64,000 nt of DNA from Verrucomicrobiota bacterium (lineage in GTDB: Bacteria > Verrucomicrobiota > Lentisphaeria > JABSQK01 > JAJFLO01): NCBI GenBank assembly GCA_021772675.1, contig JAJFLO010000257.1, positions 1 through 64,000 on the forward strand, given 5' to 3'. Within the stretch, counting starts at the first letter, position 1. Each line of letters begins with the position of its first letter. The notes beneath the pieces were generated by a model. The model saw only the letters and a list, made by a program, of their open reading frames with translations, did not search any database and was not told the origin of the DNA. Position numbers and translations under genes: made by a program. Positions 1 through 64,000 of this stretch are shown one piece after another.

Positions 1-48
1 ACCATATTAATAGTATTTGCAGATTCTTTTTACTAACATAGGATGCTA

Positions 49-228
49 ACCTGATTAATTCATGCGATTCCTGCTGCGAGCACGTATCTTGTTTCATATA
101 AAAGAGTTATAAAGAACCCGGAATCTCGTAATAGTTCACTAATACTTCGCCTTCGAAACCTTCATAACTCGTTTATCTAAAGCAGTCTAAGCACTCTCGC
201 GATAAAATCGCGTGAATTAATCAGGCTA
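49..228 (+). repeat. 181-bp palindromic element, copy 1 (MITE-like)
   Basis: First of four related copies. It opens with ACCTGATTAATTCATGCG and closes with the near-inverse CGCGTGAATTAATCAGGCT. An inner pair, GAGTTATAAAGAA and TTCATAACTC, and a central TAGTTCACTA make the whole unit one long imperfect hairpin. It lies downstream of the BatD-like gene on the minus strand. No open reading frame is inside. Flanking CTA on both sides would fit a TA-type target site, but this is weak. The first 48 bases and 229-293 show nothing else. Confidence 0.8.
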
Positions 229-293
229 GTCGTTTTGCCTTGTTGATTCGGAAAAATCTAACACAAAATGCACATTCCAAATCAGAAACTTAT

Positions 294-1274
294 TCAATTT
301 TCATTCCTTTCTAAACTTTGTTTAACAATTTCTTCAGAAGTTTCCACCACAAATCGTTTCGCTTTTTTCAGGGTTTCATCAATCTGACCCTGAGTCACAT
401 CAACTCGTGCAAACTTAACCATATCAGCCGCAGTCAAAAAATCGGCAAGTAATAATTTTTGGTCCATATTCAAATTTTTTGAATCCTGATTAATCTTACG
501 TAAAAATTCAGGGGTCGTCATTTCTGTTGCTGGCAAATGGAATGCGGACTCAATGTATTTTCTAACAATATCAGTCAACTCAACAAAAACGGTTTCTGCG
601 GCTAGAGGAAATCGCTGCTGCAACTGCATTAACATTGATTCAGCGACCAACCATGGTTTTGGTGGTACCACAGCCTTATTTTTCTCACTTTTCATTAGTA
701 AAAATAATATAATGACAGCTACAGCCAATAGTATTGCGATGAGAATATACCAATGCTTATTTTTAGTATTTGTCTTTAAGAAATCTTCTGATAATTCAGT
801 TGCCATAAATAATTCGTCACTGCCCTCATCTAAAATTGACTGAATAGAGATTTCTGGAATTGTTACGGTTATTGAATCGTGCCCATCCAGGCGATTCGGC
901 GTTATCGTGATCTCAGCTTCCAAATCTAAATACGGACCAAAATCGTATGCCTGAAATTGAATCTTTTTTTTCCATTCCCATGTTCCCAATCCCAATCGGG
1001 AAAATTGATTGATATCATCTCCAACAACCTGCAATCCTTCGGGCACCTCTACTCGGGTCTCTCCAACCAAACGTCTGTACCATGGCAGTTTGATGGTCAT
1101 CTCAACATTGATAATGTCTCCGATATGCTTCGATTCGGGAGTAATAATTATATCCGTAACTAATGGCGGATCCTGGCTAGTTAAACTTCGCCAGAATAAA
1201 GAGGCAACACCCGCAATTGAAATTACAAGGAAAATAGCCCCAAAAATGATTATTTTTCTAAAATGTTTATTCAT
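294..1274 (-). CDS. BatD-like membrane protein of a MoxR/DUF58 cluster
   Basis: A membrane protein of 326 residues if the ATG at 1274 is used; a TTG at 1286 would add four residues and neither has a good ribosome site. Residues about 8-25 form a membrane anchor, then comes a roughly 130-residue beta-rich extracytoplasmic part, a second membrane segment near 176-193 (ILIAILLAVAVIILFLLM), and a cytoplasmic tail with a helical region ending TAADMVKFARV. This plan (exported beta domain, TM, helical tail) resembles BatD/DUF4381-type proteins that sit with MoxR ATPases and DUF58 proteins. It is the last gene of the minus-strand cluster 3564-294. The vWA-membrane proteins that usually follow are not seen. 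Family placement rests on context and topology more than on a motif. Confidence 0.6.
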   Translation of the reverse strand: MNKHFRKIIIFGAIFLVISIAGVASLFWRSLTSQDPPLVTDIIITPESKHIGDIINVEMTIKLPWYRRLVGETRVEVPEGLQVVGDDINQFSRLGLGTWEWKKKIQFQAYDFGPYLDLEAEITITPNRLDGHDSITVTIPEISIQSILDEGSDELFMATELSEDFLKTNTKNKHWYILIAILLAVAVIILFLLMKSEKNKAVVPPKPWLVAESMLMQLQQRFPLAAETVFVELTDIVRKYIESAFHLPATEMTTPEFLRKINQDSKNLNMDQKLLLADFLTAADMVKFARVDVTQGQIDETLKKAKRFVVETSEEIVKQSLERNEN

Positions 1275-1357
1275 GACAATTTTCAATTTTATTCATCGGT
1301 TCTGAGCTACCCATTGTTAGACATACTTTGAATGGTTTCCGAAAACGAAAATTTTTC

Positions 1358-1539
1358 TAACCTGATTAATTCATCCGGCTTCTATTACGAGCGCATATCT
1401 CACTTCATCTAAGCGAGTTATGAAGAACCCGAATACTGAAAATAGTTCACTATTCCTTCGCCGTCGAAACCTCCATAACTCATTTATCTAAAGCAAGTTA
1501 AGCACTCTCAAAGCGAAACCGCATGAATTAATCAGGCTA
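1358..1539 (+). repeat. 181-bp palindromic element, copy 2 (MITE-like)
   Basis: Starts TAACCTGATTAATTCATCC and ends GCATGAATTAATCAGGCTA. The arms pair over most of their length, including GAGTTATGAAG with CCTCCATAACTC, around the apex AATAGTTCACTATT. It fills the gap between the DUF58 gene (ends 1597) and the BatD-like gene, so if those genes are cotranscribed it would be read into RNA as a long hairpin. The rest of 1275-1596 holds no gene. Confidence 0.85.
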
Positions 1540-1596
1540 AAGCCTAATTATTTGATATTGACTGCTGCAATTAATCGTTTTCGTCAATGGGATGAG

Positions 1597-2472
1597 TCAC
1601 CGCCGTTTTTCACGTTTGCGAAAAAATTGCATTAGCGGTTTGACATAATCCTCTCCATTCACAATGTCGATAAGATCAACCCCTGCACGCCGGCAAGAAT
1701 CAATAATAGTCTCATGGGCATTCATACTGTGCGTGTTAAATGCGTTTCGATTATGCTCCCACTGACTTGGGAATGTCAGTGTTTCTCCAGTTTCCGCATC
1801 TTCAACAGAGATATAGCCAACTGGTTCAATTTCCAGTTCTCTGTTATCAACGATTCTCATCGCAACAAGATCATGTTTTTTATTTGCAATCATAAGCGCT
1901 TGCTGAAACCCGTCATCTATAAAATCACTAATCAGGAATACGACGGTTTTTCGAGGAGTCACCTTCATAAATGTTTCTAATGCATTTTTTATGCTTGTCT
2001 TTTTGTGTACTCGGTCATGTGCAATTAACTCTCGAATCAATCGGAGCACATGCTGGCGGCCTTTACGTGGCGGTAAATGAAGTTCATCATGATTGGAAAA
2101 TAGTAATAACCCGACCTGATCATTGTTTCGGATTGCATTAAATGCGATAACAGCCGCCAATTCAGCTGCCAAAACATTTTTGCTCTGACTTTCACTCCCG
2201 AAGTCACCTGAAGCTGAAACATCAACGAGTAGAAATACTGTCAATTCCCTTTCCTCAACAAACTTTTTAATGTACGGTTCTCCCATTCGTGCAGTCACAT
2301 TCCAATCTATCGCTCTAACATCATCCCCAGGAATGTATTCCCTTACCTCATTAAACTCCATTCCTTTACCTTTGAATACACTATGGTATGCGCCGCCTGT
2401 TAATTCATCGACAATACGGCGAGTTCGAATTTCAATTTTCCGAACTTTTTGTAAGATTTCTTTTGCCTGCAT
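1597..2472 (-). CDS. DUF58 domain protein (von Willebrand-like fold)
   Basis: A 291-residue protein of the DUF58 family. The family signature FKGKGMEFNEVREYIPGDD is at residues 33-51, followed by VRAIDWNVTARMGEPYIKKF. The metal-binding MIDAS-like DVSAS is at 84-88, inside VFLLVDVSASGD. These proteins have a vWA-like fold and are nearly always encoded beside a MoxR AAA+ ATPase, thought to remodel or mature a periplasmic or membrane target through them. No membrane segment is visible, so it is probably cytoplasmic or membrane-associated. The gene lies 69 bp after moxR on the same strand. The exact substrate is unknown. Confidence 0.88.
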   Translation of the reverse strand: MQAKEILQKVRKIEIRTRRIVDELTGGAYHSVFKGKGMEFNEVREYIPGDDVRAIDWNVTARMGEPYIKKFVEERELTVFLLVDVSASGDFGSESQSKNVLAAELAAVIAFNAIRNNDQVGLLLFSNHDELHLPPRKGRQHVLRLIRELIAHDRVHKKTSIKNALETFMKVTPRKTVVFLISDFIDDGFQQALMIANKKHDLVAMRIVDNRELEIEPVGYISVEDAETGETLTFPSQWEHNRNAFNTHSMNAHETIIDSCRRAGVDLIDIVNGEDYVKPLMQFFRKREKRR

Positions 2473-2541
2473 ACCTTTTTTACCGTTTTTTTCCCAAATT
2501 TAATATGAACGAGCTGGGGACTAATTCTGGATTTTAGAACA

Positions 2542-3564
2542 TTAAGGAGTTCTTAGTTCATCCAAAATTTTCTTAACTAAATCGCTTGTGGTTAAATCTT
2601 CGGCTTCAGCTTCATATGTCGGAACAATTCTGTGACGCAACACATCCGGTGCAATGTCTTTCACATCCTGAGGTACGACATAGGCCCGACCTTCCAGAAA
2701 AGCAACAGCTTTGGCAGCAATTGCCAAACTAACCGTCGCGCGAGGAGAGGCCCCATACTGAATTAAGTTGGAAAATTCGTCAAGCTTAGCCTCTTTTTGC
2801 CGTGAGGAAAGTTGGTGGCGTTTATCATTTCGAGTCGCAAATACGATGTCAAGGATATAATCCGTTATCTTTTCGTCAAGATAGATTTTATCGACCCACT
2901 TTCTCGCAGTCATGATTTCATCAATTGAAACAACGGAGGTCGCTTCATTTTTTACATCTGGATGGGCCATTCGTTCGAGAATAACTCTCTCCTCATCCCT
3001 CGAAGGATAATCAAGTAAAATTTTAAGCATAAAACGGTCGACCTGGGCTTCGGGAAGAGGATAGGTTCCTTCCTGTTCCATTGGGTTTTGGGTTGCCATA
3101 ACTAAAAACGGCGATGGAATTTGTAGAGTCTCACCACCGATAGTAACCTGCCGTTCCTGCATCGCTTCAAGAAGAGCACTTTGCACCTTGGCCGGTGCTC
3201 TGTTTATTTCATCTGCCAGTATAAGATTCGCAAACACAGGCCCTTGTTTTACCGAAAAGGTATGTTCTTTAGGATTATAGATAGTTGTACCCACAACATC
3301 TGCTGGTAGTAGATCCGGAGTAAATTGTATTCTTGAAAATTCTAATCCGATTGCTTGTGACAAGATGTTAATCGCCATCGTTTTTGCCAGTCCGGGAACA
3401 CCCTCTACGAGTATGTGGCCATTAGCAATCAAGCCGACCAGTAACCGGTTAATCAGCAATTCCTGACCGACAATAAATCGACCAATTTCTATTTTGACCG
3501 TTTGTACAAAAGATGACGATGCCTTTATTTGATTTTGCAATTCCTGAATATCAGCACGTTCCAT
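2542..3564 (-). CDS. moxR: MoxR-family AAA+ ATPase
   Basis: A 340-residue AAA+ ATPase. Walker A is GVPGLAKT at residues 55-62 and Walker B is LILADEINRAP at about 114-124, followed by the MoxR hallmark SALLEAMQERQVTIGG. The sensor-1 stretch ATQNPMEQEGTYPLPEAQ and the C-terminal lid with ASPRATVSL are also present. MoxR proteins act as chaperone-like ATPases with vWA/DUF58 partners, and here the DUF58 gene follows directly. An AAGGA eight bases before the ATG supports this start. It is first in the minus-strand cluster, whose promoter should lie in the gene-free stretch above 3565. Confidence 0.93.
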   Translation of the reverse strand: MERADIQELQNQIKASSSFVQTVKIEIGRFIVGQELLINRLLVGLIANGHILVEGVPGLAKTMAINILSQAIGLEFSRIQFTPDLLPADVVGTTIYNPKEHTFSVKQGPVFANLILADEINRAPAKVQSALLEAMQERQVTIGGETLQIPSPFLVMATQNPMEQEGTYPLPEAQVDRFMLKILLDYPSRDEERVILERMAHPDVKNEATSVVSIDEIMTARKWVDKIYLDEKITDYILDIVFATRNDKRHQLSSRQKEAKLDEFSNLIQYGASPRATVSLAIAAKAVAFLEGRAYVVPQDVKDIAPDVLRHRIVPTYEAEAEDLTTSDLVKKILDELRTP

Positions 3565-4075
3565 AAGAGTATTCCTTTTTGGAGAAATTGTTGAAAATAT
3601 TGATTTTATAAATCTGTAAGCGAGAGGTTATTGCAAAAAATCTATTCAAGCCACGTTGCGAACGGATACCTCGCGATCCAAAGAATTAGGAAAATAGGAC
3701 AATTAAGTGTTGGAATGGTTCCAAGTCAAAGGAATATAAACAAATGGGTTATCTTTTGTTTAGAAAATTGTGTCAGAGCCACATTAAGCTGAATTCATAA
3801 AGGACAATAACAAATCTACATTTGATATCTTATTCGAGCATCTGTTTGGAGAATATTTTGAAAAAATCTACACCGTCGATGCAATTAAGAGAATCAATGC
3901 AATAAGTGAAATAAAATAAGATCAATACTATCGATTGGCTGTCCAATTATTAGGAATAATTAGGAGCCTCCTAATTGACCTTATCTGAAAAGACTGGATG
4001 ACAAAAATTGGAATTTGTTTGTTTTTTACTATTCAGGTTTAGATTTTCCAATCTTACACTTTTTTAAGAAAGCTC
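3565..4075. other. Gene-free stretch upstream of moxR
   Basis: No coding frame or RNA gene was recognised. It should contain the moxR promoter (minus strand). One perfect 9-bp dyad, AATTAGGAG-C-CTCCTAATT, lies at 3958-3976; its use is unknown. Confidence 0.6.
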
Positions 4076-4256
4076 TAGCTTGATTAATTCATCCGGCTTC
4101 TATTCCGAGCGCATATCTCACTTCATCTAAGCGAGTTATGAAGAACCTGAATACTGGAAATAGTTCACTATTCCTTCGCCTTCGGAACCTCCATAACTCA
4201 TTGATCTAAAGCAAGCTAAGCACTCTCGTAACGAAACTGCATAAATTAATCAGGCG
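4076..4256 (+). repeat. 181-bp palindromic element, copy 3 (MITE-like)
   Basis: Very close to copy 2: it shares TTCATCCGGCTTCTATT, GAGCGCATATCTCACTTCAT, GAGTTATGAAGAACC, AATAGTTCACTATTCCTTCG and CTCCATAACTCATT, and ends AAATTAATCAGGC. Copies 2 and 3 are more like each other than either is to copy 1 or 4. It is followed within a base or two by a different palindromic element (4258-4438). Confidence 0.85.
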
Positions 4257-4257
4257 A

Positions 4258-4438
4258 GTACGTTGTCCACGCTAAAATTTCGTAATGATTTTGTCTAATT
4301 TAAAAATTGAGAGACTTTGACAACGAAAGAGACGCAACCCTAGTCGGGCACGGGACTTTTAAGTACAGATTCACTGTCAATATAAAACGGTGCTAAATTT
4401 CCTCGCGTCATTACAAAATTTTAGCGGGGTCAAGGTAC
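4258..4438. repeat. Second 181-bp terminal-inverted-repeat element
   Basis: Left arm GTACGTTGTCCACGCTAAAA (4258-4277), continuing to 4288, is matched by an inverted right arm at 4408-4438 that ends TTTTAGCGGGGTCAAGGTAC. About 27 of 31 positions pair. The interior shows no clear pairing and no reading frame. It abuts copy 3 of the other family, and its last base is the first plus-strand base of the stop codon of the receiver-kinase gene, so that gene's end may have been set by the insertion. Confidence 0.7.
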
Positions 4439-5661
4439 TAGTTATTACCTAGGTAATTCAACCAAGAGTTACTGTTGCAAAAAAGGTTAGAAAAATCGCG
4501 ATAGGGGGTTTGAATCGCTTTTATGTTTTTTTCACCAAATGGAATTTTAATTTCAAATTTAGTTTTTTTATTCGCATCCACTTCCATTTCACCTCCTAAA
4601 TGATAAACAATTAGATGGGAAATTAACAAATTTATACCTGCACCATCAACCATTGAAGATTTTGCAGAAAAAGGAGAATATAAACGAAGTTTTTGATCAT
4701 CCGACCATTCGAACAAATCATCGTTTAATGATAATGTTAGACTTCCATTTGCATCATCCAACTTACTTATATTTACAGTAAGTTTAATCTCTGATCTTAA
4801 ATTTGTAAGGATATTAAAAATTGATAAAAGATTTTCCAATAAATGTACAATGAACTTTGGTCCAATATCCAAACTATCAATCTCAGATATTATATCAATA
4901 CTCAAATTGATGTCTTCAATTAATTTTTCTCCCATTAAATCAGGTATTGATTCAAAAAATGCATTTATATTACTGATAGTTCCATCTTCTGATTGATTGA
5001 ATATTTTGCGCAATTCTTTAAGGGTAGTGTAAATGTATTGACTTTCAGTCCTTGGCAATTTTTCCATGTCCCGCCAAAACTCGTTATATACTGACATATC
5101 AATTTTAATATCAGGTATACTATTAACAAAAGCAGCGATAGCCCCAATTGAATTGTTAATATCTGAATCTAAACACAAACCAAGTATAGCGAGGTTTTTG
5201 TCATGATTCGCATTGAACATTCTCTGAATAATCGACAGTTTTTCGAGTACCAGCCGATTTCTTTCTTTTTGGATCAGATAAAAATCAACTGAACGCATCA
5301 GCGTCACTCTCAGCTCAGGAATGTCCCATGGTTTACTGATATATTTGTAAATTGCCCCTTCGTTAACAGCATCAACGGCACTTTCGATATCCGCAAATGC
5401 GGTGACAAGAATCCGTATCATGTCAGGGTAATTTTCTCGAACTCTTTTTAATAGCTGAACACCACTTTCTCCCGGCATTCGCTGATCCGAGAGAACCACT
5501 GAAATCTGATCACTGTGATCCTGTAGCATCTCCCACCCCTGAGCGGCATTCTCAGCGGTATAGATAATAAAATTTGATGAATATATTTTATTAAAATATT
5601 TTAAGGAATTTAATTCATCATCAATGTATAATACTGCATAGTTCTTATAGTCAATACTCAT
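4438..5661 (-). CDS. PhcR-like receiver protein with degenerate kinase domain
   Basis: A 407-residue protein from the ATG at 5661. The N-terminal receiver (about 8-125) has the acidic pair in LYIDDE, phosphoacceptor Asp59 in VVLSDQRMPG, and the switch Lys in ISKPWD. The C-terminal half aligns with the paralog at 23216-24475 but has lost kinase residues. Where the paralog has LNHHIRN this one has LDSDINN, so no phosphoacceptor His is present, and the DDGPGI ATP-lid motif is missing although GAGINLLISHLIVYHLGGEM remains. Such receiver plus kinase-like proteins with the LYxDDExxSLKYF start resemble PhcR of Ralstonia. It is divergent from the polyketide synthase, 107 bp away. It may act as a phosphate-receiving partner or scaffold; the last point is inference. 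Confidence 0.8.
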   Translation of the reverse strand: MSIDYKNYAVLYIDDELNSLKYFNKIYSSNFIIYTAENAAQGWEMLQDHSDQISVVLSDQRMPGESGVQLLKRVRENYPDMIRILVTAFADIESAVDAVNEGAIYKYISKPWDIPELRVTLMRSVDFYLIQKERNRLVLEKLSIIQRMFNANHDKNLAILGLCLDSDINNSIGAIAAFVNSIPDIKIDMSVYNEFWRDMEKLPRTESQYIYTTLKELRKIFNQSEDGTISNINAFFESIPDLMGEKLIEDINLSIDIISEIDSLDIGPKFIVHLLENLLSIFNILTNLRSEIKLTVNISKLDDANGSLTLSLNDDLFEWSDDQKLRLYSPFSAKSSMVDGAGINLLISHLIVYHLGGEMEVDANKKTKFEIKIPFGEKNIKAIQTPYRDFSNLFCNSNSWLNYLGNN

Positions 5662-5768
5662 AGTTAACTCGCATAAAATGACAAAACTGTATAATGCTGT
5701 ATGGTTCGAATTAAAAAATAAGCGCAATTAATAAAGCACTCTATATATTAATATTATACTATATACAC
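5662..5768. promoter_or_regulatory. Divergent promoter region, receiver-kinase / PKS
   Basis: A 107-bp AT-rich intergenic region serving two divergent genes. A TATAAT lies at 5690-5695 on the plus strand, 73 bp before the PKS start, without a good -35 at 17 bp. A second -10-like TATACT is at 5755-5760, close to the ATG. No Shine-Dalgarno precedes the PKS ATG. Confidence 0.35.
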
Positions 5769-8700
5769 ATGAACAAATTCATCAAATTCAATACTTTAGT
5801 AGACTTACTACACTATCGAGCAAAAACTCAAACAAATGAAGATGCGTTCATATTTCTAGATCGGCATGGCAATCTAGAAACAAAGATCACTTACAACGAT
5901 ATTTTTTTAGCTGCAAAAACTATCGCTGCTGAGTTGAGAAATAACATCAATGAAGGTGAAAGGGTACTGCTGCTGTATAATACAGGTCCCGAATTTATAA
6001 ACGCATTGTTCGGTTGTTTAATTGCCAACGTTATTGCTGTTCCGGCATTTCCACCAAGAAATAACCGAAATGTATCACGTATCCATGCAATAGCCAAGGA
6101 TGTATGTGCGCGAATTTGTCTTACATCTGATTCGATTTATGATCGATCCAAACAGCTCTTTGACATCGTTCCTGAACTGCAAAAGCTGATACTACTCAGT
6201 ACTAACTCAATTTCCGGTATTAGAGAACAATCTAAAAACGCCGCAAGTATTACACCTGAAACTTTAGCAATACTGCAGTACACCTCAGGTTCAACAGAAA
6301 CACCGAAGGGTGTTATGGTTAATCATGAAAATTTTCTACACAATCTTTCTTTTGCTTATAACAGATGGGAGCTCTCAGAGAACAGCAGACTTATATCCTG
6401 GCTCCCTTTCTTCCATGATATGGGACTTATTGCCGGAATTCTGTTACCCATCTTCGGGGGCTTTCCCAGTATTTTAATTGCCCCGACTTCATTTATAGGA
6501 AACCCGTTTGTGTGGTTAGATGCTGTCTCCAGATATCGGGCAACAATATCAGTGGCACCAAATTTTGCCTATGATTTATGTGTTCAGAAAATTCCCCGAG
6601 CCAAACGCAAAAATCTTGATTTATCGTCTTGGAAACTCGCAATTAATGGAGCAGAACCTATCAAAAAACAAACATTGGACTCCTTTGCAAACACATTTAA
6701 AGAATGTGGATTCGAAGCACAAGCACTCACCCCAGGATATGGCTTGGCTGAAGCCACACTTGTTGTTGCTGTCGGCAGCAAAAGAAGGAAATATATTTCT
6801 AAAAAAATAGACGCTGATACATTAACGTCAACACAGACGGTAGTGGATAGTCGGGCAGCGAGTCATGCAAAATTTGTCGTCGGCAGTGGACAGAAAGCCC
6901 CGGACCAAACCATAGTCATTGTTGATCCGAAAACAAAGACTAAACGTGCTCGAAACAACGTGGGTGAAATCTGGCTGCGTGGTGCAAGTGTTGCTAAGGG
7001 GTATTGGCAGAAAAAACGAGAAACGAAAAATACATTCAATGCTTATTTGTCCGATACAGGGGAAGGACCATTTCTCAGAACAGGTGATTTAGGTTTTTTG
7101 GATAATGATGAACTGTTTATCACTGGTCGGCTAAAAGACTTAATCATTATTAGAGGTATGAATTATTATCCTCAGGACATCGAAGAATCTGCCGTTAAAT
7201 CCCACCCATCCTTGATCCTTGGTGGTGCTGCCGCATTTTCGATGGAAACAGGTGGAATTGAGGAGTTGGTAATCGTTCTGGAAACAGCGAAAATTACGGA
7301 TAAAAATTACGAACACATCGTTGACCAGGTTAAAGTGTCGGTAACAGAAACTTTTGGTATCTACCCGCGCGCAATTATACTTGTCAAGAAACAAAGCATT
7401 CCTAAGACAAGCAGTGGCAAAGTTCAACGACGCTTCTGCAAAAAACATTTTTTGACCGATAATCTGAAGATTATAAAATTGTGGGAAGATTCCAATACCT
7501 TTCAAACGGCCCATAAGAGCCCGCGATCAGATGAAATTAAATCTGACAATAATGTAGACTCTTCCTCTCCAAAAGAAGATTTTAAACAGTGGTTAATCCA
7601 ATTAATAGCAAACGAAATAAAGATCCATCCTGAAGTAATAAATCCTTCCGAAAATTTGTCACAGTATGGAATGGATTCACTGATTGCTGTTGCAATCGTT
7701 TCAAAAATAGAAAAGAAGATAAACCGGTCACTTCCTCATTCAACATTATTCGATTACCCTTCCATTCATAATCTATGTGACTTCTTATTTGGAACTGAAA
7801 ACAATAACGAACGGGGGGCATTCAGCCGATATAGGAAGGATGAAAAAATAGCAGTTATAGGGATTGGATGTCGATTTCCCGGTGCAAATAACCCGGACGA
7901 ATTTTGGCAATTGCTAAAAAATGGCGTCGATGCAATTACCGAAGTTCCTCCGGATCGATGGGATATGAATTCGTTTTATGACCAGAACCGCAATCAAACA
8001 GGTAAAATGAATAGCAAATGGGGTGGATTTATTGATGATATCAATTCGTTGGATTTTGATTTTTTCGGTATTGCAGCCCGGGAAGCAAAAAGCATGGATC
8101 CACAACAGCGGCAGACACTCGAAGTCTGCTGGGAAGCATTAGAACACTCCTGCAAAGTTCCCGAACAACTCAAAGGCAGCCAAACTGGAGTTTTCGTCGG
8201 TACGTGCAGCTTTGATCATACATTAAATGAATTATCCGACCTGTCAGATATCGGCCCGTATGCTGGTACAGGAACTGCCCATAGTATCATCGCGAATCGA
8301 TTGTCGTACTTCTTCGACTTTCACGGTCCGAGTATCGTCGTCGATACAGCATGTTCTTCTTCATTGACTGCAGTACATTTAGCCTGTCAAAGTTTACGAA
8401 ACCAGGACTGTAATATGGCACTTGCGGGTGGCATTAATTTAATTCTTAGACCCGAACTTTCAATCAGTTTATCCATGGCTAACATGATAGCAGCCGATGG
8501 CCGATGTAAAACATTTGATACCAATGCAAACGGGTACGTTCGTAGCGAAGGCATTGGTATTATTGTATTAAAACGATTGGCTGAAGCAATCAACGATAAT
8601 GATAAAATCCTGGCAATAATCCAAGGTTCTGCCATCAACCAAGATGGCAGAAGTAACGGTTTAACTGCTCCGAATGGCCCCTCTCAGGAAGCAGTAATTT

Positions 8701-11700
8701 GCCAGGCTTTTAAAAATGCTAATATTGATGTCGGTCAAATAAGTTATGTCGAATGCCACGGGACTGGAACTCCACTAGGCGATCCCCAGGAAATACATGC
8801 TCTTAATAATGTGCTTAATGTTGGTCGAATCAACAGACAACCTTGTTTTATAGGTTCTGCGAAAACCAATATCGGCCATGCGGAAGCTGCCGCCGGAATT
8901 GCCGGTTTAATCAAAGTAATCCTTTCGATAATGCACGAAAAAATTCCACAACATCTTCATTTAAGTCAGATTAATTCACAAATAAAAATCGATGAAACTC
9001 CATTTAAAATTCCGCAATTGACATCATGCTGGCCTACAGAATATAGCATGAAAATAGCAGGTGTGAGCTCGTTTGGGTTTGGTGGCACAAATGCCCATGT
9101 TGTTGTCAGCGAATTTCCCGCGATGGATAAATGTCTACCTGAAAAAAATGATTCAAAATTAAACTCAGCAAGAAAAACACATCTTCTAACAATCTCCGCA
9201 AAAACAATCCCATCTCTAAAGAAATTCATTAAGCGGTATCACCAGTTTCTAACTGAAAATCTCGACACCCATTTAGGGAATTTCTGTTATACTGCAAATC
9301 TTGCCCGGTCACATTTTGATCACCGGCACACGATTGCAGCAGATTCTGTCGAGAAAATGATAACACAGCTATCAATCCTCAAGGATAAATTAGCAGATGA
9401 CACTCTTTGTATTCGGAAATTAAATATCAATCGTCCATCTAAACTGATGTTTCTATTTACCGGACAAGGATCGCAGTACCCGAATATGGGAAAAGTTTTA
9501 TATGGTACTGAACCCGTTTTTCGTAAATCGCTGCATCATTGTGATGAGATATTAAAATCACTTCTCAATAAACCACTCCTTTCAATTTTATATTCTGAGG
9601 ATTCAAATGATGCATGTTTAATAAATGAAACGGCTTACATACAACCCGCACTATTCTCAATTCAATACGGATTAATTGAGTTATGGAAATCCTGGGGAAT
9701 TCAGCCTGATGCGGTTATGGGCCAAAGTATCGGTGAATATGCAGCAGCCTACTGCGCGGGAGTCTTCACTTTAGAAGAAGGATTAACCCTGATTGCCACG
9801 CGTGCAAAATTGATTCAGGGACTTCCAAAAACAGGTTCAATGGCAGTAATATTTGCAGATATCAAAACAACATCAAACTTGATCAAATCCCATTCAGAAA
9901 CAGTTTCAGTTGCAGCTATCAACGGACCTGAAATTCATGTTATTGCCGGAATCACAAAAGACGTAAGCGCAATATTAAACGGCGCAACTCAAATGGGAAT
10001 CGACCATAAAATTTTACACGTATCGCATGCGTTTCATTCACCGTTGATGGATCCTATATTAGCCAAATTTGAGTTGATTAGTTCCCGGATCGAATTTCAA
10101 CGACCACACATTCCGTTTTATTCCACATTGACATCCGCATGGATTTCTGAAAAAAATACGCTTCTTGATGGGAATTACTGGACCAGACACATACGGGAAC
10201 CTGTCCAATTTCATCAAGGGATACTGGATAGTATTGATTCAGAGTATAGGATTTTTCTGGAAATCGGTCCGCTTCCGGCTCTTGAAAGTATGGTAAAAAG
10301 AGCGATAACCCAAATCGGCAAATCTGAGGAAATATTATTGCTGCATTCTCTTAATAAATCAGAAGATAATCGGGATTCGATGGCGGGTTCATTGGGTAAA
10401 TTATATAGTCAAGGAAAAAGCGTAAATTGGGAAGGATATCATATAAATCAAACGCACAACTTTATTCACATTCCTTTCTATCCATTTGAAAAAACGGATT
10501 TGAAGCTGGAAAAACCAAATGAAAAAAGTGGTCTGACAAATGCCAATACCGATTCAAACAGTATTACCAGTATTGACTTTGAAAGCATTTCCACGCCAGA
10601 TATAGATAAACTCGTACTCAACGAAAAGCAAAAAGTCGAAAGTCTAAACAAACTAAGTATTCGATATATAGTCGATGTTTTGCAAACATTAAATATCATA
10701 CCAAAAAAGAATGGAAACATAGGTTTAAGTTCAATAAATTTCGATAAAATTCCAGACGAAAAAAAATTGCTTTTAAAATACTGGCTCCACACCTTAGATA
10801 GGGAAAATCTGTTAACGTTTGTCGATGGTAAATATATAACCACCGATAAAATCAATAATTTCCCGAGATATGAACATCTCACAAAGGATGTAAAACGTCT
10901 TTGGGAAAGTGATAATTATTTACCTAAGCTGGTAACTCAATGCGGCTCAAAATTGAATCAAGTCATCAAGGGAGAATTGGATCCAGTATCATTAATGTTT
11001 CCAAATGGCTCGCACTCCCTCCTTGAAGATGTTTATAAATCCTCAGTAATAGGAAATTATTATAATGGAATCATAAGACAAATTGTCTCAAATATAATCA
11101 ATTCAAAAGCAGATACCCAATTGATTAAGATATTAGAAATCGGAGGCGGCACAGGTAGTACAGCATCATCTATTTTACCAGTATGTCATTCTGATAGTAC
11201 TGAATATGTATTCACAGATATTGGCCAGAATTTTATAAATAATGCAAAAAATCGATTTGCCGATTATCCATTTATTTCGTATTGCGTATTAGATATAGAA
11301 ACAGATCCAATCCGTCAAAATTTTACAGAAAATAACTTTGAAATAATTATTGCAGCGAACGTCCTTCATGCAACGAGCGATTTAACTCAATCATTAAAAA
11401 ACATCCGAACACTTCTAAAGCCCGGGGGATATTTAATTTTATGGGAATTAACACAATCGTATCCCTGGTTAGATATTACATTTGGTCTATTACCCGGTTG
11501 GCACGTACATAATGATTCAGAATTTCGGAAAAATTCACCATTGATTTCCTGTAAGTCCTGGAATTCTCTACTTAAAGAAACTGAATTCCATAACATTTAC
11601 TGGTTCCCCTCAACTGAAAAAACAGGATTAGGGCAACATATCCTAGTGTCTCAAAACACGACTTCTACATATAATTCTTCGCCGAACTTGATTACAGAAG

Positions 11701-13580
11701 AATCTGAAATGCAGAATAGCAAAGACTCGCTTTTTTATCAAATTGGCTGGGAAAAATATAGAGAATTTTCACATCATATTGCCACAAATGGCAAATCACA
11801 TATTTGGTTTCTTTTTGCAGGTGAAGATTCAATATCCAAAAACCTGATAATATATCTAAAAAAGCTCGGTTATCCGACGATTATAATTCAACGGGGAAAC
11901 ACATTTAAGCCCATAAGCAAGGACAGCTATGTAATTAATCCGAATGGCAACGACGATTTGACGAAATTAATAAATATTGTTTCTCTGGAAAAACCGCTAT
12001 TTAAATCATATCAATTTATATATCTTTGGGGAATAACGAATAGAAAATCTAAAAAAGTTTCAATTTCTAATATCGAAAACGATTTAGATTATACTTGCAG
12101 GTACCTCATTTCTATCACGCAATCATTAGCAAATTTAACTCGAAAATATAGTCCCGTAAAATTATGGTTAGTGACTCAACATGTTCATGCATATATCAAA
12201 AACACTCATATAGTACCATCTATCAGCCAAGCTCCGATATGGGGAATCGGCAAAGTTATAGCCATGGAATATTCCAAGATTTGGGGAGGTCTTTTTGATT
12301 TAGATGATAACGACCAATGGGTTAATTTAAAAATAATAATTCATTCAATCTTAAGTCAGGAACCTGAAAGAGAATTTGCAATAAGAGAAGGTGAACTATT
12401 CGTACCGAAATTAACACACAGCGATTTGCTGACTTCCAACGGATCATTTTTAAAAATAAAAAAAAGCGGCACCTATCTTATAACAGGAGGATTAGGCGGT
12501 ATTGGATTAGAGCTTGCAAAATGGCTTGTTAAAAATGGTGCAAGACGAATCATTTTATTAGGACGTTCAAAACTTCCAATTAGGAAAAAATGGAATCAAG
12601 TGCCAGCTAACGACCATAAAACTATCAATCGTATCCAAACAATATTGGAATTAGAGGATAGTGGCGCATCAATTCATCTAGCATCGGTAAACATAGCAAA
12701 TAAACGGGCGTTATTTTCATTTTTCAATAAGTTCAAATCAGAGCAATGGCCCCCGATAATCGGGGTAATCCATGCTGCTGGAATTTTGCACGATTGCGCG
12801 TTGTCAAACTTGACAGTAGATTTGTTGGATGAGGTAACTAAACCAAAAATTACAGGTACGTTTTTATTACACCAGGCATTAAAGAATTGCCCTTTGGACT
12901 TTTTTGTATTGTTTTCATCAATTTCATCAATTTTAGGATCTTCAGGCCAGGCAAATCATGCGGCCGCGAATTCATTTTTAGATTGTTTTTCATTTTTCCG
13001 AAAGACATTAGACCTTCCATGCCAAAGTATAAATTGGGGACCATGGGGTGAAACCGGCGTTGTCTCTCATTTAGATCGCACACATTTCCTGAATAGAGGA
13101 ATAGAGCCATTATCAACAGAAGAAGGATTAAAATCTTTAGAGAAAATAGTCTCAGCCGATGTTACTCAATCATCCGTTATGAAGATCAATTGGCAAAAAT
13201 TTACTGAAATTCATTCAGATTTCGATATATCGCTCATTTCAAAATTTTCATCTCCTGATGAGATTGAGCCACATAGACAATTTAAACAAATCAAGTCTAT
13301 TTCACAGAAGATTCAAAAATTAAAAATAATTGAAAAAGAAAATATTTTAAAAAAATTAATTTCAGAACTTTTACAATGCGCTTCAAACAAGATCGAATCT
13401 CAGGAACCTCTACAAAATTACGGTTTTGATTCGATAATGGCAGTACAGTTGAGAAATGAGATAGAACACCGATTTAGAATAAATTTACCTCAAGATAAAA
13501 TCAAAAATTCAAATGTAACTGAACTTCTTGAGTTTTTGAACAGGGAGCCAAATGTCCACAATAATTCAGATGGAAACTAA
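5769..13580 (+). CDS. FAAL-ACP-KS-AT-MT-KR-ACP polyketide synthase
   Basis: A 2603-residue one-module type I PKS with its own fatty-acid loading unit. Order: fatty-acyl-AMP ligase (about 1-590; YTSGSTETPKGV, LPFFHDMGLI), ACP (Ser637 in GMDSL), ketosynthase (Cys862, His997, His1037, with the canonical 135 and 40 residue spacings), acyltransferase (Ser1320 in GQSIGEY; HAFH at 1420-1423, the malonyl-type signature), C-methyltransferase (EIGGGTGST near 1790), ketoreductase (TGGLGGIG near 2240) and ACP (Ser2555 in GFDSI). There is no dehydratase, enoylreductase or thioesterase. Expected product: a fatty acyl chain extended by C2, alpha-methylated and reduced to the beta-hydroxyl, left on the last ACP. 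In the KR the catalytic Tyr position is His2397 (QANHAAAN) while Ser2384 is kept. The next gene overlaps its end by 29 bp. Confidence 0.93.
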   Translation: MNKFIKFNTLVDLLHYRAKTQTNEDAFIFLDRHGNLETKITYNDIFLAAKTIAAELRNNINEGERVLLLYNTGPEFINALFGCLIANVIAVPAFPPRNNRNVSRIHAIAKDVCARICLTSDSIYDRSKQLFDIVPELQKLILLSTNSISGIREQSKNAASITPETLAILQYTSGSTETPKGVMVNHENFLHNLSFAYNRWELSENSRLISWLPFFHDMGLIAGILLPIFGGFPSILIAPTSFIGNPFVWLDAVSRYRATISVAPNFAYDLCVQKIPRAKRKNLDLSSWKLAINGAEPIKKQTLDSFANTFKECGFEAQALTPGYGLAEATLVVAVGSKRRKYISKKIDADTLTSTQTVVDSRAASHAKFVVGSGQKAPDQTIVIVDPKTKTKRARNNVGEIWLRGASVAKGYWQKKRETKNTFNAYLSDTGEGPFLRTGDLGFLDNDELFITGRLKDLIIIRGMNYYPQDIEESAVKSHPSLILGGAAAFSMETGGIEELVIVLETAKITDKNYEHIVDQVKVSVTETFGIYPRAIILVKKQSIPKTSSGKVQRRFCKKHFLTDNLKIIKLWEDSNTFQTAHKSPRSDEIKSDNNVDSSSPKEDFKQWLIQLIANEIKIHPEVINPSENLSQYGMDSLIAVAIVSKIEKKINRSLPHSTLFDYPSIHNLCDFLFGTENNNERGAFSRYRKDEKIAVIGIGCRFPGANNPDEFWQLLKNGVDAITEVPPDRWDMNSFYDQNRNQTGKMNSKWGGFIDDINSLDFDFFGIAAREAKSMDPQQRQTLEVCWEALEHSCKVPEQLKGSQTGVFVGTCSFDHTLNELSDLSDIGPYAGTGTAHSIIANRLSYFFDFHGPSIVVDTACSSSLTAVHLACQSLRNQDCNMALAGGINLILRPELSISLSMANMIAADGRCKTFDTNANGYVRSEGIGIIVLKRLAEAINDNDKILAIIQGSAINQDGRSNGLTAPNGPSQEAVICQAFKNANIDVGQISYVECHGTGTPLGDPQEIHALNNVLNVGRINRQPCFIGSAKTNIGHAEAAAGIAGLIKVILSIMHEKIPQHLHLSQINSQIKIDETPFKIPQLTSCWPTEYSMKIAGVSSFGFGGTNAHVVVSEFPAMDKCLPEKNDSKLNSARKTHLLTISAKTIPSLKKFIKRYHQFLTENLDTHLGNFCYTANLARSHFDHRHTIAADSVEKMITQLSILKDKLADDTLCIRKLNINRPSKLMFLFTGQGSQYPNMGKVLYGTEPVFRKSLHHCDEILKSLLNKPLLSILYSEDSNDACLINETAYIQPALFSIQYGLIELWKSWGIQPDAVMGQSIGEYAAAYCAGVFTLEEGLTLIATRAKLIQGLPKTGSMAVIFADIKTTSNLIKSHSETVSVAAINGPEIHVIAGITKDVSAILNGATQMGIDHKILHVSHAFHSPLMDPILAKFELISSRIEFQRPHIPFYSTLTSAWISEKNTLLDGNYWTRHIREPVQFHQGILDSIDSEYRIFLEIGPLPALESMVKRAITQIGKSEEILLLHSLNKSEDNRDSMAGSLGKLYSQGKSVNWEGYHINQTHNFIHIPFYPFEKTDLKLEKPNEKSGLTNANTDSNSITSIDFESISTPDIDKLVLNEKQKVESLNKLSIRYIVDVLQTLNIIPKKNGNIGLSSINFDKIPDEKKLLLKYWLHTLDRENLLTFVDGKYITTDKINNFPRYEHLTKDVKRLWESDNYLPKLVTQCGSKLNQVIKGELDPVSLMFPNGSHSLLEDVYKSSVIGNYYNGIIRQIVSNIINSKADTQLIKILEIGGGTGSTASSILPVCHSDSTEYVFTDIGQNFINNAKNRFADYPFISYCVLDIETDPIRQNFTENNFEIIIAANVLHATSDLTQSLKNIRTLLKPGGYLILWELTQSYPWLDITFGLLPGWHVHNDSEFRKNSPLISCKSWNSLLKETEFHNIYWFPSTEKTGLGQHILVSQNTTSTYNSSPNLITEESEMQNSKDSLFYQIGWEKYREFSHHIATNGKSHIWFLFAGEDSISKNLIIYLKKLGYPTIIIQRGNTFKPISKDSYVINPNGNDDLTKLINIVSLEKPLFKSYQFIYLWGITNRKSKKVSISNIENDLDYTCRYLISITQSLANLTRKYSPVKLWLVTQHVHAYIKNTHIVPSISQAPIWGIGKVIAMEYSKIWGGLFDLDDNDQWVNLKIIIHSILSQEPEREFAIREGELFVPKLTHSDLLTSNGSFLKIKKSGTYLITGGLGGIGLELAKWLVKNGARRIILLGRSKLPIRKKWNQVPANDHKTINRIQTILELEDSGASIHLASVNIANKRALFSFFNKFKSEQWPPIIGVIHAAGILHDCALSNLTVDLLDEVTKPKITGTFLLHQALKNCPLDFFVLFSSISSILGSSGQANHAAANSFLDCFSFFRKTLDLPCQSINWGPWGETGVVSHLDRTHFLNRGIEPLSTEEGLKSLEKIVSADVTQSSVMKINWQKFTEIHSDFDISLISKFSSPDEIEPHRQFKQIKSISQKIQKLKIIEKENILKKLISELLQCASNKIESQEPLQNYGFDSIMAVQLRNEIEHRFRINLPQDKIKNSNVTELLEFLNREPNVHNNSDGN

Positions 13581-14997
13581 AAAAATATTTTCGACCTCTC
13601 GTTATATCAGTTGTTCGAATAGTAAAGGTACACTTGTAAGAGGAACGCTGATGCATCTCAGCGGGCAAAGCGTGGTGTTCGAAGTATATAATCCGTTTAG
13701 TTTGCTTCAGTTAAGCGAGGTACTTGGCAGTTTTGAAATACATCTAAACGAAAGAACCATCTATTCCGGCAGAGCAGTTGTAAGCAGTTTGGTGAATACT
13801 GGAATTATATTGGTTGCTCAGGTGACATTGGTCGATCCTTGGAATGATCTAGACATACTATCAGTTCTTAACGATAAGTCTATTTTGACAAATGAAGTTG
13901 ATCGTTTTCTGATCAATTGGCAATCTCAAAATGAAATTGATCCTGATTTCAAAGTATTGAGCAATGATTTCCAAGTCTTTCTCTCTGATCTAAGCCTATG
14001 GCTCCAACAAATTGAAATTTCGATTGAGAATGAGGATATAAATGCTGCAAAAACTATTCGAAATGATCTCGTATATCAAGTAGCCAATCCGATCAGACAC
14101 AAAATAAAGGAATTCTTAGAAAAGTTAGAATTTTTAGCAAAAAATAAAATTCCTCCTGAGTTATCCGATATTCATAAGTCCCATATTAGAAGAGGCGTGC
14201 ACCCCTTTTTGTTGAGTTCACCTTTTGTCTATAGGACATTTTCAAAACCGTTGGGCTATGCGGGCGATTATGAAATGATCAATATGCTTTTAGGAGATCC
14301 GTTAAAAGGGGAAACAATATTTTCGAAAACAGTGAATGTTCTTGTCTTAGAAGCCGATGTTGCTGAAGCACATCGTAATCGGATAAAAGTTTTGACACAA
14401 TTTTTATGTGAAGAATCAAAAAAGAAGCTTACAAAAAATTGTCCTTGCAAAATTCTAAACATAGCATGTGGCCCCTCAAGAGAAGTTGTTAAATTCATTA
14501 CACATCATGAAGAGTCGGCAAAATGTAATATTACGCTAATAGATTTTGAAAAAAAGGCCTTAGATTTCGCAAAAAAGGAAATTACAGAAACTTGCGAAAA
14601 ACTTCATTCGACGATACAAACCCAATTTATTGAAAAATCAATTGATATATTACTCCGAGAAGCTATTTCTCCCCGGGATGCGGGCTCGAATGACCAGGTT
14701 GAAAAATATGACATTTTATATTGTGCAGGTTTGTTTGACTATCTTACAGATTCCGTATGTCAACGCTTAATTTCTCTATTTTTCAGCAAATTGAATGATA
14801 ACGGGGTAATGATGGTAACGAATGTACACCCCAATAATCCTCAAAAATATTTTATGGAATACCTGTTAGAATGGAATATTTTCGTCCGTGACGAACAAGA
14901 GCTTAAAAGTCTAAATATTACTGGCGGTGCATCCGAAGTATTCGTTGACGATACGGGAGTAAATATATTTCTAAAGATTCGAAATAAAATGATATAA
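13552..14997 (+). CDS. PilZ-like domain / SAM methyltransferase, PhcB-type
   Basis: A 481-residue protein. Residues about 20-110 look like a PilZ-type beta domain (RGTLMHLSGQSVVFEVYNPF ... LNERTIYSGRAVV), a helical linker follows, then HPFLLSSPFVYRTFSKPLG and YAGDYEM near 220-245. A class I SAM-methyltransferase with motif I LNIACGPSREVV near 300 and acidic strand TLIDFE completes it. The YAGDY segment followed by EADVAEAHRNRIKVL is what I recall from proteins annotated as 3-hydroxypalmitic acid methyl ester biosynthesis enzymes (PhcB relatives). The start lies 29 bp inside the PKS gene in another frame, so the two are probably translationally coupled, and the kinase gene starts 3 bp after the stop. 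Likely role: O-methylation of the PKS-derived acid. Classical PilZ RxxxR is not clear, so c-di-GMP binding is doubtful. Confidence 0.72.
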   Translation: MSTIIQMETKKIFSTSRYISCSNSKGTLVRGTLMHLSGQSVVFEVYNPFSLLQLSEVLGSFEIHLNERTIYSGRAVVSSLVNTGIILVAQVTLVDPWNDLDILSVLNDKSILTNEVDRFLINWQSQNEIDPDFKVLSNDFQVFLSDLSLWLQQIEISIENEDINAAKTIRNDLVYQVANPIRHKIKEFLEKLEFLAKNKIPPELSDIHKSHIRRGVHPFLLSSPFVYRTFSKPLGYAGDYEMINMLLGDPLKGETIFSKTVNVLVLEADVAEAHRNRIKVLTQFLCEESKKKLTKNCPCKILNIACGPSREVVKFITHHEESAKCNITLIDFEKKALDFAKKEITETCEKLHSTIQTQFIEKSIDILLREAISPRDAGSNDQVEKYDILYCAGLFDYLTDSVCQRLISLFFSKLNDNGVMMVTNVHPNNPQKYFMEYLLEWNIFVRDEQELKSLNITGGASEVFVDDTGVNIFLKIRNKMI

Positions 14998-15000
14998 AAC

Positions 15001-17679
15001 ATGAATGAACTCCATAGAAACGAAGATAAGCAGATACGGAATGCATTTCAAGAGCGTGAAAATAAAATTTTAATTCAGAGAACCAGAATAGCCAGTTACC
15101 TATTGATTATATGCGGAATGGGAACTGGATTAATTGATCCATTTGTATACCCGGATGCAGCAAAACTTTTATTTATTGATCGTGCGTGTTTTACTCTTTT
15201 CGTTATATTCATCTTATGTTTAACCTACACGACGGCAGGGAAGAAAAATACTCGTATACTGGCGATGAGCTTTATTTATACATTATTGGCTGCTCATGGA
15301 ATCATGCTGTTATTCACCGGAGGTTATACCAGCACCTATTATATTGGATTTCCTATAATCCTCCTTCTAGGAATTTCACTCCTTTTCCCATTATCAGCGA
15401 AAGAATGTATATCCACCTGCTTGGTATCACTTCTCCTCTATTTCGGAATATGCAGTATAGAACTATATTTTAACGGATCACATGCAGTAAACTGGAATCG
15501 TACATTTATCAGTAATACAGTTTTTTTGATAGATTTTTTATTAATAATCTCGGTTTCAGGTTTTTTTACATTTAAGCTTCGATTTCATGATTTTGAGTTA
15601 CAATATGAACTTGACCAAAATAAAAAACATTTAGAAAATTCATACAGGAAGCTGGAGGAATTAGATAACGCCAAAAGTAAGTTTTTCGCTAATATATCTC
15701 ACGAGCTGAGAACTCCATTAACACTTATACTTTCTCCCTTAGAGCAGATCAGAAAAGATCAGAATTTAACGGCAAATGCAAAAGTAAAGGATACGTTAGA
15801 TTTAATGTTCAGCAATGCTATGCGTCTGCTGTCCCTTATAAACGATCTTCTGGATCTGGTTCGTATGGAAGAAGGAAAAATTGCACTAAAATTTACGACG
15901 TTTAATCTTAATGAATTATTGTCAGGATTGGTAAGTTCAGTAAAACATGCTGCTGAAAACAAACAATTGGCAGTCAAGTTTATTGAGAAAGATTCGACTC
16001 CGGTTTTGATAAACGCGGATAAAGATAAGATAGAAAAAGGATTCTTAAACATTCTCTTTAATGCAATAAAGTTTACGCCTAAAAACGGTATTATTGACAT
16101 CGTAATTTCTTCAGAAAATGATGATGCTTTAATCGATATCATTGATAACGGCATAGGCATTGATAGCAATAAATTAGGCTCCGTATTTAATCGGTTCTGG
16201 CAAGACGAAGACAGTGCGGTTTCAACAAAACAAGGAACTGGAATTGGATTAGCACTTGCCAAAGAAATCGTCGATTTGCATGGCGGTACTATTGATGTAT
16301 CCAGCACAAAAGGAAAGGGAACAACGTTTACAATCAAATTGAAAAAAAGTAACGATTCTGTTCCGGATGATACATCTGCTGCCGAAGTCAATGATGCCTG
16401 GTTATCCAATTTATATAAAAGAGCAAAGCATTATCAATTAAATGAAACCCCTGTCGATACGACCCTTATTGCTGATCAAACATCAAAATCTGATTTTTTA
16501 AAACATACATTATTGCTTGTTGAAGATGAACCGGATATGCAACGGTTTCTAAAATCAGAATTAATTGATAAATATAACATCATATCTGCTGGTGATGGTG
16601 CAGAAGGCCTAAAACTAGCAGAGGAATATCAACCCGATTTGGTTTTGACAGATTATACGCTGCCTAATATGGATGGCATTACCTTGTGTAAAAGAATAAA
16701 ATCATCCCCAATTCTGTTACCTACAAAAATCATCCTTGTAACGGCTCGAGCCGATGATCAAACAAAAATCAAAGCGCTCGAGGCAGGTGTTGATGATTTT
16801 CTGGCAAAACCATTCAGTACCACCGAATTAAAAACTCGTCTCGCCAATATCCTTCTCAATTCACAGCTTGAGCGAGAATTACAAAACCAGAATCAGGTAC
16901 TGGAAAATACCCTGCGACAGCTACAGGAGACGGAGTCACAGCTTATTCAGGCTGAACGATTGTCAGCGCTGGGACACTTATCCGCAGGCATAATGCACGA
17001 AATTAATAATCCGGTTAATTTTATGATGACCGCGATCAGTTTCCTGCGAAGTGATTTGGAGGACCCGACGCCGGATGTCGTTGAAACAATTGATGATATT
17101 GAAGGAGGATTAAAGCGAGTCAGAGATATTATTTCAGATCTAAAAGGATTTGCATACGGAAATTCAGACAACATAAAAGAAGAATGTAGTTTAAAAACAG
17201 TTATTGATACTGCAAAGAGATTATTAGCTGATGAAATTACAGAAGACATATCAATAAACGTGTCAACGGATCAGGATGACTTTGTCATCGGCAACCACAA
17301 TCAGTTAACACAGCTGTTTGTGAATTTGATGCAAAATTCAATTCAAGCAACCAGACAAAATGTTGAGAAACGTAAAAATCGTCAAATTAATATTAAAATT
17401 TGCACTGACAAAAATTACAGCATTATCTCAATTAGAGATAACGGATGCGGGATAGAAGATAAAATATCAGCTAATATTTTTGATCCCTTTTTTACAACTA
17501 AAGATGTCGGGGAAGGAACTGGTCTCGGGTTGAGTATCTGTCACACAATAATCAAAAAGCATAATGGCGAGATTTCTGTCAATAGCCAACCCGATGACTA
17601 TACAGAATTTATAATAAAACTTTCGGCATCGACACCATCGACACATGAATCATTTGTACTGGAAACACACACAGCATAA
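15001..17679 (+). CDS. Six-TM hybrid sensor kinase (TM-HK-REC-HK)
   Basis: An 892-residue membrane sensor. Residues about 28-200 hold five to six membrane helices with almost no periplasmic domain, as in sensors of hydrophobic ligands. Then come a HisKA domain with His234 in [12 protein letters not shown], an ATPase domain ([18 protein letters not shown]), a receiver with Asp551 in [13 protein letters not shown], a coiled-coil linker ([20 protein letters not shown]) and a second kinase with His666 in [10 protein letters not shown] and ATPase motifs RDNGCGIE and [12 protein letters not shown]. Both kinase units look intact. The gene follows the methyltransferase by 3 bp, so synthesis and sensing are one transcript. 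This arrangement parallels phcB-phcS in Ralstonia; orthology is not proven. Confidence 0.88.
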
Positions 17680-18052
17680 CGTTGACTCGGAACAAACTTT
17701 GCGGCGAGAATGCTTAGATTGCCTGTATTCAATGGTTTGACGCAGATGAGCGAATGACAGTGTTAAGTTCTGTTGAGCAGAATCGCGAGACAATTTAAGA
17801 CTTTGAATTTAAGTGATATACGCTTTTGTAGCAGAAGAATTGTGAGAAATCTGGGTTAAATTAACGAAATAACCATAGATCATCATTGTAATATTGTTGG
17901 ATAACAAGTTGAATCAATTCCAATTAAATTAAAATTTCAGATGTTATGTTGGAATATTTCGTATTTAACTGACGGTTGATAGCTTATACTATTAGTTATT
18001 TGTTGTAAAAATAAATGAACTGACTCTAACATGTAGGGATAGATATATACTT
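17680..18052. other. Gene-free stretch before the TonB receptor gene
   Basis: No reading frame, tRNA or strong terminator was seen in 373 bp. A -10-like TATACT is at 17985-17990 without a convincing -35. The receptor may therefore have its own promoter, or be read through from the kinase gene. Confidence 0.5.
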
Positions 18053-20287
18053 GTGAACAATATTTCTCACCATATCCTGAATAGCATACCATACCCCTCC
18101 CATTTATCATTATTGTTGATGTTGATCGGTGTTTCCGGTTTAAACGCTGATAGTAATATAAATGAAAGAGGTAAAGATGAATATTATCAATTGGAAACAA
18201 TTATAGTCACGGCTGAAAAGCGTCCTAATGATGCTCAGAAAACACCCATATCTTTGACCACATTTACTGAAAAACTTATAACCAGCACAAACATTGATGA
18301 GATTACAGATATCGCACTAAGAACTCCCGGTCTTACAATTGGCAATAACAGCAATACAAGTGCACCTGAGTTGTACATTCGAGGCGTAGGGACAAGAGCT
18401 TTTAGTACAGCTTCTGACACCAGTATAGGAATTTATGTCGATGATATCTATATAAGTCGAGCTGGTGCGTTATTTTTTGATTTATTTGATCTTGAACAAA
18501 TTGAAGTTCTTCGCGGACCGCAAGGAACACTATATGGGAGAAATACAATTGGCGGTGCGATTCGCATTACAACAAAAAAACCTACAAACGAATTCCATAT
18601 AGAAGAACGAATAAAAGTTGGTAATTTTAATCTATTCGATATTGCGGGGACAATTAGTGGTCCGATTACCAAAGATATAGCATTAGGAAGGTTGTCTTAC
18701 CATTTAAGAGATAGAGATGGATTTAATAAAAACATCTTTAATGAAGATAAACTTGCTGATGTCGACAGCATTGCCAGCCGGGGAACTTTATGGTTGTTTC
18801 CAACTAATGACATTTCTCTGGAGTTAGGAGCTGATTATCAAAAAGACCGGCCAAATGCAATTGTTTATAAACCTGAAATAATCAGCAATATCAAAAACAA
18901 CGGGACCGATATAGGTATATCCATAAATGATCCACCGTTTAATCACGTTGAACCTAGTAATAATTTTGAAGTAAATCATGGCAGTCGAAACACTAGTGAC
19001 AAACGAGATATTTGGGGAGTATCCGGAAAACTAACCTGGGATATTGATAATCTAACGCTGATGTCTCTAAGTTCATTCCGAAAACTCGATATTGATCTTA
19101 TTGATAACCCAGATGGTATAGGATTATCTTTTTTCGACCTCCTGCTCAAAAAGGAACAAAAGCAGTTTTTGCAGGAATTACGACTCTCAAATAAAAAAGG
19201 AACAGATTTCAAATGGATCGCAGGTCTATTTTATTTCCGAGAAAAATCTGCTGAACATGCAAAAGTACTTGCTGAAGACTTCTCATTACTTCTAGGCCAA
19301 GCAGACTTTAGTGCTACAAACATTTCAGAGACTAAGTCAGAGAATTTTGCCATTTTTGGGGATTTAACATTTAGTTTAACAGATCGTTTAAATTTGAATT
19401 TGGGGATTCGTTACTCATATGAAAAAAAAGAGTTTGAATTAGAACGATTGAATAACGTGATTTTTCCAAGTTTACCAAAATCAAGTGATCAAGAAAATTG
19501 GGATGCACTGACACCTAAAATCGGTTTACAATTTCAACAGTCTGATGATTTGTTATGGTATGGGATTGTCTCAAGGGGATTTAAGAGTGGTGGCTACAAT
19601 TCATTTCAAACTACTCAACCAACATTGCAAGGCCCGTTTGATCCAGAATATTTAACTGCCTATGAAATTGGTGTAAAATCCATGTGGATAGATAAACGTT
19701 TGAGATTAAATGCAGCACTATTTTATTATGAACACAAAGATTTGCAGGTTCAGACATTCATACAAAATGTTGTAGAAATTAGAAATGCAGCAAAAGCAAG
19801 AGATTTTGGGATGGAGATTGAAATTATCAATCAATTTTTACGGCGGTTGGAAATCTCAGGTAGCATTGCATTTCTTGAAACTGAGTATACCAATTTTAAG
19901 AATTCCCCTAATAAGAATAATCCGGATGTGTCAGGAAATGCCTTGATTCGAGCTCCAAGATTTAGCTCAAACATTGCGGTTCAATATACGATTCCCATAC
20001 TTAATTATGGCGAAATTAAAGCACGCTGTGAGTATCAATACCAAAGCCGCGTTTACTTAACCGAAACAAATGAAAGTCTTTTGAGTCAGGCAGGATTTAA
20101 CACAGTCAATGCAAAGTTGTCCTATATCACCGCAAATGAACGATTGTCGATAGCAATTTATGGCGAAAATCTTACAAATGAAGAAATTATCAATGTTGCC
20201 TCGGATTTTCGCGATGACTTTGGCACAGTTGTCAGATCATTCAGTCCACCAAGAACATACGGTTTAGAAATCACCTATCGTTATTAA
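18053..20287 (+). CDS. TonB-dependent outer-membrane receptor
   Basis: A 744-residue receptor starting at GTG. A signal peptide (HLSLLLMLIGVSGLNA) is followed by a TonB-box-like ETIIVTAEKR and the plug domain (ALRTPGLTIGNNSNTSAPEL, YIRGVGTRAFSTASDTSIG, VDDIYISR, LRGPQGTLYGRNTIGGAI). The 22-strand barrel follows (WYGIVSRGFKSGGYN, YEIGVKSMW) and the chain ends YGLEITYRY with the C-terminal aromatic of outer-membrane proteins. Length and motifs are normal for the family. It imports ligands at the expense of the TonB-ExbBD system, which is not in this window. Standing between the sensor kinase and the NRPS-like gene, it probably takes up the cluster product or a complex of it; this is inferred from position. 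Confidence 0.93.
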   Translation: MNNISHHILNSIPYPSHLSLLLMLIGVSGLNADSNINERGKDEYYQLETIIVTAEKRPNDAQKTPISLTTFTEKLITSTNIDEITDIALRTPGLTIGNNSNTSAPELYIRGVGTRAFSTASDTSIGIYVDDIYISRAGALFFDLFDLEQIEVLRGPQGTLYGRNTIGGAIRITTKKPTNEFHIEERIKVGNFNLFDIAGTISGPITKDIALGRLSYHLRDRDGFNKNIFNEDKLADVDSIASRGTLWLFPTNDISLELGADYQKDRPNAIVYKPEIISNIKNNGTDIGISINDPPFNHVEPSNNFEVNHGSRNTSDKRDIWGVSGKLTWDIDNLTLMSLSSFRKLDIDLIDNPDGIGLSFFDLLLKKEQKQFLQELRLSNKKGTDFKWIAGLFYFREKSAEHAKVLAEDFSLLLGQADFSATNISETKSENFAIFGDLTFSLTDRLNLNLGIRYSYEKKEFELERLNNVIFPSLPKSSDQENWDALTPKIGLQFQQSDDLLWYGIVSRGFKSGGYNSFQTTQPTLQGPFDPEYLTAYEIGVKSMWIDKRLRLNAALFYYEHKDLQVQTFIQNVVEIRNAAKARDFGMEIEIINQFLRRLEISGSIAFLETEYTNFKNSPNKNNPDVSGNALIRAPRFSSNIAVQYTIPILNYGEIKARCEYQYQSRVYLTETNESLLSQAGFNTVNAKLSYITANERLSIAIYGENLTNEEIINVASDFRDDFGTVVRSFSPPRTYGLEITYRY

Positions 20288-20359
20288 TTCCGGTATTGTA
20301 TATTTTTAATTCATAAACTATAAATTCTTCTAGAGGCCAAATTGCATGGCAAATAAAAT

Positions 20360-23203
20360 ATGCATGATAACACAATAAAAACGTCCCATAGCGGGAGCAA
20401 ATCGCTAGCATCTATACATCCCCTTACTGAATCTGAGAAATATAAAATCTTGAAGGTATGGAATGATACAGACCGAAAATTTAATAATGATGGCTGGTTA
20501 CATAATCAATTTGAAATGCAGGCAGAGTCTCATCCAGATAATGTTGCGATAATATTCAAGAATCAGCAACTTTCCTGCAAACAACTCAATTATAGAGCTA
20601 ACCGCCTATCTCATTTTTTAATCCACAAAGGAGTTAAGGCAAATGTCCCGGTTAGCATCTGCCTGGATCGCTCAATAGAAATGATCGTTGGCATATTGGG
20701 CATAATGAAAGCAGGAGGTGCCTATGTGCCAATTGATCCGGAAGATCCAATTGATCGAATTAATTTCATGGTTAATGAAAGTGGCGCAAATTTATTACTC
20801 ACAACAGAAAGGTTCCTAAAGAAACTACAGGTCAATAGTGAAATCATACTCATAGACAAGGAAATTGAGAATGGAAATAATAACAATCCATCAGTAAACA
20901 TTTCCAAGCATAATGCCGCTTATATGTTATACACATCTGGATCAACAGGTAGACCCAAACTCGCCATAAATACACATGGAGGCATTCTCAATCGAATATT
21001 ATGGATGCAGGAAACTTTCCACTTATCAGAAATCGATAAGATACTCCAAACAGCACCTTATACCTTTGATGTTTCGGTAGGGGAATTTTTTTGGCCACTT
21101 TTGACCGGCGCGACTTTGGTAGTAGCTGAACCCAACGCTCATAAAGATCCGGTATATATTGCAAATATTATCCAATCGCACAAAATAACCATTATACAAT
21201 TTGTTCCCGCAATGTTGGAATTATTTTTATCCGACATTGATAAAGATAAATGTCGAAGTTTAAGGTATATCATTTGTGGCGGAGAAACACTCACAAAAAC
21301 ATTACACGATCATTTCTTTTCCATATTATCTACCGAGTTATATAATTCATATGGCCCAACCGAAGCTGCAATCGCTGTAACTTATTTTCGTTGTGACAAA
21401 AATAGGCCAATTGAAACCGTGGGAGTATCCATTGGTCGCCCGATTGCAAATACAAAAATTTATATTCTAAATTCCCATCTAGACCTTCTTCCGGAGGGTG
21501 TTCCGGGAGAGCTCTATATCGGTGGTGTACAAGTAGGATTAGGTTATCATAATCAGCCTAAATTGACTAAGGAAAAGTTCATCCCAAACCCATTTGACAG
21601 TGCTCATGATTCGCGATTATACCGCACTGGAGATTTAGCTAAATGGCAGCCAGATGGCAATATAGAATTTCTTGGCCGAATAGATCACCAGGTAAAAATC
21701 CGAGGGTTTCGAATCGAATTGGGGGAAATTGAATCAACACTCTCGGAGCACCCGTCAATAAGACAGGCGATCGTATTAGCTCGTAAGAATAAGGAGAAAA
21801 ACCAATTCCTCAGTGGGTATATTGTTTTTGAAGAAAGGAGGCCGCTAGGGATTTTTGAAATCCGCAGCTATCTTGAGCAATTCCTGCCAGACTATATGAT
21901 TCCGGCAAACTTTATATACCTTGAAAAATTTCCGCTTACTCCAAATGGTAAAATCGACCGCAAAAGATTGCTGGAGATTAACAATGTTGAAATGGGACTT
22001 GATTACCAAGCTCCTCAAACAAACTTACAAAGACGTTTATGTGAGATTTGGAAAAATATTCTCCCTGCAAACCGAATCGGTGTTAATGATAATTTTTTTG
22101 TCCTTGGTGGACACTCGCTGTTAGTGCCTGAACTCATCAGGCAAATCTCAGATGAAATTGGCGTAAAGATTTCCTTTGCATCTATGTATGAAAATATGAC
22201 AATTGCGGAATTAGCAAGAGAGATTAAATTAATAAAAAAAACATCCCCAAATGAGATAGAAAGCAATCATATGAATGATTCTCGATCATTAGAAAATATA
22301 TTAACTTTACAATCTGGAAACTCGAATTACTTTTCGCCCATTTTTTTCCTTCATCCACCTATTGGATCTATAGGGTATCTTATAAATTTGGTTAAACATT
22401 TAAATCCAGATCAGCCATGTTTCGGAATACAATCACCGGCATTCAATGGCGTTAGCGAACCTTTTGATGACATGGGAAAAATGGTAACGAGTTACTTAAA
22501 GGGGGTTAGATCTGTTCAGCCAGATGGGTCTTTTATGTTTATCGGCCACTCAAGCGGAGCATTCATTGCCTATGAAATGGCATTACAATTTCAAAACGAA
22601 GGGTTAAAAGTACCACTATTTGTTACTATCGATGAACCAGCACCCAGTTTTGGAGAACAAACTGAAAACCCACTCATGGAGCTATTTAAACAAGAAAATC
22701 TCGGTGACAGTCCTGAGGCACTTTATTTTACTGCATGGGCAGTTGGACTAGCTCACAGCAAAGAATTGCCATTTTCATTGAATCAATTATGCGAAGTAGC
22801 AAAGGCTGAGAGATATGATCTAGTTACTAATTTCCTTAAAACCGCTGGCTTTATTCCCGAAAATGCTAATAATAAAATGGTTGATATGATTTTAAAAATG
22901 TATGCAAATCACAGTACTGCAGAAGAAAATTACAGAAAATCGCTTCGAAATGAATCAACTAAGCTAAAATATAAAGGTCATTCAGTATTGATTCGCTGTA
23001 CTGAAGATACAACTTATGAAGGATTCGGAATTACTGAAGCGGCAGATACTTCAGAATGTGCGGGTTGGGACGAGTTTTGTGAAGGGCCAATTGATGTTAT
23101 CGGTGTACCGGGGGCAAATCATATTACAATGATTATTGAGCCTTATGTAAAAATCATGGCAGAGAAACTACAGCCTTATCTGGACAGATTCGCAAAAAAA
23201 TAG
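20360..23203 (+). CDS. NRPS-like A-PCP-TE enzyme without condensation domain
   Basis: A 947-residue enzyme. The adenylation domain (about 50-540) has YTSGSTGRPKLA, YGPTEAAIA, YRTGDLAKW, KIRGFRIELGEIE and NGKIDRK. The PCP carries Ser586 in LGGHSLL; the type I thioesterase has Ser731 in GHSSG and a late His in PGANHITMI. Asp237 in FDVSV is kept, so an alpha-amino acid substrate is expected. My hand-read pocket code is DVGQIGSIAK, near the ornithine code DVGEIGSIDK but lacking two acidic residues, so the substrate is open. The N-terminus (PLTESEKYKILKVWNDTDR) is the usual linker between a condensation and an adenylation domain, though none is encoded upstream. It may transfer an amino acid to, or release, the PKS product. 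Confidence 0.9.
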   Translation: MHDNTIKTSHSGSKSLASIHPLTESEKYKILKVWNDTDRKFNNDGWLHNQFEMQAESHPDNVAIIFKNQQLSCKQLNYRANRLSHFLIHKGVKANVPVSICLDRSIEMIVGILGIMKAGGAYVPIDPEDPIDRINFMVNESGANLLLTTERFLKKLQVNSEIILIDKEIENGNNNNPSVNISKHNAAYMLYTSGSTGRPKLAINTHGGILNRILWMQETFHLSEIDKILQTAPYTFDVSVGEFFWPLLTGATLVVAEPNAHKDPVYIANIIQSHKITIIQFVPAMLELFLSDIDKDKCRSLRYIICGGETLTKTLHDHFFSILSTELYNSYGPTEAAIAVTYFRCDKNRPIETVGVSIGRPIANTKIYILNSHLDLLPEGVPGELYIGGVQVGLGYHNQPKLTKEKFIPNPFDSAHDSRLYRTGDLAKWQPDGNIEFLGRIDHQVKIRGFRIELGEIESTLSEHPSIRQAIVLARKNKEKNQFLSGYIVFEERRPLGIFEIRSYLEQFLPDYMIPANFIYLEKFPLTPNGKIDRKRLLEINNVEMGLDYQAPQTNLQRRLCEIWKNILPANRIGVNDNFFVLGGHSLLVPELIRQISDEIGVKISFASMYENMTIAELAREIKLIKKTSPNEIESNHMNDSRSLENILTLQSGNSNYFSPIFFLHPPIGSIGYLINLVKHLNPDQPCFGIQSPAFNGVSEPFDDMGKMVTSYLKGVRSVQPDGSFMFIGHSSGAFIAYEMALQFQNEGLKVPLFVTIDEPAPSFGEQTENPLMELFKQENLGDSPEALYFTAWAVGLAHSKELPFSLNQLCEVAKAERYDLVTNFLKTAGFIPENANNKMVDMILKMYANHSTAEENYRKSLRNESTKLKYKGHSVLIRCTEDTTYEGFGITEAADTSECAGWDEFCEGPIDVIGVPGANHITMIIEPYVKIMAEKLQPYLDRFAKK

Positions 23204-23215
23204 TCGCAACCGTCG

Positions 23216-24475
23216 TCAACTATTCGATACTGTAATTTCCTTAAATACCAAATCCTGAAGAAGTTTTCCTTCATTCTTTTTTGACAGTGCTTGAATTGGA
23301 TCTACGGGAAGAAAAATTCGAAATATAACGCCTTCCTGTTCATTCTTCTCTGCGACCTCAATCCTGCCGCCATGATTATGCACTATAACGAATACATTAA
23401 CCAGGTTTACACCAAACTCTTGAGAGTCTTTACTTCTTATGAATAATGGATCAAAAATTGATCCCAATGAATCCGAAGGTATCCCGGGTCCATCATCACT
23501 TATTTCAATAATAACAGCTTCAACGCCATTATATTGATGCTCGCATTTTGCAAGCGATATACGTACATGACTATTTTCAGGTAAATTAATTAATTCATCT
23601 TTCAAAAGTAAGGTAAAAAGCTTCGCTAGCTTATCTGAATCACCGGAAATGGTTGGTAGTCCCTCCTCTACAGTGTGCTCAATTTTTATACGATTTTCGT
23701 CAAATTCTCGGGTCATATTCAAACTGACGTTGTTGACAATGTCTGCAAGGTTTATTTGTTTATCGATGTCTAACGCTGTCGGCTTCAATACAAGGTCCAA
23801 ATGCTGTATTAACAAATTTATTTTGTTAACGTAACTTTGAGCTGTTGCGTATAATTCTACCCAATATTTCGAATTCTTAAGATTTTCAATATCGACATTT
23901 TCCGCTTTTAGTTTTTCAGGTGTTAAATCCAGAAATGTTTTAATTGGAACCAGAGCATTCCGTATATGATGATTTAATCCGGCGAGAAAATTACTCAAAC
24001 TAACTATTTTTTCATTGTTCAGCGTTGTATGCAATAACGAAATTTTTTCATATAAAATGCGATCTTTTTCACGCTGGATTATAGCAAATTCTAACCCTTT
24101 TTTTAATATTATTTCCAGGTCTTTTATATCCCAGGGCTTGGTTATATAATGATAAATTGAACCTTTATTTACGGCATCAATCGCTGTATTCAAATCTGAA
24201 TAAGCAGTTACTAAAATTCGCTGAACTTTCGGTTCTAATTTCGCTACTTTCTCTAATAGATCTACCCCTTTATCACCAGGCATGCGCTGATCACACATTA
24301 GTATTCCAATGATGTCCTTATTTTCTTGAAAAATTCTGAACCCTTCTTTTGCATTGGGTGCAGTGAATATTCGAAATTTTTGTTGAAAAGTCCTATTGAA
24401 ATACTTCAAGGAATTTATTTCATCATCTACATATAAGATTGCAAATCGTTTATAATCAAAAGAAGTGGCCATCAT
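23216..24475 (-). CDS. PhcR-like receiver-histidine kinase
   Basis: A 419-residue protein; the tandem ATGs at 24475 and 24472 are equivalent, with GGGGA upstream. The receiver (8-125) has LYVDDE, Asp62 in MCDQRMPGDKG and ITKPWD. The C-terminal kinase has His169/His170 in LNHHIRNAL as the H-box, and ATPase motifs EISDDGPGIP and FGVNLVNVFVIVHNHGG. A receiver followed by a histidine kinase as the output is the PhcR layout. The gene is convergent with the NRPS-like gene, 12 bp apart, and is the intact counterpart of the degenerate paralog at 4438-5661 on the other side of the cluster. Confidence 0.87.
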   Translation of the reverse strand: MMATSFDYKRFAILYVDDEINSLKYFNRTFQQKFRIFTAPNAKEGFRIFQENKDIIGILMCDQRMPGDKGVDLLEKVAKLEPKVQRILVTAYSDLNTAIDAVNKGSIYHYITKPWDIKDLEIILKKGLEFAIIQREKDRILYEKISLLHTTLNNEKIVSLSNFLAGLNHHIRNALVPIKTFLDLTPEKLKAENVDIENLKNSKYWVELYATAQSYVNKINLLIQHLDLVLKPTALDIDKQINLADIVNNVSLNMTREFDENRIKIEHTVEEGLPTISGDSDKLAKLFTLLLKDELINLPENSHVRISLAKCEHQYNGVEAVIIEISDDGPGIPSDSLGSIFDPLFIRSKDSQEFGVNLVNVFVIVHNHGGRIEVAEKNEQEGVIFRIFLPVDPIQALSKKNEGKLLQDLVFKEITVSNS

Positions 24476-24946
24476 CTACATTCCCCAGCTAATGCGTTGA
24501 TATTCTAAAAGTAAAATTTAAACTTCAATTCTTTAAAAATGGAGATATTTTATGTTGTATAAAAAACATTGCGTTGCTCTAACATAAATTTCAATAGCGC
24601 AACTATAATTGACTTTATACTGCAAGCAGTAAGTTTTTCGACATTCGTTATTCATTTCAGGCAATAATTTTACAGAAACCTGTAGAGACCCTGATGGCTG
24701 TCGGTATAGTTACAAATTTTCTGGTTTCAAACTTTGATTATGGTTTTAGGGTATACTATAATATTACGAGAGATTATTGTGACCAATTTGTGCACTGGCC
24801 ATGAATAAATCAACCCTTCCAGGAAAAGTGATTTAACCTTAAAACGCCATTAATTTTAGAGCGTTTCTTTGGCACCTGTAGCTATTTATAGTTGAGGTGT
24901 GCTGAATATATTTTTTAGAACCACGATTTATTTACTAGGGAAAACT
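24476..24946. other. Intergenic region between divergent receiver-kinases
   Basis: No gene was found in 471 bp; the longest ATG frame is under 15 codons. It contains the promoter described at 24734-24762, and should also contain the start signals for the minus-strand gene at 24475. Confidence 0.55.
24734..24762 (+). promoter_or_regulatory. Sigma-70-type promoter
   Basis: TTGATT at 24734-24739 and a perfect TATAAT at 24757-24762 are separated by 17 bp. It points at the receiver-kinase gene beginning at 24947, leaving a leader of about 175 bases. Confidence 0.6.
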
Positions 24947-26122
24947 ATGGTTCATGCTGAAATACAGCCAAGGATTCTTGTCATTGATGATGAATTGGGA
25001 GTACTTAAAAGTTTAAGATTCCTGATGATTGAGTATAACTATGATGTTTATACGGCCCAGACCATTTCAAAGGGTTTATCAATCTTTTCCGATTCGAAAC
25101 CGAATGTAGTCATCTTGGATCTGAAATTACGGGGTGAAAGTGGTATTGAGGGATTAAAAAAAATACGGGAACTAGATAAAACTATTCCTGTAATATTACT
25201 CACTGGATATGGCTCTCTGGAAACAGCTCAGGAAGCCATTCGCTATGGGGCAAATGAGTATTTGAGTAAACCCTTTATTCCAAATGATCTCATGCATCTC
25301 ATAGACCAGTATATAAGTCGTAATAATCAAAACCAGCCAAACATTGATTCATTCAAAAAACTCAAATTAATTAATAATGAATTAGCTGACGAAGTGGAAC
25401 AAAGTAAATATATGGCGGAATTGGGTCAGCTATCAGCAGAATATGCTCATGATTTATCAAACCCCCTGACAAGCACAATTGGATGTGTCGAATTCCTTAA
25501 AAAAATTATTATTGAATCAGAAGCAGAACTTGGTAATAAATTCAACAAAGCTGAAGAATATATCAATATAATAAGCAGGAATACAAAACGGTGCTACGAT
25601 TTATCAAAACGGTGGTTAGATTATTCAAAACGGAATATATTTGAACGTTATCCGTTGGAGATAAAGGAAGTTTTAGAAGACATTATAAACGAAATTCACA
25701 TTAAAAATAGGGTTAGTTTACTTAAGGACCATAACATTGAAATAATCAGCTCCAGCGAACCAAACATTATTTTGGGCGATAAATTACAGCTTTTTCGCGC
25801 AATTTTTAACCTTGTATTAAACGCAGTCCAAGCCCTTTCCAAAAAAGATGGTACTATTACAATCTCCTGTAAGCGAATTAAAAGGCAGGTCGAAATTAGA
25901 ATCGTTGACAATGGATGCGGAATCCATCCTAAATACCTTCACCGTATATTTGATCTTTACTATACCTCAAAAACTTCACACGAATTTAAAGGCACGGGAC
26001 TTGGACTTCCCATAACGAAAAAGATTGTCAAAGAACACAATGGAACGATTAGCGTTTTAAGTGAATTGGGCAAAGGAACTGAATTTAAAATAAATCTGCC
26101 TTTGTATTGCTCAGAAGACTAA
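24947..26122 (+). CDS. Receiver-histidine kinase
   Basis: A 391-residue protein from the ATG at 24947, preceded by AGGG at a 6-base spacing; a GTG at 24899 would add 16 residues with a poor site. The receiver (about 8-125) has VIDDE, Asp58 in VVILDLKLRGESG, and SKPF. The kinase has His168 in YAHDLSNPLTSTIG and ATPase motifs VDNGCGIH and GTGLGLPITKKIV. There is no membrane segment, so it is a soluble receiver-controlled kinase. The receiver has the LTGYGS type beta-4 region of NtrC-like regulators. No partner regulator is adjacent; the amino-acid symporter follows on the same strand after about 240 bp. Confidence 0.87.
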   Translation: MVHAEIQPRILVIDDELGVLKSLRFLMIEYNYDVYTAQTISKGLSIFSDSKPNVVILDLKLRGESGIEGLKKIRELDKTIPVILLTGYGSLETAQEAIRYGANEYLSKPFIPNDLMHLIDQYISRNNQNQPNIDSFKKLKLINNELADEVEQSKYMAELGQLSAEYAHDLSNPLTSTIGCVEFLKKIIIESEAELGNKFNKAEEYINIISRNTKRCYDLSKRWLDYSKRNIFERYPLEIKEVLEDIINEIHIKNRVSLLKDHNIEIISSSEPNIILGDKLQLFRAIFNLVLNAVQALSKKDGTITISCKRIKRQVEIRIVDNGCGIHPKYLHRIFDLYYTSKTSHEFKGTGLGLPITKKIVKEHNGTISVLSELGKGTEFKINLPLYCSED

Positions 26123-26364
26123 GCAACAGCTAGCTAAATGAAATCATAGAATACTAAAATCTTCCTCTACTGCCCAATTCATTCATTGTCGAAATTTAAG
26201 TACTATTTACTTACCAAGGGACGATTATACTCAAACCTCATTATAATCCTTATAGATTAATATATAATTCCTTATACGCTCAATTTCATTTTGTGATATT
26301 CGATTGAAAACCCATTTTGGCAAATTAATTTGGTGCTTTAATACATACAATGATAGGGACAACA

Positions 26365-28020
26365 ATGAATTATGAAATACTTATGCCAAAAAGAATATCT
26401 TTCTTAATTGTTTTATGCACTTTATTACTAACCGGGTGGCTGTTTAGTCAAGAACACGATGGCACTGTTGATGTTGGTCGAGACCATCTTGTGGATGAAT
26501 CAATTGAAGAGATTCAGACAAAAGCGGTCCAAGCATCAGATGAATTGGTGACAACCAAAGATCATTCAGCATCAGACAATATACAGGATAAAACAAACAT
26601 TTTTTTTGGCATTTTGGTCGGAAAAATGGCACCAGTTCTATTCTATCCAGTCCCTATTGCACCAACTATAAAAATGCCCTTTCTCCTAGTTATTATGGTA
26701 ATGGGTGGATTATTTTTCACCTTTAGATACCGATTCATCAATCTTCGCTTATTTCGCCATAGTATTGATGTGATACGAGGAAAATTCGACAATCCGGATG
26801 ATGTTGGTGAAGTCAGCCATTTTCAAGCACTTACATCCGCATTGGCAGCAACGGTTGGATTGGGCAATATTGCGGGGGTTGCTGTTGCCATCTCAATAGG
26901 AGGACCTGGTGCTGTTTTTTGGATGTGGATTGTCGCATTTTTCGGCATGAGTATGAAATTTTCATCTTGCGCCCTTGCCCAATTATATCGAAAAGTCGAT
27001 AAAGATGGTCAGGTTTTAGGTGGGCCTATGGTTTATTTAGAGCAAGGTATTGCTGAACGATTTCCGCACTTGCCAGTATTGGGAAAGCTACTTGGCGGAC
27101 TCTTCGCCTTTTTAACAATTTGGGCGTCATTTGGTGGAGGAAATTTATTTCAGGCGAATCAAACATATAAACTTTTATCTTGGCAATTCCCCGTTCTAGA
27201 GAATTATAAAATTGTTATAGGAATAGTGTTTGCATTCCTCGTAGGTATTGTGATCATTGGCGGAATAAAACGTATTGGTGAAGTCACCTGCAAATTGGTG
27301 CCGATAATGTGTTTATTATATTGCGGTGTCTGCATGTCAATTATCCTCTCTCATATCACTGATGTCATACCTTTATTAAAGAGTATTGTTAAGCAGGCAA
27401 TATTTCCTGAGGCAGCGTTTGGCGGCTTTGCTGGTGTTTTATTTCAAGGGATTAAGCGGGCATCATTTTCAAATGAGGCAGGGCTCGGTTCAGCCGCAAT
27501 TGCCCATTCCGCAGCTAGGACAAATGAACCAATTCGTGAGGGTGTGGTCGCAATGATTGGTCCATTCATCGATACGCATGTGGTATGTACAATGACAGCA
27601 TTGTCAATTTTGATAACCGGAGCACATTTGGATCCCGAACTGGCAGGCGAAGGTGTTCAAATCACAGCCAAGGCATTTAGCTCTCTGGGGACGTTTATGC
27701 CTGTACTGTTGTCCGTCGCTGTTGCAATTTTTGCTTATTCTACCGCAATTTCCTGGAGCTACTACGGTGAGAGAAGTACGGTTTATTTATTTGGGAAAAA
27801 AGTCGTCCCAATTTATCGACTTATGTACGTTCTCATTATCGTCATTGGTCCATTCTTAAGCTTGGAAAATGTTATTAATTTTGCGGATTTGATGCTTCTA
27901 AGCATGGCATTTCCCAACGTAATTGGCATGATTATCATTTCAGGGAAAATAAAAAAAATGACTGATGATTATGTCAATCGATTGAAATCTGGCGAAATAC
28001 AGCCTTCAAGTCAACAGTGA
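26365..28020 (+). CDS. Sodium:alanine/amino-acid symporter (AGCS family)
   Basis: A 551-residue transporter from the ATG at 26365, with AGGGA five bases upstream; an ATG at 26350 is less likely. An N-terminal hydrophobic segment and about 70 polar residues precede the AGCS core. The core shows the family stretches ALAATVGLGNIAGVAVAIS, GPGAVFWMWIVAFFGMSMKF, KDGQVLGGPMVYLEQGI, SFSNEAGLGSAAIAHSAART and AISWSYYGERSTVYLFGKK. These carriers import alanine, glycine or related amino acids with sodium. The extended N-terminus is longer than in well-studied members and may be a cleaved or anchored extracytoplasmic region. Confidence 0.92.
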   Translation: MNYEILMPKRISFLIVLCTLLLTGWLFSQEHDGTVDVGRDHLVDESIEEIQTKAVQASDELVTTKDHSASDNIQDKTNIFFGILVGKMAPVLFYPVPIAPTIKMPFLLVIMVMGGLFFTFRYRFINLRLFRHSIDVIRGKFDNPDDVGEVSHFQALTSALAATVGLGNIAGVAVAISIGGPGAVFWMWIVAFFGMSMKFSSCALAQLYRKVDKDGQVLGGPMVYLEQGIAERFPHLPVLGKLLGGLFAFLTIWASFGGGNLFQANQTYKLLSWQFPVLENYKIVIGIVFAFLVGIVIIGGIKRIGEVTCKLVPIMCLLYCGVCMSIILSHITDVIPLLKSIVKQAIFPEAAFGGFAGVLFQGIKRASFSNEAGLGSAAIAHSAARTNEPIREGVVAMIGPFIDTHVVCTMTALSILITGAHLDPELAGEGVQITAKAFSSLGTFMPVLLSVAVAIFAYSTAISWSYYGERSTVYLFGKKVVPIYRLMYVLIIVIGPFLSLENVINFADLMLLSMAFPNVIGMIIISGKIKKMTDDYVNRLKSGEIQPSSQQ

Positions 28021-28191
28021 AAATTTTATCAAATGTGATCTCTTAAGTTATTGGTATTATTCTTGCTAGTACATTGTGGCAGGGCAAGATTAAGTCGTTT
28101 TGGAATCCGTGTTTTCTTATCAAGTAAGACAATGAGATTAATCCCAAAAGCTCAAAATATTGAAATTCAAAATCTACAAATTCCCTAAGAT

Positions 28192-29433
28192 ATGGATAGA
28201 AAATCAAATATAGATAGTAAGAATCTTGAAATTTTGCTCGTCGAAGACGATTTAATTTATGCTGAAATGATATTGGAGGTGTTGGATAAATCTCGAGATG
28301 AAGAGATTTTGACCAACCATGTTAGTTCGTTAAAATCAGCCCAAGATTTTTTGAATAAAAACAAGGTCGCCGCAATTCTCTTAGATTTAACACTGCCGGA
28401 TTCTGACGGGTTAAATACATTTTATCGAATTGACGCAATCGCAAATGAGATGCCCCTCATCGTCTTAACAGGAATGGATGATGAGCAAATGGCTATAGAA
28501 GCAGTTCAGGCCGGCGCACAGGATTATCTCGTTAAAAACCAATTAAATTATAATTCTTTATTTCGTTCAATTCGATACTCTATAGAACGAAAACAAATTC
28601 AAGAGGATTTGCGTATTGCCAAAATCCAGACTGAAAAAGCAAACATTGCACTTTTAGAAAAAAACGAGCTATTGAAAAAATCAATTGAAGAAACAAAACG
28701 TATGGCCGCGGCTGCTCAAATCGCGAGTGCTGCAAAAAGCGAATTTTTGGACAATATTAGTGATGAACTCAGAACTCCCCTAACTGCTATCATTGGTTTT
28801 TGCGAATTATTGTTAGAAGAGTCATCAGCCTTAAACGAGGATATTTTTAACCCTGACCTAAAACACATCCATAGTGAAAGCAAAAAATTATTAGAGCTTA
28901 TAAATCGCATAATCGATTTTTCCAAAATCGAACATGGAAGTATCGAAATTGAATTAAGAGAAATTGACATTAAAGAATTAATCCAAGAAGCCATTTTAGC
29001 AATTAGGCATCTTGACGACACGATTAATAGCAATATCGAATTAAAATTCCAAGGCACAGTCGGTCTAGTCGTATTGGATGCAGTCAAAGTAAAAAATTTG
29101 TTAATCAATTTGTTATCTAATGCATGTAAATTCACAAACGATGGCAAAATTTCATTAACAACCTTCCTTTCTGAAAACGATGAAACCAAGTGGATTAATT
29201 TCGAAATTAGCGATACCGGAATTGGCCTAAGTAAAGAAAAATTAAATGATATATTTCAATCATTCAAACAATGCACTGATTTGTCCTCACATCGCTATCA
29301 AGGAATTGGTCTGGGACTTTCAATAAGTCAAATTTACTGCCAGATGATGGGGGGGAAGATTCAAGTTACAAACGAAGAGGGCAATGGTGCAATATTCACT
29401 GTAAAAATACCTTTAGATTTAGATGGGTATTAA
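28192..29433 (+). CDS. Receiver-kinase with Asp in place of phosphoacceptor His
   Basis: A 413-residue protein. The receiver (12-130) has LLVEDD, Asp65 in ILLDLTLPDSDG and LVKNQ. A coiled coil (ALLEKNELLKKSIEETKRMA) leads into a HisKA/ATPase unit with ISDTGIGLS and GIGLGLSIS. The H-box reads NISDELRTPLTAIIGF: codon 191 (28762-28764) is GAT where family members have CAT or CAC for His. All else in the kinase looks conserved. It may therefore lack autophosphorylation in cis. The hybrid kinase at 29500 follows on the same strand after 66 bp and could be its partner. Confidence 0.87.
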   Translation: MDRKSNIDSKNLEILLVEDDLIYAEMILEVLDKSRDEEILTNHVSSLKSAQDFLNKNKVAAILLDLTLPDSDGLNTFYRIDAIANEMPLIVLTGMDDEQMAIEAVQAGAQDYLVKNQLNYNSLFRSIRYSIERKQIQEDLRIAKIQTEKANIALLEKNELLKKSIEETKRMAAAAQIASAAKSEFLDNISDELRTPLTAIIGFCELLLEESSALNEDIFNPDLKHIHSESKKLLELINRIIDFSKIEHGSIEIELREIDIKELIQEAILAIRHLDDTINSNIELKFQGTVGLVVLDAVKVKNLLINLLSNACKFTNDGKISLTTFLSENDETKWINFEISDTGIGLSKEKLNDIFQSFKQCTDLSSHRYQGIGLGLSISQIYCQMMGGKIQVTNEEGNGAIFTVKIPLDLDGY

Positions 29434-29499
29434 TATCAACGATAGCGTTGTTCTTTTTTTCACATGAAGGGGATGATGTAATATCTAAAAGTCATTTAC

Positions 29500-31425
29500 A
29501 TGAAGGATCGTAAAAATCACATTCTTATAGTGGATGATAATGAAATGAATCGTGAGTTGCTTTCGAGGCGATTGAAGCGAAACGATTATTCAATATCTAC
29601 GGCAACAAACGGTAGAGAAACGTTGGAATTGGTAGAAACTCAAAATTTCGATTTAATTCTGCTAGATATCATGATGCCTGAAATCAATGGAATGGAAGTC
29701 TTAAGAATTATAAGGCAATCACATTCCATGACAGAATTACCTATTATCATGGTAACCGCAAAAGGTCTATCCGATGATGTCGTCAAAGCATTTGAATTTG
29801 GAGCAAATGATTATTTGATGAAGCCTATCGATTTTCCCGTAATGTTGGCAAGAATCCAGACTCAAATGAGATTAAAGCAACTTGAAGAAATGTTAAAGAA
29901 AGCTCGAGATGAAGCCATCAATGCGTCCTACGCAAAATCTGAATTTTTGGCAAGTATGAGTCATGAAATAAGGACTCCAATGAACTCAATTATTGGCATG
30001 GCAGACGTGCTTATTGATTCTGATTTATCAAACGAACAGAAAAATCATGTCGCATTGATCCAAAAAGCTGGTGATACCCTCTTGACCTTGATTAATGATA
30101 TCCTTGATGTTTCAAAGATTGAAGCAGGTCATTTAAAGCTTGAAAATATAGAATTTGATTTAGTAAAAGTTGTCGAAGAAACGATAGCAATGATGAAAAT
30201 TCGGACAGATGTTAAATCACTTGATCTATCTACAAATGTATCATCTGAAGTCACTAACGTTTATTATGGTGATTCATGTCGATTAAAACAAATACTTATC
30301 AATTTAATAGGAAACTCAGTAAAATTTACTGCGTTTGGTGAAATTGTTGTTAATATAAAACTGAACAATGAATGCCATGGAAAAACTGAAATATTATTTT
30401 CAGTATCCGATACTGGCATTGGAATTCCTTTTGAGAAAAAAACTCACATATTTGAGAAATTTTCGCAAGCGGATTCATCAACTACACGAAAATATGGCGG
30501 CACAGGATTAGGTTTAGCTATATCCAAAAAATTGGTGGAAATGATGGGAGGTCAAATATGGGTTGAAAGCGAAATAAATATAGGAACGACATTTTACTTT
30601 ACGATCAAAGTTGAAAAATTAAGAATACCAGTGACTAATGATATGAATTCAAATCCTAAGGACCCGACTCAAGTAAATTTTCCGAAGAGTATCCATAAAA
30701 CAAAAAATGCTAGTATACTTCTTGTAGACGACTTTGAAGACAATCGACTTGTCGTTCAAACCTACCTTCGCAAAACCAATCACAAAATTGAGATTGCAGA
30801 AAATGGACAAATTGCTGTTAATAAATTTAAAATGGGAAAATTTGACCTTGTTCTTATGGATGTCCAAATGCCTATAATGGATGGATATACAGCAACTGAA
30901 GAAATTAGAAAGTATGAAAAGGAAAATAATATTGAACCCACTCCGATTATTGCTTTAACAGCAAATGCAATGACAGAAGATTTACAGAAAAGCCTGGATG
31001 CAGGTTGTGATGCTCATTTCACGAAACCCATTCGAAAAATAAAACTCTTCGATTTATTGAAAAATTACATCTGCATCGAGCCTGTAGAAGATTTAATAAA
31101 AAACACAACAATAGAGAACAAAAAACACGTAATAAACATTGACCAGGAGTTTGAAGATTTAGCTCCTATCTATTTAGATAATCGCCGAACCGATGTCAAC
31201 ACTATTCTGACCAACCTTGAATTATCAGATTTTGACGCCATAAAATCAGCAGGCCACAAAATGAAAGGTTCTGGAGGGGCCTACGGCTTTGAGTTTATTT
31301 CAGATATTGGAAGAAAATTGGAGGAAAAAGCAGGTTTAATGGATAGTAACAGCATTCGACAATCAGTGTTAGAGCTTTCTGAATACATTGAAAACGTTGA
31401 ACTGCACTTCGTCAAAGAATCATAA
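29500..31425 (+). CDS. Hybrid phosphorelay kinase (REC-HK-REC-HPt)
   Basis: A soluble 641-residue phosphorelay protein. First receiver with Asp56 in [13 protein letters not shown]; kinase with His155 in [13 protein letters not shown] and ATPase motifs SDTGIGIP and [13 protein letters not shown]; second receiver with Asp454 in [14 protein letters not shown]-terminal HPt domain with His586 in [14 protein letters not shown]. All four relay residues are present, so phosphate can go His to Asp to His and then to a separate regulator, which is not encoded nearby. It probably forms an operon with the His-less receiver-kinase just upstream. Confidence 0.92.
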
Positions 31426-31473
31426 ACGAATACCTTATATTCGAAACAAATCAAAATAATAACATTTAATTTA

Positions 31474-32010
31474 TCATGGGGGGTCAACTAGCTCCCTCAG
31501 AAAATCTGATATTTGACTATCATTATACCATTTCGGCCCCGTCGTCGGTTTAACGTGTCCCGCACTGAAAAGTACGTTCCCATAACCATCGTGGTTTGAC
31601 ATTTTATCACACATTAGTGACGTATTCCCACCAGCTTCTGGTTCAGAAATACTATCAATCGTTGCATGCTCGGCAATATAGAAAAAACCACCATTAATGA
31701 TTTCATTACTTTCGCTAAAACTCGCAGCCTCAGCAACACTCGGACAAGAGTATACTTTAGGATCTGTCATGTACCCTTCCCGCACAAGTATATCTAAATC
31801 ACTGGGAAACCACTCTTCATAGTCAACTGTATAAGACCGAAGAGCAATACCGATTTGTTTGAGGTTACTCAAACAGTTAATCCGTTTAGCATTTTCACGA
31901 GACTTGCTGATAGCCGGAAGTAAAAGCGCAGCGATTATTGCGATAACATTGATAACAACAAGCAGCTCAATTAGATTAAAGAACTGAAGTTTTCTCTTTA
32001 ACTTCTTCAT
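31474..32010 (-). CDS. Type IV pilin-like / type II pseudopilin protein
   Basis: A 178-residue protein with a short basic leader and the prepilin hydrophobic helix [20 protein letters not shown] near residues 11-30. [20 protein letters not shown] and [20 protein letters not shown] follow, then a C-terminal [15 protein letters not shown]. The Gly normally before the cleavage site is absent (QFF-NLIE). This sequence type, with paired Cys and an H-G-NVLF-GHV tail, is expanded in PVC bacteria, where many copies are scattered singly. Its role is unknown. It stands alone, with no secretion genes beside it. Confidence 0.88.
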
Positions 32011-32301
32011 ATTAACATTTCAAGTTTAGGGGGATTATCCAGAGAATCTGTGATGTATAAAATATACGTCACGACCTGTAACATTCAAAAAGTTTTTACT
32101 TTTCCCAACGATTAAAAAATGACACTTTCAAAAAAGAATTCAATTTTTCATTGAGAACTTTAACTAACAAGGCGGTTAGTTCTCCCGAGAAACATATATA
32201 CCAAATACCTCAAGTTCAATCATAATTCGTTTATAATTAATAAATTGCAAATAAATATTTGGATTTCTCATGGTTCCATTTTAATACACGGTCGTTTTAC
32301 T

Positions 32302-32320
32302 TTTGATACATTGTGTCAAA
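32302..32320. promoter_or_regulatory. Operator-like dyad TTTGAYAC-N3-GTRTCAAA
   Basis: TTTGATACATTGTGTCAAA is an inverted repeat with one mismatch in eight base pairs and a 3-bp centre. Spacing and symmetry suit a dimeric regulator. It is 204 bp before amt. Confidence 0.35.
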
Positions 32321-32445
32321 AAATGGATTAAGACTGAAGTAGTGATACAATTCATGATTTATTAAAATATCATATCAAAAAATTTGTATGAATAAAAATA
32401 CATAGATATGTTACCCTAAACCAAATAGACATTACCGCGCGACGC

Positions 32446-32479
32446 CCAACAATGGTGGTAGGCTTACCACCATTGTTGG
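32446..32479 (+). other. Perfect 15-bp stem-loop upstream of amt
   Basis: CCAACAATGGTGGTA at 32446-32460 pairs exactly with TACCACCATTGTTGG at 32465-32479 across a GGCT loop. No U-run follows, so a simple terminator is unlikely. It begins 78 bp before the amt start and would be in the amt leader RNA if transcription starts above it. Confidence 0.6.
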
Positions 32480-32523
32480 CTGAAATGAATCGATTTTAAC
32501 TTTATTATAAAAAGGTTTTCAAA

Positions 32524-33831
32524 ATGCTTACCATCAGCAGACGGATATCAGTCATTGTTTCACTATGTCTTTTTTCCTATATCGGGTTAATTTCCGAGAC
32601 ATTTTCAAATGAAACCTCACTAGAAACCATCAATTCCGGTGATACGGCCTTTGTATTAGTCTGTGCAGCTTTGGTGTTGCTCATGACACCTGGATTGGCA
32701 TTTTTTTATGGAGGTTTAGTTCGCAAAAAGAATTTTCTGTCTGTTTTAATTCAATGTTACATTATTATCGGAATTGTGACGCTGCAATGGGTCTTCATTG
32801 GCTACAGTTTTTCTTTCGGGTCATCTGAACTAATTACAGGTTTTATTGGTGGATTTGATCACTTTGCATTAAAAAATGTAGGAATGGAAGCAAAAGGTAC
32901 GATTCCACATTCAGCATTTATGATTTTTCAGGGGATGTTCGCAATTATCACTCCCGCATTAATTATTGGAGCGTTTGCCGAGCGTACACGATTCTCTGCA
33001 ATGTGTATCTTTATGCTTTTATGGACGACATTGGTTTATGATCCAGTTTGTCATTGGGTATGGGGAGGAGGATTTATCGGGGCAATGGGTGCATTAGATT
33101 TTGCCGGAGGGACCGTTGTCCACATCAATGCTGGTGTTGCCGCATTGGCTTTTGCCCTATTTGTAGGTAAACGTAAAGGATACCCGGACAAAATTTCACC
33201 TCCCCATAATCTACCATTTGCAATTTTAGGTACAGGAATTTTGTGGTTTGGTTGGTTTGGTTTCAATGCTGGCAGTGAACTTGCAGCGGACGGTATAGCG
33301 GCAAATGCGTTTGTAGTCACTCATGTTGCAGCAGCTACAGCTGTTATAGCCTGGGCAATTTTGGATTGGATTATCAATAAAAAACCAACGGTACTTGGGG
33401 TTATAACAGGTGCAGTCGCCGGTCTAGTTGCAATCACACCAGCTTCAGGTTTTGTTAATCCAATGGGGGCAATAATTATTGGGTTCGGGTCCAGTTCAAT
33501 TTGCTACTTTTTCGTTGCATATTTAAAACCGAAATTTGGATATGATGATTCGCTTGATGTCTTTGGAGTTCATGGTATCGGTGGTATATGGGGAGCCATA
33601 GCCACAGGTTTTTTAGCTGATGAAGCCATTGGAGGAACAGCTGGTAGCCTTGCACAAACTATGATTCAGATAAAATCAGTGATCATAACAATCGGTTATG
33701 CTTTTATTATGACTTATATTTTACTATTCATTGTTAACCTATTTGTAAAACTCCGGGTAACGACAGAAGAAGAACTAATTGGCTTGGATTTGAGTGATCA
33801 CAGAGAATCGGCCTATACGGTACTGGAGTAA
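32524..33831 (+). CDS. amt: Ammonium transporter Amt
   Basis: A 435-residue ammonium channel. It starts with a signal-like segment (ISVIVSLCLFSYIGLISETF), then eleven membrane helices. Family motifs: MTPGLAFFYGGLVRKKN, GGTVVHINAGVAALAFAL, GTGILWFGWFGFNAGS, and the pore histidines in VTHVAAATAVIAW and FGVHGIGGIWGAIATG. AAGG stands upstream of the ATG. The PII gene follows on the same strand, the usual amtB-glnK pairing in which PII plugs the channel when nitrogen is plentiful. Confidence 0.96.
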   Translation: MLTISRRISVIVSLCLFSYIGLISETFSNETSLETINSGDTAFVLVCAALVLLMTPGLAFFYGGLVRKKNFLSVLIQCYIIIGIVTLQWVFIGYSFSFGSSELITGFIGGFDHFALKNVGMEAKGTIPHSAFMIFQGMFAIITPALIIGAFAERTRFSAMCIFMLLWTTLVYDPVCHWVWGGGFIGAMGALDFAGGTVVHINAGVAALAFALFVGKRKGYPDKISPPHNLPFAILGTGILWFGWFGFNAGSELAADGIAANAFVVTHVAAATAVIAWAILDWIINKKPTVLGVITGAVAGLVAITPASGFVNPMGAIIIGFGSSSICYFFVAYLKPKFGYDDSLDVFGVHGIGGIWGAIATGFLADEAIGGTAGSLAQTMIQIKSVIITIGYAFIMTYILLFIVNLFVKLRVTTEEELIGLDLSDHRESAYTVLE

Positions 33832-33916
33832 AATTAAACTCAATCTGAAATTGATTAAATAGTTAAACGTTAAATCAATCAATCAATAAAATAAGTTCAA
33901 GTTAAGAGGCATGTTT

Positions 33917-34258
33917 ATGAAATATATTATCGCGGTAATTCAACCGGAAAAACTAGATGAAGTACTGGATGAACTTACAAAAAATGACGTTCATTTGGCA
34001 ACTGTATCCAACATAATGGGGCGCGGAGTTCAAAAGGGAATCGCAGAGGTGTATCGCAGTCACAAAGAAGCTGGCAGCCTATTAAAAAAAGTTAAACTTG
34101 AATTGGCTGTAAATGATGATTTCGTAGACGCAACTATTGAAGCAATAAGTAAAGGGGCAAAAACAGGTGCGATTGGAGATGGAAAAATTTTTGTTCTAAA
34201 TTTGGAAGAATGCGTAAGAATTAGAACAGGGGAAAAGGGATCAGGTGCAATCGGGTAG
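33917..34258 (+). CDS. glnK: PII nitrogen regulatory protein (GlnB/GlnK)
   Basis: A 113-residue PII protein starting MKYIIAVIQPEKLDEV. AGAGG lies about 7 bases before this ATG, which is better than the in-frame ATG at 33911. The T-loop reads QKGIAEVYRSHKEAG: Tyr46 of the enterobacterial protein is kept, but the Tyr51 position is Glu, so uridylylation by GlnD is not expected. The C-terminal signature KTGAIGDGKIFVLNLEE is intact. It follows amt and most likely controls it. It is convergent with the TRAP operon, 14 bp away. Confidence 0.93.
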   Translation: MKYIIAVIQPEKLDEVLDELTKNDVHLATVSNIMGRGVQKGIAEVYRSHKEAGSLLKKVKLELAVNDDFVDATIEAISKGAKTGAIGDGKIFVLNLEECVRIRTGEKGSGAIG

Positions 34259-34272
34259 AATTTAAGGCAACC

Positions 34273-35565
34273 TTAGTCCATTGATTCTATCATTGATAGT
34301 TCTGGTTCTGGCGGAAGCAGAAAAGTTGATATTGATGGGAAATATGTGATCAACGCTAGAGCGATTAATAAGCAAACCAAAAAGGGCAACGACGCCAAGT
34401 ATAGTTTTAAAACCGGTTCCCGAAACCTAATGCTTGCAATAAACAAATTTAATCCAACTGGTGGCGTAATGTATCCAACACCGAGGTTTGTAAGAAATAT
34501 TATACCCAAATGAACTGGATTGATACCATATTCCAACGCAATAGGGCATATTATCGGCACAATTAATACAATCGCTGCATAGATATCCACCATGCAACCA
34601 ATAATCAAGAGGAATATATTTAAAGCGATCAAGAATGTGTATTTATTTGTCATCTTGGCGCTGAAAAATTCAAGCATCCTTGACGGAATTTCTTCATCGA
34701 CCAAATAATTTGTTACCGCCATAGTCATCCCCAGAATAATGAGTATCCCCCCCACCAATACCATGCTTTCTCTGGCAATTTTTCCAATCTCTCTGAATTT
34801 GATATCACGACAAATTATAACCTCTGCGATAAAGACATAAGCAGTTGCAATGGCAGCCGCCTCACTAATTGCAAACTTTCCACTGTATATTCCTCCCAAG
34901 ATTATAAAAGGAAGGGGCAATTCCCATTTTGCTTCCCAAACCACCAGTTTTACCTCCTTAAATGAAAATTTCTGCCGGGGAATATTATGTCTAAGAGCGT
35001 AAGAAATTCCATACAAAGATAGAATTATAATAATCATGATACCTGGTACGATCCCAGCTCTGAAGAGATGGTCAATATTTGTTTCAGAAACGACGCCGTA
35101 TAGGATGATTGGAAGGCTCGGAGCAAAAAGTAATCCTAGGCTCCCTCCCGAGGTCACCAAACCAAGACTAAAATTCTTGTCATAGTTTTCATCAATTAAA
35201 GCAGGTAGCAACAAACCACCCAGAGCAACGATAGTTATACCAGATGCCCCGGTTAATGCGGTTAAAAATGAGCAAGATATAATTGTAACTATGGCCAACC
35301 CACCTGGGATCCATCCAAGCACTGCTCGAGATAGGTGAAGTAATCGTTTTGGTGCGTCACTATAAGTGAGTAAATATCCTGTAAACGCAAATAGGGGAAG
35401 TGCTTGGAGAAGTGGCTTACTTGCCAACTGGTAAAAATTTATAATAACAGCCTGTAAATCAATTTCCGCATTTTTATGGTTGATGACTGCGGAAAGTCCC
35501 ATAACAACAAATAAAGGCGTACCCGCCAACGCAATTATAAGAATCAAAATGCCAATGACTATCAT
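34273..35565 (-). CDS. TRAP transporter large permease (DctM type)
   Basis: A 430-residue protein with about twelve membrane helices. Typical DctM stretches are TALTGASGITIVALGGLLLP, GLVTSGGSLGLLFAPSLPI, LYGVVSETNIDHLFRAGIVP, and the C-terminal VHLGIIFLTNLGVGYITPP and VGLNLFIAS. It translocates an organic acid or similar anion with sodium, together with the small permease and binding protein. Its ATG overlaps the stop of the small-permease gene (ATGA), so the two are translated together. Confidence 0.94.
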   Translation of the reverse strand: MIVIGILILIIALAGTPLFVVMGLSAVINHKNAEIDLQAVIINFYQLASKPLLQALPLFAFTGYLLTYSDAPKRLLHLSRAVLGWIPGGLAIVTIISCSFLTALTGASGITIVALGGLLLPALIDENYDKNFSLGLVTSGGSLGLLFAPSLPIILYGVVSETNIDHLFRAGIVPGIMIIIILSLYGISYALRHNIPRQKFSFKEVKLVVWEAKWELPLPFIILGGIYSGKFAISEAAAIATAYVFIAEVIICRDIKFREIGKIARESMVLVGGILIILGMTMAVTNYLVDEEIPSRMLEFFSAKMTNKYTFLIALNIFLLIIGCMVDIYAAIVLIVPIICPIALEYGINPVHLGIIFLTNLGVGYITPPVGLNLFIASIRFREPVLKLYLASLPFLVCLLIALALITYFPSISTFLLPPEPELSMIESMD

Positions 35566-36110
35566 AATGATTCTTTATTACTATTCTTAAAAAGTAGACA
35601 TATATCCTGAATTACAACTATCAGCATTCTTACGATTAACAGAAAAAATCCGATAGGTAGAATAATTTCAAAAATCCATTCAGGAATTGACGGAAAAACG
35701 GAGGATTCATATGCATACGCCCGTTCATCAATAACAAACTTAATACTATACCAGAAAAAAATGGAACAGAGACAAGTTGAAATCAGCCCGGCTAAAAGTC
35801 TTAGACCAATCTTAATACGTTCAGAGACAAAATTACTGATTACGTCTACTGTGATATGTTTTCGATCCTGAGTAGCGGCTCCAGCTCCAAATAAAGCTAA
35901 CCATAAAACAAAATGACGAGATAATGATTCAGTCCAACTAAAACTGAGATTGTTAAAGCTTCTTGTAATAATTGGTAGCAGTCCAAAACAAACAATTGAA
36001 AGTAATATTAAAGAAAAAAATATTTCTTCTGAAATCCTAATTATTTTCTGTAGAAAATTTTCTTCTTTGGCTATCACATGATTATCATCAGGCTCATTTT
36101 TTGTATCCAT
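35562..36110 (-). CDS. TRAP transporter small permease (DctQ type)
   Basis: A 182-residue protein with four membrane helices. The DctQ signature is visible in the region SRHFVLWLALFGAGAATQD followed by RKHITVDVISNFV. It joins the large permease. The ATG at 36110 has no clear ribosome site. A palindromic element separates it from the binding-protein gene upstream, which is unusual inside a TRAP operon. Confidence 0.92.
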   Translation of the reverse strand: MDTKNEPDDNHVIAKEENFLQKIIRISEEIFFSLILLSIVCFGLLPIITRSFNNLSFSWTESLSRHFVLWLALFGAGAATQDRKHITVDVISNFVSERIKIGLRLLAGLISTCLCSIFFWYSIKFVIDERAYAYESSVFPSIPEWIFEIILPIGFFLLIVRMLIVVIQDICLLFKNSNKESL

Positions 36111-36151
36111 AATTAGTTTTTAACTGTATAAAAATAGAATTATAATCCAAC

Positions 36152-36332
36152 TAACCTGGATTATTCATAAAGTTTTGTGATGAGAGTTCTTAAATTGCGT
36201 GAAATCAATGAGTTATGAATATCGTTCGCTTGCAGGAATAGTGAACTATTTCGAACCCAAAGATCTTTGTAACTCGTTGATATTATGTGATATAATGACT
36301 CGTAATAGAACGTTTATGCATAATCCAGGTTA
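36152..36332 (-). repeat. 181-bp palindromic element, copy 4 (reverse orientation)
   Basis: Ends are TAACCTGGATTATTCATAAA and TTTATGCATAATCCAGGTTA, an inverted pair of about 18 of 20. The interior carries GGAATAGTGAACTATT, the reverse complement of the AATAGTTCACTATTCC apex of copies 2 and 3, and ATGAGTTATGAAT / TTGTAACTCGTTG arms. It is diverged but the same size and plan. It fills the gap between the TRAP binding-protein and small-permease genes and would form a hairpin in their shared mRNA. Confidence 0.78.
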
Positions 36333-36361
36333 ACTCTATATATACATTTTCATCTATTTAT

Positions 36362-37414
36362 TTATTCTCGAACTTGCCGAAAGGAAGTAAGAGATGCATT
36401 CATTAAACCCAACGTTTTCCTAGAAAAATACTTTCCAACTAATAAATCAGCCGCTTTTTTTGATGTCTGCTGAAAATCATTTTCTCCCCGATTAGTGGCA
36501 CTTATCATTTTTAACCCCTGCGACTTCATCACGATGAGTGCTTCATTATTTTGATTACGAACAGTATCTGTTAGCGCTGCAAAGTGTTTTTTACAGATTG
36601 ATTTGATTTTTTTCTGATAGTGGATCGGCAGTTTATTCCATTTTTTTGCATCAACAATAAAGGCACCAAAAGTGTACATTCCTTTCAAATTCAAGCAATA
36701 CTGGATATAGCTATACCACTGTAAGGATAACATTCCTACCGGTGGAGCAAACACCGTTCGAATTAACCCTGATCTCAGTCCTGTTAAAACATCACTGATT
36801 TGCGCCGGTACTGCTGTAACATTAGCAACACGATACAATGCTTTTCCAACTTCATCATCTCCAAATTGCCAAGGTTTTGATATTCGAAGCGTTGCTATAT
36901 CATTGACGATATCTTTACTAAATAGATATACGAAGCCCAAATGCGGCCATCCAAGTACTTCATAACCGTTTGTACGACATTGGCTTTCTAATTGAGGAAT
37001 TATTTGATTGAAAACATAATCAAATTCTTCATAACTTCTAAATACATTGGGTAATTGCATAACTAATGAATCTTTACAAATTTTTGCTAATCCAGTTCCA
37101 GTAAAGCCAGCTCCTTGCAATTGACCGATGCGAATTTTTCTCAGCACAGTTAATTCATCACCTTGGACTCCCCCAGGATAACATTTGAACTTAACGTCTC
37201 CGTTAGTGGCTGTTTTGATTTCGTCCGCAATTTCGTTGTATGCCTTTATCCAGACGCTACGATTCGGAGCTAATGTTGCAACTTTAAAATTATACTTGGC
37301 CGACTTCTTAGCAAATGCAGGCATTGGCATGAAAAGGTAGAAAACAAAACAAAGAAAAGAAGAGTATAACCAAATAAATTTATAGTCTAAAAATTTCATA
37401 ATAAATTTTTCCAC
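36362..37414 (-). CDS. TRAP transporter substrate-binding protein (DctP type)
   Basis: A 350-residue periplasmic binding protein, from a GTG directly after the upstream stop; an ATG at 37399 is an equal candidate. A signal peptide (FIWLYSSFLCFVFYLFMPMPAFA) is followed by the DctP-type start FKVATLAPNRSVWIKAYNEI, then GGVQGDELTVLRKIRIGQLQ and LGWPHLGFVYLFSKD. The partner gene upstream is TatT-like, so this would be the TatP type, working in the periplasm with TatT rather than alone. The ligand cannot be read from the sequence; a hydrophobic or lipid-like ligand has been proposed for the Treponema system. Confidence 0.9.
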   Translation of the reverse strand: MEKFIMKFLDYKFIWLYSSFLCFVFYLFMPMPAFAKKSAKYNFKVATLAPNRSVWIKAYNEIADEIKTATNGDVKFKCYPGGVQGDELTVLRKIRIGQLQGAGFTGTGLAKICKDSLVMQLPNVFRSYEEFDYVFNQIIPQLESQCRTNGYEVLGWPHLGFVYLFSKDIVNDIATLRISKPWQFGDDEVGKALYRVANVTAVPAQISDVLTGLRSGLIRTVFAPPVGMLSLQWYSYIQYCLNLKGMYTFGAFIVDAKKWNKLPIHYQKKIKSICKKHFAALTDTVRNQNNEALIVMKSQGLKMISATNRGENDFQQTSKKAADLLVGKYFSRKTLGLMNASLTSFRQVRE

Positions 37415-38278
37415 TTAAAAATAGTCCTCTTTATTCTTCAATAAATAATTAGCTCTCGAAATGGCGATTTCATTTACTAGTCGAATCTCGGGTCTAATTT
37501 TAATATTTGAATTAATTACCTCATTTAAAGTTTTTACAAAAAGCTGGTCATCAAGAATAGCTCGTGCGTAATACTCCGCAAATGTAACCATCGGGAGTAA
37601 ACTTCCCTTACCTGCAATTGTAATCGCACGTTCAAAATGCAATTTGCTTTTTGCTAAATCCTGTCCTGCGTTTCGCGGTTGTACTGCAAAATATATTCCA
37701 TAAAATATATGAACAGCACCATGATTGTGTTGATCGTCGAGCTCTAATACCCGGTTCATCAAGACTAATGCCTTTGGCAAATCTGCTATAGCTTTCATCG
37801 AATCCAAACTTGTCAATATCCAGCCAACCCAAACAGATGCAGTTGTAAATAAATATGGAACATCTTTCTTTCCCAATTTTTTAACAGAGTTTTCCAAATC
37901 AATGACTGAAATCGCACTCAGATCGTCCACATACCTTTTATTCTCGAATAAATTAAAACCATGTCTTTTTCCAATTTCAAACAGTTTTTGAGCTCGAACC
38001 AAATTCTCATCGCCAGTTAAGAAGGCTTGGCAATAAGTATTATACGCATTCGCAGCGGCAAATAATAGATTCGTATTTTCAGGATCTGATTGCACTAAGC
38101 TATCCAATAGTATCAGGATTGTTGGAACGCCCTGTTTTATGGTCTCTATATCACTATAACATTCAATTGTTTTTACAATATTTTCAACAGGATCATTCAG
38201 AGACACACAAGAGGTATTCAATAATGATAACAATGCTGTCCCCGCTATCAAAACATATTCTTTTTTTATATTTATCAT
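37415..38278 (-). CDS. TatT-like TRAP-associated TPR protein
   Basis: A 287-residue exported helical protein from the ATG at 38278; a TTG at 38290 is in frame. The N-terminus has a hydrophobic segment and a possible lipobox (LLSLLNTSC). The body has repeats such as ENTNLLFAAANAYNTYCQAF and NRVLELDDQHNHGAVHIFYG, which match the TatT family (Treponema Tp0956), a TPR trimer that docks onto the TRAP binding protein. Order TatT, binding protein, small and large permease is the TPAT arrangement. The stop codon directly abuts the next start. Confidence 0.83.
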   Translation of the reverse strand: MINIKKEYVLIAGTALLSLLNTSCVSLNDPVENIVKTIECYSDIETIKQGVPTILILLDSLVQSDPENTNLLFAAANAYNTYCQAFLTGDENLVRAQKLFEIGKRHGFNLFENKRYVDDLSAISVIDLENSVKKLGKKDVPYLFTTASVWVGWILTSLDSMKAIADLPKALVLMNRVLELDDQHNHGAVHIFYGIYFAVQPRNAGQDLAKSKLHFERAITIAGKGSLLPMVTFAEYYARAILDDQLFVKTLNEVINSNIKIRPEIRLVNEIAISRANYLLKNKEDYF

Positions 38279-38373
38279 GGGTGTCGTCAATTTTTAAGAA
38301 TAAAAACGTACGTTTGCGGCCTATGCGTGGGAAAGAGTTATATTAATACATGATGTATAATATTACAATGAGT

Positions 38374-38397
38374 TATCAAACCAATGGTGGTTTGATA
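38374..38397 (-). other. 10-bp perfect stem-loop after the rplQ operon
   Basis: TATCAAACCA at 38374-38383 pairs with TGGTTTGATA at 38388-38397 over an ATGG loop. It lies between rplQ and tatT on the minus strand. There is no T-run after it, so it may be a processing or rho-dependent end rather than an intrinsic terminator. It shares the core CAATGGTGG with the stem-loop upstream of amt. Confidence 0.5.
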
Positions 38398-38526
38398 CAC
38401 TGACAATGACTAAAGTTCAATCAACTCTAACATTTTGCCAAAATAGTGATGCAGGACTTCCGAGGAATTGGTATTCAAATAGGGCAAGTAAGACATTTGT
38501 AAACGGTGAATGAAATAGGAGAATCT

Positions 38527-39408
38527 TTACTGATCTTTATCAGTTTTTTCACAATCATCCACCTTTGCAGGTTCATTATCAGTGTCGGCATCTATTGGTT
38601 GGCTTACTACGTCATCAGCTTCTTTTGCATCTTCATCTGAATCGGTTTCATCATGAGCGTTGGTTTTGCTGTCTTTTGATGATTCATTCTCAGATCCCTC
38701 ACCTTCAGCCTTGCTTAATTCAACCGCTTCATCAATCTCAGTAGAGGCCCCTTCATTCTTTCCCTCTAAGGAGGACCTTACTTCATTTGATTTGGGACTT
38801 TCATTTTCTGAATCAACCGACTGATAAACGTCCACCTTTTCATTGGTAGCTTCCTTGATTTCTTCGATTTTTGATTCAGTTTTTTCCTGCGCCATGGAGG
38901 CATTTTCGGGATCTTCAGAAGCTGTATCGTTTACCTTAGGTTCTTCTGATAATAATGTCGCGTCAACCGGATTACTTTCAGCTTCGCTTTTCTTTGACGA
39001 TACCGACTTATCTCCATCAGCCTTTGTATTTTTTGTTTTTGCCTTCTGTAATTCCTGTTCGACAAATTCTAAATAACACATAGGAGCAGCATCGCCACGT
39101 CGTTGTCCCAATTTGATAATTCTTGTATAGCCACCTTTGCGTTCGGTGTATTTTGGGGCAATTTCATTAAACAATTTTCTAACAGCACCAACTTGATGAA
39201 GTTTCGCAATTGCTCGACGACGACCGTGGAGAGATTCCCGTTTTCCCAAAGTCACCATTTTCTCAGCAAGGCGACGCACTTCCTTGGCCTTAGCCAAGGT
39301 TGTATGAATGCGGCCTTCAATGATTAAACTACAAACTTGATTTGCTAATAGAGATCTAACATGATCAGGTCTCCGACCTATTTTAAATATTCTTTTCCGG
39401 TGCCGCAT
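38527..39408 (-). CDS. rplQ: Ribosomal protein L17 with long acidic C-terminal tail
   Basis: A 293-residue protein. Residues 1 to about 118 are L17 (MRHRKRIFKIGRRPDHVRSL, LIIEGRIHTTLAKAKEVRRL, YTRIIKLGQRRGDAAPM). L17 usually ends near 120-140, but here about 165 more residues follow, rich in Glu, Asp, Ser, Lys and Asn with no hydrophobic core (SEAESNPVDATLLSEEPK, HDETDSDEDAKEADD). The tail is probably disordered and strongly negative. It directly follows rpoA (3-bp gap) and is last in the ribosomal operon. Such tails on L17 occur in some lineages; the function is unknown. Confidence 0.95.
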   Translation of the reverse strand: MRHRKRIFKIGRRPDHVRSLLANQVCSLIIEGRIHTTLAKAKEVRRLAEKMVTLGKRESLHGRRRAIAKLHQVGAVRKLFNEIAPKYTERKGGYTRIIKLGQRRGDAAPMCYLEFVEQELQKAKTKNTKADGDKSVSSKKSEAESNPVDATLLSEEPKVNDTASEDPENASMAQEKTESKIEEIKEATNEKVDVYQSVDSENESPKSNEVRSSLEGKNEGASTEIDEAVELSKAEGEGSENESSKDSKTNAHDETDSDEDAKEADDVVSQPIDADTDNEPAKVDDCEKTDKDQ

Positions 39409-39411
39409 TAA

Positions 39412-40434
39412 CTAAACCTCTGATAATTTGCGCTTTTTGTCAAAATCCTTTTGAAATGCAATTCTAACTGTTTCAGGGATTTCTATATTTAATTCCAAAC
39501 CAACGTCTGTTATTTTCTCTCTTATTTCTGTCAGTGATTTTTGTCCGAAATTCCGATATTTCAACATTTCGGCTTCTGATTTTTGGACTAACTCGCCCAG
39601 GGTTCTTATGTCCGCATTATTCAAGCAATTTTGCGAACGAACAGAAAGTTCTAAATCGTGTACACTTCTTAACAACTTTCTTAACAGTGCTTCATCTTCT
39701 GGATTTGTTATTATTGACGAAGCATCGTCTTCTTTATCACCTGACCCGACAAAGACCGTTATATGATCAATTAAAATCCGGGCGGCTTGGTTAATTGCAT
39801 CTGCTGGTTTTATACGACCATCAGTCGTAATTTCAATTTCTAACTTATCATAATCCGTTCGTTGTCCGACGCGACAATCAAAGACGTTAAAAGCAACTTT
39901 CCTTACCGGAGTGAATAAACAGTCAATTGGGATCACACCAATTGGCTGATCGCCACTTTTGTTATCTTCAGCAGGTCTAAAACCCCTGCCTTTGGTAATC
40001 TCCATTTCAATCCGCAGTTCGCGCTTCTTATCTAATGTACAAATCAAACGATCAGGATTTAACACCTTAGTTACGCTGTCTTCTTTAATATCGGCGGCCG
40101 TAACTTCCCCAATTTTATCTACATTTAGCTCTAATTTTCTTGGTAAATCGCCAGAACATTGAAAACGTACTTTCTTAAAGTTTAACACAATATCAATAAC
40201 ATCTTCAACAACATTTGGAAGCGTACCAAATTCATGGGATACACCCTCGATTCTTATTGAAGATATTGATATTCCTTCTAACGATGAAAGAAGTACTCTT
40301 CTTAATGCATTCCCCAGTGTATTGCCAAATCCTTTCTCTAAAGGTTCCGCAGTAAACTTTGAATAAGTATCTGTTTCTGTATTCGTATCTACAACAAGTT
40401 GATTTGGTTTGGCGAATATATCAAATGTAGGCAT
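39412..40434 (-). CDS. rpoA: RNA polymerase alpha subunit
   Basis: A 340-residue alpha subunit. The N-terminal dimerisation domain has FTAEPLEKGFGNTLGNALRR and SSLEGISISSIRIEGVSHEF; the C-terminal DNA-binding domain has LSVRSQNCLNNADIRTLGEL and LKYRNFGQKSLTEI. Length is normal. It lies between rpsD and rplQ as in the standard alpha operon. Confidence 0.98.
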   Translation of the reverse strand: MPTFDIFAKPNQLVVDTNTETDTYSKFTAEPLEKGFGNTLGNALRRVLLSSLEGISISSIRIEGVSHEFGTLPNVVEDVIDIVLNFKKVRFQCSGDLPRKLELNVDKIGEVTAADIKEDSVTKVLNPDRLICTLDKKRELRIEMEITKGRGFRPAEDNKSGDQPIGVIPIDCLFTPVRKVAFNVFDCRVGQRTDYDKLEIEITTDGRIKPADAINQAARILIDHITVFVGSGDKEDDASSIITNPEDEALLRKLLRSVHDLELSVRSQNCLNNADIRTLGELVQKSEAEMLKYRNFGQKSLTEIREKITDVGLELNIEIPETVRIAFQKDFDKKRKLSEV

Positions 40435-40552
40435 AAAATGCTCCAGAATTTATTGTATTGAACGTCATATTCATGAATATTTTTTTTTACTGAGTAAAAA
40501 ATTGGATTTAAATGATTATAATTGGAGGGAATTTACAAGTCTGATTTATTGA

Positions 40553-41173
40553 CTATTTGGAATATAGCTCTACGACTAACTGTTCGTTAGCAACAGATTG
40601 AATTTCCGATCTCAGAGGCGGCCTGTTGAATTTCCCTTTTAACTGTTCTTTATCAATTGATAACCACTCAGGAACCTCTCTATTACTATTTTCCTCGGAA
40701 AAACGCTGAACCAATGCTTTTGATCGGACTGAATCTTTTATTGTAATTTCGTCATCAATCCTTAAATGAAACGAGGGGATACTGACTCGTCGACCATTTA
40801 TTTTCAGATGTCCATGGGTAATTAGCTGCTTTGCTGCATCTCTAGTGGGCGCAATTCCCATTCGATACACAATATTGTCAAATCGTGTTTCAAGTAATAT
40901 CAAAAGATTGTCCGCGGTAATTCCTTTTTGCTTTTGAGCCCTGGCAAAAACAACTCGAAATTGACGCTCACCCATTCCATAAGTGTACTTGAGCTTTTGC
41001 TTTTCCGTCAATTGGAGTCCATAATCAGAAACTTTCTTCCTGCTATTTTTTGCTCCATGAACACCAGGTGCGACGGGACGCCGACTCAAAAGCCTGTCGA
41101 ATTTTGGATTCCCGTATACATTAATCCCGAATCGGCGAACTATTTTTCCTTTTGGCCCTCTAAATCTTGACAT
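40553..41173 (-). CDS. rpsD: Ribosomal protein S4
   Basis: A 206-residue S4 starting at the ATG at 41173, with GGAG about 11 bases upstream; the frame is open 75 bases further but without family sequence. GVHGAKNSRKKVSDYGLQL and EKQKLKYTYGMGERQF, then the S4 RNA-binding domain LETRFDNIVYRMGIAPTRDA and HGHLKINGRRVSIPS are clear. It has no cysteines, so it is the zinc-free form. S4 binds 16S rRNA early in assembly. A 118-bp gap follows before rpoA. Confidence 0.97.
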   Translation of the reverse strand: MSRFRGPKGKIVRRFGINVYGNPKFDRLLSRRPVAPGVHGAKNSRKKVSDYGLQLTEKQKLKYTYGMGERQFRVVFARAQKQKGITADNLLILLETRFDNIVYRMGIAPTRDAAKQLITHGHLKINGRRVSIPSFHLRIDDEITIKDSVRSKALVQRFSEENSNREVPEWLSIDKEQLKGKFNRPPLRSEIQSVANEQLVVELYSK

Positions 41174-41213
41174 TAATAAACAACTCCAGTTAAAAACTAA
41201 TTGATGATTGCGG

Positions 41214-41648
41214 TTATACTCGCCTGCGCTTAGGCGGTCGACATCCATTATGCGGTACCGGCGTGATATCGCGGATAGACGAAACCGTTACTCCTGCTGC
41301 AACGACGCCACGCACAGAAGACTCTCTTCCTGCACCCGGTCCTTTAATTTCAATTTCGGCTTCGAGCATTCCATAAGTTTTTGCTCTTTTTACGGCTTCC
41401 ACTGCAACAACTTGTGCCGCATAAGCTGTGCTTTTTCTCGATCCTTTAAATCCCATTTTTCCGGCAGATGCCCAAGAAATAATATTCCCATTCATATCCG
41501 AAATGTAGACTTTGGTATTATTAAACGTTGCATGAACGTGAATAATTCCTTTTGACACATTTGCTATCTGCTTCTTCGTCCCCTTTTTTCTTTTGACTGG
41601 AGACAAAACCATTTTTGTCAAATCATCTGACAGTATATCGTCTGACAT
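41214..41648 (-). CDS. rpsK: Ribosomal protein S11
   Basis: A 144-residue S11. The conserved stretches are [40 protein letters not shown] and the end [18 protein letters not shown]. The first 25 or so residues ([20 protein letters not shown]) are a lineage-specific extension. It sits 17 bp after rpsM. Confidence 0.98.
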
Positions 41649-41665
41649 CGTTTAAGTTCCTAATA

Positions 41666-42067
41666 TTAGCCTGATTTTGCGATTTTTCTTTCAGCTTTAT
41701 CACGGATTGCACCAACAGTACGTTTGCTTCCTTTTCTGGTACGTGCATTCGTTTTCGTTCGTTGCCCCCGGGTAGGCAAGCCTCTCTTATGGCGCGACCC
41801 TCTATAGCTTCCAATTGACATAAGTCGTTTAACGTCTTGGGATAATTGTCTACGTAGATCACCTTCAACTAAAAAACTTTCGTTTTGAATTGTTGAATTT
41901 AATACCCCAAAATCTGCCTCGGACAAATGTGATACCCTCGCTTCTGGATCAATATTACATTTTTTACAGAGCTCTAGTGCACGAACAGGCCCCACACCAT
42001 AGATGTAGGTAAGTGCAATCTTAATTTTCTTATTTGACGGAATGTCTGCCCCAACAATTCTTGGCAT
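41666..42067 (-). CDS. rpsM: Ribosomal protein S13
   Basis: A 133-residue S13, starting MPRIVGADIPSNKKIKIALT, with YIYGVGPVRALELCKKCNID, DLRRQLSQDVKRLMSIGSYR and the C-terminal GLPTRGQRTKTNARTRKG. Length is slightly above the usual 118-126 because of a basic end (SKRTVGAIRDKAERKIAKSG). It follows rpmJ by 34 bp. Confidence 0.98.
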   Translation of the reverse strand: MPRIVGADIPSNKKIKIALTYIYGVGPVRALELCKKCNIDPEARVSHLSEADFGVLNSTIQNESFLVEGDLRRQLSQDVKRLMSIGSYRGSRHKRGLPTRGQRTKTNARTRKGSKRTVGAIRDKAERKIAKSG

Positions 42068-42101
42068 AATTATTGAATCCCTACTTCAAAAAGTTTTGAA
42101 T

Positions 42102-42215
42102 TTAACCTTGACGTTGTTTATGTCTCGGATCTTTACACACTATACGAATTATTCCGTGTCGTTTTATTACTCTACAGTTAACGCAACGTCGTTTTACGGA
42201 TGCTCTAACCTTCAT
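42102..42215 (-). CDS. rpmJ: Ribosomal protein L36
   Basis: A 37-residue protein, [20 protein letters not shown] then [17 protein letters not shown], ending TAA at 42102. The zinc ribbon ligands Cys11, Cys14, Cys27 and His32 are all present, so this is the zinc-binding form. It opens the rpmJ-rpsM-rpsK-rpsD-rpoA-rplQ operon. The 299 bp between it and map hold no gene (no infA) and only a short CAGTC/GACTG hairpin; the operon promoter may be there. Confidence 0.96.
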
Positions 42216-42514
42216 AATGTCCTCACTTCGGTAATGATATTGCTATTAACTATGTAAACCACGAAAATTATAGGAAAAAGGATAATGTGAGAGTGGGAGT
42301 GCCTGTTGTCAATAGTGAAAATCAAAAATAAATTTAATTTCCCCTGTATGCAATTCTACCTTCATTCAAATCACAGCGTGACAGCTCAAGCGTTAACTAC
42401 CCGCCTAACAGTCCGACAGACTGCCAGTAAAAAAATAAAAGTTAATGCTTTTTGCCGATGAAATATATGTGCACTTTATGATAGTTAATTGTTCTTTTGC
42501 GATACCTTCTATCT

Positions 42515-43285
42515 TTATTGATTTGTTAGCCAGGTGAGTATTTCAGGTTTCCCCTCTGTAATTAAAATCATGTGTTCAAAGTGTGCGGACCATCCTCCAT
42601 CAACAGTCCTTACTGTCCAACCATCACTATCAATACTAACTTTATGATGACCTAGGTTAACCATAGGCTCAAGCGCGAGTACCATGCCCGGTCGCAGTTT
42701 CTCACGTGACTTCGCCGTCGGATAGTTAGGAACTTCCGGTGGTTCATGAAGTTTGACCCCACAACCATGGCCAACAAAATCTCGTACGACACTAAAACCT
42801 GCGCTTGTCACTAATGAATGTACAGCTTCACCAATATCTCGTACCGTATTATTGCAAACTGCTGTTTCAATGGCGAGCTGTAAACTTTTTTGAGTGATCG
42901 CTAACAAATCAGCAATCTTCCCTGTAGGCGGCCCCACGCTGACAGTCCTCGCGGTATCTCCAATAAATCCATTTAACTTTATGCCCACATCCAGACTAAC
43001 GATATCTCCAATCTTTATAACTTTATCCAATCGACCAATTCCATGAACGACTTCATCGTTGACTGAAATGCAAATTTGGGCAGGAAATCCATGGTAATTA
43101 AAAAATGCACTTTCCCCCCCACAGTTCTTTATTAATTTTCCTGCAAATTCGTCAATCTCCAACGTAGTCGCACCAGGACGAACATAACGGCAAATTTCTT
43201 CAAGAACCTGCGATGTGATTTTAGCGGCTCCACGAATTCCTTTAATCTCTTCTTTTGAATGAATAACAACGTTTTGTTTTCCCAT
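42515..43285 (-). CDS. map: Methionine aminopeptidase, type I
   Basis: A 256-residue enzyme from the ATG at 43285; a TTG 90 bases upstream gives a non-family extension. It removes the initiator Met from new proteins. Visible are HGFPAQICISVNDEVVHGIG, the metal ligands in DIVSLDVGIKLNGFIGDTAR, FVGHGCGVKLHEPPEVPNY, ALEPMVN and SAHFEHMILIT. It precedes rpmJ on the same strand, as in the spc/alpha region, but secY and adk, the usual upstream neighbours, are missing. Confidence 0.96.
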   Translation of the reverse strand: MGKQNVVIHSKEEIKGIRGAAKITSQVLEEICRYVRPGATTLEIDEFAGKLIKNCGGESAFFNYHGFPAQICISVNDEVVHGIGRLDKVIKIGDIVSLDVGIKLNGFIGDTARTVSVGPPTGKIADLLAITQKSLQLAIETAVCNNTVRDIGEAVHSLVTSAGFSVVRDFVGHGCGVKLHEPPEVPNYPTAKSREKLRPGMVLALEPMVNLGHHKVSIDSDGWTVRTVDGGWSAHFEHMILITEGKPEILTWLTNQ

Positions 43286-43652
43286 ACGCTTTTTGTCAAA
43301 TTGAGTTGTTTTTTTAATATGATTTTTGGTATTAACTAAGTCGGTTATTATAAAATTGAATGATTTACAAGTCAATAGGGAGAGTAAACTATCTTAAGCT
43401 ACAATAACTTTAGATAACCTCCAGAATAAAGGATTATGCATTGATTCATTGCGTTAAACAATCATCTTTTAACGAGTCAGCAGGACGCTACAAGTGTTGT
43501 GTCCCTGAAATACTTGAACATTCAATATAACACGGTTTATTTTTATGGTTTGCACTATTATATTTGATTTCAAACTTGCAATTGTTGCAAAGACAGAGTT
43601 TATGTAGGGTTCATCAGAAAGCTAAATACTTACAACATGTACGAGGTTAATT
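43286..43652. other. Divergent intergenic region, map / small basic protein
   Basis: No gene was found in 367 bp. It should contain the map promoter on the minus strand and a promoter for the small basic protein and dap genes on the plus strand. A short TTGCAATTGTTGCAA dyad lies just before the latter. No riboswitch could be recognised. Confidence 0.45.
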
Positions 43653-43745
43653 ATGGGAAAACAATATAAAAAAGTTAGAAAACGCAATAGAAGAAAGCGT
43701 TACCTGGAGCGTTTAAAAGATAAACAAAAGAGTCCAAGCAAATAA
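43653..43745 (+). CDS. 30-residue basic protein (MGKQY family)
   Basis: A very short gene with GAGG six bases before the ATG, the best ribosome site in the window. The product, 30 residues beginning MGKQYKKVRKRNRRKRYLER, has about half Lys/Arg and no acidic cluster. I recall short proteins of the same pattern (MGKQY, KR, RR, YL) in PVC genomes, usually uncharacterised; a ribosome or RNA partner is a guess from charge. It lies 26 bp upstream of dapA and is probably cotranscribed with it. Confidence 0.7.
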   Translation: MGKQYKKVRKRNRRKRYLERLKDKQKSPSK

Positions 43746-43771
43746 TAAAATCGATAAGAAAGGCATAAAAT

Positions 43772-44641
43772 TTGAATTTAAGAGGTTGTTACACTGCGCT
43801 AGTAACCCCGTTTAGAAATAGTCAAGTCTGTTATTCAACTCTCAAAGAATTAATTGAAGAACAGATTCAAGCCGGGATAGACGGTCTTGTGCCGGTTGGG
43901 ACTACTGGTGAATCACCAACATTAACTATCAATGAACACAAAAAGGTTATTCAAACCACCATCGAAACGGTGGGCAATCGGTGCACGGTTATTGCTGGGA
44001 CGGGAGGGAATTCAACGTCTGAAGCACTTGAACTTACTCAATTTGCTAAAGATGCTGGTGCAGACGCAACTCTTCAAGTAACACCGTATTATAACAAACC
44101 ATCCCAGGAAGGATTGTACCGACATTTTTCTAAAATTGCTGATGGAGTTGGATTACCTATTGTTCTTTATAACATTCCTGGCCGAACTGGCATTGAAATT
44201 AAACTAGAAACATTGTTAGATCTTGGAAAAATCAAGTGCATTATTGCCGTAAAAGAAGCCGGCGGAAGTGTAGATCGAGTCAGTCTGATAAAATCAAAAA
44301 GCGATATTACTGTCCTAAGTGGCGATGATATGTTGACACTGCCAATGATTTCTGTTGGAGCTGAAGGAGTCATCAGTGTTGCATCAAATTTAATTCCAGA
44401 AGAAATGGTTACACTAACCCATGATGCACTTTCCAATAATTTTGCGAAGGCGAGAATTCGCCATCTTAAATTACACGAAATATTTAGTGTTTTGTTCGTA
44501 GAAACAAATCCTATTCCAATAAAAGCTGCCCTTGCTCACCTGGGAAAAATTAATGAAGAATATAGATTGCCTTTATGTTGTATGGCAAAGGAAAACAGAG
44601 ATTTGTTGATTCGAACTATAAACAAATTACAAAAATCTTAG
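43772..44641 (+). CDS. dapA: 4-hydroxy-tetrahydrodipicolinate synthase
   Basis: A 289-residue enzyme of lysine and diaminopimelate synthesis, condensing pyruvate with aspartate semialdehyde. It starts at TTG (MNLRGCYTALVTPFRN); no ATG is in the right place. GTTGESPTL, VTPYYNKPSQEGLYRHF, the catalytic Tyr in LYNIPGRTG and the Schiff-base Lys in IIAVKEAGG are visible, with SGDDMLTLPMISVGAEGVIS. It is followed by dapB, so consecutive steps are encoded together. Confidence 0.96.
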   Translation: MNLRGCYTALVTPFRNSQVCYSTLKELIEEQIQAGIDGLVPVGTTGESPTLTINEHKKVIQTTIETVGNRCTVIAGTGGNSTSEALELTQFAKDAGADATLQVTPYYNKPSQEGLYRHFSKIADGVGLPIVLYNIPGRTGIEIKLETLLDLGKIKCIIAVKEAGGSVDRVSLIKSKSDITVLSGDDMLTLPMISVGAEGVISVASNLIPEEMVTLTHDALSNNFAKARIRHLKLHEIFSVLFVETNPIPIKAALAHLGKINEEYRLPLCCMAKENRDLLIRTINKLQKS

Positions 44642-44670
44642 CATCCTGAATCCGGGAGGATTTTTGTTTT
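44642..44670 (+). terminator. Weak terminator-like hairpin after dapA
   Basis: ATCCT and AGGAT pair over a 9-base loop and are followed by TTTTTGTTTT. The stem is short, so it may only attenuate reading into dapB. Confidence 0.4.
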
Positions 44671-44717
44671 ATGCAACTTTTTGAATGTCACAACATTTAA
44701 ATAACAGAGAGATATAT

Positions 44718-45521
44718 ATGATACCGATTACGGTTATCGGCGCGTGCGGTCGAATGGGAAAAGAAATCATACAACTTGTAGCGGCTGATAGTAATTTAAA
44801 ATTGGCTGGAGCAATTGACACTGAGAGGGCAGAAGGATTTGGCTCAGATGCCGGTATAAATGCCGGTATTGACTGTTTAGGAATTGAAATTTCAAATAAT
44901 TTATTGGACACAATTCCTAAAACCAAAGTTATAATTGATTTTTCATCACCTTTTGCAATCTTAGAGAATACAAAGGCAGCAATTGCAGGAAATTGTTCAA
45001 TTGTGATTGGTACAACCGGTTTTTCTGAGGAAATCCGAGAGGAAATAAAATGTCTTGCATTGGATGGAGGGAAAATTGTCATGGCTCCAAATATGAGCAT
45101 TGGGATTAACCTTCTATTTTTGTTATGCCGCCAAGCAGCAAAAATACTCGATGATGACTTTGATATAGAAATAGTTGAAATGCATCATAATCAAAAAAAA
45201 GACGCTCCCAGTGGCACTGCTGAGCAACTCGGCAAAATCTTAACTGAAGAAAGAAACTTGAGTTATGCAAATGATACTAAGCACGGTCGATTCGGACTAG
45301 TTGGCGAACGACCAGTGAATGAAATAGGTATTCATTCACTTCGTGGCGGAGATGTTGTAGGAGATCATCAAGTCATATTTGCAGCAGATGGCGAACGGTT
45401 TGAATTGGTTCACAAAGCATCCAGTAGGACTACATTTGCAAAAGGGGCCATTAGGGCCGCAAAATTTATCGCTGCTGTAGAGCCAGGAATTTATGACATG
45501 CAGCATGTCCTGGGTTTATAA
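44718..45521 (+). CDS. dapB: 4-hydroxy-tetrahydrodipicolinate reductase
   Basis: A 267-residue reductase from the ATG at 44718, with GAGAG upstream; the in-frame codons before it are not family sequence. The nucleotide-binding start is ITVIGACGRMGKEI. IGTTGFSE, APNMSIGINLLF, the catalytic EMHHNQKKDAPSGTA and HSLRGGDVVGDHQVIFA are clear. It performs the step after DapA in lysine and peptidoglycan precursor synthesis. Confidence 0.97.
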   Translation: MIPITVIGACGRMGKEIIQLVAADSNLKLAGAIDTERAEGFGSDAGINAGIDCLGIEISNNLLDTIPKTKVIIDFSSPFAILENTKAAIAGNCSIVIGTTGFSEEIREEIKCLALDGGKIVMAPNMSIGINLLFLLCRQAAKILDDDFDIEIVEMHHNQKKDAPSGTAEQLGKILTEERNLSYANDTKHGRFGLVGERPVNEIGIHSLRGGDVVGDHQVIFAADGERFELVHKASSRTTFAKGAIRAAKFIAAVEPGIYDMQHVLGL

Positions 45522-45616
45522 TTAAAAGTTTAGTTTGATTTTTCCTTCTAAATCCGTAATGTTTTTAGTGTTTTATATTCCGATCAATCGCAACGAAAGA
45601 AAGTTTAAATTAAAGA

Positions 45617-46210
45617 ATGGAAAGTTACGTGTCATTATTGAGGGACTACATCATGTTCCTGAAAGGAAGCAGTGGTGAAGTAGCTATATATGTAATCATG
45701 ATCATCATCATCCTCTGGTCAGGTTGCTTTTCGGCATCAGTTGCAGAATTTCGCTTAAGGAGCCCTTTGTTTCACTTTTTTATTGGGGTATTGATTCCTG
45801 TTATTTACCCCATTTTCATTTTGTTCAAAATGACTGTGTATTCAGCGCCAGTAGCTAAATTAGAAGTAGAAGAAGAAGTAATACATCATATTGAGGGACC
45901 ACCTCCTGTTGAAGCAGCGCCACCAGCATCTATTGAGACAACGGCTCCCGTTGCCGGTCTTATCAATACGGAGTCTTTAGATTCTCCAAATAGGACTTAC
46001 GATCAGGGTTACTTTAAGCAAATTGCAATTGATGCTTCTGGCAACCACAGAGGACCATTTATTTTCATCGTAAAGGGCAATGAATTTAAGGTAGAAAAAA
46101 TAATTGACCCTATGGGGGATGCAGTGTTGATAGAATTTGTATCTTCCGACGGCAAACTCCAAAAACTAAGAATTCCTTATCAAAATATAGACTCCGTTAA
46201 GGAAGCATAG
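45617..46210 (+). CDS. Hypothetical two-TM membrane protein
   Basis: A 197-residue protein of unknown function. Two membrane segments (about 22-40, IYVIMIIIILWSGCFSASV, and 50-70, FFIGVLIPVIYPIFILFKM) are followed by an acidic and Pro/Ala-rich linker (EEEVIHHIEGPPPVEAAPPA). A compact C-terminal domain of about 60 residues (GPFIFIVKGNEFKVEKIIDP ... LRIPYQNIDSVKEA) looks beta-rich. It lies between dapB and ileS on the same strand. I do not recognise the family. Confidence 0.75.
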   Translation: MESYVSLLRDYIMFLKGSSGEVAIYVIMIIIILWSGCFSASVAEFRLRSPLFHFFIGVLIPVIYPIFILFKMTVYSAPVAKLEVEEEVIHHIEGPPPVEAAPPASIETTAPVAGLINTESLDSPNRTYDQGYFKQIAIDASGNHRGPFIFIVKGNEFKVEKIIDPMGDAVLIEFVSSDGKLQKLRIPYQNIDSVKEA

Positions 46211-46398
46211 TCGTTTCCCGCCATTTTCCCAACATTAAGAATTCAACTCATTTTTAATTTACCTGGGGAAGAATTAAATCAATACAATCATGCTGCCGTA
46301 AATCACTATTACTTTTAATGATTCTATAATTAATATTAAATCGACTTATAACCAAAATAACAAATTTACTATCAACATGTTTAATAAATTCGAGATAA

Positions 46399-49300
46399 AT
46401 GCAAATGTTTAAAAAGGCAAAATCAAACGTTAAATTCGCTGAGCTTGAAAAAGAAATTTTATCATTTTGGGATACTAATGACACATTCCAAAAGTCCTTA
46501 AAACAACGAGAAAGCAACGAAGAATACGTGTTCTACGACGGACCGCCATTTGCAACAGGCTTGCCTCATTATGGTCACTTATTAGCCGGCACCATCAAGG
46601 ATGTTGTACCAAGATATCAAACCATGCGCGGTAAATATGTTGATCGTGTATTTGGCTGGGACTGCCATGGATTACCTATTGAAAATGAAATGGAGAAAGA
46701 ATTAAACATAACCAGTAAACATGAGATCGAAGAATATGGCATCGACAAATTCAATGAAGCTTGCCGAAGCATAGTTTTGCGTCATACTTCAGAGTGGGAG
46801 ACAATCGTAAAACGAATCGGAAGATGGGTTGACTTCGAAAACGGCTACCGAACCATGGATAACACCTATATGGAATCCATCTGGTGGGTGTTTAAGCAAC
46901 TATGGGATAAAGAATTAATTTATGAAGGTCATAAAATACTTCCGTATTGTCCAAGATGCGCAACACCGTTATCTAACTTTGAAGCTAATCAGGGATATAA
47001 GGAGGTAAACGATCCTTCAATTACCATTCGCTTTAAGCTTAAAAACCAGGATAATACCTTTATTCTTGCCTGGACGACAACACCATGGACGTTACCATCA
47101 AATTTGGCACTCGCAGTTGGGCAGGACATAAACTACGCAATGGTTCAAGATGGTAACGAACGCTACATTTTGGCTAAAGACCGGTTAGATGTTTATTATA
47201 AAAAAGATTCACTGCCAATGATTATAAAGGAATATAGAGGAGCAGAGCTCTGTGATTTCAGATATACGCCCTTATTCCCCTACTTCGAAAATCTGGAAGA
47301 TCAGGGTGCGTTTAAGGTTATAATTGGAGATTTTGTATCGACCGAGAATGGAACCGGGGTTGTCCATATTGCGCCTGGATTTGGTGAAAATGATGCCTTG
47401 GCAGGCAAAAAAAACAATATCCCTTCTGTATGTCCAATTGATGCAGAATGTCGATTTACCGAAGAAATATCAGACTACAAAGGGCGATTTGTTAAAGACG
47501 CAGATCAGGATCTAATTGCTCATTTGAAAAAGGAATCTATACTGGTTCATAAAACAAAGTATCTCCATAACTATCCGCATTGCTGGCGCTGTGATTCGCC
47601 TCTTATTTATAGAGCAATTGCAACATGGTTTGTTAATGTCGAACTCATCAAAGATCGATTACTAAAATGTAATGAACAAATAACTTGGATGCCTGCTCAT
47701 ATTAAAACAGGTCGATTTGGAAAATGGTTGAGCAATGCCCACGATTGGGCAATTTCCCGCAATCGATATTGGGGATGCCCTCTCCCAATCTGGAAAAATG
47801 ATGATTCCGGAGAAACCATCTGTGTCGGTTCTATAGCTGAACTTGAGCAATTAAGTGGTAAAACTGCCAATGATATACACAAACATTTTATTGATGACAT
47901 CGAAATTAAATCCAAATCCGGTGCTATGCTCAACAGAGTTCCTGAGGTCTTGGACTGCTGGTTTGAAAGTGGATCAATGCCGTATGCGCAAAAGCATTAT
48001 CCATTTGAGAATAAAGAATGGCTCGATAGCCACTTTCCTGCGGATTTTATTGCGGAAGGATTAGATCAAACCCGTGGGTGGTTCTATACGCTCATTGTTA
48101 TTGGTGGTGCTTTATTTGACAAACCTCCGTTTAAAAACGTAATAGTAAATGGCCTTATTTTAGCCGAGGATGGCCGCAAAATGTCAAAACGGCTAAAAAA
48201 CTATCCTTCACCTGAATACATAATGGATAAATACGGAGCAGACGCATTAAGATTATGCTTGCTATCTTCATCCGTTATGCGTGGAGAGGATCTACGTTTT
48301 TCAGAAAAAGCAGTGAAAGAAATAATTAGATCAGTGCTTTTACCCATGTGGAATTCTTACAGTTTTTTTGTTACCTATGCTGCTGTCGATAAATGGGTGC
48401 CTAAACTTACGTTTAAGGAGCTCCAAGTCCATCTAAAAAATCCACTTGACCGCTGGATTATTTCACAACTTTACGGCCTTACTTCAAACGTGAAATACAA
48501 TATGGACCAGTATAATCTTCAGACAGCAGCTGCATGCTTTGCCGAATTCATTGATAACTTAACCAACTGGTATATAAGACGCAGTCGACGTCGATTTTGG
48601 AAAAGTCAAAATGATAATGATAAAGATGAAGCCTATCACACACTATATTTTACTTTAATTACATTTTGTAATACAGCTGCACCCTTTATCCCATTTATAA
48701 CAGAATCAATCTACCGAAATCTGAAGACTTCATTGATGCCTGATTCTGTTCACTTAACCGATTTTCCTGTGCTGCCTGAGGCTTTTTTAGATAGAACTCT
48801 CGATGGCATTATGTCTCGTGCCATTCGAGCGGTTTCCTTAGGCCGCCATCTAAGAAGCCAATCCGGGATACGCACACGTCAACCATTAAATTCAGTTTAC
48901 CTTGTCTCCATGAATGCCAACATCAGACAAGATTTAGAATTAATGAAACCTGTCATTGCTGAAGAACTCAATGTAAAAAAAGTTATGATTGATGAAAACG
49001 AAGAGAAACTCGTCAACTTATCTGCCAAAGCAAACTTCAAGAAATTGGGACCTAAATTAGGCAGCAACATGAAGCATGCTGCTGTTTCAATTGCAAATCT
49101 GAATTATTTAGAAATAAACAAATTGCGAGATGGACAAACCATCGAATTAAATATAGCAAACGAAGTCACAATTAATTTAACATTGAGTGACATTGAGATT
49201 TGCAGGGAAGAAAAGGCCGGATTGATGGCCGCAAATGATAGCGATATAACCGTCGCTCTTGATTTAACTCTAACCGAAACTCTGAAATTAGAGGGTTGGG

Positions 49301-49539
49301 CACGAGAAATTGTAAATCGGATTCAAAATATGCGTAAGGAGTTAAATCTTGACGTTGCCGATCGGATATTAATAGAGTACTCAGCACCCGAGTTTATCCA
49401 AAAAGCAATCTTTGAATTCAATTCGTATATCACCGAAGAAACTCTCGCGACAACTATCATGAATTCAGAAAAAAGCCCTCAAATGGAATTATTTATGATA
49501 GACAATAACGAATGCTATTTTGTAATTCAAAAATCTTAA
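46399..49539 (+). CDS. ileS: Isoleucyl-tRNA synthetase, type 2 (eukaryote-like)
   Basis: A 1046-residue class I synthetase charging tRNA-Ile. The HIGH motif is HYGH at 57-60 within YDGPPFATGLPHYGHLLAGT, and KMSKR is at 594-598. GWDCHGLPIENEMEKEL, WTTTPWTLPSN (editing domain), VHIAPGFGENDA and LDQTRGWFYTL are all present. Length, HYGH and the long C-terminus without a Zn ribbon mark the type 2, eukaryote-like form that is often naturally mupirocin tolerant. ATGs at 46399 and 46405 are both possible. Confidence 0.96.
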   Translation: MQMFKKAKSNVKFAELEKEILSFWDTNDTFQKSLKQRESNEEYVFYDGPPFATGLPHYGHLLAGTIKDVVPRYQTMRGKYVDRVFGWDCHGLPIENEMEKELNITSKHEIEEYGIDKFNEACRSIVLRHTSEWETIVKRIGRWVDFENGYRTMDNTYMESIWWVFKQLWDKELIYEGHKILPYCPRCATPLSNFEANQGYKEVNDPSITIRFKLKNQDNTFILAWTTTPWTLPSNLALAVGQDINYAMVQDGNERYILAKDRLDVYYKKDSLPMIIKEYRGAELCDFRYTPLFPYFENLEDQGAFKVIIGDFVSTENGTGVVHIAPGFGENDALAGKKNNIPSVCPIDAECRFTEEISDYKGRFVKDADQDLIAHLKKESILVHKTKYLHNYPHCWRCDSPLIYRAIATWFVNVELIKDRLLKCNEQITWMPAHIKTGRFGKWLSNAHDWAISRNRYWGCPLPIWKNDDSGETICVGSIAELEQLSGKTANDIHKHFIDDIEIKSKSGAMLNRVPEVLDCWFESGSMPYAQKHYPFENKEWLDSHFPADFIAEGLDQTRGWFYTLIVIGGALFDKPPFKNVIVNGLILAEDGRKMSKRLKNYPSPEYIMDKYGADALRLCLLSSSVMRGEDLRFSEKAVKEIIRSVLLPMWNSYSFFVTYAAVDKWVPKLTFKELQVHLKNPLDRWIISQLYGLTSNVKYNMDQYNLQTAAACFAEFIDNLTNWYIRRSRRRFWKSQNDNDKDEAYHTLYFTLITFCNTAAPFIPFITESIYRNLKTSLMPDSVHLTDFPVLPEAFLDRTLDGIMSRAIRAVSLGRHLRSQSGIRTRQPLNSVYLVSMNANIRQDLELMKPVIAEELNVKKVMIDENEEKLVNLSAKANFKKLGPKLGSNMKHAAVSIANLNYLEINKLRDGQTIELNIANEVTINLTLSDIEICREEKAGLMAANDSDITVALDLTLTETLKLEGWAREIVNRIQNMRKELNLDVADRILIEYSAPEFIQKAIFEFNSYITEETLATTIMNSEKSPQMELFMIDNNECYFVIQKS

Positions 49540-49564
49540 AACCATTAAAAATGAATAATGAAAA

Positions 49565-50401
49565 CTAAGGTAGTTCAATATACTGAAAAAAATTGTCCGC
49601 AATCTTTGAAGATGCAAAAATTACATGATCGCGAATTTTCCACCGCTGAGAATGATCACTATCCAGAAAATAATTTTTTGAGTTAATTTGCGTATCTAAA
49701 ACTCTCCTTGACCCAACAAATCTACCAACAATATTTAGCTTTTGCAGCATTGGCAACCCTCCAGCCAAATCCCACAGTTTAAGGTTTGCTATATATGCGT
49801 GATACCTGTCGACCAAAAGATAGGCAAGTGGCATCACTGCACAACAAATGGTGTGGACTGGATTTTCAACATGGAATTTGCCCTTTTTTGACATATCCTG
49901 AGTGATCGCGATCAAGCCTGTTGACGAAGATTCTCGAGTATACTCTTTCAATATGAGAAACTCATGATTTTTCGCATTGTCTTTAACGTTGATAAAATAA
50001 ACATTATTACCATCTGAAATAAAGATCTCTCTTGTGACCGGTAGATAAATGGCACCTTCGATCAAATTGGCATTTTCTGAGTAACCAATTGATATGCCCC
50101 AATTTGGAAGATGATTAGCGTACGAAACTGTGCCATCAATTGGATCAACAACAAACATCGAATTTTTAAATGAATTTTGGATATAATCATTCGATTTATA
50201 CTGAATGGTTTCTTCTCCGATCAAAAACTTCCCTACTTCTGGTTTGTCGAGTAATTGAGCAAAGAGATTCTCAATTTCACAATCAGCATTCGTGACAATG
50301 CTTCCATCTCTTTTTACGCTACAAGACGGATTTTGATAATAATGAAGAGCGATATTACCTGCTTCAATCAAAATCTCGATTATTTCCTTCGTATTCCACA
50401 T
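49565..50401 (-). CDS. Inositol monophosphatase family protein
   Basis: A 278-residue Mg-dependent phosphatase of the IMPase/CysQ superfamily. Motif A is FVVDPIDGTVSYANHLPNWG, the upstream Glu pair is in LIGEETIQ, KRDGSIVTNADCEIE is the usual N-terminal substrate loop, and motif B is the variant LKLWDLAGGLPML (family: WDxAAG). Substrate may be inositol phosphate, PAP or a sugar phosphate. It stands alone on the minus strand between plus-strand genes. Confidence 0.88.
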   Translation of the reverse strand: MWNTKEIIEILIEAGNIALHYYQNPSCSVKRDGSIVTNADCEIENLFAQLLDKPEVGKFLIGEETIQYKSNDYIQNSFKNSMFVVDPIDGTVSYANHLPNWGISIGYSENANLIEGAIYLPVTREIFISDGNNVYFINVKDNAKNHEFLILKEYTRESSSTGLIAITQDMSKKGKFHVENPVHTICCAVMPLAYLLVDRYHAYIANLKLWDLAGGLPMLQKLNIVGRFVGSRRVLDTQINSKNYFLDSDHSQRWKIRDHVIFASSKIADNFFQYIELP

Positions 50402-50529
50402 AATTCAAAATGATAATAGAAAAACTTAATGATAATCAGAAACAGAAACTTAACTGGCATTACAATTATACTCTAATATATTAGCCTGTTGAAATTCCGC
50501 AATAAATAAAATACCCGTATGCATATCAT

Positions 50530-53500
50530 ATGAAAATTCTAAAAATTACATTTAAATCTTTATTATTCTTTGCCTGCATTCTACTTTTAAACCTATCATT
50601 TACATATTCAGGCAATGCTAATACGGTTACTGTCCAGCCATTTCAAATGAAAAAGGGAAGAAAAGTATGGGGCGTTGTTTTGCGTCAATCTGACCACCAT
50701 TTTGTTGTTGCCTTACCTTATGAAGTCATAGAAATAAAAAGAAGGGATGTGATGATTCCAGGCAACATGGCCCCTGAAGCAAATAAAGTTGATGAAATTT
50801 TAACGATCATAGAAAACGCTATTGAAGGGGAGGAATTTGAACGAATTAACCCTATGAGGCCCACACTGTCAGATGCCATCTCAGCTTATGAAGCTATCGC
50901 TAAACCCTTTATCGAGTCTCAAATAGAAACACCCCACCAAAGGCAAGACTGCTTAAAACAGGCCCTTTCATATTATCAAAAAAGGAAACTGGGCATACCA
51001 AAAAGCGTAAAAGCGCTGAAAATTAGCAATGATGTTAATGACCTTGCCAAAAAGCATAGAAACAAACAATTAAAGTTCAACATTATTATTTTTGAGCAAA
51101 TCATAAAATACCGAAATGATTTATTGACACTAGTTGATCTCTTTAAAAAGGCGGAAAAAGCCAAATCTGAATCTCTTAAAGTGCTTTCAAACATTTATCA
51201 AGAAAGCTACGAACATCTCCAAACTGTTGCCATAAATAAGTTTATTCACTCTAAATCAACTGAAAAAAGCCTAAAATTGATGACTGCTCTCAGTAAGGGT
51301 GGGGCAGTTGCTCCTGATTATGAAAACAAATTTTATATTTTCATAGACAAATGCTTGGAGAATATCAGCGCATATCGTGCAACACTTACTTCTCAGATTG
51401 ATACCATTTTTATATTAACTGGAAAAATTGAATTACAGCAAAGAAATATTTCCAAAACTACCTCAAATCTCCGGGACATCGAAGATTTTTTAGTCAGTTT
51501 ACATGATCTTGTTTTTGGATCTCAATCAAAAAAATATAGGGCGCTTTTGAACGAAAGTATTGGAAAAAATAAAGCGATTTTGGATGAGGGGATGAAGCGA
51601 AAGGAATTGATACTGGAAATCAGATCTAATATCAGACAAGCCAAACTGAGTTATGAGAAAGATCTCTACGAAAACGCATTAGAGCAATTCAGGAAAATTC
51701 AATCTACTATAGCAAATTCAACATTGCCAAAAGGGGATGTTTCAAACGGTATAAGTAATTTCATCATCCAGTCTGAAGCTTTGTATATTTTGCAAAAAAT
51801 TCAGAATCCTGACGGCAAAACTTTAGATGACATGGAATCACTTATAAATGAAAGCACACGATTTATTGAAAAAAATGATTCACTATTAAATTCTCTTAAT
51901 ATTTCAACGGATGGATTCAGAAAAGATATAGAAAAATTGGGCAACTACCGAGAGTTTTATAGACGATTTCAATTATTAAAAAAAGGCCAAAGTGAAGTGT
52001 CCGTAAAATCATGGAATAGAATCATCGACATAGACAGTTTATTAGTTTCACTAGGTACCAATATCAATCAACATGCTATAAATGTTTGGAAGTCATTCCT
52101 TGACCAGAATCAAGATCAAATATTCAAAAATGCGGTCTCAAATTTTCTAAATGATGTAAAGACAATCAACCAAAAAAATTGGTCACTATTCGAGTCTCTC
52201 GTTCAGTATTGTAAATTAAAAAATAATGGGCCGAAAGCACAGTTGTTAATGGAAAAAATCACACCATTATTAAACACGTCAAATGACACGTCATTTTCTA
52301 ATGAACTGCTAGAACTTAAATTGGAAATTGGAGTTTTATATGTTGCAAACAATCAATTGGATCAAGCCTACATTTTGTTCAGAGAAATCGAATCGGAATC
52401 ACCCGAATTTGCTAAACTAAAATATATTGGTGAAATGATAGCCTTCCATCTTCAAAAATTGGGAGGTTCTCAAGAAAAAAATGAACCATTGGCAGCTCTG
52501 AAAAACTATCAAAAAATTGGGACTGAATACCCAAGATTTGCAGAAAAAAACAAGATTTTTGAAAAGATAATTTCTCTCGAATTCGACATAGAAGCTGATC
52601 AGATTAAAGAGGGAGTAGTAAGAGATTTAGATATACTCGAAAATTTATGTAGGGACTATAAAGGAAAAATTGGAAATATAAAAATTGTAAGGGAAAAAAG
52701 TGATGGATTAAAAAATCGTTATGAGAAGCTTTGGCAAACGGGAGATTATGACAAAGCAGTCACGACCTACATAGAATTTGCCAAAAACTATGTAAATTTT
52801 TCTAAGGAAACAGATCTTATCAATGAACTTTTTGATGGGATATCGACACATATTTACAAAATGTTGCAAGAGTCAAGAAAATCACAAAAACCATTACCAA
52901 ATACTTTGATAAAGGGGTTAGAAAATTTAATTAAAAATTTTCCACTTCAAAGTTCGAAAAATCGGTTAGATATCTGGTTCGTAGATCTAAAAATAGCCAG
53001 AGCGAATGATTATATCCGAACAGGACAAATTGTTAGGGCATTCGAAGTTTTTCACGAATTAGTAGAGACAAACCCGGAACTAATAAATCCAGATACAAAT
53101 TTAGAAGAAAAGAATCCTAATACTAACAAAATCAAAGAGCTGAAGGTAAGAATTGATCGTTTAAGTTGGAAGTATAAACTTGAAAAATGGTTGACCCCCC
53201 TTGGCATCGCAGTCAATAATACATATGATATAGTCGCATTGATTTTTGCCTTACTTATTTGGCCATTTTTTCTGTTTAGAGCCTACAATGTGGGAAAACA
53301 AAAAGGACACTTGAGCTACCGCCTCATTCATTGCGTTGTTGTTTTTTTCATATTTTTAGCGTTGCAATGTGCGTTTGTATACGGCAAATATCCTTTTTAC
53401 AAGTCATTTATTTTCGCATTCACTCTGCCAATTGTATTTTTTCATTGTCTTGGATTTTCAACTTATCTATTCTTTCCATTAATCTATTGTGAACGTATCC

Positions 53501-56500
53501 TGAATATTGAAACTAGTATTAATAATTTTCTGACTCTCCCAATATTCAATAAATTAGGCGTTGTGACGAAACTTGCAGGTGTATTTAGTAAGGATATCGC
53601 CAAGCGGAAAAATGACATTCCTCTATTACATGATCGCACATTGTATATGATCGAAAAGGCAAATTATAAATCAACAGTTAATCCTGAAGCCGGGTATGAA
53701 TCGTTTTTGAAACTTATCCAGCGCCTTAATCAAGTACTCGTCAAATCAAATACCTGGAAACGACACTACAGTACCTGTATTTACAATCTTGGCGCCATTG
53801 CTTACCATTTAGAGAGAGAACAGGATGCGATTCAATATCTTGAGCAACATCTTGAATATGAACCAAAACATATCGAGACCCGAAAAATGCTGGTCGATCT
53901 ATTTTACGAAAAGGGAAAATTTGATGATGCAATTCCTCACTTGAAAGTGTGTCTGGCAGCGTATGGAAAAGACAACACTTTCTGGTTTAAGCTGGGTCGA
54001 TGCTTTTTTGAGACGGGTAAATTCGAAGCTGCGTTTAAGTGCTTTACATCAATTGGATCTAAGGATAGGGACACATTGTTTTACGGTGCTAGATCGTACG
54101 CGAAAGCAGGAAAGTTGAAAAATGCCATAGAGTGGTATCAAATTCTATTAAAACAATGCCCAAACGACAATCAGGCAATTTATCATTTGGCATCTTCGTT
54201 CGCATATTTTAAAGAAGACAATAAAGCAATAAAAATTGTTTCACTGTTAGGCGAAGATGACCCTTATTACTCACGAGCACAAGTTATCATCGGCAATATG
54301 TTCTTCAGATCTGATAAACTTGTTGAAGCAGGCGAGGCATTTTTTAATATATTGCAAAATGATCCGGATTGCATTCAGGCTTTGGTTGGTTTAGGGCAAC
54401 TATCAATAACAGCAAATGAAAAAGAAAAAGCAATCGACTTCTTCCAACAGGCCAAATCTATAGACGACACATACCCTCCGGCAAACTATTTCCTTGGCAT
54501 GTTAATTGAAACAACAGAAGTTGATCGTGCAGTTTTGCTATATGAACATGCAGCTGTATCAAGTGATTTTAAGCTTTTAGCAGAAAGACGACTTGGCCGG
54601 ATATACTTTTTCAAAAATGACTATGCTAGTGCGATTGACCACTTCGGGATTGCCGTTTCAGAAGGCGAATCCTCTCCCTGGTACCTATACTTATATGCAT
54701 TTTCACTAGTATCCAAAAACGAAATTGAAAAATGTAAAACGGTGCTTGATAATATTTTTGCAAGCGGACAGGATGATAGTGAATGGAAATCAAATGCTGC
54801 AAATGCCATGTATTCATTGGGGTTACAGTTATTTGAAAAAGATTCGTACACCTCAGCATTAAAATGCTTTGAATTTCTGAAAGAAATCACGTCCCGCGCA
54901 GAGATTCCATCTGAACTTAATGACCTTATAGAAGAAGCAAATTTAAGAATGGTTGTTCAACTTATCGTAAACGAAGATTTTAATACCGCCTTTACCTCAT
55001 TACGTTCACTACAGGAGCAAACAACAAATGATAAACTAAAACAATTATGCATGTATTATTCCGCGCTGGTTTACCTTTTCGCAGATCAGAACACAGAAGC
55101 AAACAAATTGTTAAACGCATTAATGAAAAAAGATAGTAGTAATTCAAGGTATCTATATCATTTGGTTATTGCCGAATTGGGATTGGGTAATGATAAACAG
55201 GCTGCAGACCTACTAATTAAACTAAGAGACCTTTCAGATATTCCCGAAAATATTCGTATCGGTATGCAAACGGTAAGAGCCTATCTGGAGGCGAAACAAG
55301 GTAAATTAAAAAATGCCGAACATTCTTTAGCGGATATCCCAGAATTATTAATTAATTTTCCTGGAGTTAAATATTTGGATCAGCAAATTTTAATTTTACG
55401 AATATTTTATCTTTGTCACGCAAGAGATTCCAAAAAGATACATACGCTTATACCCAGGTTAAACGAGGATACTCAAATCGAAGCGTCTGCCCTACATGCA
55501 ACTGCCGCAGTCGAATGTGGTGAATTAAACGTTGCAATGGATATTATTAAACCTTTTTTCGATAAGTCTGACACAAACAAGAAATTGTTCAGTATACTTT
55601 CGTCTGAATTGGCGCTTAAGGCCATAAAAGACAAAAACTACAATAAGGGCAGAGAGTATTTAGAGGGAATTCCTTCCGCTGCAGAAGAGATCAACAATGT
55701 ATGCCTTTTGTTGGGCATGTCAGAGGAACTCGAAAATGTTGAAAATATTGAATTCATAAGCAGTGCCATAGATAACTTAACCGAATATTTAAGTAAACAG
55801 CAAGACAAAGCACTTCTGCAAATGCTGGTACATAATCTTGGAATTCTATATTTAAAATTTGCGATTTTAAGTGAAGAAAATGTTGTGGATAAAGGAACAA
55901 TAAAAGACATTTGGAACGAATGTCTAAATTTTTGGGATGAACATATTTTAACAAATATCGACTATTGGAATCACATTCAGGAGAGATTCTCCACAACACC
56001 GGAAAAATTAAAAGCCTTTTCTAAAAATGACGTCGATGTCATCTTTAGAAAATTTCTGAAGGAAAATTTTGTAGATATGTTCATTTCATACATTATGACC
56101 TACCTCAGCAAATCTAATGAAGCTGGAATTGAAAGACATATTTTTAATTTGAAGAGAATCGGCGAAAAATCCGGATACACAAAAGGTTATTTTGAACAAC
56201 TTAATTCCGAGTACCAAACTTATTCTAAAACCTTGAACCCTCAAGAAAATCAAATCCAAACTTGGGCTAAGAGCATTGTGAATTTACTGGTCCAACATAA
56301 TATTAGTGAAATTTTGTTACAGCCCGAAGCCAAAGAGCTAAAACAACGCTTTGAAATATTTCAGAGATGTAAAACTAAATATGCAACTCCTGCTGATTAT
56401 AAGGTCGTTCAAAAACAATATAATACTTATTTAATGGATGCTCTTCATGAAGGAATTTCTGGTAATTTTACTGAAGCGGGGAAAAAGATTGAAAAGTTAT

Positions 56501-56673
56501 TTGATGACAAATGCCCTCCTGGAATTATTAATGAAGTCATGACAAAACATATCACTACATTAAGAGAATCCTGTCTTCTTCCGGAAAACGAAGTTGCATT
56601 AAAAGGGGAATTTGAAAATCTATACTCGCTTGTTAAAGGTAAGAAGGTAATAACTGAAACTAAGTTTATGTGA
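50530..56673 (+). CDS. Giant TPR membrane protein (2047 aa)
   Basis: A very large protein of unknown function. A signal-like N-terminus (KSLLFFACILLLNLSFTYSG) leads to a long, Lys/Glu-rich helical part (about 100-890). Three or more membrane helices follow at about 905-990 (DIVALIFALLIWPFFLF, LIHCVVVFFIFLALQCAFVY, FIFAFTLPIVFFHCLGF). Then come many tetratricopeptide-like repeats from about 1070 to 1650, such as AIAYHLEREQDAIQYLEQHL, FKLGRCFFETGKFEAAFKCF and ALVGLGQLSITANEKEKAID. The C-terminus is helical without motif. It may be an envelope scaffold with helical arms on each side of the membrane. The J-like gene follows after 26 bp and probably belongs with it. Confidence 0.85.
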   Translation: MKILKITFKSLLFFACILLLNLSFTYSGNANTVTVQPFQMKKGRKVWGVVLRQSDHHFVVALPYEVIEIKRRDVMIPGNMAPEANKVDEILTIIENAIEGEEFERINPMRPTLSDAISAYEAIAKPFIESQIETPHQRQDCLKQALSYYQKRKLGIPKSVKALKISNDVNDLAKKHRNKQLKFNIIIFEQIIKYRNDLLTLVDLFKKAEKAKSESLKVLSNIYQESYEHLQTVAINKFIHSKSTEKSLKLMTALSKGGAVAPDYENKFYIFIDKCLENISAYRATLTSQIDTIFILTGKIELQQRNISKTTSNLRDIEDFLVSLHDLVFGSQSKKYRALLNESIGKNKAILDEGMKRKELILEIRSNIRQAKLSYEKDLYENALEQFRKIQSTIANSTLPKGDVSNGISNFIIQSEALYILQKIQNPDGKTLDDMESLINESTRFIEKNDSLLNSLNISTDGFRKDIEKLGNYREFYRRFQLLKKGQSEVSVKSWNRIIDIDSLLVSLGTNINQHAINVWKSFLDQNQDQIFKNAVSNFLNDVKTINQKNWSLFESLVQYCKLKNNGPKAQLLMEKITPLLNTSNDTSFSNELLELKLEIGVLYVANNQLDQAYILFREIESESPEFAKLKYIGEMIAFHLQKLGGSQEKNEPLAALKNYQKIGTEYPRFAEKNKIFEKIISLEFDIEADQIKEGVVRDLDILENLCRDYKGKIGNIKIVREKSDGLKNRYEKLWQTGDYDKAVTTYIEFAKNYVNFSKETDLINELFDGISTHIYKMLQESRKSQKPLPNTLIKGLENLIKNFPLQSSKNRLDIWFVDLKIARANDYIRTGQIVRAFEVFHELVETNPELINPDTNLEEKNPNTNKIKELKVRIDRLSWKYKLEKWLTPLGIAVNNTYDIVALIFALLIWPFFLFRAYNVGKQKGHLSYRLIHCVVVFFIFLALQCAFVYGKYPFYKSFIFAFTLPIVFFHCLGFSTYLFFPLIYCERILNIETSINNFLTLPIFNKLGVVTKLAGVFSKDIAKRKNDIPLLHDRTLYMIEKANYKSTVNPEAGYESFLKLIQRLNQVLVKSNTWKRHYSTCIYNLGAIAYHLEREQDAIQYLEQHLEYEPKHIETRKMLVDLFYEKGKFDDAIPHLKVCLAAYGKDNTFWFKLGRCFFETGKFEAAFKCFTSIGSKDRDTLFYGARSYAKAGKLKNAIEWYQILLKQCPNDNQAIYHLASSFAYFKEDNKAIKIVSLLGEDDPYYSRAQVIIGNMFFRSDKLVEAGEAFFNILQNDPDCIQALVGLGQLSITANEKEKAIDFFQQAKSIDDTYPPANYFLGMLIETTEVDRAVLLYEHAAVSSDFKLLAERRLGRIYFFKNDYASAIDHFGIAVSEGESSPWYLYLYAFSLVSKNEIEKCKTVLDNIFASGQDDSEWKSNAANAMYSLGLQLFEKDSYTSALKCFEFLKEITSRAEIPSELNDLIEEANLRMVVQLIVNEDFNTAFTSLRSLQEQTTNDKLKQLCMYYSALVYLFADQNTEANKLLNALMKKDSSNSRYLYHLVIAELGLGNDKQAADLLIKLRDLSDIPENIRIGMQTVRAYLEAKQGKLKNAEHSLADIPELLINFPGVKYLDQQILILRIFYLCHARDSKKIHTLIPRLNEDTQIEASALHATAAVECGELNVAMDIIKPFFDKSDTNKKLFSILSSELALKAIKDKNYNKGREYLEGIPSAAEEINNVCLLLGMSEELENVENIEFISSAIDNLTEYLSKQQDKALLQMLVHNLGILYLKFAILSEENVVDKGTIKDIWNECLNFWDEHILTNIDYWNHIQERFSTTPEKLKAFSKNDVDVIFRKFLKENFVDMFISYIMTYLSKSNEAGIERHIFNLKRIGEKSGYTKGYFEQLNSEYQTYSKTLNPQENQIQTWAKSIVNLLVQHNISEILLQPEAKELKQRFEIFQRCKTKYATPADYKVVQKQYNTYLMDALHEGISGNFTEAGKKIEKLFDDKCPPGIINEVMTKHITTLRESCLLPENEVALKGEFENLYSLVKGKKVITETKFM

Positions 56674-56699
56674 TAACGCTAAAAATATAGGATCGAATT

Positions 56700-57170
56700 A
56701 TGCCGATACTTCCTGATGAAAAAAATCCTTTAATAAAAAACGATATTTACGAAATATTAAAGATTGATCCAAATGCAACCGAAAGTGATATAAAGAGTTC
56801 ATTAAAAAACTATTCGGTAAAATCGCTCCCTAAAGAGCAACAAAAAAAAGCGCTGGATAAGCTAAAAGAATCACTACAAGCTCTCAAAAGCAGCAATAAC
56901 AGGGTAAGAATTAATGCATTAAAAATTGACAAAGTCGACTCTAAAACTGTTGAGAAGCGTCTAAACCATCTACCAAATTTAAAAACTGCAAATTTACAAC
57001 TGCCTAAACCAGATCTTTCATACGTTTATATCGAAGGGCAATCCTTAGAAATTGCAGAAACGGACTTCCAACCAGCAAAGAAAGTCAAAGATCTTGAATT
57101 GGATTTAAATTCAATAAATTATTTGTTGTACAAAAATAATATCGAACAACATATTATTTTTGAAATTTAA
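56700..57170 (+). CDS. J-domain-like small protein lacking HPD
   Basis: A 156-residue protein. Residues about 14-60 (DIYEILKIDPNATESDIKSS ...) read like helices I and II of a DnaJ domain, but the His-Pro-Asp loop is absent and the second half is not J-like. The rest (LPNLKTANLQLPKPDLSYVY) has no recognised family. Without HPD it should not stimulate DnaK ATPase. It is cotranscribed with the giant TPR gene just upstream, so an adaptor role there is plausible. Confidence 0.7.
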   Translation: MPILPDEKNPLIKNDIYEILKIDPNATESDIKSSLKNYSVKSLPKEQQKKALDKLKESLQALKSSNNRVRINALKIDKVDSKTVEKRLNHLPNLKTANLQLPKPDLSYVYIEGQSLEIAETDFQPAKKVKDLELDLNSINYLLYKNNIEQHIIFEI

Positions 57171-57228
57171 TTTTCCTATTCTGCAATCTTGCTTTCAGCC
57201 TTTAAAAACCAAACATGGTAAATAAAAA

Positions 57229-58866
57229 ATGTTAACTAAACTTAGTGATTTTAAAGTTCGTCCAGGTCCGGTGGTACTATGTATTATGGACGGTATCGCA
57301 TTGGGTCCGAAGTACGAGGGAAATGCTGTAGCTAATGCATTTACACCAACCCTATCTTGGTTAAAAGAGAATTCGCCCAATTTACTACTAAAGGCCCATG
57401 GTACAGCTGTTGGTATGCCATCAGATAGTGATATGGGAAATAGTGAAGTTGGACATAATGCGATTGGATGCGGTCGAGTGTTCGCTCAGGGCGCGAAGTT
57501 AGTTAGTGAGGCAATACAGTCAAAATCACTATTTCAGCAACCTGCTTGGAATAAAGCACTTCAGAATTGTAAAAAAAATAATTCTACCCTTCATTTTATT
57601 GGCCTATTGTCTGATGGTAATGTTCATAGTCATATCAATCATTTACAACAAATGATCCATGAAGCCAATAATAAGCATATTGCCAAGATTCGGATCCATA
57701 CACTTCTTGATGGTCGAGATGTGGGTGAAACATCAGCACTGGAATATATCTATCCATTTGAAAAATTTTTGGCAAAATTTAACGAGAATGAAAATGATTA
57801 TCGTATCGCCTCAGGAGGCGGACGAATGAAGATTACAATGGACCGGTATAACGCGGATTGGGACATGGTCAAATCTGGCTGGGACACACATGTATTAGGA
57901 AGAGGACGACAGTTTGCTAGTGCTGCAAACGCTGTTTTAGCATATCGTAAAGAGTTTGATGTTATAGACCAGGACCTCCCCGCATTTGTAATAACAGAAA
58001 ATGGTGAGCCTATCGGGACCATTAACGATAATGACTCCGTTATTCTTTTTAACTTTCGTGGTGATAGGTCAATCGAATTGTGTAATGCATTTGAAAGTAA
58101 AAACTTTGATAAATTTGACCGTGAAAGAGTGCCAAAAGTTTTTTTCGCCGCAATGATGGAATATGACGCCGATCTAAAAATCCCTAAAAACTTTTTGGTG
58201 AATCCACCAGAATTAGATAAAACAATTGGTGAATTCATATCAAACGCCGGAATAAGACAATATGCTATCAGTGAAACCCAGAAATTTGGCCATGTAACTT
58301 ATTTTTTCAATGGAAACAGAAGCGGAAAGTTTAATGAAAAACTCGAGGATTATGACGAAATCACATCCGATAAAGTGCCGTTTGAAGAACGTCCATGGAT
58401 GAAAGCTGCGGAAATTACAGACAAAGTCGTACAAGCAATTGAATCCAATAAATATGGTTTTATTCGATTGAATTATCCTAACGGTGACATGGTGGGACAC
58501 ACCGGCAAATATTTAGCAGCAATTATATCTGTTGAAACAGTAGACTTACAGATAGCCAGGTTATTAAAATCCATAAAAAAGAATAATGGCGTATTAATTA
58601 TATTAGCAGATCACGGCAATGCTGATGAAATGTATGAATGGGATAAAAAAACTGGAGACTTAAAACTAGAAAACGGTAAACTCAAGTCAAAAACCTGCCA
58701 CACCTTAAACCCGGTACCGTGTTACATTTTTGATCCAAACTTCAATAATGACTATGCGTTGAATTCTGAAACTGATTTAGGTATCAGTAGCATTGCGGCT
58801 ACATGTTTGAATTTTCTTGGTTATAACGCACCTGATTTTTATGATTCATCGTTAGTTACATTTTAA
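57229..58866 (+). CDS. gpmI: Cofactor-independent phosphoglycerate mutase
   Basis: A 545-residue glycolytic enzyme interconverting 3- and 2-phosphoglycerate. It shows VVLCIMDGIALGPKYEGNAV, the catalytic Ser in SDSDMGNSEVGHNAIG, HTLLDGRDVGETSALEY, NFRGDRSIEL, the metal-binding NYPNGDMVGHTGKY, LADHGNADEMYEW and a final TCHTLNPVPCYIFD. Two Mn ions are expected. Somewhat longer than the usual 510 residues. Confidence 0.96.
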   Translation: MLTKLSDFKVRPGPVVLCIMDGIALGPKYEGNAVANAFTPTLSWLKENSPNLLLKAHGTAVGMPSDSDMGNSEVGHNAIGCGRVFAQGAKLVSEAIQSKSLFQQPAWNKALQNCKKNNSTLHFIGLLSDGNVHSHINHLQQMIHEANNKHIAKIRIHTLLDGRDVGETSALEYIYPFEKFLAKFNENENDYRIASGGGRMKITMDRYNADWDMVKSGWDTHVLGRGRQFASAANAVLAYRKEFDVIDQDLPAFVITENGEPIGTINDNDSVILFNFRGDRSIELCNAFESKNFDKFDRERVPKVFFAAMMEYDADLKIPKNFLVNPPELDKTIGEFISNAGIRQYAISETQKFGHVTYFFNGNRSGKFNEKLEDYDEITSDKVPFEERPWMKAAEITDKVVQAIESNKYGFIRLNYPNGDMVGHTGKYLAAIISVETVDLQIARLLKSIKKNNGVLIILADHGNADEMYEWDKKTGDLKLENGKLKSKTCHTLNPVPCYIFDPNFNNDYALNSETDLGISSIAATCLNFLGYNAPDFYDSSLVTF

Positions 58867-58964
58867 CATTTCACCCAAATTCATTCATCGTTTCATACAA
58901 CAGAAATTATGCCCTCCTCATTATCATTTCATGCTAATAAATTGTAGGTAATTAAATTTTATCT

Positions 58965-60305
58965 ATGGGAAATTATCCTTTTATTCAAGTTCCTTTAATA
59001 AGCGGGGGTATGATAATTGCACATATCGCTCTCGTTCATGTGCTGCTTGCTCACTATTCAGTTGGTACCGGCATTCTTCTATTTGGTCTTGAAAAAGCCG
59101 ATCCTGATGGCAAAAACGAAGGTATTCAATCAGCACTGGATTTACTGGGCGTTTCTATTATTTACATCAATTTTGTAATCGGAGCTATTACTGGAGTTGG
59201 AATCTGGTTTAGCATTTCTATTTTTTCGGCTGATGCAACACAGTTCCTGATTCAGAAATTTGTATGGTTGTGGGGTGTGGAATGGACCTTTTTTGCGGTA
59301 GAAATTATTATTGGGTACCTATATTACTATAATCGACGTTTGCTACCTTATAAAGCCAGAAAAAAATTGGCGTTTTTGTATATGGTTTTTACTTGGCTTT
59401 CGCTGGTTGTCATTACAGGGATTTTAGGATTTATGATGACTGCAAATGAAGGAAGTGCAATAAGCAGCTGGGCCAGTGCGTCAACGTGGCCAAGTATTGG
59501 ATTAAGAACCATAAGCTCAATTTCACTGGCCTGCCTTGTTCTGATGGTGCTAGTAAATATAAAAATATTCTTTAATTTCAATAACGAAAGTCATGAAAAA
59601 CGTTCGGTTTTTCAAGTTATTGATGGTCATTTGCGATGGGTATTTTTAATGCTTCCATTCGGACTCTGGTATCGAGCAACACTTCCAGCAACGTCAATCA
59701 CATATGCGGAAGGATCATCGATACCAATTAGCATGTTTTTAATGCTGACCGGTTTTTTTAGTGTAATAATTACAGTAACAGCCTGGTACGCATATCTGCA
59801 CAAACGTATTCTACAAATCGAAATTGCTGGAGTGCTATTACTATTGGCAATAGTGACAACTTGCTCAACTGAATTTGTTCGTGAAGGAATAAGAAAACCC
59901 TATATCATTCAGCCAGTAATTTATTCGAACGGGATACGGAAAAAAGATTTAAATGAATGGCAAAAACAGGTAAAATTGAATAAATCAGTCCTGCTTGTGA
60001 ATTCGTTATACCCATATACCCCCAAACATAAAGAAGCTGGACAATGGCTTCTGCCTGATAAATTGAATTATTATAATATGACTCGTGTTGAGCGCGGTAA
60101 ATATATTTTTCAATCACAATGCTCTAACTGTCATACTATTAATGGTTTTAATGCATTAAAACATGCAGTTAGGGGATGGGAGGATAAAAATTTTGCAGAG
60201 GGCGTATTAAGAAATCTTCATATCAGCAAGCCGTTTATGCCACCATTTATCGGATCAGAGTCGGATCAAGCAGATCTCATCAATTTTGCGCAAACATTGA
60301 ATTAA
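58965..60305 (+). CDS. CydA-like membrane protein with C-terminal cytochrome c
   Basis: A 446-residue membrane protein. The N-terminal part has about nine helices and resembles the first helices of cytochrome bd subunit I: possible haem ligands His20, His25 and His30 in GGMIIAHIALVHVLLAHYSV, then KFVWLWGVEWTFFAVEIIIG. The C-terminal extracytoplasmic domain starts TRVERGKYIFQSQCSNCHTI, with one c-type haem site C386-x-x-C389-H390 and a possible Met ligand in KPFMPPFIG. The GWxxxR-type Q-loop of normal CydA is not seen. Likely an electron-transfer complex with the protein encoded 23 bp downstream; its electron donor and acceptor are unknown. Confidence 0.78.
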   Translation: MGNYPFIQVPLISGGMIIAHIALVHVLLAHYSVGTGILLFGLEKADPDGKNEGIQSALDLLGVSIIYINFVIGAITGVGIWFSISIFSADATQFLIQKFVWLWGVEWTFFAVEIIIGYLYYYNRRLLPYKARKKLAFLYMVFTWLSLVVITGILGFMMTANEGSAISSWASASTWPSIGLRTISSISLACLVLMVLVNIKIFFNFNNESHEKRSVFQVIDGHLRWVFLMLPFGLWYRATLPATSITYAEGSSIPISMFLMLTGFFSVIITVTAWYAYLHKRILQIEIAGVLLLLAIVTTCSTEFVREGIRKPYIIQPVIYSNGIRKKDLNEWQKQVKLNKSVLLVNSLYPYTPKHKEAGQWLLPDKLNYYNMTRVERGKYIFQSQCSNCHTINGFNALKHAVRGWEDKNFAEGVLRNLHISKPFMPPFIGSESDQADLINFAQTLN

Positions 60306-60328
60306 TAATCAGGAAATATTAACTTTTT

Positions 60329-61084
60329 ATGAATACCATTTATATTCCTCTTTTGGTCATTACATTTGCCCTTCACTATTCATTTGTCCAGCTATTGCTG
60401 GGAACTCCAATTATCGCTTTATATCTACGACTGACAGGAAATTTTAACCACTCTAGTTCATGGACCTTTATTAAGCACCACTATCCAATTTGTATATCTC
60501 TAACGATAACCACTGGTGTTGCACCGCTGTTATTTTCCCAGGTTTTATTCCATAGAAATTTCTACCAGTCTTTTATAAATATGTATCCGTTTCCTTTAAT
60601 GATTCTTTTTGTTATTGCGGTTCTTTTCTATAATTCATATTTAATACAAAAAGTTGAAAAATATGTCGTCTTATTATTAGTGATCCAAATATCACTATTA
60701 TTCCTCTGTGTTTTATTTTTCACATCGTTGACAAATAATATTTCCCATCCAGAACTGTTTGAATCTCATTATTGGTCACAATCACTTCCTGCTTTGTATT
60801 GGAAAAGGCTACCAATTCATTACCTTTTTGGCATCATAGGCAGCGGAATCTTCTTTACTTTTTCTCATAAATCGATGATAGTACGGTCACTCATTCTCTT
60901 TATGTCCGGATTAATAATGGCAATCTATAGAGAAAAAATTCGAATTCAAATATTGGATGATTCTTTCCCTCTGCCAATTAATAATTCCATGGATAGCACA
61001 TTTTTTCTGTTTATGATTTCATTAATCGTAATGATTTCTGTACTTCTAAAATCATTTAAATTAATTGCTCAGAAGGAAAAATAG
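60329..61084 (+). CDS. Multi-TM partner of the CydA-like protein
   Basis: A 251-residue protein with about seven hydrophobic helices. The start PLLVITFALHYSFVQLLLGT and the segment TTGVAPLLFSQVLFHRNFYQ resemble regions of CydA-like proteins (potential haem His in LHYSF). It has no cytochrome c site and no soluble domain. It directly follows the cytochrome gene, so the two probably form one membrane complex, perhaps halves of a split or duplicated CydA-like fold. Confidence 0.68.
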   Translation: MNTIYIPLLVITFALHYSFVQLLLGTPIIALYLRLTGNFNHSSSWTFIKHHYPICISLTITTGVAPLLFSQVLFHRNFYQSFINMYPFPLMILFVIAVLFYNSYLIQKVEKYVVLLLVIQISLLFLCVLFFTSLTNNISHPELFESHYWSQSLPALYWKRLPIHYLFGIIGSGIFFTFSHKSMIVRSLILFMSGLIMAIYREKIRIQILDDSFPLPINNSMDSTFFLFMISLIVMISVLLKSFKLIAQKEK

Positions 61085-61103
61085 AAGAGTCTTGAAGAGG
61101 GTC

Positions 61104-62357
61104 TTATAGATTTATAATCAACTTACTTAGATCAGCATAAAGATCATCCGCTGACTGATATCTTTCATCAGGTGATTTGTTTAACATTTTATCTAATATC
61201 ATTTGAAGCCTATCCGGAAAACCTGGGTCAATTTCATTAATTCCAGCATGTTTATTATTGCGAATCAGGTAACATGTCTTAACACAATTTTCAGATATGA
61301 ACGGATGTATACCTGCTAAAAATTCATAGGCGGTGATTCCGAATGAAAAAATATCTGCTCTACAATCAACTTTTGAAGATTCGAAAGATTCAGGAGCCAT
61401 ATAGCCAGGTGAACCCAATAAATCATTTTTTTGAGTTAACATAGAGTCTGGTAAACGAGCAATGCCAAAATCTGTTACTTTGGTATTTAAGTTATCTGCC
61501 ACTAAAATATTTGCAGGTTTTATATCTCGATGACAAATACCATGTTTATGAATCGCACCTAATGCTTTGGCAATTTGACAGAGAATATGACACTTTTGTT
61601 TATAAGTTAATAAAATTTTTTCATCAATGTATTGTTTCAACGATTTACCATCAACATATTCCATAACGATATAGTTGACCAGTACATTGTCATCCAATCC
61701 AAATTCAACAATACCAATTACATTTGGATGTTGTACCGTTGATGCAGCTTTCGCTTCATGCATGAATCGTTTTCTCAATTTATCTTTAGCTTCCGGAGTA
61801 AAATCATACCCCTTGAAAATTTTTACGGCAAACTTTTGCCTTTTTTCTTTTACTAATTTTTCCACCAGATAGACGATTCCCATATTACCTTCACCCAGTG
61901 TCTCCATGACATCATAATCGGTCATAAATGTTGGTAAATCTTTTATCAATGTCGTATTGCTTGGAGAATTAGACTGGCCGGTACGTGCAATTATTTTATG
62001 AACAGTTTCTTCGATAAGCGATAAAGTAAATGGTTTTGATATATAATCAGACGCACCGATTTTCATGCATTCAACCGCAGCTTCAACACTAGCCTTTCCC
62101 GTGACAATAATAACAGGTATGCGATTGTTTCGTGACTTTATCTCGGTTAATAAGTCAATACCGGATATTTGTGGCATGTATACATCAGTTATCACTAAAC
62201 GAATATTATATTGGCCTAATCGTTCTAAAGCCTCCTGCCCCCCACTAGCCTCTATAATTTCATATCCCTGACGTTCCAGAACTTTTCTTAATGCTAATCT
62301 GACTGTATTGTCATCATCAACAATTAGGATTGTAGCTTTTGAATTTATCTGTGTCAC
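61104..62357 (-). CDS. Receiver-Ser/Thr protein kinase fusion
   Basis: A 417-residue soluble protein starting at GTG. The receiver (8-125) has IVDDD, Asp58 in LVITDVYMPQISG and Lys108 in ISKPF. The Hanks-type kinase (about 148-415) has the Gly loop LGEGNMGIVY, Lys179 in FAVKIF, the catalytic loop ICHRDIKPAN with Asp278, DFG at 296-298, and SPGYMAPESFE as the activation segment end. So a two-component phosphate would control Ser/Thr phosphorylation. There is no membrane helix or PASTA repeat. No sensor kinase is adjacent. Confidence 0.93.
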   Translation of the reverse strand: MTQINSKATILIVDDDNTVRLALRKVLERQGYEIIEASGGQEALERLGQYNIRLVITDVYMPQISGIDLLTEIKSRNNRIPVIIVTGKASVEAAVECMKIGASDYISKPFTLSLIEETVHKIIARTGQSNSPSNTTLIKDLPTFMTDYDVMETLGEGNMGIVYLVEKLVKEKRQKFAVKIFKGYDFTPEAKDKLRKRFMHEAKAASTVQHPNVIGIVEFGLDDNVLVNYIVMEYVDGKSLKQYIDEKILLTYKQKCHILCQIAKALGAIHKHGICHRDIKPANILVADNLNTKVTDFGIARLPDSMLTQKNDLLGSPGYMAPESFESSKVDCRADIFSFGITAYEFLAGIHPFISENCVKTCYLIRNNKHAGINEIDPGFPDRLQMILDKMLNKSPDERYQSADDLYADLSKLIINL

Positions 62358-62569
62358 TTTTTAATAAATATCCAAGTACTCAATATTAAATAAACAGCCC
62401 GCCGCAAGCAGCGAGGTATGGAGACCCCCTTGAAAAATTATCGAACCAGGCACAAGTATCGCGGGATAAAACCCACGAGCGGAACCAAAATGAACTACAT
62501 CACTACCTATCACCATTATAATTTATTCAAAACTAAACCCCGCTTGTACTAATCTACCTGGGGACGTAC
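62358..62569. other. Gene-free stretch upstream of the REC-kinase gene
   Basis: No gene. Bases about 62396-62490 are clearly richer in G and C than the surroundings (GCCCGCCGCAAGCAGCGAGG), which suggests a remnant of an inserted repeat; no pair was found in this window. Confidence 0.4.
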
Positions 62570-62625
62570 AATCGTTGTATCCTTGAGATAAATCGGAATC
62601 GAATTTTCTCAAGGATACAACGATT
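62570..62625 (+). other. 19-bp perfect stem-loop
   Basis: AATCGTTGTATCCTTGAGA at 62570-62588 pairs without mismatch with 62607-62625, around an 18-base loop. A T-rich tract follows on the plus strand, but no plus-strand gene lies upstream to be terminated, so it may be part of a mobile palindromic element. Confidence 0.65.
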
Positions 62626-62640
62626 TATTTTTTGCACAGG

Positions 62641-62830
62641 CAAATAAACGGCGTTGTAAATTTTCCTGCTAATTTCATCAAGAAAACCTGACACAGTTGA
62701 CGGCCCAAAAAACGCTAATCGTTTGTTTCGACAGCCTCAAACGGCTGCAATTGTACATACATTTTGCATATACAACTGTGTCACATTAAATTGGCTGAAA
62801 AACAGCAAAAATTTACAACGCCAAATAAAC
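62641..62830. repeat. Palindromic element with 9-bp flanking direct repeats
   Basis: Inverted ends GGCGTTGTAAATTTT (62650-62664) and AAAATTTACAACGCC (62808-62822), with a second inner pair TGACACAGTTG / CAACTGTGTCA. The unit is flanked by CAAATAAAC at 62641-62649 and 62822-62830, which looks like a target-site duplication. No coding capacity. It is unrelated in sequence to the 181-bp family. Confidence 0.7.
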
Positions 62831-62973
62831 TCACGAATTGAATTCAAATCTTATTGGTATTTAGACGGTTATACCAGTCTAATAGGACATTGATTCCTGA
62901 AAAATCAAGATATAAAAAACGCATTTTATTAAGTAGAGATTCACTAATTCCTATTGACTGATTGAAGATTAAA

Positions 62974-64000
62974 ATGACCAATTTTAAAAAAGGTGAGATC
63001 GTAGCATTAAAAATCACTGATGCTGCAGATGGCAATAAATGGTTTGGAACATTACTAGATGGTCTAAACGTATTTGTCAACGGTAATGCGGTTATTGGCG
63101 ACATGATCGAAGCAAGAATAACCAAAATTAAAAAGAATTATCTTGAGGCAAGGCTAGTTTCTATATCTGAGAATTCTGAACAGAGATGCAGACCTTTATG
63201 TTTACATTTTGGAACATGTGGTGGATGTAAATGGCAGCATTTCAACTATTCTGAACAAATAAAAATCAAAGAAAGACAACTAATAAATGCTCTAAAACAC
63301 ATTGGAAATTTTACCATGACAAATGTGGAGCCAATTATTCCTTCAAATAGAACAACACATTATCGAAATAAAATTGAGTACTCGTTTAGCAACAAACGTT
63401 TTATTCCCGATGATGAGATGAATGGATTAAGTCAATCAGAAAAACCGCTTGATTTCGCCCTAGGTTTTCATGCACCCAAAGTCTATTCAAAAGTTGTGGA
63501 TATTGACATTTGCCATATTGCTACACTTGAAATGAATAAAATATTCGGCATCGTTAAATCGTTCTGTCTGTCCAGAGAGTTGCAACCTTATTCGACGTTA
63601 ACCCATGAGGGATTTTTACGCCATCTTATGATTCGCCAATCGCTCCATACGAAAGATCTAATGGTTAATTTTGTCACGTCCCGTTATGACAAAAAGCTGA
63701 TGAATGCGCTCTATACCGAACTCTCCACCAATTCACTACCTCAAATAACAACATTTGTTAATAATGTTACTTCAAGAAAATGCGAATTCTCCCAAGGTGA
63801 AAATGAACATATAATTTCCGGTGATGGAATAATTACCGAACGGCTGGGCAGCTTTAACTTCCAAATATCATCTAATTCATTTTTTCAAACGAATACAGCA
63901 CAAGCGGAAATTTTATACCAACAAATCGACGACTTGGCTCAATTAAATGCGAATGAAATCGTATATGATCTTTATTGTGGCGCTGGTTCGATATCAATTT
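62974..64000 (+). CDS. RumA/RlmD-type m5U RNA methyltransferase (partial)
   Basis: An open frame from the ATG at 62974 to the window end (342 codons seen). An N-terminal TRAM-like domain (FKKGEIVALKITDAADGNKW ... NGNAVIGDMIEARI) is followed by a [4Fe-4S] cluster motif, C-x5-C-x2-C in LCLHFGTCGGCKWQHFNYS. Then come the substrate part with HYRNKIEYSFS and LRHLMIRQS, FFQTNTAQAE, and the SAM motif VYDLYCGAGSISI at the cut. It methylates uridine C5 in 23S rRNA or tRNA; which one cannot be told. The nucleophilic Cys lies beyond the window. Confidence 0.92.
   Translation, partial: MTNFKKGEIVALKITDAADGNKWFGTLLDGLNVFVNGNAVIGDMIEARITKIKKNYLEARLVSISENSEQRCRPLCLHFGTCGGCKWQHFNYSEQIKIKERQLINALKHIGNFTMTNVEPIIPSNRTTHYRNKIEYSFSNKRFIPDDEMNGLSQSEKPLDFALGFHAPKVYSKVVDIDICHIATLEMNKIFGIVKSFCLSRELQPYSTLTHEGFLRHLMIRQSLHTKDLMVNFVTSRYDKKLMNALYTELSTNSLPQITTFVNNVTSRKCEFSQGENEHIISGDGIITERLGSFNFQISSNSFFQTNTAQAEILYQQIDDLAQLNANEIVYDLYCGAGSISI

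Follow-up and report, generated by a model that had tools for sequence, protein, structure and literature searches.

We analyzed a 64,000-nt stretch of a Verrucomicrobiota genome (contig JAJFLO010000257.1, positions 1 to 64,000; hereafter the window), in which a FAAL-primed polyketide synthase (PKS), a PhcB-family methyltransferase and a PhcS-like sensor kinase are encoded in immediate succession. Because relatives keep the same pairing of a PKS with Phc-like genes, the locus looks like a cell-to-cell signaling system that makes a special lipid of its own, and we put the probability that it is a Phc-like lipid-signaling module with its own signal-building synthase at roughly 0.6. The original prediction had described a Phc-type locus equipped with a PKS; the linkage of methyltransferase, kinase and PKS stood, but a role for the TonB receptor and the A-PCP-TE enzyme, PhcR proper, a full Phc system and a plain 3-hydroxy product were not supported. 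All seven genes that it named are in place and mostly match their description:

4438..5661, minus strand: RRa, a receiver and degenerate HATPase_c protein, divergent from the PKS (Pfam, BLAST)
5662..5768: 107 bp between the divergent RRa and PKS genes, a probable promoter region
5769..13580, plus strand: FAAL-ACP-KS-AT(HAFH)-cMT-KR-ACP PKS, 2603 aa, one extension module (Pfam, NCBIfam, motifs, alignment with two orthologues)
12957..12959, plus strand: CAT codon, placing His where the KR has its catalytic Tyr (GQANHAAAN; motif and alignment)
13552..14997, plus strand: PhcB-family SAM methyltransferase, 481 aa (BLAST, tree, structure model)
15001..17679, plus strand: PhcS-like sensor kinase, six-TM HK-REC-HK (Pfam, BLAST to PhcS)
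18053..20287, plus strand: TonB-dependent receptor, siderophore-receptor-like (Pfam, NCBIfam)
20360..23203, plus strand: A-PCP-TE enzyme with active-site motifs present (Pfam, NCBIfam)
23216..24475, minus strand: RRb, a receiver (Asp62) and HATPase_c protein with an H-box-like NHHIRN motif (Pfam, BLAST)

The minus-strand gene at 4438-5727 exists as predicted, but its start is better placed at the in-frame ATG (5661) than at the TTG (5727); this leaves the 107-bp gap to the PKS gene. Similarly, the description of the genes as overlapping or abutting applies to the PKS, methyltransferase and kinase (the PKS and methyltransferase genes share 29 bp at the 3' end of the former, and 3 bp separate the methyltransferase stop from the kinase start), but not to the TonB receptor, which is separated from the kinase gene by 373 bp. 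Promoter and terminator scans gave no excess over shuffled sequence. With rpoA, rpsD and rplQ located at 38.5-41.2 kb of the window, the locus is chromosomal.

Membership of the methyltransferase in the PhcB family had been set beforehand as a point on which the prediction could fail, and the protein falls inside that family. The methyltransferase METHYLTRANSFERASE (13552-14997) is homologous over its full length to the PhcBs of the Cupriavidus and Hydrogenophaga phcBSRQ operons, with 35% identity in the N-terminal half and 41-42% in the C-terminal half (BLAST), and in a tree of 84 sequences it sits in a clade of 6 (support 100/100) within a clade of 35 (100/98) that includes the betaproteobacterial PhcBs. 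Hydrogenophaga, Cupriavidus and Ralstonia are carriers of the Phc cluster (PMC10653808); C. metallidurans has phcBSRQ (PMC2864759), and the Phc proteins of C. necator JMP134 are 56-75% identical to those of R. solanacearum (PMC2842291). In the structure model (pLDDT 86), an N-terminal beta domain and a helical linker precede a class I methyltransferase fold, and the fold matches of the model are class I methyltransferases, ChlM among them. ChlM is a carboxyl methyltransferase that esterifies a carboxylate, and the likeness of the model to it is compatible with methyl ester formation, though no proof of it. A Pfam listing of 36 members at E<1 placed neither PilZ nor any other known domain in the N-terminus. 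Partial matches from Enterobacter and rhizobia were discarded as PhcB relatives because they were not full-length and covered only the methyltransferase fold, in one case inside a PKS.

The neighboring kinase matches PhcS in both its membrane and its kinase domain, as had been predicted. Residues 1-205, with six hydrophobic segments, correspond to the membrane domain of PhcS (26-29%, E 1e-8 to 4e-9). HK2 (residues 626-892) corresponds to the kinase domain of PhcS (33-34%, E 1e-46 to 1e-51), and an additional HK1 (His234) and a receiver (Asp551) are inserted between the two. The H-box of His666 in HK2 corresponds to that of the PhcS His at position 230 (Hydrogenophaga) or 231 (Cupriavidus), and a functional His230 has been reported for Ralstonia PhcS (PMC11960443). 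In a Kiritimatiellae genome, the kinase is split over two genes, the first encoding 6TM-HK and the second receiver-HK.

The two flanking receiver proteins, which had been taken for PhcR-like receiver-kinases, are nearer to PhcQ: their receivers, both fused to HATPase domains, show 40-43% to PhcQ and 33-36% to PhcR (Pfam, and BLAST against Cupriavidus and Hydrogenophaga). The receiver Asp of RRa is Asp81 when numbered from the TTG at 5727. In the window, both proteins are encoded on the strand opposite to the set that they flank, whereas phcR and phcQ lie downstream in one operon; in Verrucomicrobiota, an RRb-like protein is the usual gene after the kinase. A full Phc system could not be recognized either. 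The LysR-type HTH_1 domain (PF00126) had no match in the 86%-complete window genome, while the same search was positive in 13 of 14 control genomes, so that PhcA is probably missing and the module must use another output; this counts against a Phc-like module. The TonB receptor and the A-PCP-TE enzyme, also counted as parts of the system in the original prediction, do not recur in about 100 related loci and lie beyond the 373-bp gap after the kinase gene; they are therefore probably neighbors or a lineage addition, although we speculate that the receptor might take the place of a FadL-type channel. In Ralstonia, the ralfuranone synthase RalA is regulated by Phc. For this reason the A-PCP-TE enzyme was considered as a possible RalA-like protein, but the idea was dropped, as its best plasmid matches are cyanobacterial NRPS modules (33-39%) and its gene is not conserved with the set.

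Scanning genome contigs with the window methyltransferase as a single sequence returned no matches; an alignment-based scan returned many loci, the best 80 of which were kept. Among the 100 PhcB-family loci examined, which span Verrucomicrobiota, Planctomycetota, beta- and gammaproteobacteria and a few further groups, the sensor kinase adjoins the methyltransferase in 93 (mostly Verrucomicrobiota), 58 of them with the long fused kinase form, and an RRa/RRb-like protein is present in 83. The commonest extra neighbor is a FadL-type outer-membrane channel (Pfam Toluene_X), found in 27 loci by clustering and within 1.5 kb of the methyltransferase gene in 22. This FadL/TodX-type channel gene often stands directly upstream of the methyltransferase. 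Among 198 genomes of its class, only the window genome has the methyltransferase, which suggests that the module was acquired horizontally, from outside the class. One locus is decaying (L055:9956-12222): its methyltransferase is intact, but all that is left of the kinase is a membrane remnant of 102 aa plus a piece of the ATPase, and the genome has no FAAL-PKS. This retention of the methyltransferase with a truncated kinase and no PKS counts against the module.

The pairing of methyltransferase and kinase also bears on the possibility that the methylated lipid made by the PKS and methyltransferase is a natural product other than an autoinducer, with the kinase and receivers serving as local regulation that senses something else. 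We consider this unlikely, though deserving of attention: the genome is a heavy PKS producer, a TonB receptor and an NRPS-like A-PCP-TE enzyme lie alongside, PhcA was not found, and the product structure is itself a prediction. However, methyltransferase and kinase stay together in the 93 loci with or without a PKS, as fits a synthase-sensor pair, and the kinase has the membrane domain of PhcS in common.

For the synthase, domains and active-site residues were read from Pfam, NCBIfam, motifs and an alignment with two orthologues. A FAAL-ACP loading part precedes a single KS-AT module, and the motifs of the KS (DTACSSSL, VECHGTGT, KTNIGH), AT (GQSIGEY, HAFHS), cMT (NVLHAT, LWE) and both ACPs (GMDSL, GFDSI) are intact; we take the HAFHS motif of the AT to indicate malonyl-CoA specificity. 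The domains and their order, the HAFH malonyl-type AT and the intact cMT are those of FAAL-primed single-module PKSs with a C-methyltransferase, from which the window PKS differs in its linkage to a signaling methyltransferase and kinase and in its KR. These residues support fatty acid loading, one malonyl extension and alpha-methylation as the probable course of synthesis. In the KR, the Tyr of the YxxxN motif is replaced by His; both intact FAAL-PKS orthologues and the four reducing PKSs (hrPKSs) that we checked have Tyr. This may reflect a true inactivation or a single wrong base; with His in the KR, the product chain in the window copy may stay 3-oxo. The plain 3-hydroxy product first proposed is at odds with both the C-methyltransferase and the KR without its catalytic Tyr. 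DH, ER and thioesterase domains were not found in the PKS with Pfam and NCBIfam, and the lack of a thioesterase dedicated to the PKS counts against the module, as does the altered KR.

The set of PKS, methyltransferase and kinase was sought in other genomes, in line with the check proposed with the original prediction, and it proved to be conserved. Two other Verrucomicrobiota, Pedosphaera sp. Baikal (G389) and Verrucomicrobia NC_groundwater_1487 (G391), carry FAAL-PKS orthologues of 2593 and 2695 aa next to the methyltransferase and kinase genes, in the order RRa-like(-), FAAL-PKS(+), kinase(-), methyltransferase(-), FadL(+). The PKSs of the window, G389 and G391 align end to end (for the orthologues, Pfam gave the order of domains in G389), and RRa is divergent from the PKS in all three. 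The FAAL domains of four PhcB-bearing genomes (the window genome, G389, G391 and the Kiritimatiellae genome) form one clade (99/99) relative to the FAAL-PKSs of PhcB-less genomes, while the corresponding KS-AT tree does not resolve the order within that part. FAAL-PKSs of similar identity also occur without PhcB, which counts against the module. In the Kiritimatiellae genome, PhcB, PhcS and a receiver-kinase are kept, and the FAAL-PKS orthologue is in pieces, in at least 5 separate frames about 0.9 Mb from the PhcB locus, through decay or sequencing error. This genome is probably that of the pateamine symbiont Candidatus Patea custodiens (PMC7157528).

PKSs also adjoin a second PhcB clade (100/98). 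All five members of this clade (L038, L045, L046, L048 and L049) have a KS-AT-DH-ER-KR-ACP PKS within about 65 bp upstream of the methyltransferase gene (2.1 kaa; domains were read in two of the five). These loci of other Verrucomicrobiota share the PhcB-family methyltransferase, fused kinase, receivers and neighboring PKS with the window, but their PKSs have neither FAAL nor cMT and their methyltransferases belong to a different clade. In the open-licence literature, we found no relevant report on phcB in Verrucomicrobia and no paper on phcB with PKS and FAAL; a description of the PhcB-hrPKS loci was likewise not found in the literature searched.

With these linkages in hand, two further explanations can be weighed. 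The PhcB homologue might use precursors of ordinary fatty acid synthesis, as in Ralstonia, with an unrelated PKS lipid merely traveling with the module. Most PhcB-family loci indeed have no PKS, and the methyltransferase persists both in L055, where the PKS is gone, and in the Kiritimatiellae genome, where it is in fragments; we nevertheless think this explanation improbable, given that PhcB is linked to PKSs of two different designs, that the PKS and methyltransferase genes overlap in the window and that the FAAL phylogeny matches. The window genome is an unusually large polyketide producer, with about 88 KS matches in 7.3 Mb, many of them in open frames of 4,000-7,000 codons on seven contigs. 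Such abundance raises the chance of accidental adjacency and to that extent counts against the module. Yet a chance neighborhood is barely credible, since G389 and G391 also encode an orthologous synthase next to the methyltransferase and kinase and, as in the window, have RRa divergent from the PKS. The pairing of PKS, methyltransferase and kinase recurs in other genomes and is thus more than chance, despite the PKS-rich background, and we rejected chance adjacency as contradicted by the conserved linkage and the FAAL clade.

For the preferred reading, a Phc-like module with its own synthase, the gene content suggests the following route. The FAAL would activate a fatty acid for loading onto the first ACP, and the PKS would carry out one extension with malonyl-CoA followed by C-methylation. 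In the orthologues, the KR would then reduce the chain to a 2-methyl-3-hydroxy acyl chain, a step that is doubtful in the window copy. A separate thioesterase would presumably release the acid by hydrolysis, and the PhcB-family methyltransferase would convert it to a methyl ester that diffuses out; the predicted signal is the methyl ester of a 2-methyl-3-hydroxy (or 3-oxo) fatty acid. The six-TM PhcS-like kinase would sense this ester and pass phosphate via its own extra receiver and second kinase to the soluble PhcQ-like RRa and RRb. With the Phc system of Ralstonia and Cupriavidus (phcBSRQ and phcA), the module shares the methyltransferase family, the 6TM PhcS-like kinase and soluble PhcQ-type receivers. 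It differs in its dedicated FAAL-PKS, the HK-receiver inserted in the sensor, receivers encoded by flanking genes on the other strand instead of the operon tail, the absence of a detectable LysR/PhcA regulator, and its phylum, Verrucomicrobiota. Alpha-hydroxyketone quorum sensing of the Lqs/Cqs type also relies on a membrane sensor kinase for a lipid-like signal. That kinase is a feature in common, but the Lqs/Cqs synthase is a PLP enzyme (LqsA/CqsA) and not a methyltransferase; Lqs and Phc have been treated as distinct (PMC10653808).

A survey limited to Pseudomonadota placed the phc cluster mainly in Betaproteobacteria (PMC10653808); the synthase-sensor pair now extends across Verrucomicrobiota, Planctomycetota, Gammaproteobacteria and others. 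A PKS beside the pair in two PhcB lineages would allow private lipid signals instead of signals drawn from ordinary fatty acid synthesis. Since some carriers are polyketide-rich, including the probable Candidatus Patea custodiens, the module could be tested as a candidate switch for silent natural-product genes, and cultured hosts exist (Pelagicoccus). A bolder extension, which we offer tentatively and would sooner doubt than assert, is a Verrucomicrobiota-wide quorum-sensing family. Its dedicated PKSs, of at least two designs, would build custom autoinducers in the form of fatty acid methyl esters (with alpha-methyl branches, for instance), and a PhcS-type kinase that contains its own phosphorelay would sense them. 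Such systems would work without PhcA and might control large PKS arsenals in symbionts.

Further signaling genes lie elsewhere in the window. At 24899-31425, a Na/alanine symporter is surrounded by three more receiver/histidine-kinase proteins, of which one combines two receivers with an Hpt domain, and at 61104-62357 (minus strand) a Ser/Thr protein kinase is fused to a receiver domain. A TPR-repeat protein of 2047 aa is encoded at 50530-56673 (plus strand).
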